A stretch of 27,888 nt of DNA from a virus, in the IMG/VR virus record IMGVR_UViG_3300013126_000191, positions 1 through 27,888 of that record; one strand, given 5' to 3'. Of this stretch, positions 1-27,888 are shown piece by piece (position 1 is the stretch's first letter; the number at the start of each line of letters is the position of its first letter). The notes beneath the pieces were generated by a model, which did no database searches, was not told the origin of the DNA, and saw only the letters and a list, made by a program, of their open reading frames with translations. The position numbers and the translations under genes were made by a program.

Positions 1-286
1 CAGTGTCCAATCGAGCGATGGTCTTACGCCCTTCGGATGGCGTGTGGAAAAACACGCGGCATTGGATCTGACGCATCTCGTAGCCGCTGCTGATGTTCTG
101 ACTCATCGACTGAATGGCGGATTGTTGGTTGCTGATCTGTGAGCCGAAGTCAGCCACAACCCGTTTCTTGTCAGACTCAATGCGGGCGAGTCTGCTGTTG
201 GCTTCCGCAAGCTGCTTCCCGAGTTCCAGAATCTCCGGCTGTGTGAACTCGTAACGCAGACATTTCTCTACGCGATCTCTGCTCAT
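1..286 (-). CDS. small coiled-coil phage protein, cut by the left window edge
   Basis: I translated this by hand on the minus strand from the ATG at 286; the frame stays open to base 1, so the C-terminus lies outside the window. The visible 95 residues start MSRDRVEKCL, continue with a charged heptad-like helix (about residues 18-65), and end with a short segment finishing in RLDT. A helix followed by a short beta-like tail ending in R(L/V)DTG is, from memory, typical of a widespread family of small phage and prophage proteins of unknown function; I cannot confirm this by search. The start lies one base after the stop of the upstream gene (stop at 288-290), so the two are probably translated from one leftward message. 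Biochemical role unknown. Confidence 0.7.
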   Translation of the reverse strand, partial: MSRDRVEKCLRYEFTQPEILELGKQLAEANSRLARIESDKKRVVADFGSQISNQQSAIQSMSQNISSGYEMRQIQCRVFFHTPSEGRKTIARLDT

Positions 287-287
287 A

Positions 288-572
288 TTAGGCTTCGTTG
301 AAGGTTTCGATCTCGGTGATTTTGTCGGTGGGTTGGATGACGACGAACAGTTGGCGGATCTGCTTCTCACCGAACTGGCCTAACGTCTGAGTCACGCTAA
401 ACGCATGGTCGACCGACTTCTTACGGTTGATCTTCGCGATCACGATCTCAGTGTGAGGACTTCCGCTTTCGATCAATGCGCCCAACGTTTCGCGGACGAT
501 TGGTTGTGCGCGTGCCCACTTTGGCAACTTGCTTAGGGTGTCTTGCAGTGCTGCTGCTTGTTTTTGGTCCAT
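288..572 (-). CDS. hypothetical protein, 94 aa
   Basis: This is an uninterrupted minus-strand frame beginning MDQKQAAALQ. It is a small soluble protein with a helical N-terminal half and a beta-like C-terminal half (segments such as HTEIVIAKI and RQLFVVIQP). No signal peptide, membrane segment or recognised catalytic motif is visible. Its stop is separated by one base from the ATG of the next leftward gene, which supports a real operon. The first 125 bases overlap the end of the basic ORF at 448-954 in another frame, so at least one of the two boundaries may be wrong. I do not recognise the family; being in the regulatory/early side of the phage, it may be an early or accessory protein, which is inference only. 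Confidence 0.65.
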   Translation of the reverse strand: MDQKQAAALQDTLSKLPKWARAQPIVRETLGALIESGSPHTEIVIAKINRKKSVDHAFSVTQTLGQFGEKQIRQLFVVIQPTDKITEIETFNEA

Positions 573-954
573 GTTTGGTCTTTCGGTTCTTGGTGGTTAC
601 TGAATGGTTACGAGTCGAAGTGGTCTTCCGTTTACGAAGATCCTTTGGCGTCCGACGCTTAGGCTTTGTCGCGCCCGCCTTGGCCGCGTTTCGCCTGGGT
701 CCCACAGTTTTGGTCTGACGTGTCGGCTGTGCCACGTCCGCTTTGTGGATTTGAGTTGGTTGGCTTCCTTTAAGGCTTGTTGTAGGGGGTTGAACGGGTC
801 CATGTGATTTATAGTTTAGGTTGGTTCTGGTGGTGATTCCTCGTTTGGCTAGGTAGCGATCGCAGGCGCGTCCAATGTCTCCAAAGGATCTGAACGGGCC
901 TCGTTGTCCGTGTCCTGCGGTGCTGATCTCGATGCTGAAATCGCGTTCACGCAT
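448..954 (-). CDS. hypothetical very basic protein, 168 aa
   Basis: The minus-strand frame starts MRERDFSIEI. The first 50 or so residues look like a folded domain (FRSFGDIGRACDRYLAKRG). Residues 80-168 are strongly enriched in Lys, Arg, Thr and Ser with few hydrophobics, like a disordered nucleic-acid-binding tail. The end overlaps the next gene (288-572) by 125 bases, which is unusually long, so the true end or one of the genes could be misjudged. A competing frame at 597-803 (68 aa, starting MDPFNPLQQA) fits inside the same interval and ends 24 bases before the next start. I prefer the longer frame because its N-terminal portion has no alternative coding explanation. Function unknown; DNA or RNA binding is only suggested by charge. 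Confidence 0.45.
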   Translation of the reverse strand: MRERDFSIEISTAGHGQRGPFRSFGDIGRACDRYLAKRGITTRTNLNYKSHGPVQPPTTSLKGSQPTQIHKADVAQPTRQTKTVGPRRNAAKAGATKPKRRTPKDLRKRKTTSTRNHSVTTKNRKTKHGPKTSSSTARHPKQVAKVGTRTTNRPRNVGRIDRKRKSSH

Positions 955-1008
955 AGGTTTGACGCTTGTGGTTTCGCGCTTGGGCGGGATGTTCAGCGCT
1001 CATTATGC

Positions 1009-1182
1009 CTAACGCAGCCCGTGCCGCTTTAAGGTTGCGTCTACGACTGGTGTGAGCGCCTCCTCGGTGAAGCGCATGGCGCTTTTGCGCTCAAGCTTTG
1101 CGGCGATCCCGAGCCTATGTCCTAGCTCTCGGTTGAGAGCGATGGTAAGCCGTCTATTGGCTGGTTTGGGTTTTGTGGCCAT
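1009..1182 (-). CDS. ribbon-helix-helix DNA-binding regulator, 57 aa
   Basis: The minus-strand frame beginning MATKPKPANR encodes 57 residues with the layout of the MetJ/Arc/CopG fold. There is a basic N-terminal arm, a short strand (RRLTIALN, about residues 10-17), helix A (about 18-33), and helix B after the SAMRFTEEA turn (about 34-54). Such proteins bind operators as dimers through the strand pair and usually repress their own promoter. The frame extends upstream to 1401 without a stop, but that extension is antisense to the divergent XRE gene, so I chose the internal ATG at 1182. It is the first gene of the leftward group and faces the XRE regulator at 1250 across 67 bp, a typical arrangement for mutual regulation. 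Confidence 0.7.
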   Translation of the reverse strand: MATKPKPANRRLTIALNRELGHRLGIAAKLERKSAMRFTEEALTPVVDATLKRHGLR

Positions 1183-1249
1183 TGTTTGGTCGTGTGTTTG
1201 TAACGGTGCGAGAATAGTAAAAAAGTGTAATTGCGTGCAAGTGTTTTGT
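1183..1249. promoter_or_regulatory. divergent promoter/operator gap between two regulators
   Basis: This 67-bp AT-richer gap separates the starts of two divergent DNA-binding proteins, so both promoters must lie here or inside the flanking genes. A short palindrome, TTGC-GT-GCAA at 1231-1240, sits ten bases before the XRE start and is a candidate operator. On the minus strand, TTGCAC and TATTCT separated by 18 bases form a weak sigma70-like match for the leftward genes. No convincing rightward -35/-10 pair was found. The promoter matches are weak; the regulatory role is inferred mainly from the gene arrangement. Confidence 0.5.
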
Positions 1250-1579
1250 ATGAGTGACAATGTAAGTTTTGTGCAACTCCTTGATGACGTTAGGAATAAA
1301 TTTTCTCTAATGGATAAGGAAATTGCGGAGGCGATTGATTGCCAGCCAACGTATCTTTCCAGGCTTAGGAACGGAAAACAAAACGCAGGTCCTTCAATCA
1401 CAAAGGCTTTGGTGAATTTCTTGGAGACGGGGACACGTTTGGAACGAAAATCCGACGATGTTAGGGGATCATTGACCTACCTAGCGGCGTTGGCTCAAGT
1501 GCATGAACAAGACTTGCTCACTAGGCTGTTGTCGAAACATGGGCTAGAAGTGGCCCTTGAGTTAAAACAGGAACGCTGA
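1250..1579 (+). CDS. XRE/Cro-type helix-turn-helix regulator, 109 aa
   Basis: The ATG at 1250 gives a 109-residue protein starting MSDNVSFVQL. Residues 21-43 (MDKEIAEAIDCQPTYLSRLR and NGK) match the helix-turn-helix of the lambda-repressor-like (XRE) family: an AEAIDCQ turn, a recognition helix around YLSRLR, then the NGK loop. The C-terminal half is helical and could be a dimerisation region; there is no peptidase-type cleavage domain as in large CI repressors, so it is Cro-sized. The frame is open back to 1052, but upstream codons run antisense to the RHH gene, so the internal ATG is preferred. No clear Shine-Dalgarno precedes it. Its placement suggests control of the leftward genes, the rightward genes, or both. 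Confidence 0.75.
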   Translation: MSDNVSFVQLLDDVRNKFSLMDKEIAEAIDCQPTYLSRLRNGKQNAGPSITKALVNFLETGTRLERKSDDVRGSLTYLAALAQVHEQDLLTRLLSKHGLEVALELKQER

Positions 1580-1696
1580 CTCCGTTGCCTTGGAGCTAGG
1601 AAACTCGCCTGAGATCCTGTTCAGGCATTATCGAGAACTTGTAACCCGGGCGGATGCGGTTAGGTTCTGGGAGATCATACCTCAAGGATCCACCCT

Positions 1697-1978
1697 ATGA
1701 ACCCCGAACAACCAGAACAACAGATCACTTCCAAAAACTACTTCATCGCCTCCGTGTGGGGTGCGGCTGTCATTTATCTCACCAAGGAGCTCAGTGGCTT
1801 GGGTGTGCTACTGATCAAGCTCCCAGTGCTTGGCGTGCCATGGCTCTACTGGCATCTCACCAATCCTCATGATCGCACCAAGGATCTCAGCACCGCTTTT
1901 TTTACGCTGCTCATGGGGGCTATGATGACCCTGTTTTGCGTGGTGCCGTGGGTGATTGTTTATTCGTTGCTCAAGTGA
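1697..1978 (+). CDS. small integral membrane protein, 93 aa
   Basis: The ATG at 1697 is preceded by AAGGA at about 1684-1688, a reasonable ribosome-binding site. The product begins with a polar N-terminus (about 15 residues). It then has a hydrophobic stretch of about residues 16-53 (one long or two short membrane helices, ending PVLGVPWLYW), a charged loop NPHDRTKD, and a second strong helix at about 66-91 (AFFTLLMGAMMTLFCVVPWV). Size and two- or three-helix topology fit a phage holin, but many small phage membrane proteins look like this and no lysin gene is adjacent. The gap before it (1580-1696) holds only a weak 6-bp hairpin (1607-1626). Confidence 0.65.
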   Translation: MNPEQPEQQITSKNYFIASVWGAAVIYLTKELSGLGVLLIKLPVLGVPWLYWHLTNPHDRTKDLSTAFFTLLMGAMMTLFCVVPWVIVYSLLK

Positions 1979-2054
1979 CCGGTTGGTGTGCAACTGTCGA
2001 CACTCCTCGTTGATGGTTGCGCATTCCATGCGGGTTTGGTAGTAATGCTCTTGA

Positions 2055-2921
2055 ATGGATGGATTTACGTTTCGAGAGTATCAGATAGACAACGCGCTTC
2101 AGGGATCAGACGGTAATCGCAGGAAAGCAGAGCGGTCTATCGGTATGGCGGTCAATTACATGGACAATGTGATTGCCAGCAGTCCGTTTCTAACCGCTCG
2201 ATGGATCAACGCAATCGACATCCCTGAGCCTCTGGTTGAGCCCGATGGTTACCAGGATTGGCTCAAGGAAAGGGTCAAGGGGCAGGTGGCTAAGGTTGGG
2301 CCGATCGATGCCGTAGACGGTTCAGGGGAGAGGCCTGGAACATTCTCAAAGAGGACTGGAAACAGCCGCGCAACGGCTGTTCGTAGACGACTGTCATCGG
2401 AAGAGGAGTTTGCTCAAACCTTGGAAGCGCTTGGTATTCCAGAGGAGCGCCAAAAGTTTGCGCTGAACCTAACGAAGCTGCACGCCAATCACAGCGCTCG
2501 GGTCTTGGACTTTGTGAGCGGCAGCTTGACCGTTACAACCATTGCTCTTATCGAGAAGATCGAGCAACTTTCAACTGCGTTAGTGGATCTCAGGGTTATC
2601 CCTGGAGATGAAGTGTCGACTAATCGTGAGAAGAACCTTCACGAATGCCTAAACCGCTACGTTGAGAACCTCACTGCGATCTCAAAGCAGCTCACTGAAA
2701 ACGAGTTGACCAAGGCAAAAGTCCACGAAGCGATTGCCAAGGCGCAATCGTTGGTGAAAGGCGGCACCCCAGGCGGGCAGCGGGGCAAGCCTGGATTCAC
2801 TCCGCTCGCAGCACAGAAGACTGAGGTGCATGTCCATGGCGCGACGAGCGTCAACGTCTCACACCAGCAATCCGAACCTGTTCCCGAGGCTTCAGAGGAC
2901 GCGGATGATAACAAACAGTGA
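2055..2921 (+). CDS. probable terminase small subunit, 288 aa
   Basis: The gene lies directly upstream of, and overlaps by 17 bases, the large terminase gene, the usual place for the DNA-recognition subunit of the packaging motor. The N-terminal 40 residues (MDGFTFREYQ, then ALQGSDGNRRKAERSIG) resemble a small helix-turn-helix in which a GN turn precedes a positively charged helix. Residues about 120-245 are helical, as expected for an oligomerisation core, and the C-terminus is polar and acidic (ending EASEDADDNKQ), perhaps contacting the large subunit. The assignment rests mainly on position and general layout, since small terminases are very divergent. An unrelated regulator or scaffold remains possible. 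No good ribosome-binding site precedes the ATG. Confidence 0.6.
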   Translation: MDGFTFREYQIDNALQGSDGNRRKAERSIGMAVNYMDNVIASSPFLTARWINAIDIPEPLVEPDGYQDWLKERVKGQVAKVGPIDAVDGSGERPGTFSKRTGNSRATAVRRRLSSEEEFAQTLEALGIPEERQKFALNLTKLHANHSARVLDFVSGSLTVTTIALIEKIEQLSTALVDLRVIPGDEVSTNREKNLHECLNRYVENLTAISKQLTENELTKAKVHEAIAKAQSLVKGGTPGGQRGKPGFTPLAAQKTEVHVHGATSVNVSHQQSEPVPEASEDADDNKQ

Positions 2922-4434
2922 CATTGAGGCGTTGGCTAGCACTTGGGATGGCGTTGGTCGTAAGCCTAAGCAGGGGAAGGTATCCAAAGGTTGGACTCCT
3001 GACCTTAATCCAACACAACAGAAGATCTTTGACGACCCAACTCGCAACATCCTCGCGTATGGTGAAAAGGGTACCGGAAAATCCATAGGCTGTGGTCACA
3101 AGATGGTGCGCCACTGCTACGAGAACACCAACGCGTTTCAGATTTGCATAGCTCCGTCCATTTTCACTGGCAAAGAGGGTATCTGGCACGATCTTGATCA
3201 GTTCATTTTGCCAGCGTGGAAAAAAGGTTTTGGGCTGGAATACACTGAATCCAAACTGGATCCAGAGACCAAAGATCGACATCGGTGGATCGGTAACATC
3301 CACGGGGAATGGTCGAAGATCGTGCTGAAGTCAATCCCGCACGCTTCGTATGTGGAGGCCAGAGTGAAGGGGCCTGCTCCTTCGGGTGTCTACATCGACG
3401 AAATTACGAACTGCAACGGACGAGAGTACTACACCTACCCAGCCGCGCAGCTCATGCGTCGTCGCGACGTTGAAGGCCCGATGCAGTTTTTGGCATCGTG
3501 CAACCCTGAAGGACCTTCAAATTGGGTGTATCAGTTGTTTTGGGATGAGGTCATCAACAAGGAGACCGGCGAGCGAGATCATGATTATGCCGTCTATCAC
3601 GTTCCGATCAGCGAAAACCTACACAGGTTGCCACCCGGTTACATTGAGCACTTAACGAAGGTTCTCAAGGATCCGATCCAGAAACGCCGGCTGATTGATG
3701 GTGAGTGGGTCGACATGCCTACCGGGCAATCGATCTTCAAGGACCATTACGTTAGGGATCTGGTGGTGAGAGGGGATGAGACGCGACAAACCGGTATCCT
3801 GCCGGTGAAAGGCTTTCCTATCGAAGTTGGTTACGACCCGGGCACAACAAATTTCTGCATATCATTCAAGCAGTTGCTATTCGTTGGCGAGAAACTGATC
3901 TGGATCGTGTTTGACGAATTGAACTTTGTTGGGAGCCATCGCACCTACAAGCATGTTGTGGCCCGGGTGCTGGAGACTATGGACTACTGGAATCGCAAGT
4001 GTGACACGGTGTTCAAGTTCAACCACATTGGAGATGCAGCCGCGTTCACAACTCGACGCCAAGACGGCTCCTTTGACGTGCAAGACATCGAGAAGTATTC
4101 CGAGAAGAGGATCAAGATGAAGCCATGTCCAAAAGGGAAAGAGTCAATCGTCGGTCGGGTTCGCATGGTTCAGGGTTACCTAGACGATTCGGCCCTGTTC
4201 GTGTCCGCGAAATGCAAGCACACGATCGACATGTTGACACTGCTGTCATCAAAGCGGGCCAAGCCTGGTGAGTATGATCCGAATCTAGCCATGACCCCAA
4301 TCCGAAATCGTTACATCCACCAGTTTGATGCGATGACTTATCCCATGTGGTTCTACCACACGAAATCGCGCCTCCCTTCGCGCAACGAGATTGTGAAGCC
4401 TCAGATTTACACCGTTGGTTCTGATCCGCGTTGA
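2905..4434 (+). CDS. terL: terminase large subunit (packaging ATPase and nuclease), 509 aa
   Basis: This is the motor protein that pumps DNA into the prohead and cuts the concatemer. The N-terminal ATPase shows Walker A GEKGTGKS (residues 53-60), Walker B GVYIDE (161-166) and a coupling motif ASCNP (197-201). The C-terminal RNase H-like nuclease shows candidate metal-binding acids at D311 (GYDPG), D337/E338 (FDELN), D377 (GDAA) and D475 (HQFDAMTY), the last being the typical late aspartate of phage terminases. I chose the ATG at 2905 rather than the in-frame GTG at 2830 because AGAGGA at 2894-2899 gives a good ribosome-binding site; the longer form would overlap the upstream gene by 92 bases. 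The length is normal for the family and all core motifs look intact. Confidence 0.95.
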   Translation: MITNSDIEALASTWDGVGRKPKQGKVSKGWTPDLNPTQQKIFDDPTRNILAYGEKGTGKSIGCGHKMVRHCYENTNAFQICIAPSIFTGKEGIWHDLDQFILPAWKKGFGLEYTESKLDPETKDRHRWIGNIHGEWSKIVLKSIPHASYVEARVKGPAPSGVYIDEITNCNGREYYTYPAAQLMRRRDVEGPMQFLASCNPEGPSNWVYQLFWDEVINKETGERDHDYAVYHVPISENLHRLPPGYIEHLTKVLKDPIQKRRLIDGEWVDMPTGQSIFKDHYVRDLVVRGDETRQTGILPVKGFPIEVGYDPGTTNFCISFKQLLFVGEKLIWIVFDELNFVGSHRTYKHVVARVLETMDYWNRKCDTVFKFNHIGDAAAFTTRRQDGSFDVQDIEKYSEKRIKMKPCPKGKESIVGRVRMVQGYLDDSALFVSAKCKHTIDMLTLLSSKRAKPGEYDPNLAMTPIRNRYIHQFDAMTYPMWFYHTKSRLPSRNEIVKPQIYTVGSDPR

Positions 4435-4440
4435 CTAAGA

Positions 4441-4464
4441 TGTCACCTCATGCCTACTGTGACA
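4441..4464 (+). promoter_or_regulatory. conserved 24-bp element, copy 1 (before the portal block)
   Basis: The sequence is TGTCACCTCAT, then GCCTACT, then GTGACA. The outer six bases form a perfect inverted repeat (TGTCAC/GTGACA). It lies seven bases after the terL stop and ends two bases before the ATG at 4467. The first eleven bases are identical in all four copies in the window. No terminator is visible just upstream of this copy. If it is a promoter, the next message would be almost leaderless; if it is an operator or RNA element it could control translation of the adjacent start. Confidence 0.7.
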
Positions 4465-4466
4465 CC

Positions 4467-4724
4467 ATGGAAAGCAAGAACTCATTCAGCCTGGACATAG
4501 CGAGCAACGAGGAAATGCGAAAGCTCTTCATCGGCAAGCAGCCCGGTGAATCAGTGACCCTCGAAACGACCTTTGTGGTGTCTGAGGTATCTGAGACGTT
4601 GGCAACTGGGACGATCTCAGAAGTGACTCCGATTGGCGGAGATCCAGGACCTATGGATGACGAGGACGATGGACCAGTCCCAGCAGCGGCGGTGGTGATC
4701 GCGAACAGCAAAGCAAAAAAGTGA
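4467..4724 (+). CDS. hypothetical acidic protein, 85 aa
   Basis: The frame begins MESKNSFSLD at 4467. Longer in-frame starts exist at TTG 4431 and ATG 4440, but they would place the conserved 24-bp element inside the coding region, whereas the other copies of that element are outside genes, so I chose the ATG just after it. The product has a compact N-terminal part, a run of beta-like segments (TLETTFVVSEVSETL), an acidic Asp/Pro-rich stretch (around residues 56-67) and a basic end (SKAKK). There is no membrane segment or recognised domain. It sits between terminase and portal, where small head-assembly accessory proteins are often found. The stop overlaps the GTG start of the next gene (GTGA). 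Confidence 0.6.
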   Translation: MESKNSFSLDIASNEEMRKLFIGKQPGESVTLETTFVVSEVSETLATGTISEVTPIGGDPGPMDDEDDGPVPAAAVVIANSKAKK

Positions 4725-5080
4725 ACCCAACGGATTTTAAAAGCCGAGAGTCCATCACGGTTGATCTCATCTGGGACCATTATGAGACCATGTCGATAAC
4801 TCGCGGCATGCAACTCCAGCAGGCGATTGCGATCGCCAAGAGGATGCGAATCGGGCTGTACGAGATGGGGGCACTTGCTGGAGCGTTTCATGCCAAATCC
4901 CACAAAGCGATCAGGCCTGATAACCGCATGATGGATGAGTGTGTTAAGAACGGGATTTTTCCTCCCTGCGTGGGTCTTCAATTTCTCATGTTCGACAACA
5001 GCATAAAGCTGATGCGAGGAGGCAAACCTAAGCTCTTACAACCGGTCCACCTCTTAAATTCTGACGAGACCTATGATTGA
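4721..5080 (+). CDS. hypothetical protein between terminase and portal, 119 aa
   Basis: Translation probably begins at the GTG at 4721, which overlaps the preceding stop, giving a protein that starts MNPTDFKSRE. Its end overlaps the portal start by eight bases (portal ATG at 5073), so the three genes are closely coupled. The sequence is mixed helical, with an amphipathic region around residues 28-60 (MQLQQAIAIAKRMRIGLYEM) and no obvious motif. The portal-adjacent position suggests a small head-completion or packaging accessory protein. I do not recognise the family. Confidence 0.65.
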   Translation: MNPTDFKSRESITVDLIWDHYETMSITRGMQLQQAIAIAKRMRIGLYEMGALAGAFHAKSHKAIRPDNRMMDECVKNGIFPPCVGLQFLMFDNSIKLMRGGKPKLLQPVHLLNSDETYD

Positions 5081-7496
5081 CTATCGCATCTTGAAATTGT
5101 TCGGGACCACGAATGAGCGATTGCGCGAGATTTGCACCTCTGACGCAAATCCTCCAGGGTATCAAAAGGTGTCTGAGCAGCAAGTTAAAGATCGGCAGCA
5201 GTTGGAAAAGTGGAAGAAGCGGTTCTCAAATCGGTTGCATGAGGGTGTGATGTGGTCCCTGCGCAACTACAAGCTTTATGGCGCGGTGGACTTGGCGTGG
5301 GATTCAACCCCGATCAGCAAGGACGTTTACCCGCTGATGTTATACGCCCAAGGCAAGATCGACATGGTTCGGTTGATGTCTGATGTCACCACGACCACAA
5401 CAACCGGTGAAACGACGGTTCCGGCAACGGTCAAGCCATACCTCAAAATGCAGGACGATAAAATCGTCGGCATTGATCTTCCTAAGTTTGTGGAGTCGAG
5501 CTTCAACTTGGTTCGCTCGATCGTGTCTCGGCGTGTGGCGGCTCAGACTGTCAAATACAACCAGCTTTGGCCGTATTACAAATACGAATCACGCAACACT
5601 GGGTTGGCCGGGAAGCTCAAGGCTGATGTGTTGTCGCAATCCGTGGACGTGATCGCTGACCAGTTTGGATACCGGCAGCACGACCCTCAGGTTGTGCGGG
5701 ATATGTTCCTCTACTCGCGATCGGTGGACTTCGTTAAAAGCGCGTGGGAGGTTGAGTATCAGTATCGTCTCAAAAACCTGGATCCGAGCTTGGTTGGGAC
5801 CGAGATCACACCTGACAAGGTGGAGAAATACGTCGTAAAGGAGGGGCTTTCATGGGTCAACCCTCACCCAACGCGATTGTTCTATGATGCGGCCTATCCG
5901 TTGACCACGCTAAACACGGACACCGGGATTGGTTACATTGGCTTTTGGGACGTCAAACGGTTCTCAGACATCCACGGGAATAAGGACTACTGGAACCGTG
6001 ACAAGGTCTCGTATGGTGGCGGGCTGTGGGACGCCTATCACACCTACGGCACCTACTTCAACCAATACCTGCATGCAATCGTTCCGCCAATCGGGACCAA
6101 AGGCCAAATCTATCCTGCCAACGTTCCGGGTGAGAACGACCGTCAAGGGACGCTATCTCTATACACTCAGGACATGGGTCAAACGTCGTCGTTTGTGGCG
6201 GAGTATTATGAGCGCCTGATCCCATGCGACGAAGGAATAGGCACCTACGATCAGCCAGTGTGGGTGCGGTTCGTGTTGGCTGGGGAGAACACGATCTTGT
6301 TCGCTCAGATCATGCCGAGCACCCCGGCCGCAGTTTGCACGCACAATGAGAACGAAGGCCGAAGACTCAACCTGTCATTGGCGCATGAGATCCTTCAATA
6401 CCAGGACATTCTCACCAACCTTACAACTGCTGTTCGCTCCATGCTTGAAGCGGAGTGTGCCAAGATCTTCCTGGTCAACATTGACGTGCTGAAGGGACCA
6501 GGGGAGACGGATGGATCTAAGACTGACGAGCGCCTAAAAACTTTGCGATCCAAGTTGTCCGGCAAGAATTGGGCTTCGGATCCAACGGTTGTGGAATATT
6601 CCATGTCGATCATGGAGGAGTTGAAGATGAACCCGAAGGATGTGCTCACCATCGTAGAGCCTCGTCTTGGCCAGAGTATCGAGACCATCTTTCGGGCCAT
6701 CCAGCAGTTCATTGCCATGGTTGAACGGCTCAACGGCATATCACCAGCAGAGCAAGGTCAACCTGCTCCCCGCGAGACATCGGCCACCGAGACCGCGCAG
6801 ATCGCGACCACCACGCAGGCGATCGAGAATTTCATTTCGGACGGGATTGATGAGTATCGAGCAGCGAAGAAGCGCATCATCTACGAGAGCCTTGTAGCCT
6901 GTTCTCAGCGCCGTGTGCGTATGCCTGTAATCGGGAGATATACGGAGAAGACCGTGAAGGAAGCTGGCTTTGCTGTTGACGAGTCTGAAAACGAGGATTT
7001 CTCTGACCCCAGGGTCAAACGCCGCACAGTGACGGGAGACGTTCAGGCGTTGGTCTATGACTACAATTTTACGTCCAGGGATGGCGCTGACAGGCCGGTC
7101 AACTCTCAAGCTGCGGCGGCCCTCGTTCAGTCTCTATCACAGATCATGGCGGTCCCTCAAGCGTTCATGGCACTTGGTAAGGAGAAGCTCTACTCGATCC
7201 TCAATGAGATCTTCAGGCTTTCTGGAGCCGGGTTTGATTTGAACCTGGAACTGAAAGAAGGCGAAGACGATAGCCTCGGCCAGAACGACGTTGACGTGCT
7301 GAAGCAAACGGTTGAGCAAATTGTCCAAGCGCTCAACCAGACCGCTCAAGAGATCGCCAAGCAGCAGAGCGTCAACGAGACGCAGGAACAACAGTTGGTT
7401 CACCTGAACGACCTGGCTCGCGTGGTTCAAAAGATGGCGAGCGATGTTGATCGGCTCATGGGCCGGGTAGATCAGATGTCCCAGAAAGCAGTCTGA
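5073..7496 (+). CDS. portal protein (head-tail connector ring), 807 aa
   Basis: The portal forms the dodecameric ring through which DNA enters and leaves the capsid. The call rests on its place right after the terminase, its size (podovirus-type portals are often 600-800 residues), and its sequence layout. An N-terminal region has many aromatic and charged residues. A central helical region includes NLSLAHEILQYQDILTNLTT (about residue 435 onward). A further long helical part carries ATETAQIATTTQAIENFI, as seen in portal stem and wing regions. The C-terminus (about 735-807) is a Gln-rich coiled coil, reminiscent of portal barrel or crown helices. The start overlaps the previous gene, and no frameshift is seen. 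A nearby possibility would be a fusion with an extra C-terminal helical domain. Confidence 0.85.
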   Translation: MIDYRILKLFGTTNERLREICTSDANPPGYQKVSEQQVKDRQQLEKWKKRFSNRLHEGVMWSLRNYKLYGAVDLAWDSTPISKDVYPLMLYAQGKIDMVRLMSDVTTTTTTGETTVPATVKPYLKMQDDKIVGIDLPKFVESSFNLVRSIVSRRVAAQTVKYNQLWPYYKYESRNTGLAGKLKADVLSQSVDVIADQFGYRQHDPQVVRDMFLYSRSVDFVKSAWEVEYQYRLKNLDPSLVGTEITPDKVEKYVVKEGLSWVNPHPTRLFYDAAYPLTTLNTDTGIGYIGFWDVKRFSDIHGNKDYWNRDKVSYGGGLWDAYHTYGTYFNQYLHAIVPPIGTKGQIYPANVPGENDRQGTLSLYTQDMGQTSSFVAEYYERLIPCDEGIGTYDQPVWVRFVLAGENTILFAQIMPSTPAAVCTHNENEGRRLNLSLAHEILQYQDILTNLTTAVRSMLEAECAKIFLVNIDVLKGPGETDGSKTDERLKTLRSKLSGKNWASDPTVVEYSMSIMEELKMNPKDVLTIVEPRLGQSIETIFRAIQQFIAMVERLNGISPAEQGQPAPRETSATETAQIATTTQAIENFISDGIDEYRAAKKRIIYESLVACSQRRVRMPVIGRYTEKTVKEAGFAVDESENEDFSDPRVKRRTVTGDVQALVYDYNFTSRDGADRPVNSQAAAALVQSLSQIMAVPQAFMALGKEKLYSILNEIFRLSGAGFDLNLELKEGEDDSLGQNDVDVLKQTVEQIVQALNQTAQEIAKQQSVNETQEQQLVHLNDLARVVQKMASDVDRLMGRVDQMSQKAV

Positions 7497-7518
7497 TAAC
7501 CATCACCACACCCAAGCT

Positions 7519-9060
7519 ATGTCAACCGAAACACCGAATGTCACTCCACCACAAACGCCGCCACCCGTAGACCCATGGCTCGCTAGACTTAACGGATCGC
7601 TCCAACAGGCCGTCGAACCTGATCCGAAGGCTACGGACGCAACTCCCGAAACCGTTACGTTGACGAATACCGGGGCCTCGAACATTGCCGAGCAAGCAAT
7701 GTTGATCAGTCGACAGTCAGCATCCGATCAGAAGCCGGAAGAGAAGCCTGCGGCAACCACCACCACTCAGGAACCTACCAAGCCATCGACGCCTCCTGAG
7801 CCTGCACCTGAGAAGGTTGTCGAACCTACAGCGCCAGCTACCCAGACTCCAGTTGAAGAGCCAAAGCCTGCTTCTGTAAAAGTCAATCGGCCTAAGGTGG
7901 CTGTGGTGCCCGTGCCGGAAGTTCCTTCTCAGGCACCAACTCAGACGCCCCAGCAGCCTCCTGCGGTAGTTCAGGAGCCACCAAAACCAAGTGCGGATGA
8001 TCAAGCGTTCTTGGACTCTTTGACGGAGGATGAACGGGATGAATACGAGTTGGCGCTCTACGCTGCTAAAGCGAACCCGGTTCATGCCGGCAAACCCGGC
8101 GAGGTGTTGGCTTTCTTCAAAAAGGTGCAGCAATTCACCGCGTCTCATCCGGATAGTCAGCCGGACTCTCAGGAGTTCCAGCAGTTGATTGATCAGAATC
8201 GTCCACGGTGGGCTCCAGGCGAAAAGCGCAAGCTGTCTAAGAAGATGATCGAGGATGCCGCCGTTGAGCGGGCTAAGGCGGAAATTCATGCCACGGTATC
8301 GAAAGACTTGGATGCGACCAATGCTAAGTTGCGGGAGATTGAGAAGGGGCCGGATGTTTCAAGGCGTGTAGCTGAGTTCAAGCAAAACGCGTTGTCTCAG
8401 GTTCCAGAAGGCTACAGCCGTATAGATCCAGACGTTATCGCCAAAGCTTCAACGCTGAGCCGAGGTGAGTTGATTGAGCAGTATCCAGTCGAGGGGGTTG
8501 TGTTAGCCAAGCATTTTGACGCTGTGACGGCCTTAGAGCGCATCAAAGAGGGCGTTGAGGAGTTCAGCCCAAGCAACCAGACTCACGCCTTCCTGTTGGC
8601 ATTCCTAAACCAGCAAGAGCAATACTTAGCCGCGGCACCGAACACCATCAAGAAGGACCACGCAGGGAGAACCTGGGTTAGCCGAATGCAAATGGAGCAA
8701 CTTCTTACCAAGGATCCGGCTGCTCAGCAGAAATATTGGTTCATCGACAACGAAATGCTTAAGTCTCAACTCGCTGTTCATGCTCACGAAGAGGTTGGAA
8801 ACCGCGTAGATCAGCTTGTGAAAGCAGGATTCGAGCGCAAGCAACCAGCTAAAACCGCTACTCCAGCCGCTACGGTGCAGGCTGCGGCACCGGCAACTCC
8901 AGCGGTTAAACCTGTGGTTCCTGCTGTCGCTTCAACCAATCCACACGCAGGCCCCAAAGCATCGGTGTCTACTGCGCCAGGCGCGGAAACGGTCACACGT
9001 GCGCCTAGCGAGGCCGAGAAGTTCATCCAGTCCAGAGTCCCAGGTTATAAGCTCGGTTGA
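7519..9060 (+). CDS. scaffolding-like protein, 513 aa
   Basis: The gene lies between portal and major capsid protein, where the scaffold is normally encoded. The first 160 or so residues are low-complexity, rich in Pro, Thr, Glu and Ala. A charged, mainly helical region follows (about 165-440; DEYELALYAAKANPVHAG, then EIHATVSKDLDATNAKLREI). An Ala/Pro/Val linker (about 440-490) leads to a short basic-ended tail SEAEKFIQSRVPGYKLG, which could be the capsid-binding end. This layout of a disordered arm, a helical body and a C-terminal contact helix is typical of scaffolds. No protease motif is visible. The ATG has no Shine-Dalgarno; a C-rich stretch CCATCACCACACCC precedes it. A strong terminator follows 20 bases after the stop. 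Confidence 0.7.
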   Translation: MSTETPNVTPPQTPPPVDPWLARLNGSLQQAVEPDPKATDATPETVTLTNTGASNIAEQAMLISRQSASDQKPEEKPAATTTTQEPTKPSTPPEPAPEKVVEPTAPATQTPVEEPKPASVKVNRPKVAVVPVPEVPSQAPTQTPQQPPAVVQEPPKPSADDQAFLDSLTEDERDEYELALYAAKANPVHAGKPGEVLAFFKKVQQFTASHPDSQPDSQEFQQLIDQNRPRWAPGEKRKLSKKMIEDAAVERAKAEIHATVSKDLDATNAKLREIEKGPDVSRRVAEFKQNALSQVPEGYSRIDPDVIAKASTLSRGELIEQYPVEGVVLAKHFDAVTALERIKEGVEEFSPSNQTHAFLLAFLNQQEQYLAAAPNTIKKDHAGRTWVSRMQMEQLLTKDPAAQQKYWFIDNEMLKSQLAVHAHEEVGNRVDQLVKAGFERKQPAKTATPAATVQAAAPATPAVKPVVPAVASTNPHAGPKASVSTAPGAETVTRAPSEAEKFIQSRVPGYKLG

Positions 9061-9079
9061 GCAATATCAGGTTTAGGAG

Positions 9080-9113
9080 AGTCCCAAGACGATTGTCCGT
9101 CTTGGGACTTTTT
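9080..9113 (+). terminator. strong intrinsic terminator after the portal/scaffold block
   Basis: A perfect 12-bp stem (AGTCCCAAGACG at 9080-9091 pairing with CGTCTTGGGACT at 9098-9109) encloses a six-base loop and runs into a T tract (9109-9113). It lies 20 bases after the scaffold stop and 37 bases before the next conserved 24-bp element, so it cleanly separates two transcription units. Confidence 0.92.
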
Positions 9114-9150
9114 ACGTACGAATACGGCCATCTTGTTGAACTGGTCGGCC

Positions 9151-9174
9151 TGTCACCTCATTTTGGTTGTGACA
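9151..9174 (+). promoter_or_regulatory. conserved 24-bp element, copy 2 (before the capsid gene)
   Basis: The sequence is TGTCACCTCAT, then TTTGGTT, then GTGACA, with a perfect inverted repeat in the outer six bases. It lies in a gene-free gap between the terminator at 9080-9113 and the capsid protein ATG at 9199, leaving a 24-base stretch before the start that contains AGGA. Because the terminator ends the preceding message, a promoter is needed here, and this element is the most conserved candidate. Confidence 0.78.
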
Positions 9175-9198
9175 TTGAAAAACTGAACAGGACGCTTT

Positions 9199-10863
9199 AT
9201 GGCTTTGATTACTACGCCTCCATCTGCACCGAGGATCATCTCGGTGGACCCATCTAATGGTTCGATGACTCGCGCCAGCATCATCGGGTTGACCCCGCAG
9301 ATGTTCGAGGATCAAGGCTTCAAGGAAGTCGGCATGGACAAGGTCTATGGACGCGCCAAGGAGGCTCGATGCGCTGGGTATCAGGAGAAGGGGATTGAAA
9401 TGCTTGTGGCTGGTGTGACCGGCCCTATGAAGTTCAAAGGACTCACCAAGCAATCGCTCGGACACAACGAGTCCGTGATCCTGCCTTATATCGTTCGCAA
9501 GCAGCGCACCACGATCAACGCCAATTACTGGCATGTGTATGCCGCTGCTGCTCATCCAAGCGCTGGTTCCAACGGGGTTCACCCTGGGGCCTATCGTTTG
9601 ACGATTCGCAACACGGGATCGACCTACGCAAGTTCTCTGGTCCAGATCCAACGCTACTTCCTTCCTAGCAAGTTCTTGATCGTGGACCACACCAACGCCT
9701 CTACAGGCGCGGCGTTCCAGGCTCAGTTCAAGATCCTTGGCAGTTCCAACGCCGATTCAGGCGGCATCTCGCAAGCCTACGTCGACGTCGAGCCTTGCAT
9801 TGATTCCACAGATTGGGCAGCTGCGAGCGCAGGCACGAAGCTTCCTTATCAGCCGACATCCGGTTTGGCGATGGTGCTCGCCAATTCGATCAGTGACTTT
9901 GAATCTTGGGGCCAGAACCACGCGTCGGATAACCCAATGAAGCTGTTGGCTTTCTGGGTTCAGACATCTCGGTTTGCGTGGGAATACAACGACGAATATG
10001 TCAAGTCTCTCACGGCCAGTCTGACCTCGGAGTATTTCAAGCAGTTCCGGCAGCTTCCTTTGGCTGAACAACGTCGGCAGCAATACGCCCACTACAAGCG
10101 GGAGCTGCTCAACACGTTCTTCTACGGCCAGAAGATCAACGACAATCAGACGGTCGAAGGTTACACGGATCTACCACGGGTGATGGATCCTGAGAACCCT
10201 GACTTGCTGCTCGAATACAAGGCGAACACCGAAGGCGTCATTTCTCAACTTCGAAACAGCTCTCGCGTTACGGATCACCTCGGAAACGCGTTCAACCTGG
10301 CTGCGTTGGTTTCGACCGGCTACCAAGTCAAGCGAGCTCGCGAAGGATCCGGCATGTCGGACGTGAACGACATCGACATCATGGTTCCGCGTGAGTTGAG
10401 CGGATTGATCTTGCAGAGCATGGTGACGTTCTACAAAGCCAAGTACGGCGTAGACGTCCAGCGCCAATACAACCCGAACCAGGAGTTGCGGCACGACAAC
10501 CAGGTTGCGCTTCGGTGGAACACTTACCAGATCCCCGATGACTTTGGTGGATTTAACCTGAACGTCTTCGCGGATGACTTCTTCTCGGATCGCATCGCTG
10601 CGGCGTCTTCGATTGGCAACAGTGCGGTGAGTCGAGCGCGGTCTGCGTGGATGATCGACTGGACGGACGTCGCTTTGGAGATGGGTGCTAGTGAGAGCGT
10701 TACCCGCCAAACCAACGTCAATGACGCCTTGTTCCGCTACGTCATCAAGCCAAACATGAAGCACGTTCAGCTTGAGTCTGAAACGTTTGCGGTCACTGTT
10801 AGCGATCCTAACAGGTCGGCTGTGGTTGAGAACTTCAGCAACTCCGTTACCGGGCTGTATTAA
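9199..10863 (+). CDS. probable major capsid protein, 554 aa
   Basis: This is the first gene after a terminator and a promoter-like element, immediately after the scaffold, and lacks low complexity; both are usual for a highly expressed shell protein. The 554 residues are evenly mixed alpha/beta. An N-terminal arm is rich in Pro, Ser and Thr, a helical mid-section includes QQYAHYKRELLNTFFYGQKI (around residues 290-320), and then DPENPDLLLEY. The last third, with ARSAWMIDWTDVALEMG and a final beta-rich tail, fits the axial domain of HK97-type shells. I cannot point to a diagnostic motif, so the fold is inferred from context and length. AGGA (9188-9191) precedes the ATG at 9199 as a plausible ribosome-binding site. 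Confidence 0.8.
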   Translation: MALITTPPSAPRIISVDPSNGSMTRASIIGLTPQMFEDQGFKEVGMDKVYGRAKEARCAGYQEKGIEMLVAGVTGPMKFKGLTKQSLGHNESVILPYIVRKQRTTINANYWHVYAAAAHPSAGSNGVHPGAYRLTIRNTGSTYASSLVQIQRYFLPSKFLIVDHTNASTGAAFQAQFKILGSSNADSGGISQAYVDVEPCIDSTDWAAASAGTKLPYQPTSGLAMVLANSISDFESWGQNHASDNPMKLLAFWVQTSRFAWEYNDEYVKSLTASLTSEYFKQFRQLPLAEQRRQQYAHYKRELLNTFFYGQKINDNQTVEGYTDLPRVMDPENPDLLLEYKANTEGVISQLRNSSRVTDHLGNAFNLAALVSTGYQVKRAREGSGMSDVNDIDIMVPRELSGLILQSMVTFYKAKYGVDVQRQYNPNQELRHDNQVALRWNTYQIPDDFGGFNLNVFADDFFSDRIAAASSIGNSAVSRARSAWMIDWTDVALEMGASESVTRQTNVNDALFRYVIKPNMKHVQLESETFAVTVSDPNRSAVVENFSNSVTGLY

Positions 10864-10901
10864 GCCAGTCTACACCGACCATCACTTACCCCATACCGAT
10901 T

Positions 10902-11381
10902 ATGATCTCTCCCGAAATCAGGCAAATCATTGGAGCAGCTCCGAGTAGCATCAGTAGCCAAGCAGCGGATGCGTCGTTCTTATTCACAGCGACGGGCGCT
11001 GATGTTGGTTATGTCAAGGTTGACATGGCTGGATTCAGCGTCGCTCGCGAGATTCATCTCACCGGTAAGACCGTCACAAACACCACCCCTCCAGGATCGT
11101 CCAAGACGTTGACAGTGAGCTACGCGTGGAGCGACGAAGACTTCACCCCGGCTGCGGCTGCGGCGACGCTCTTGGCTGATCGCAAGACCACACTCACGGC
11201 GAAGACGATCGGCAACAACGCCAGCGAGACGTTGCAATGGCGGTTTACTGGAGCGACTCCGCTGCGTGTGGAGGCCCGCTATCTGTTGGTCTACTACAAC
11301 CTCACTGCGTTAGCCGCTAGCGCCACCTTGACCGGGGCGATCAACGTTGCGGTTGTGCCGTCTGCTGCGGCTGACGTGTAA
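10902..11381 (+). CDS. probable head decoration or accessory structural protein, 159 aa
   Basis: This gene follows the capsid gene by 38 bases. The product starts MISPEIRQII. It is Ala/Thr-rich and beta-patterned (KTLTVSYAWSDEDF, then a Thr/Leu region and VEARYLLVYYNLTAL) with no membrane segment or catalytic motif. The small size, beta-rich composition and position after the shell protein fit a capsid decoration or cement protein, though head-tail completion is also possible. The start has no Shine-Dalgarno; a C-rich stretch CCATCACTTACCCC (10879-10892) precedes it, resembling the one before the scaffold gene. A strong hairpin follows the stop. Confidence 0.6.
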   Translation: MISPEIRQIIGAAPSSISSQAADASFLFTATGADVGYVKVDMAGFSVAREIHLTGKTVTNTTPPGSSKTLTVSYAWSDEDFTPAAAAATLLADRKTTLTAKTIGNNASETLQWRFTGATPLRVEARYLLVYYNLTALAASATLTGAINVAVVPSAAADV

Positions 11382-11386
11382 TCAAT

Positions 11387-11413
11387 TCCGAGTGCCGCTG
11401 TTCGGCATTCGGA
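11387..11413 (+). promoter_or_regulatory. 11-bp hairpin without T tract
   Basis: TCCGAGTGCCG (11387-11397) pairs with CGGCATTCGGA (11403-11413) around a five-base loop, with one G-T wobble. No T run follows, so it is a poor intrinsic terminator. It could be a transcript-processing or stabilising structure between the head gene and the small membrane genes, or a Rho-independent terminator of non-standard type. The structure is certain from base complementarity; the role is not. Confidence 0.6.
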
Positions 11414-11435
11414 CGTGCATAGTGATTGGGTGATT

Positions 11436-11465
11436 GCTGGCGGTCGGGTAACACTGGCCGCCAGC
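11436..11465 (+). promoter_or_regulatory. second hairpin, just upstream of a small membrane gene
   Basis: GCTGGCGG (11436-11443) pairs perfectly with CCGCCAGC (11458-11465) around a 14-base loop. The downstream arm ends 17 bases before the ATG at 11483, so folding could affect ribosome access. Together with the hairpin at 11387-11413 it makes up most of this 101-base gene-free interval. Confidence 0.5.
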
Positions 11466-11482
11466 TCTACAGACGAAAGCCT

Positions 11483-11728
11483 ATGGCCGAGAAGACACTG
11501 ATTCAGTTGCAGAAGATTTCCGCAGTTCTTGGGATCACCATTGGGGTGTTATCTGGGGTTCAAGCGTGGGCAGTTCTTCCGTATAGGATCCAAGAGCTTG
11601 AGTCCAAGACTCGACTCATCGAAAGCGCGCTTACCAGGGTGGACAAAGAACTTGTTGCGATTTCAGTTTCTCAGAATGACATCAAAGAATCTTTGGTTGA
11701 GGTTCGTCAGATTCTTAACAAGCGGTGA
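11483..11728 (+). CDS. single-helix membrane protein with coiled-coil tail, 81 aa
   Basis: Starting at the ATG at 11483 (MAEKTLIQLQ), the protein has one hydrophobic helix at about residues 12-32 (ISAVLGITIGVLSGVQAWAV). A charged heptad-like helix follows at about 36-79 (RIQELESKTRLIESALTRVD and beyond). An in-frame start at 11426 would run through the hairpin region and adds an unlikely polar leader, so I prefer the internal ATG. An N-terminal anchor plus coiled coil is the layout of inner-membrane spanins and of some small phage membrane proteins; without a neighbouring lysin or outer-membrane partner this is only a possibility. A second hydrophobic small protein follows after one base. Confidence 0.65.
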   Translation: MAEKTLIQLQKISAVLGITIGVLSGVQAWAVLPYRIQELESKTRLIESALTRVDKELVAISVSQNDIKESLVEVRQILNKR

Positions 11729-11729
11729 T

Positions 11730-12128
11730 ATGGCAAAGTACTTTGAAGCGCACGGGATACAGCGCAAACCAGCCGGGATCGATTGGATCTCGATCGGTGT
11801 TGTAGGTGGGTGCTTGTTCGGGGTGTATGAGGCTGTTGACCCTGCGGAAGTGACCAAGCTTGTCCGCATGGCGCAAGACCCTGCATCGGGGATTGAGGAA
11901 GTTACTGCTGAGTATTTTCAGGCCAAGACCGGCAGACCGTTGTTCGTGGAGCCAGTGGCACCAATCAAGCCGGACGACGTTGTGGTTCCAAAGCCTGCAA
12001 CCCCTAAGCAAATCAAGGGGAACGGCAAAACGATTGTTGTAGAGAACTGTCCTGTGCCTGAGGCGGTTGCTTCCAATACGACGCGAGACCTTAATCTCGA
12101 CGAGGTCCTCAAGGTTAATAAGTTCTGA
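11730..12128 (+). CDS. small protein with one hydrophobic segment, 132 aa
   Basis: The ATG at 11730 lies one base after the preceding stop. The product begins MAKYFEAHGI and has a Gly/Val-rich hydrophobic stretch at about residues 17-33 (GIDWISIGVVGGCLFGV). After it comes a Pro/Lys/Val-rich middle (about 72-100) and a polar end (LNLDEVLKVNKF). The hydrophobic stretch is marginal as a membrane span because it is short and bounded by acidic residues; it could also be a buried strand-helix. An in-frame upstream start at 11529 overlaps the whole previous gene and is rejected. Function unknown; close spacing with the upstream membrane protein suggests that the two act together, perhaps in lysis or in the virion. 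Confidence 0.6.
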   Translation: MAKYFEAHGIQRKPAGIDWISIGVVGGCLFGVYEAVDPAEVTKLVRMAQDPASGIEEVTAEYFQAKTGRPLFVEPVAPIKPDDVVVPKPATPKQIKGNGKTIVVENCPVPEAVASNTTRDLNLDEVLKVNKF

Positions 12129-12152
12129 TCGAGAACAAACAGCGAAACGATT

Positions 12153-13307
12153 ATGACTCCTACACGAACACAAACGACCCGAGGATTCGAAGGTGAGGAC
12201 AGGTTAGAGCGATGGGAAGCCCCACCTCTTTCGACCTCTCGCGTGAACGTCCTTGGCAAAAATGCCAACTACTCGATTCTTGGTGCGATTGAACCATTCG
12301 CAAAGGTTCCAACGCAGGGCATCCGAACGCTCACCTACAAGCTCGAATTGGCGAATATCGCCAACGGCGACCTGGTGACGAACTACACGCTTGGATATGC
12401 GTTTCGGATTCTCTCGATCAGCGCGGTAGTGGACAAGATCGCAACCACAGCATCCAAGGCCGCGACGCTGAACTTGGAGATTGGGACAACGAACCTCACT
12501 GGTGGAGTTCTGTCGTTGACGACTGCGAACTGTGGCACCTTGGGCAGTGTGATCGCTGCAACTGCTGTGACTGCCGCCAACACCGGCACCGCAACGGACA
12601 CGCTTTCGATCGAAGCAGCCAGCGTTACAGCGTTCATTGAAGGTTCTATCACGCTGGTCATTCAGGTGCAGAACCTTGACGACCTGTTGGGGGTTGTAAC
12701 CGGAACAGGTGTGGAGGTGGTGACCCGGTCCACCCTTGGCGGCGTGAACCTGAAGACCCAGGCGAGCACCCCGGCTGATGGCGACACGGTTTACTACGCG
12801 CCGACGACGAACTCCGGTCTTACGGTGCCAATTACGGCTTCGTCCAGGCCTACGTTCACGACTCAAGTGCGGATTGGAAGCACGGCTCTGACGACACTGT
12901 TTGCCAGCTTTGGGTTTAATGAGAACCCGACTGATGCTGATCCGACTGGAACCGCTGGAGAAGGGGCACTCTTCCTATACGACAACTCTTCGACCAAAGA
13001 AGTCACCACCGGGTTGACCACGGCGCAGCATGCGAACTGGATCTTGGCTCATAAGGTGAATAGCGTGGATACGTTCACCGCTACCACGATCCCGGTTGTT
13101 GCTGGTCGTGACTACGAGTTGGAGATTCGGATCGGCGAGGACTTGGCTGCTCGGTTCTACATTGACGGTGTCCTGGTAGGCACCGGTCCGGCGCTGACCA
13201 GCGGTGACAGTGTTTCAGCGTTCGCGGGTTGCGAGTTGACTGCGACACCGGCAGGCCAAGCTGACATCGACATCCGATATATTCAGGTCGGTCGACTGGT
13301 AGGTTAA
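12153..13307 (+). CDS. two-domain beta-rich virion protein with lectin-like C-terminus, 384 aa
   Basis: Residues about 80-180 form a beta-rich Ala/Thr domain (ATTASKAATLNLEIGTTN, NCGTLGSVIAATAVTAANT, SVTAFIEGS) of a kind I recall in phage structural proteins. Residues about 225-384 look like a concanavalin/LamG-like sandwich: paired strands, the ARFYIDGVLVGTGP strand-turn (about 333-346), and a closing strand DIDIRYIQVGRL. Such a domain would suit binding to a glycan or to the capsid surface. Last in the capsid block, it may be a head fibre or decoration protein, or an early tail protein. The start has no Shine-Dalgarno. The stop is followed 28 bases later by an intrinsic terminator that ends this block. 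Confidence 0.6.
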   Translation: MTPTRTQTTRGFEGEDRLERWEAPPLSTSRVNVLGKNANYSILGAIEPFAKVPTQGIRTLTYKLELANIANGDLVTNYTLGYAFRILSISAVVDKIATTASKAATLNLEIGTTNLTGGVLSLTTANCGTLGSVIAATAVTAANTGTATDTLSIEAASVTAFIEGSITLVIQVQNLDDLLGVVTGTGVEVVTRSTLGGVNLKTQASTPADGDTVYYAPTTNSGLTVPITASSRPTFTTQVRIGSTALTTLFASFGFNENPTDADPTGTAGEGALFLYDNSSTKEVTTGLTTAQHANWILAHKVNSVDTFTATTIPVVAGRDYELEIRIGEDLAARFYIDGVLVGTGPALTSGDSVSAFAGCELTATPAGQADIDIRYIQVGRLVG

Positions 13308-13335
13308 TCTCGGGCGGACAGCCCATGCAATACAG

Positions 13336-13364
13336 GCCGCCCGATAATATTGGGCGGCTTTTTT
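13336..13364 (+). terminator. intrinsic terminator after the capsid block
   Basis: GCCGCCC (13336-13342) pairs with GGGCGGC (13352-13358) around a nine-base AT-rich loop, followed by TTTTTT (13359-13364). An upstream CGGGCGG (13311-13317) can instead pair with CCGCCCG (13337-13343), giving a mutually exclusive hairpin. The next conserved 24-bp element begins 12 bases after the T tract. Confidence 0.9.
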
Positions 13365-13375
13365 GTTTGAGCATC

Positions 13376-13399
13376 TGTCACCTCATCCTTACTGTGCTT
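13376..13399 (+). promoter_or_regulatory. conserved 24-bp element, copy 3 (before the tail block)
   Basis: The sequence is TGTCACCTCAT, then CCTTACT, then GTGCTT. The left eleven bases are identical to the other copies, while the right arm departs from GTGACA after GTG, so the inverted repeat is lost here. It sits between the terminator (13336-13364) and the ATG at 13404, only four bases away. Invariance of the left half without the dyad suggests that the left half is the main recognised part. Confidence 0.75.
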
Positions 13400-13403
13400 T
13401 GTC

Positions 13404-14879
13404 ATGGCCTACACCTGGCTCGAATTTAAAACGAAGGTCATCGAGTTTCTCACGGTTGATGGAACTCGCGTAGGCCAAACCACGTTCCGCGACAATCTCA
13501 TTCGTCAAGCGGTGATCGACATTCAATCGACCGTGCCGTTCTTCCGAGTTGGTCATAGCAGCACGTTAGGGCCTGATGATGTGGTTGTTGAGCAGGAGGC
13601 TTCCAGGGGGACGCTACCGGAAGAGTGCCAGATCACCAGGGCTTGGCATGTTGCAACGGGTTACGGATGCAGCCGATCGCCAGTCAGCTCTTACGACTGG
13701 GCCAATCGTTATGATCTGATCGCTGGAGCCATGACGCCGGGGCAGTATGCGATTGCGATCAATCGTGATGGGGCGTTCTACTTTTGGCCCGTGCTGGAGG
13801 ATGGATACAACATCGTCTTGGAGTGGGACGGGCTGAAGTTGGAGTTTGCCGATACCGACGCGGTTCCGTTCACCGAGGAAATGGCTCGGGTTGCGTCTTA
13901 CTTCGTCAAGTCGCACTTCGCGGCCACCGTAGACAACAACGTGACCATGTCCAAGTTTTACATGGATGTGGAGCGGAAGGATGGACTCTACTACAGCAGT
14001 CTAAGGACGCTCTACCGAAACGCCACAAACCGGTTGCGAGTGAAAGATTCGGCGCTGACACCTCAAGGCCAGCGACGAAACGAAGGGGTACCTGTTGAAG
14101 ATCAGAATGATGATGCGATCGAGTTTTGCATCGTGGGCGATTCTGGGGATTCTTCGATGACCGACACCAACGCGGTAGCCGCACTGGTGAAGGCGTTGAC
14201 GCCTGACTTCCTAATCCATACTGGTGACAGCAACCTTCCATCTGGGGACCCGGTCAACATTTGGGAGAAACTCCAAGTGCCATACGGGCTTTATATCCCA
14301 ACGAAGTTCTGGCCGGCATTCGGAGGCAACGACGTGGTAACAGACGATGGCGCTGCGTTGCTGGCGCTGTTCCCTGACGTGGCGGCGGCCAATGACAGCG
14401 AGCTGTATTACTCATTCACGATCGGCCCAGTGGCGTTCTTTGTGCTGAACAGCGGTGAGACTGGTGTCACCAACCAGATTGCCACCGACGCTCAAGCTAC
14501 GTGGTTGATTACAGCAATAGCGGCATCGGATGCCGATTGGAATATCGTTGTGGTTCACAAGGCTCCTTATACCAGCGACGCATCCAAGGCTGGAGGGCTC
14601 GCTGACGCCAGGTTGACCTATGCAGCCTACGGCGCTGACCTGGTGGTCTCTGGTTGGTCTAGGACCTACGAGCGGATCCTGTCTGGAGGTGTGACTTATC
14701 TGGTGAACGGACTAGGTGGGGCAACCAAGGGTTCATTTACGACTCCGGTCACAGGAAGTCAGGTTAGATACAATTCCAAGTGCGGTTGCCTCAAGCTGTC
14801 GGCATCGGCAACGCGGTTGCAGGTGGTGTTCTACGACGTCAACCGCACCGTCATTGATCGTATCGCGTTCACGAAATGA
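13404..14879 (+). CDS. head-tail adaptor fused to a degenerate metallophosphoesterase-like domain, 491 aa
   Basis: Residues 1 to about 210 look like a phage head-tail adaptor (MAYTWLEFKT, helices, ENRNDLI-like WANRYDLIAGA, VPFTEEMARVASYFVKSHF). This first gene after the capsid block would form the ring joining portal and tail. Residues about 238-491 match the calcineurin/purple acid phosphatase layout: GDSG (245-248), GDSNL (274-278), GGND (307-310), IVVVH (H385), and SGWSRTYER (416-424). In active enzymes the third is GNH and the last is GHxH; here the GNH His is Asp and both GHxH His are Trp and Arg. Two-metal catalysis is therefore doubtful, and a structural or ligand-binding role is more likely. 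The stop overlaps the next start (ATGA). Confidence 0.8.
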   Translation: MAYTWLEFKTKVIEFLTVDGTRVGQTTFRDNLIRQAVIDIQSTVPFFRVGHSSTLGPDDVVVEQEASRGTLPEECQITRAWHVATGYGCSRSPVSSYDWANRYDLIAGAMTPGQYAIAINRDGAFYFWPVLEDGYNIVLEWDGLKLEFADTDAVPFTEEMARVASYFVKSHFAATVDNNVTMSKFYMDVERKDGLYYSSLRTLYRNATNRLRVKDSALTPQGQRRNEGVPVEDQNDDAIEFCIVGDSGDSSMTDTNAVAALVKALTPDFLIHTGDSNLPSGDPVNIWEKLQVPYGLYIPTKFWPAFGGNDVVTDDGAALLALFPDVAAANDSELYYSFTIGPVAFFVLNSGETGVTNQIATDAQATWLITAIAASDADWNIVVVHKAPYTSDASKAGGLADARLTYAAYGADLVVSGWSRTYERILSGGVTYLVNGLGGATKGSFTTPVTGSQVRYNSKCGCLKLSASATRLQVVFYDVNRTVIDRIAFTK

Positions 14880-17737
14880 GCCTGAAGTTCCATCCTGTTG
14901 AGGTGTCGCCTAGGGCTGGCGGAAAGTTGATCACTACCGTCTCGTCCGAGAAGGCTGGACTGACAAACTTGACGATGCTCAGGGATTGGCGGCGGTATAT
15001 CGACGAGTATCGAAGGCGCGAGGGCCATGACTACTTTTGGCCGAACGTTACCGGATCGTTTGCCAGCAACCCCGGATCTCAGCCGTTTCCAAATGATGCT
15101 ACGCGCACAGTCATCACGTCCATCACATGGAGCGGTACAACGGCAACGGTGACCATCTCGGCAGGGCATCAATTCGTTGAAGGCGAAACGGTGGCCGTGA
15201 GCGGTGCGACACAGACCCAATACAACATCGCGTCAGCAGTCATCAGCAACGTCACTCGCACGACGTTCCAATATGAGGTCAGCGGGTCACCAGCTACCCC
15301 GGCTACTGGCTCTCCGGTTGTGAAGTCTGCGATGCCAATCACGTTGATTCACTTTGCACGTCGTCCGAACGGCAAGACGGCAGTCATTGCGGGAACCGCT
15401 GTCAGGCTGTTTCGGTTCTTCGCTTTGGACGTTGGGGGGTATTTTCTGGCAGCGGACACTTACTTTGAAGCCAGCGGAACAAACATCCCTTACTTCGATG
15501 ACAACCCGGGTGAGTGGATCGTGATTGGTAGCGGCTACTCGCTGAGTGGCAACCGATGGGAAGCTGAGTCGATTAACGGTTGGTCGATCTTCAACAACGG
15601 CGTGGATCTTCCGGTCACTTACCGGATAGAGGACATGACGGTGACGCCGATGTATGAGCTGCGAGAGAATGGCATCGCGGCGGTTGGGACCATCTGGGAG
15701 GTAAACGGGATCCTGATGATGGGTGACATCTCCATGATCCAAGACGAGAAGCTCGCCAAGATCTTTTCACCGGTTGGAGTCGTCGATTCGGACGCTGTCA
15801 TTGCATCGCAAAGTGGAACCACGGTGACGGCTAGCAGTCCGATCTTTGTGAGTGGAGATGTGGATCGATGGATCTACTTCGACGGAGGGAAGTCGGGCAA
15901 GATTACGGCGTTTACAGATTCTAGGCACGTCACGGTATCCACCTCGCAGACAGTGGTTAATCAGGCATTTCAGTTCCTCGTCAAGGCGTCGCTTGCAGGA
16001 AGCTACTTCTCGGGAACATTGTCGGCGACCTACGTCAATTCCACCAAGGTTGCGACGGTCACAAGCGGGACAGTGGCACCGACCGCAGGCCAGACCGTGC
16101 GGTTTGCCAACGGGTTTTCGAGCGTGGTGTTGGCTTCCCCAAGCCCAACCGCAACGTCGTTCAAGTTGACGGATGCTATGGGCGAAGACATTACCGAGCC
16201 TACGCCGTTCTGGATCGTGGACGCGGTAACGGATTACACCGTTACGGCCGAGAGCGCTTTGTTTACGTCCGACATGGTTGGGAAACTTCTCATCTGGGAT
16301 ACTGGCGAAGTTCGTAGGATCGAGTCGGTCACCGATTCAACGCATGCGGTGGTTGATTCTGACATCGCGATCGCTTCTGGGTTCGTTGGGGTGGAGAACC
16401 AGGAGGCTTATGGGCGATTTGATGACGCGCAGTTCATTGATCGGATCAAGTATCGAGCCATCTGGTCCATGCCGGATCTACCAACGCGTTTTGCCGCCTC
16501 CGTCAAGGGATCGATTGCCGCTGGTAGCAGGCTCCTGGTTCTCAGCTACCAAGCCAAGTCGTTTGAGGCTGGGCAAGAGATCATTATCACCGGGGCAGGA
16601 ACCAACGGTGGGAACTTGACGGCTACGATCTTGAGCGTTGCAGCCAATAAGATCGTCACTCTCAGCGAGACGGCTGTCACGACCGTCACGTCAACGGACG
16701 TCCAGCAACTTGACTCGGTGGGGTCGATCGTAGGCTTCTACGACCTTCAGGATGATTCCAGTGGTATCATTCGAGGGGCGACGCTCTCGAAGAACATCCT
16801 GATTTACAAGGAGACCAGCATCATCCCAGGATTCTACACGGGCGACTCAACCAATCCGTTCTCTTTTGGATCACCCATCAAGATCGCCAATGGAGGGGCG
16901 CTCTACTACAAGAACACGCTCGTTGACATCAACTCTGAGTTCCACGTCTATGCGGGTGAGAACTCGTTTTGGAGGTTTGACTTAACCACGCAGATTCCAC
17001 GCGTGTTCGAGAGCGCTGAGTTGTGCAAGGACATTTTCTTTTCAGTCGCGACAATCGCCCAGACTTCCAGTGTGTTCGCCGTGAACAACCCGCTGACCAA
17101 AGAGGTGTTCTTCGTTGTTCCGAGCGCTGGCAGTGACAAGGTGTTGGCGTTTGACTACCAGCACAGCGAGTGGTCGACGTCGAGCATGTCGATCACGGCT
17201 GGAACCTCCTGCAAACGACAGGTTGCCGGCACTGCTAACGGACCCACGGACAACTGGTTTATCATGGGGAACGGAGCAGGCACGGTGATGATCTACGGTC
17301 TTGCCAATGAAGCTGTGGCTGCCTGGGGATCTGGGGTGAAGTCGATCTACTACCGGCGCGGAGAGAACGGCTATAACGCTACCAAGGTGGCTTATGACTC
17401 TGTGATGCAGAGCGGGCTCGGTCACTTTGGAACCAACCTGATCGAGAAGAAGGTGAGGAGTTATTCCATCATCATGTCGTCGCTGTCTGCGGGAACGACG
17501 ATCGCGATTGATCTGCTTGGCACACGCAACCCTGCCGAAGCGGCGTCCTCTTTGGCTGGGTTCCCATACTCCATGACGTCTCCATTGACAGAGTGCGGGT
17601 TACATTTGGATGCGCAGCAGAACTATTTCCAGTCGAAGGTAACGATCAGCGGCATAGACAACCCGGTGAGCATATCGGGGGTGATATGGGAAGCTGCGAT
17701 GGTCAACGCTAACAGCAATCGAAGACCAAGCGCGTAA
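14876..17737 (+). CDS. tail nozzle/tubular-like protein, 953 aa
   Basis: The start overlaps the preceding stop (ATGA), so it is probably translationally coupled to the adaptor, as in podovirus tail hubs. The protein starts MSLKFHPVEV and has an early Arg/Tyr-rich motif (RDWRRYIDEYRRREG, about residues 36-50). Long beta-rich repeats then run through the middle (Thr/Val-rich strands), with segments such as GEWIVIGSGYSLSGNRWEAE and GTIWEVNGILMMGDIS. Size and beta-propeller-like patterning fit the tail tubular B or nozzle protein that closes the short tail. No peptidoglycan hydrolase motif was found. A tail-spike role is less likely because there are no fibre repeats. Function is inferred from position and patterning; I see no diagnostic motif. 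Confidence 0.7.
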   Translation: MSLKFHPVEVSPRAGGKLITTVSSEKAGLTNLTMLRDWRRYIDEYRRREGHDYFWPNVTGSFASNPGSQPFPNDATRTVITSITWSGTTATVTISAGHQFVEGETVAVSGATQTQYNIASAVISNVTRTTFQYEVSGSPATPATGSPVVKSAMPITLIHFARRPNGKTAVIAGTAVRLFRFFALDVGGYFLAADTYFEASGTNIPYFDDNPGEWIVIGSGYSLSGNRWEAESINGWSIFNNGVDLPVTYRIEDMTVTPMYELRENGIAAVGTIWEVNGILMMGDISMIQDEKLAKIFSPVGVVDSDAVIASQSGTTVTASSPIFVSGDVDRWIYFDGGKSGKITAFTDSRHVTVSTSQTVVNQAFQFLVKASLAGSYFSGTLSATYVNSTKVATVTSGTVAPTAGQTVRFANGFSSVVLASPSPTATSFKLTDAMGEDITEPTPFWIVDAVTDYTVTAESALFTSDMVGKLLIWDTGEVRRIESVTDSTHAVVDSDIAIASGFVGVENQEAYGRFDDAQFIDRIKYRAIWSMPDLPTRFAASVKGSIAAGSRLLVLSYQAKSFEAGQEIIITGAGTNGGNLTATILSVAANKIVTLSETAVTTVTSTDVQQLDSVGSIVGFYDLQDDSSGIIRGATLSKNILIYKETSIIPGFYTGDSTNPFSFGSPIKIANGGALYYKNTLVDINSEFHVYAGENSFWRFDLTTQIPRVFESAELCKDIFFSVATIAQTSSVFAVNNPLTKEVFFVVPSAGSDKVLAFDYQHSEWSTSSMSITAGTSCKRQVAGTANGPTDNWFIMGNGAGTVMIYGLANEAVAAWGSGVKSIYYRRGENGYNATKVAYDSVMQSGLGHFGTNLIEKKVRSYSIIMSSLSAGTTIAIDLLGTRNPAEAASSLAGFPYSMTSPLTECGLHLDAQQNYFQSKVTISGIDNPVSISGVIWEAAMVNANSNRRPSA

Positions 17738-18396
17738 TGGCACTGCAACGCAAAGATCCACAGCGCCGGATCATCAGCATGGCTGGTGAATACCCGGTGG
17801 ATCTGCCGCGCCTATCGCCTGAGACGGCGCAGCGCGTGCCTGGACTGCTGGAATGGTTTGAGAGGTTGGAGCGCTGGCACTTCGAGTTTAAGACCGTCCT
17901 CCGTCGCAAGGAGGACGAGTTGCAACAGGTCATCGATTCTCACGTTGGACCGCTGGAGACGTTTGCGAACACGGCCAAAGGACAGTTGACCGTGTTGCTG
18001 TCGCAAGTGGTGGATCTACAGACTGAGCTTGGAACGATCACAGATGCAGTCAACCTGCTGGTCGGTTTGCCGAATGACGTTCGGGAGATCCAAACCTCGT
18101 TGCGCGAGATCATCATTCGCATAGAGCGACTGGAGACATCGGATACGATCCAAGCCCGCGACATCCGAAACCTTCAAACACGGGTAGAGATTCTTGAGTT
18201 GGGAGATTCTTACGAGCACACGCAGAACTCGCCAGTATCGACGTGGGTTGTGTCGCACAACCTTGGTCGGAGGCCAAATGTGAGCATCGTAAACTCAGTG
18301 GGCGATCGTGTGCATGGCAAGGTTGTTTACTCGGATGCAAATAAGCTGGAGATCCGGTTCAATTCCAATTTGGCGGGCTATGCAGAGTGCAGTTAA
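17737..18396 (+). CDS. coiled-coil fibre-like tail protein, 219 aa
   Basis: The start overlaps the preceding stop (TAATG). Residues about 38-160 form a near-continuous coiled coil (LEWFERLERWHFEFKTVL onward, with repeated heptads through IRIERLETSDTIQARDI). A small beta domain at about 164-219 carries HNLGRRPNVSIVNSVGD (174-190), then VVYSDANKLEIRF and an AGYAECS end. This HNLG-x-x-P module is, from memory, common at the tips or joints of phage fibre proteins. A trimeric stalk or adapter linking the nozzle to the large fibre is likely. The 2002-residue fibre begins 16 bases later, with AAGGG as a plausible ribosome-binding site. Confidence 0.75.
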   Translation: MALQRKDPQRRIISMAGEYPVDLPRLSPETAQRVPGLLEWFERLERWHFEFKTVLRRKEDELQQVIDSHVGPLETFANTAKGQLTVLLSQVVDLQTELGTITDAVNLLVGLPNDVREIQTSLREIIIRIERLETSDTIQARDIRNLQTRVEILELGDSYEHTQNSPVSTWVVSHNLGRRPNVSIVNSVGDRVHGKVVYSDANKLEIRFNSNLAGYAECS

Positions 18397-18411
18397 TCGA
18401 AGGGCAAGACT

Positions 18412-21400
18412 ATGGCAGCAGAACAATTCTTTTGTGACATCGACCTGAACCGTAGCGAACTGATCAATGCCAGACTGCACAACGCGGCTGGCACCGGGTC
18501 ACTGGCTTCGCCTGCGGTGGATGGTCAACTCTACTACGATACGCAGGCCGGGGTTAAGCGGATCCACTTCTACGACGATACCGCTGCTGCGTGGATACCG
18601 GTCCCGCGCCTGGATCAGAACATGACGGTGACAGGGACATGGAACTTCAACCCGGCTTCAGGGGCACCGTTCACTGTCGGTAACTCGACCAAGGTCACCA
18701 ACCTCAACGCGGATCTGTTGGACGGCTACAACGCTGACACCGCTGCCACAGCGAATACTGTGGCGGTGCGCGACTCCAACGGTCGGCTGAAGTTTACGGA
18801 CCCTTCTGCCAGCGACGACGGCGTGAACTACGGTTTCCTCCAGGGCTACGTGGCGGGGATCCGAGATCCGAAGGACGCCGCCCGGGTGGCGACAACTGCA
18901 AACCTGTCGGCTGCGAGGGTGAGCAATGTGCTGACAGCTTCGGCCAACGCGAGCATCAACACGGCTGGGATCGACGGCATCACCAGTCTGGCGGTCAACG
19001 ATCGCATCTTGGTCAAGAACCAAAGCACCGGAGCAGACAACGGGCTTTACATCATCACCAGCTTGGGCAGCGCCGGGACACCGTGGGTGATGACTCGATC
19101 GAGTGACGCAGATTCATCGTCCAAGGTGACCAGCGGGTTGCAGGTATGGGTGACCGAAGGAACAACGAACGGATCGACCGGCTGGTTGCTCAACACGCCG
19201 GATCCGTTGACCCTAAACACGACTGCTCTGACGTTCATCCAGGTCAACGGGACCGCGAGCATCACCGCTGGCAACGGGATTGTGAAGGTCGGCAACACGC
19301 TTCACTTTGCTCAGTCATCATCCTACAACACGGGAGGATTCTTCTACGCGTCAGGCGCTTCCGCTGTTGGGCATACAGCAGCGTTGAGCGGCATCATCCA
19401 GGGTAACGGAGCATCGGCCCCAACGGCGGTTTCTGGCACGCAATACGGGCTTCCATACTTCGCGACCACGACGACGGTTGGAAGCACGGCGGCAGGCACG
19501 TCCACGCAGGTATTGCACGGCAATGCAGCAGGGGCTCCCACGTGGGGCGCGGTGAGCTTGACGGCTGACGTGACTGGGACGCTGCCCGCGAATAAGGGGG
19601 GGACCAATCTGACGTCATTCACGGCCAACGCTGTGCTGTGGGCGTCGTCCACAAGTCAAGTGGCTACGTCGTCAACGCTCTACTGGGACGGAACTTCGCA
19701 CGGAGTTGGAACAGCCACGCCTCGCCGGACTGTTGACGTGCTCAATGCGTCGAATCCTCAGATGCGCCTGACCTATACCGACAACTCGGTGTATGCCGAC
19801 TTCCAAGCAACGAGCACGGGCCATCTCGACGTCACGCCAAGCGGTGGGACTCGAATCACATCCACCGTCGTCAACAACTCCTCCGTCTCCGCCCGTCAAC
19901 TCTCCGGAGGTTTGGCGTTTGATGGAGTTAGCTCGGGGCACTTTGCGCAGTTTGTTATACCGACGATCGGAACCACCGATTTTACTTGGAGCAGGACATT
20001 TCTATGCCCAGCAACCACCACTGGCGGTCCTTATTTAGATGTTTTGATGAGTTCGGCGTCGAGCGCCGCTGGTTATAGCTTTATTTCATACTTCAGCGGG
20101 ACAAGTTTGGTTTTTCAACTGTGGGGATCTAGCATATCTTACGTCAGACAAGCCTTAATTGTCGATTTCGCGTCAGCATACGGTGGGTCAATCGTAAACG
20201 TAACCGCGACACGATCAGGGGCGACTCTGACAATATATATCAACGGAGTAGCAACTAGCTTTACCGAAACAACATCAGGAGTATCACCGCCTGCATCGTG
20301 GGCCGATACTATCAACTCAACGGTGCTTACCATTGGCAATTATCGGAATGCTGGGACAAATCCAATAAGCACTACGGTATACAATTCACAACTCTTCAAC
20401 CGCGCACTTTCTGCCAGCGAAGTCATCACGCTTGCAAACCAGGGTGTGCAGGAAGCGGATAAGTGGGGGAGTTTGACTGCGAAATATACGAGTAATTTTA
20501 GTGCGGGGGTGGATGGTTGGACTGCAGCTAGGGCGGTTCAAAGCTACGGAGTAACGTATAATGCTGTATCTGATTGTCTTTCCGTTTATGCTGATTCAGT
20601 CAGTTCAACTCACTCCGTTTATAACTTACCGTCATCAAGCATAGGGAGAGGAAACTGGGTTTTAGTATCGTTTGATTATGCTATTCCGTCAGGTCAATCA
20701 AACGTGAATAACCTCGGCATAGCACCAACCGGCGCAGCTGGAGATCCTGCAATTTACATCAACGGAACTCTCTACACAGGAGTCTACAATCTATCTGCCA
20801 TAGCGGACGGCACGTGGCGGACAAAAACTATCCTGATGAAATGCGCCGATGTTGCGACTATCGGAGGGGTAGCAACAGGTTCCCTTAGATTTGCAATACT
20901 TGGAATGTCTGGAAGCGCCAGTTCCTTTGTGGGAGCAAACAGTCCAACCGACGATCTGTTTTATATCAAAAACGTCACAGTCACCAAACTCGGCTGCATC
21001 CTCGACGCCGATTTGGCTGGTGCAAACCCGCTCATTTCGACAACGGTCATTGATCGTTCGTCCAACGCTTTCAACGGCACGATGACCACCACCGGGATCT
21101 CGCAGCGCCGTCAACTGATGACTCAGTATGTGAATGGTAACATCGTCTTAGGGCCTACAGCCAGAGCTGTATCAACGACAACAGGCAACCTGACACTGTC
21201 GACTCTCGCAGGCAACGGGCATGTCGTCGTGTCTCCTCACGGCACGGGCAACGTTGGAATCAAGACCACTGGCCCTGATCGTGCGTTGGACGTCCTGGAT
21301 GCGGCTAGCCCTCAACTCCGCTTAACGCAAGCTGATGGCACGGTTTACACTGATCTCCAAACCAACTCATCGGGTTACTTCCTGATCACACCATCGGCTG

Positions 21401-24400
21401 GATACACCCTCATTGGAACCACGACCGCCCACTCAAAACTCACGGTTGCAACCTCGTCACTTGGGACTACTCAGACCAATACATCTGGCCTGGCTCTAGC
21501 CACTGACACAGCGGCAGCCAATGGGGCGCAGCAAATCAGCGCGGCATTGCGTTTTAGAGGCTATGGCTGGAAGACGAATGCGACGGCGGCGAGTCAGTCC
21601 GTTGACTTCCGTATGCACGTTGTGCCGGTTCAAGGCACTGCCAACCCAACTGGTTATCTCACGTTCCAAGCCGACTTGAATGGTGCTGGTTACACGGAAT
21701 TGCTTCGCATTGGATCAACCACACTCACAGCGACAACGGTCGTGATTACGGATGCCAACAAGCAACTCGCATCCGTTCCGGTAAACTCCGCCGCAGCCCC
21801 ATACTTCCTAACTCAAACGAGCAGCGGTTCCCCGGTGTTTACCGAGTTGTTTGGTGCCAACAATTCTTGGTCAGGAGCACAGACGTTTGTGGGAGCTGTT
21901 GTGGTGCCTACCCCTACATCATCGACGCACGCAGCCACAAAGGCCTACGTCGATGCGCTTGGCAGCGGCTTGCGCGTCAAAGACCCTGTCCGTGTTGCTA
22001 CTACCGCAGCTCTGCCTGCGAACAGTCGTGCCGGTGACGTGCTAACAGCTTCCGCCAATGGCTCGATCAATGGGACCGGTATCGATGGAGTTACTACGCT
22101 CGCTCTCAATGACCGGGTGTTGGTCAAGAATGAGGCCACTCAAGCCAACAACGGTATCTTCTACTTGAGCCAGGTTGGTGACGGATCCAACCCGTGGAAG
22201 CTCACAAGAACCACCGACGTCGATACGGCGGCTGAGATCAATCTTGGGTGCTATACCTTCGTCACATCTGGCACTGCGAATGTCTCAACCTCATGGGTGC
22301 AAGCGAACACGGTCACAACGATCAACACCGATGCTGTGGCGTTCTCGCTGTTCTACCAAGGCGCAGCATACGTTTCCTCATCCGGCATTACGATCGCAGG
22401 GTTGACCATCTCAGTTGATCAATCGTTCTCGCCAACGTGGACCGGGGCTCACATCTTCAAGAACTCTGCCGGGGTGAGGCTGGATCCGTTCTCGACGTCC
22501 ACCGGCAACACGACGGAGTTGCGGTTTGCCGAGTTGGTGAGTAACGGATCGAACTACGTCGGGTTCAAGGCGGCTGATGCGATCACCACCAACACCATTT
22601 GGACCCTTCCAAGTGCTGATGGTAGCGCAAACCAATATCTCAAGACGAGCGGGGCCGGGGTGCTCTCATTCGCCACTATCCAATCAGGCGAGATCACCAA
22701 CGTTACATTTGTTACGTCGGTCAGCGGGACATCTGGGCAAGTTACTTCTACCGGAGGGTTGACCCCGGTGATTGCATTGGCGGCGAGCGGCGTGAGCGCA
22801 TCGACTTACGGCAGTGCGACCCAGATACCGGTTTTTGCGGTCGATACTTACGGCCGTATCACATCCGTCACTAACACGGCCATATCTCAAGCCCTGCTAT
22901 CAGCAACGCACTCGGACACCGTTGCAGGTGCTCCGGTGCGAGGCTCCATTATCATCGCGAACTCCACCCCGGCATGGACAGCTCTGGGGATTGGATCCGC
23001 AAACCTGGTCTTGCGATCGGACGGGTCGGATCCTTCTTGGGGCCAAGTCAACGTTACCACCGACATCACTGGAATTGTTCCACTCACCAACGGTGGGACA
23101 GGATTTGGGACCAAGACCGCTGCATTCAATGCGTTGAGCGCGTTGACCACAAAGGGCGACATCCTTGCCCATGATGGGACTGATAGCGTACGGTTAGCTG
23201 TGGGCACCAACCTGTATGTCTTGGTGGCTGACTCCGCTCAAGCAACGGGTTTGAGGTGGGCGTCTACAACATCGCTGCCAGTGGACGTGACGGCGGCTCA
23301 GTGGCAAGCGCGGTTCCGCAACGACACTTCGAGCGCACGATCTTCGATCTGGTCCAGCAACGCTGGCTTCCAATTCTCCCACGGGGCTTATTGGAGCGGG
23401 TCCGCATGGGTTCATGATCAAGCGGTCGGCCACACAACCAGCGTGGTGCTGCGGATCCAGGACACTTACGGTGCGCTTTGGTTTGCATCGAGCAATTCGT
23501 CGTCATCGTGGAACGTGGCTGACGGCTCGACCTTGTGGGATACCGAGGGCAACCACGTGGTGCAATACTCCAAGGGCACGGCCTACCGCCTCTATGACAA
23601 CCTTGGGGACTACGTGGAGATCACAGCCAAGTCATCTGTGACCAATGGGACATCTTGGAGTTGGCCCGGTGCAGACGGCAGCGCCAACTACGTGATGATG
23701 ACCAACGGTTCTGGATCGTTGTCTTTCGCGCAAGTCACGGCGGCCATGATCGGAAGCGGAGCAGCTCTCACCAAGACCGACGACACCAACGTCACCTTGA
23801 GCTTAGGTGGATCGCACGCGACTGCCCTACTTGCAGCTGCGTCCATCACGGTTGGATGGGCTGGGTCACTCAGCGCTACCCGAGGTGGAACAGCTCAGTC
23901 GACGTATGCGACCGGTGACACGCTCTATGCGAGCGCCACCAACACGTTGTCAAAGCTCACGATCGGAAGCACTAACAGGTTTCTGAAGAGCGATGGAACA
24001 ATCCCAGGATGGAGCGGGTTTTCGATGCCTGGCAGTGTGGCAACTAACGATCTGCTCTATGCGTCGAATTCGACCCAGCTCTCAACACTGACGTCAACAG
24101 CATCCAGGATCCTCATCACGGACGGAAGCGGCGTTGTCGGGTGGCGCAATGATCTACCATCTGGCACTACCAACAACGGACGCACGATCGCCAACACGGC
24201 TACCGGCAACATTACCGGTGACGGTTCAACGACGACGTTCACCTTCACGCATAACCTCGCGAGCAAGACGTTGGCCATTGGGGTGTGGGAAGATTCGACG
24301 GATACCATGTGCCGCGTTAAGATCGCCAACAACGGCGCGGACCCCACCAACAAAGTTGACATCACGTTCACGTTTGCACCCGCCAACCTCAAGGTGTTCC

Positions 24401-24420
24401 GAGTGCGGGCTTGCGCATAA
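18412..24420 (+). CDS. giant modular tail fibre, 2002 aa
   Basis: The N-terminus (MAAEQFFCDI, about residues 1-65) resembles virion-attachment domains of phage fibres. Two copies of the RVATT fibre module follow at about 152-303 and 1191-1338 (each with DGV/IT.LA.NDR.LVKN and a Trp-Thr-Arg turn). An ATKAYVDAL joint, typical of fibre shafts, precedes the second. Between them lies an insert with a LamG-like sandwich (about 499-675) and a CBM-like sandwich (about 690-860), plausible glycan binders. Three GGT-type shaft repeats occur, near nt 19600, 23090 and 23885. The end (FTFTHNL, H1947, to 2002) is another HNL beta module. The product probably trimerises and sets host range. A low-GC stretch inside the insert suggests transfer. 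Confidence 0.88.
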   Translation: MAAEQFFCDIDLNRSELINARLHNAAGTGSLASPAVDGQLYYDTQAGVKRIHFYDDTAAAWIPVPRLDQNMTVTGTWNFNPASGAPFTVGNSTKVTNLNADLLDGYNADTAATANTVAVRDSNGRLKFTDPSASDDGVNYGFLQGYVAGIRDPKDAARVATTANLSAARVSNVLTASANASINTAGIDGITSLAVNDRILVKNQSTGADNGLYIITSLGSAGTPWVMTRSSDADSSSKVTSGLQVWVTEGTTNGSTGWLLNTPDPLTLNTTALTFIQVNGTASITAGNGIVKVGNTLHFAQSSSYNTGGFFYASGASAVGHTAALSGIIQGNGASAPTAVSGTQYGLPYFATTTTVGSTAAGTSTQVLHGNAAGAPTWGAVSLTADVTGTLPANKGGTNLTSFTANAVLWASSTSQVATSSTLYWDGTSHGVGTATPRRTVDVLNASNPQMRLTYTDNSVYADFQATSTGHLDVTPSGGTRITSTVVNNSSVSARQLSGGLAFDGVSSGHFAQFVIPTIGTTDFTWSRTFLCPATTTGGPYLDVLMSSASSAAGYSFISYFSGTSLVFQLWGSSISYVRQALIVDFASAYGGSIVNVTATRSGATLTIYINGVATSFTETTSGVSPPASWADTINSTVLTIGNYRNAGTNPISTTVYNSQLFNRALSASEVITLANQGVQEADKWGSLTAKYTSNFSAGVDGWTAARAVQSYGVTYNAVSDCLSVYADSVSSTHSVYNLPSSSIGRGNWVLVSFDYAIPSGQSNVNNLGIAPTGAAGDPAIYINGTLYTGVYNLSAIADGTWRTKTILMKCADVATIGGVATGSLRFAILGMSGSASSFVGANSPTDDLFYIKNVTVTKLGCILDADLAGANPLISTTVIDRSSNAFNGTMTTTGISQRRQLMTQYVNGNIVLGPTARAVSTTTGNLTLSTLAGNGHVVVSPHGTGNVGIKTTGPDRALDVLDAASPQLRLTQADGTVYTDLQTNSSGYFLITPSAGYTLIGTTTAHSKLTVATSSLGTTQTNTSGLALATDTAAANGAQQISAALRFRGYGWKTNATAASQSVDFRMHVVPVQGTANPTGYLTFQADLNGAGYTELLRIGSTTLTATTVVITDANKQLASVPVNSAAAPYFLTQTSSGSPVFTELFGANNSWSGAQTFVGAVVVPTPTSSTHAATKAYVDALGSGLRVKDPVRVATTAALPANSRAGDVLTASANGSINGTGIDGVTTLALNDRVLVKNEATQANNGIFYLSQVGDGSNPWKLTRTTDVDTAAEINLGCYTFVTSGTANVSTSWVQANTVTTINTDAVAFSLFYQGAAYVSSSGITIAGLTISVDQSFSPTWTGAHIFKNSAGVRLDPFSTSTGNTTELRFAELVSNGSNYVGFKAADAITTNTIWTLPSADGSANQYLKTSGAGVLSFATIQSGEITNVTFVTSVSGTSGQVTSTGGLTPVIALAASGVSASTYGSATQIPVFAVDTYGRITSVTNTAISQALLSATHSDTVAGAPVRGSIIIANSTPAWTALGIGSANLVLRSDGSDPSWGQVNVTTDITGIVPLTNGGTGFGTKTAAFNALSALTTKGDILAHDGTDSVRLAVGTNLYVLVADSAQATGLRWASTTSLPVDVTAAQWQARFRNDTSSARSSIWSSNAGFQFSHGAYWSGSAWVHDQAVGHTTSVVLRIQDTYGALWFASSNSSSSWNVADGSTLWDTEGNHVVQYSKGTAYRLYDNLGDYVEITAKSSVTNGTSWSWPGADGSANYVMMTNGSGSLSFAQVTAAMIGSGAALTKTDDTNVTLSLGGSHATALLAAASITVGWAGSLSATRGGTAQSTYATGDTLYASATNTLSKLTIGSTNRFLKSDGTIPGWSGFSMPGSVATNDLLYASNSTQLSTLTSTASRILITDGSGVVGWRNDLPSGTTNNGRTIANTATGNITGDGSTTTFTFTHNLASKTLAIGVWEDSTDTMCRVKIANNGADPTNKVDITFTFAPANLKVFRVRACA
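18865..19320 (+). repeat. fibre module RVATT, copy 1
   Basis: Residues 152-303 of the large fibre. It opens DPKDAARVATTANL and contains GIDGITSLAVNDRILVKNQS, NGLYII and PWVMTRSSDAD, closing with SITAGNGIVKVG. The same order of motifs returns at residues 1191-1338. The match is at protein level; DNA identity is patchy. Confidence 0.85.
19726..19857 (+). repeat. fibre module DVL..PQ.RL, copy 1 (left flank of insert)
   Basis: Residues 439-482, opening RTVDVLNASNPQMRLTYTD and ending HLDVTPSGGTRI. About half of the positions match the copy at residues 957-1001 by eye. This copy sits immediately before the lectin-like insert. Confidence 0.8.
19905..20997 (+). other. low-GC lectin-like insert in the fibre gene
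   Basis: I counted GC in sample 60-base lines: 23, 25, 24 and 24 of 60 at 20101, 20221, 20341 and 20581, against 42 and 40 of 60 at 18841 and 19501 and 37 of 60 at 22441. The segment encodes residues about 499-861, a LamG-like domain (FDGVSSGHFAQF, LTIYINGVATSF, SQLFNRALSASEV) and a second beta-sandwich (FSAGVDGW, AIYINGTLY, DDLFYIKNVTV). The boundaries are approximate. Composition unlike its flanks suggests recent acquisition as a receptor-binding cassette. Confidence 0.7.
21280..21414 (+). repeat. fibre module DVL..PQ.RL, copy 2 (right flank of insert)
   Basis: Residues 957-1001, opening RALDVLDAASPQLRLTQAD and ending FLITPSAGYTLI. It lies 518 residues after copy 1 and follows a GTGNVGI segment commonly seen before this module in phage fibres. 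Confidence 0.8.
21982..22425 (+). repeat. fibre module RVATT, copy 2
   Basis: Residues 1191-1338, opening DPVRVATTAALP and containing GIDGVTTLALNDRVLVKNEA, NGIFYL and PWKLTRTTDVD, closing with VSSSGITIAGLTI. It follows the ATKAYVDAL joint, which marks the start of a shaft segment. Confidence 0.85.
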
Positions 24421-24429
24421 TCCAACACT

Positions 24430-25701
24430 ATGACCACAGGCTTCAGCAACGAAACGATCGAAGGCTCGGTGTCGATGCGTGGGTTTACATCCCCACCATC
24501 GGTGTCGGCATCTGGTTACGGGGCATTTCATTTCGACGCATCACTTGGAAAGTTTCGGATGTCTGAATCCGGTGGTGCCTACCAAGACATGGGTACTGTG
24601 CGGAGCGTAGGCATCACTGCTCCTGCTGCTGGGATCACGGCGACCGGTACGGTTACATCCTCGGGCACGATCACATTGGCGTTGGCAAATGACCTTGCGG
24701 CGTTGGAAGGTTTAGGATCTACCGGGTTCGCCAAGCGCACTGGATCTGATACGTGGACAACTCAGGTCAGCATAGACCTCACCGCAGATGTGACCGGAGC
24801 GCTCCAGATAGCCAACGGTGGCAGCGGTCAGACTACTAGGCAAGCAGCCTTCGACGCCTTGAGCCCACTGGCAAGCACTGGTGGCATGATCTTCAGGAAC
24901 AGCTTAGGGAACAACGTGCAGAGGTCGATAGGTGCAGATGGCACGTATCTCAAGGCCAGCGGTGGTTTGCCGGTGTGGAACTTTTTAAGCGGATCCGACA
25001 TCGGCAACGGCACAGTGGCCGCTGTTGTTGGAGGCACAGGGTTCAGCACCTACACCAGCGGCGACATGCTTTATGCGACAAGTGGGATCGCTCTTGGAAA
25101 GCTGGGTATCGGTTCATCAGGCCAGGTGCTCGCCGTGTTTTCAGGAGCGCCGGCATGGGTTACGCTGAGCTCCACCTCGTCGTCATTTGCGGCTACTCGC
25201 TTCGACACCTCTGGAGCCACAGCCGGGATCGCTCTTGCCAACCGCGCTACCGGACTCACCAACACGGGTGTTGAGTGGTATTGCCCAGCAACCGGCGAAG
25301 CCCATCTCTACAACTACAACACTCTCGCTGACAGCTTCGTCATCAATGGGTCAGGTCATGTCACAACCGGAGAATGGAGAGGTACGGTCGTTGCCGCGGC
25401 TTACGGTGGCACAGGCATTACGTCCTATGCTGTCGGCGACACTCTCTATGCCAATTCGTCGACGACGTTGGCGAAGTTGGCTGGCAATACGACAACCACT
25501 AAGAAGTTCCTGACTCAAACAGGAACAGGATCCGCATCACAGGCTCCGGTGTGGACGAGTCCTGTTACGGGATGGGCCGCTCAATCATGCTCGCTCAGCC
25601 GAACACTGCTTTGCGGTGGAAGCGCAACGCTCGACAATCTTTCCCAGGTCCTTTCGACGTTGATCAACGATCTCAGATCATTCGGAGTTATCACCACATG
25701 A
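24430..25701 (+). CDS. second tail fibre, 423 aa
   Basis: The gene starts nine bases after the large fibre stop, without a clear Shine-Dalgarno. The N-terminus (MTTGFSNETI, then GAFHFDASLGKFRMSESGGAYQ) looks like a short attachment or capping domain. The body carries three GGT/GGS shaft modules, near nt 24820, 25029 and 25402 (for example GGTGITSYAVGDTLYANSS). These are the same family as those of the large fibre, pointing to shared ancestry or gene duplication. The end, TLDNLSQVLSTLINDLRSFG, is a typical closing helix of phage fibre proteins. It may bind a different receptor or branch from the main fibre. The stop overlaps the glycosyltransferase start (ATGA). Confidence 0.85.
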   Translation: MTTGFSNETIEGSVSMRGFTSPPSVSASGYGAFHFDASLGKFRMSESGGAYQDMGTVRSVGITAPAAGITATGTVTSSGTITLALANDLAALEGLGSTGFAKRTGSDTWTTQVSIDLTADVTGALQIANGGSGQTTRQAAFDALSPLASTGGMIFRNSLGNNVQRSIGADGTYLKASGGLPVWNFLSGSDIGNGTVAAVVGGTGFSTYTSGDMLYATSGIALGKLGIGSSGQVLAVFSGAPAWVTLSSTSSSFAATRFDTSGATAGIALANRATGLTNTGVEWYCPATGEAHLYNYNTLADSFVINGSGHVTTGEWRGTVVAAAYGGTGITSYAVGDTLYANSSTTLAKLAGNTTTTKKFLTQTGTGSASQAPVWTSPVTGWAAQSCSLSRTLLCGGSATLDNLSQVLSTLINDLRSFGVITT

Positions 25702-26333
25702 AAATCCTTTTGGCATACGTGGTGACACGGCAACTTTTTGAAGACTTCCACCGAACGTTGAGTTGCCAGCTTCAGTTCCCTAATGCACGCAACGGGTTTG
25801 GCCAGGTGCTCGTCACTGACACCGATATGGGTGGGGCCGTTCCATCAGTGAAGGCGGATTGCTGGGTGAATGGCGAGTTCTGCTTAGCCAAAGCTCGCAA
25901 CGCTTCCATCGACTACGCTTTGAGTCACGGCTACGAGTGGCTCGTCACTTTGGACGCAGACTCGGTAGTCCTCAACATGCCGACCATTTTTCCGCGCTCT
26001 GGGTTCGCTCAAGTCAACGTGTTTCAACATCCATCTCAGACCCCGTATCACGACTTTGACTTGAGCAACCCCAACTTCTGGCACCTCATGGGTTGGTATC
26101 TCATTCATCGAGACGTGTTCTCTCGATACCGATTCTGCGAAGACTTCGTTGGGTATGGCTACGAGGAAGACGACTACCGGATAAACGTGCTGAAGAACGT
26201 TCAACCAATGATTACCGACATGCGGACCATCCACCTTTACCACCGCATGCGTTGCACTCAGGTTCACAACAAGGATTTATTTGAACAGAGGCGTGGACCG
26301 GTGGTTCCTCAATGCCGGATTGGAGCATCCTGA
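25698..26333 (+). CDS. GT-A type glycosyltransferase, 211 aa
   Basis: I chose the ATG at 25698, which overlaps the preceding stop by the shared ATGA. A frame reaching back to 25551 exists but would lie inside the fibre gene. The product has a short Rossmann-like start (MKILLAYVVT), a KARNASIDYALSHG segment (65-78), then a DAD motif (residues 86-88, in VTLDADSVV) that normally binds the metal-nucleotide sugar. GYGYEEDDY (152-160) resembles the acidic GWG.EDDD motif of galactosyltransferase-like families, and IHLYH (178-182) supplies possible metal-binding histidines. Its size suits a single catalytic domain. The donor and acceptor are unknown; the fibre, capsid or a host glycan are candidates. 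It ends the tail block. Confidence 0.8.
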   Translation: MKILLAYVVTRQLFEDFHRTLSCQLQFPNARNGFGQVLVTDTDMGGAVPSVKADCWVNGEFCLAKARNASIDYALSHGYEWLVTLDADSVVLNMPTIFPRSGFAQVNVFQHPSQTPYHDFDLSNPNFWHLMGWYLIHRDVFSRYRFCEDFVGYGYEEDDYRINVLKNVQPMITDMRTIHLYHRMRCTQVHNKDLFEQRRGPVVPQCRIGAS

Positions 26334-26365
26334 AAACACTGGACAAAGCTGTGTGCTAGCGTAAT

Positions 26366-26389
26366 TGTCACCTCATAGCTGGCGTGACA
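26366..26389 (+). promoter_or_regulatory. conserved 24-bp element, copy 4 (before the last block)
   Basis: The sequence is TGTCACCTCAT, then AGCTGGC, then GTGACA, again with a perfect inverted repeat at its ends. It lies in the 94-base gap after the glycosyltransferase, 38 bases before the ATG at 26428. I see no clear intrinsic terminator just upstream of this copy. Confidence 0.76.
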
Positions 26390-26427
26390 GTCACGCTGCT
26401 TAATCACAACCAATCACCGCAGAACTC

Positions 26428-26964
26428 ATGAGCAAACCCACAGTCACAATCAAGAACAGCGAACTCGCAGGCATCAAGGATGCTATCATCCTGCTTGAAG
26501 CGGGACAGCGTATTGGTCCGGTGGCGTCTACCGGCTTAGACGGCAAGCCATTGCTGCGCCAGAACGACATGCAGCCGGTGCTGCTTCACACCTATCCAGG
26601 CGATCATAAAAAGTTCGTGTTCACCGATGAAGGTGGCGTTCGCTACAAGCTGGCGCGAGCTTTGCGCGAGATCGAAAAGGCCATGCGAGCCATGGACAAG
26701 TCGCGCACCGAGTTCATCGAAGCCGCGATGGGTTCTCAAAAGGAAGATGACAAGTTTAAGGACTTGTCGGATCTCACGGGGCCTTACCTCAACGAGTTCC
26801 GCGAAGAGTATCAAGATCTGTTGGACAGTGAATCTGTGATCGAAATTCTGAAGATCCCGCTTTCCAAGATCGACATCGAGAAGAACACCATCCCAGCAAC
26901 GGTTCTGTCGCCGTTGTTGGATGTGGTGATCGTCGATGATTCTGGCGACAAGTACGCCACCTAA
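26428..26964 (+). CDS. hypothetical protein, 178 aa
   Basis: The frame starts MSKPTVTIKN without a Shine-Dalgarno; the leader contains CCAATCACCGC. The N-terminal half is compact with a short hydrophobic segment (GIKDAIILLEAG) and a Gly-rich stretch. The middle is a charged helix (YKLARALREIEKAMRAMDKS, about residues 74-93), and the end is polar with paired strands (TVLSPLLDVVIVDDSG). No catalytic motif, membrane segment or fibre module is visible. The gene is the first of the fourth block and sits two genes from the fibre region; a chaperone or fibre-assembly factor is possible, but I do not recognise the family and give no function. Confidence 0.6.
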   Translation: MSKPTVTIKNSELAGIKDAIILLEAGQRIGPVASTGLDGKPLLRQNDMQPVLLHTYPGDHKKFVFTDEGGVRYKLARALREIEKAMRAMDKSRTEFIEAAMGSQKEDDKFKDLSDLTGPYLNEFREEYQDLLDSESVIEILKIPLSKIDIEKNTIPATVLSPLLDVVIVDDSGDKYAT

Positions 26965-26967
26965 GCC

Positions 26968-27888
26968 ATGACTGTTCCTCCCATCACCACTAGGTCATCG
27001 AAAGGTAGCCCGCTTACAGCAGCCGAGGGTGATGCGAACTTGACGACACTGCGCGACGCGATCAACGGCTTGTTCGCGTTGCTTGGTGTTGCGCTCAAGA
27101 GCGATGGCAGCATCAAGGACGCGGCGGTTGCTACCGCTGCGATCGTGGACCGGGCAGTCACGAACGCGAAGCTAGCCTTTGACTCTGCGTTCTACGCTGC
27201 GGACAGCGGAGCCGCAGACGCGTTGGTGGTGACGTTCTCCCCTGCCCCATCGGCATACGCCGCTGGGATGAGGCTGCTGGTGAGGGTGGCTAATACCAAC
27301 ACGACTGTCACAACGATCAATGTCAACAGTCTTGGTGTTAAGACCATCAAGAAGAACGGCAGCACCGACTTGGCGGCTGGCGACATCATTGCCGGTCAGA
27401 TCATCGACCTAGCTTATGACTCCGTATCTGGCACGTTCCAGATGGCTAACACATTGCCAAATGTCACCACTCCATGGGCGACTGGGGTTGTCTTCCAGCA
27501 GTTCACACCGAACACAACGGCGCTGTCGAGCATCCCCCAGAAGATTGCTGACTGCGCTTTGACGCTTCCGGCTGGCAAGACATGGGTTGGTATCAAGGTC
27601 GTGTTCAGCGGGTTCTTGAACGGCACAACGGGAAGCGTCAAGGGTATAGAGTTTGAGACTAACCCAATTCGCCACAGCGGTACTGGGTTGGCTCTGGTGA
27701 CCGACCGAATACCTGGTGGAGTGTTTGCTAACAACTCGGATGACGCGGTGTTGGTTCACTTCACTGCCGAGGGGGTGCCAACGGGTTACACGGGGGTCAG
27801 CTTGGCGTTGGAGATCTACGCAAAGTATCCAAGCTCGGCGAGCGCTGGGGATGACACGTCGCGTCGCAATGGTTACGCAATCGGCTAC
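26968..27888 (+). CDS. third tail fibre-like protein, cut by the right window edge
   Basis: I translated this by hand from the ATG at 26968, three bases after the previous stop; the frame stays open to the end of the window (307 residues visible). It begins MTVPPITTRS, with an Ala/Leu-rich helical part (LTTLRDAINGLFALLGVAL). It then has a module I recall from many phage fibres: ALVVTFSPAPSAYAAGMRLL, TTINVNSLGVKTIKKNG and DIIAGQIIDLAYDSVSG, about residues 84-160. Further beta-rich sequence follows (ADCALTLPAGKTW, LALEIYAKYPSS). No pectate-lyase or hydrolase motif is seen in the visible part. Likely a fibre, or a virion protein with a fibre-like domain. Confidence 0.75.
   Translation, partial: MTVPPITTRSSKGSPLTAAEGDANLTTLRDAINGLFALLGVALKSDGSIKDAAVATAAIVDRAVTNAKLAFDSAFYAADSGAADALVVTFSPAPSAYAAGMRLLVRVANTNTTVTTINVNSLGVKTIKKNGSTDLAAGDIIAGQIIDLAYDSVSGTFQMANTLPNVTTPWATGVVFQQFTPNTTALSSIPQKIADCALTLPAGKTWVGIKVVFSGFLNGTTGSVKGIEFETNPIRHSGTGLALVTDRIPGGVFANNSDDAVLVHFTAEGVPTGYTGVSLALEIYAKYPSSASAGDDTSRRNGYAIGY

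Follow-up and report, generated by a model that had tools for sequence, protein, structure and literature searches.

Gene organisation and the repeated element

The window, which is the whole stretch of DNA analysed here, is a virus record of 27,888 bases and represents a fragment of a genome. The features that are needed to follow the analysis are listed below.

1250..1579, plus strand: XRE-type helix-turn-helix protein, a candidate regulator (phrog_8, E 7e-5)
2055..2921, plus strand: small-terminase-like protein with an N-terminal helix-turn-helix, aligned with a conserved family of 15 contigs
2830..4434, plus strand: terminase large subunit (phrog_2, E 8e-28), the query for finding relatives
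4441..4464, plus strand: element copy 1, TGTCACCTCATGCCTACTGTGACA, before a small acidic gene that follows the terminase
9080..9114, plus strand: intrinsic terminator before copy 2, identified by eye, with a 12-bp stem (AGTCCCAAGACG / CGTCTTGGGACT) and then T5
9151..9174, plus strand: element copy 2, TGTCACCTCATTTTGGTTGTGACA, before the gene in the capsid position (ATG 9199)
13334..13360, plus strand: intrinsic terminator before copy 3, a hairpin
13376..13399, plus strand: element copy 3, left arm exact and right arm GTGCTT, before ATG 13404
26366..26389, plus strand: element copy 4, TGTCACCTCATAGCTGGCGTGACA, 39 nt before ATG 26428

The sequence TGTCACCTCAT occurs exactly at positions 4441, 9151, 13376 and 26366, always on the plus strand, and has no copies on the minus strand of the window. 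The first-pass annotation had reported a 24-bp element at these places, and the identity of the four copies was confirmed; shuffled sequence yields a mean of 0.03 copies and never reached four. The inverted repeat that it had described, with GTGACA at equal spacing in three copies, was also recovered. Exact matches to TGTCAC-N12-GTGACA are at 4441-4464, 9151-9174 and 26366-26389, and nowhere else in the window is there a match even when 2 mismatches are allowed. Copy 3 retains the left arm and has a degenerate right arm, in which GTGCTT replaces GTGACA. A loose search of the window for the motif (2 mismatches in 11) gave no excess, so that significance is confined to the exact copies, on which the finding is based.

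Although the window is 94% coding under the ORF rule used, all copies fall into the gaps that separate long ORFs. The spacings given earlier between motif end and ATG (3, 25, 5 and 39 for copies 1 to 4) hold when they are read as offsets, and the two copies said to follow terminators are copies 2 and 3, which lie behind the hairpins at 9080-9114 and 13334-13360. Since these elements come directly after terminators, transcription must restart there. The gene behind copy 2 has AGGA upstream of ATG 9199. At copy 4, a 15-codon frame (26384-26431) has its GTG start inside the right arm, shares an ATGA at its end with the gene at 26428, and is possibly a leader peptide coupled to that gene.

The left end of the window (1-2050) is unlike that of relatives and carries minus-strand ORFs, an XRE-type helix-turn-helix gene and a gene for a holin-sized membrane protein, which stand where relatives have the XRE-like and recombinase genes. 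The product of 13404-14879 has an adaptor-like N-terminus (SU10 adaptor, below cut-off) fused to a calcineurin-like phosphoesterase domain, and relatives align with its first ~200 residues only. A 2002-aa fibre-like protein (18412-24420) has two stretches, at residues ~131-297 and ~1167-1336, that both match one protein of a relative, which suggests an internal duplication.

Versions of the element in related phages

Relatives were found by their terminase, first at 22 and then at 80 loci in viral contigs, with 7 more in genome contigs. A search of GenBank phages returned no near relatives and two distant terminases only, and searches with the capsid and portal proteins found none that were nearer. 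Relatives whose terminases are 40-55% identical carry analogous elements at homologous gene starts. Most relatives that have the junction after the terminase carry a short element there, with a common plan and different letters: GTGACACTAAA, GTAACACTAA, GTTACCCTAAA, GTNACCTTAA, GTTACCTAAC, GTTACAATAAA and GTAACACGAAA, compared with GTCACCTCAT in the window. A few loci have no element at this junction (e.g. L049, L050, L078 and L102). In contig G022, an element also precedes the homologue of the capsid-position gene that follows copy 2 in the window.

The sequence of the element varies from phage to phage around a core of GTNAC-(N)CTAAA. A second GTNAC box often follows the first by 16-17 nt; some sites lack it, and its spacing varies between phages (24-27 bp overall). 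Because GTNAC is nearly palindromic, the pair of boxes can be read as inverted (the window and G009 type) or as direct (the G012 type). Tandem pairs of elements before one gene were seen after the terminase in L085 and at position 50566 of G012, with GTTACA boxes shared. The earlier proposal of a phage-specific transcription element at block starts is supported by the analogous elements at homologous junctions. The exact 24-base layout is absent from IMG/VR outside the window.

Longer contigs repeat their own version of the element: about nine times in G001, five in G009, about six in G011, and about five to six in G021 and G022. When a 10-mer from only the terminase site serves as the seed, 3-10 copies are found in the best contigs, against 0-0.3 expected; in shorter loci, the same approach often returns the seed copy alone. 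Of 60 copies in ten contigs (72-94% coding), 57 are oriented with the local coding strand, and 51 avoid ORFs of 120 aa or longer, most of these being at gene starts. Sites in relatives are partly homologous, so some dependence among the counts persists in spite of clustering. As expected of dispersed operators, multiple similar sites occur within one phage genome and lie, in a preferred orientation, in promoter regions, these promoters being predicted from sequence. Recombination sites for a tyrosine recombinase were rejected on the orientation and gene-start position of the elements.

Promoter-like signals and putative leaderless starts

According to the first-pass annotation, no sigma70-like pair stands at a fixed distance from the element. 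This is correct for a pair anchored to the motif, which was not found, and a strict scan of window positions 1-15000 gave no plus-strand match. It is incorrect in that a -35-like hexamer anchored to the start codon precedes several copies. A search at a fixed distance from the motif misses this hexamer, as its spacing is set from the start codon. The promoter-like hexamers of the window are as follows.

4431..4436, plus strand: TTGACT, -35-like, 36 nt upstream of ATG 4467 and overlapping the terminase stop codon
4455..4460, plus strand: TACTGT, weak -10-like, spanning -12 to -7 of a transcript that would begin at ATG 4467
13367..13372, plus strand: TTGAGC, -35-like, 37 nt before ATG 13404
13390..13395, plus strand: TACTGT, weak -10-like, 17 nt after TTGAGC

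ATG 4467 lies exactly 7 nt after the -10-like TACTGT that begins at 4455. Within the window, the leaderless layout is seen at copies 1 and 3, with -10 hexamers that agree with the consensus in no more than 3 of 6 positions. Copies 2 and 4 do not show it, have leaders and lack a clear promoter, and copy 4 has no clear -35 at the start-anchored position.

The same arrangement recurs in the relatives. TTGAC keeps a distance of 34-37 nt upstream of the start codon, irrespective of whether the core-to-start distance is 14, 20, 22, 25 or 27 nt. When all candidate ATG starts in the contigs are considered, 14 of the 18 TTGAC occurrences upstream of element-bearing starts fall at 34-37 nt; at starts that lack the element the background is flat, with no such peak. 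Among 40 non-redundant sites, 15 have TTGA at 33-38 nt from the start (permutation p < 5e-5; start distances were shuffled among sites, and the observed count was never reached in 20,000 trials), and 25 lack it at the expected place. The distance from TTGA to the start stays constant while that from TTGA to the element spans -21 to -2. In 8 of the 15 TTGA-bearing sites, TAnnnT begins at -14 to -12. Shine-Dalgarno sequences precede 8 of 74 element-led starts, which is the random rate (10.6% of random positions have one), compared with 136 of 459 for the remaining long ORFs. As a class, about 15 of the 40 sites are compatible with a leaderless sigma70-type layout, with a -35 about 35 nt upstream, a -10 at -12 and no Shine-Dalgarno sequence.

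These spacings bear on whether the element is itself a promoter. The core could be recognised by a polymerase or sigma factor, either altered or encoded by the phage, that starts transcription 14 nt downstream, with TG-N-NACNCT resembling an extended -10. This is unlikely, although cores closer than 14 nt to the start codon are very rare (3 sites when counted from ORF starts) and the spacing has a peak at 14 (12 sites), as well as at 26 and 29. Three G010 genes that lack TTGA at the expected place have their ATG exactly 14 nt after the core, and by eye the core looks like promoters of the SP6/T3 type. However, the -35 tracks the start codon and not the core. No T7-type RNA polymerase (PF00940) was found in 15 related contigs, which may be incomplete, by a search that does find that of T7, and a search of 8 contigs for sigma-70 region 2, with positive controls, gave no match. 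A promoter of the T7/SP6 type, attractive by eye, is disfavoured, as no such polymerase was found in these contigs and the -35 is anchored to the start codon. Giant proteins of 2.8-3.7 kaa are kept in the lineage (L144:560-11755, L145:583-10293 and L146:899-9313) and have no PHROG match. As virion polymerases they are disfavoured at the level of sequence: they have no polymerase family match, the one tested has no PDB sequence match, and their conserved blocks show no polymerase motif by eye. The element therefore does not look like the promoter itself, as the -35 and start codon appear to be in register and the element floats between them. The earlier suggestion of a promoter or an operator is accordingly narrowed: the operator fits better, and the promoter for a phage polymerase is disfavoured.

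The TCACCTC core equals part of the 3' end of bacterial 16S rRNA, and the arms of the element could pair, so an effect at the RNA level, on ribosomes or through a hairpin, had also been considered. The 16S idea fails because this core is not conserved; relatives have GTAACACTAAA, GTTACCCTAAA and similar sequences at the same places. At leaderless starts, moreover, the left arm would be untranscribed, and an Rfam search of the window returned no match. An RNA-level role is hardly credible.

Candidate binding proteins

The candidates for a regulator, and they are candidates only, are an XRE-like family of the relatives, the helix-turn-helix of the small-terminase-like protein (2055-2921) and the helix-turn-helix protein at 1250-1579 of the window. 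The XRE-like family (115-160 aa) is present in most relatives whose sequence covers the upstream region, is absent from the window fragment, and often has an element at the beginning of its own gene. Its high-confidence model (pLDDT 88) resembles XRE/Cro-C1 proteins such as C.Esp1396I, with a middling best Z of 5.9. Co-variation of this family with the element is weak (partial r 0.25, p 0.0015 after control for the terminase) and confounded by shared descent, and the signal was lost after control for the small-terminase-like protein, so that co-variation does not identify the family as the binding protein.

Among the proteins tested, the distances of the small-terminase-like protein track those of the element best, above all in its helix-turn-helix domain (raw r 0.73; 0.35 when the rest of the protein is controlled for), a result likewise confounded by descent. 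It is very unlikely, though conceivable, that this protein, with a helix-turn-helix that changes with the element, is the regulator that binds it and would couple packaging to virion expression. Similarly improbable is that the small-terminase-like protein binds the element in order to package DNA or to link packaging with transcription. The same correlations speak for this, but relatedness confounds the test, and numerous gene-start sites, nearly all on the coding strand, are unlike a packaging site.

A tyrosine recombinase is encoded in 13 of 15 related contigs and was not found in the window fragment. In many of these 13 contigs its gene (L028:4179-5009 and homologues) lies between those of the XRE-like and small-terminase-like proteins, an unusual spot for an integrase. 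Its presence fits temperate relatives.

A putative operator and its sign of control

On balance we lean, if only slightly, towards reading the element as a putative operator, specific to the phage lineage, that sits at block starts on leaderless sigma70-type promoters and more probably mediates repression than activation. The promoter beneath it would consist of a -35 TTGAC some 35 nt upstream of the start codon and a weak -10 TAnnnT at -12, with RNA starting at or beside the start codon. A phage DNA-binding protein, probably dimeric, would read the two GTNAC boxes and dock between the -35 and the start codon, such that the virion blocks are switched together. Repression of this kind may act as a lysogeny or timing switch.

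Repression is considered likelier because the position of the element within the promoter is loose and often over the -10. Sites may lie anywhere from about -30 to +10, which fits a repressor better than an activator. The conservation of XRE-like (Cro/C1-type) proteins in the lineage is in line with the operator reading. Activation is left open by the weak -10 hexamers and by the sites that lack a -35. A late activator of the phage, bound to the element, could recruit host RNA polymerase to such promoters, and the virion (late) identity of the blocks and the elements right after terminators are in keeping with this. Nevertheless, the element lies within the promoter core at a variable distance from the -35, a place that activators seldom occupy, and a good -35 is kept at many sites, which makes the activator site a rather unlikely explanation.

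As a candidate member of the class of dispersed operators, the element has parallels among known phage systems. In P1, one repressor, C1, acts through operators of 17 bp, of which 22 are dispersed over the genome (PMC8546580); compared on dispersal and consensus alone, the element shares the dispersal and differs from the P1 consensus, ATTGCTCTAATAAATTT. Cluster A mycobacteriophages (L5, Bxb1) have 20-30 stoperators/operators in a single orientation relative to transcription, and the motif drifts between related phages (PMC6550527), both of which are likenesses to the element. Stoperators, however, are mostly off promoters, inside transcribed regions, and block elongation, whereas the sites described here are at gene starts on inferred promoters (51 of 60 outside long ORFs). 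SPBRE of Bacillus phage SPbeta is a repeated element in promoter regions, as here, and has a known binder, the master repressor MrpR (PMC10516654), where the present element is a putative operator. MrpR has lost the crucial Arg and His, while the tyrosine recombinase of this lineage keeps the R, HxxR and Y residues (by eye).

These three systems are alike in mechanism, while the SAS/ESAS repeats of cluster K mycobacteriophages are alike in position. The latter are short repeats just before start codons, conserved by gene family, some of which have an inverted-repeat extension (PMC3203893). SAS, GGGATAGGAGCCC, is found at translation starts and includes an AGGAG that is ribosome-binding-like; the element has no such sequence and has a -35 in register.

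Implications for phage gene control

Comparison of drifting copies allows the element, the -35 and the start codon to be separated, and consequently an operator can be distinguished from a promoter by sequence alone. An entire clade of uncultured phages has the element in versions of its own. If the leaderless starts are true, virion operons that begin in this manner across a phage clade would be unusual. The result is a testable map of gene control for a widespread uncultured phage clade that has no close cultured relatives in the collection searched.
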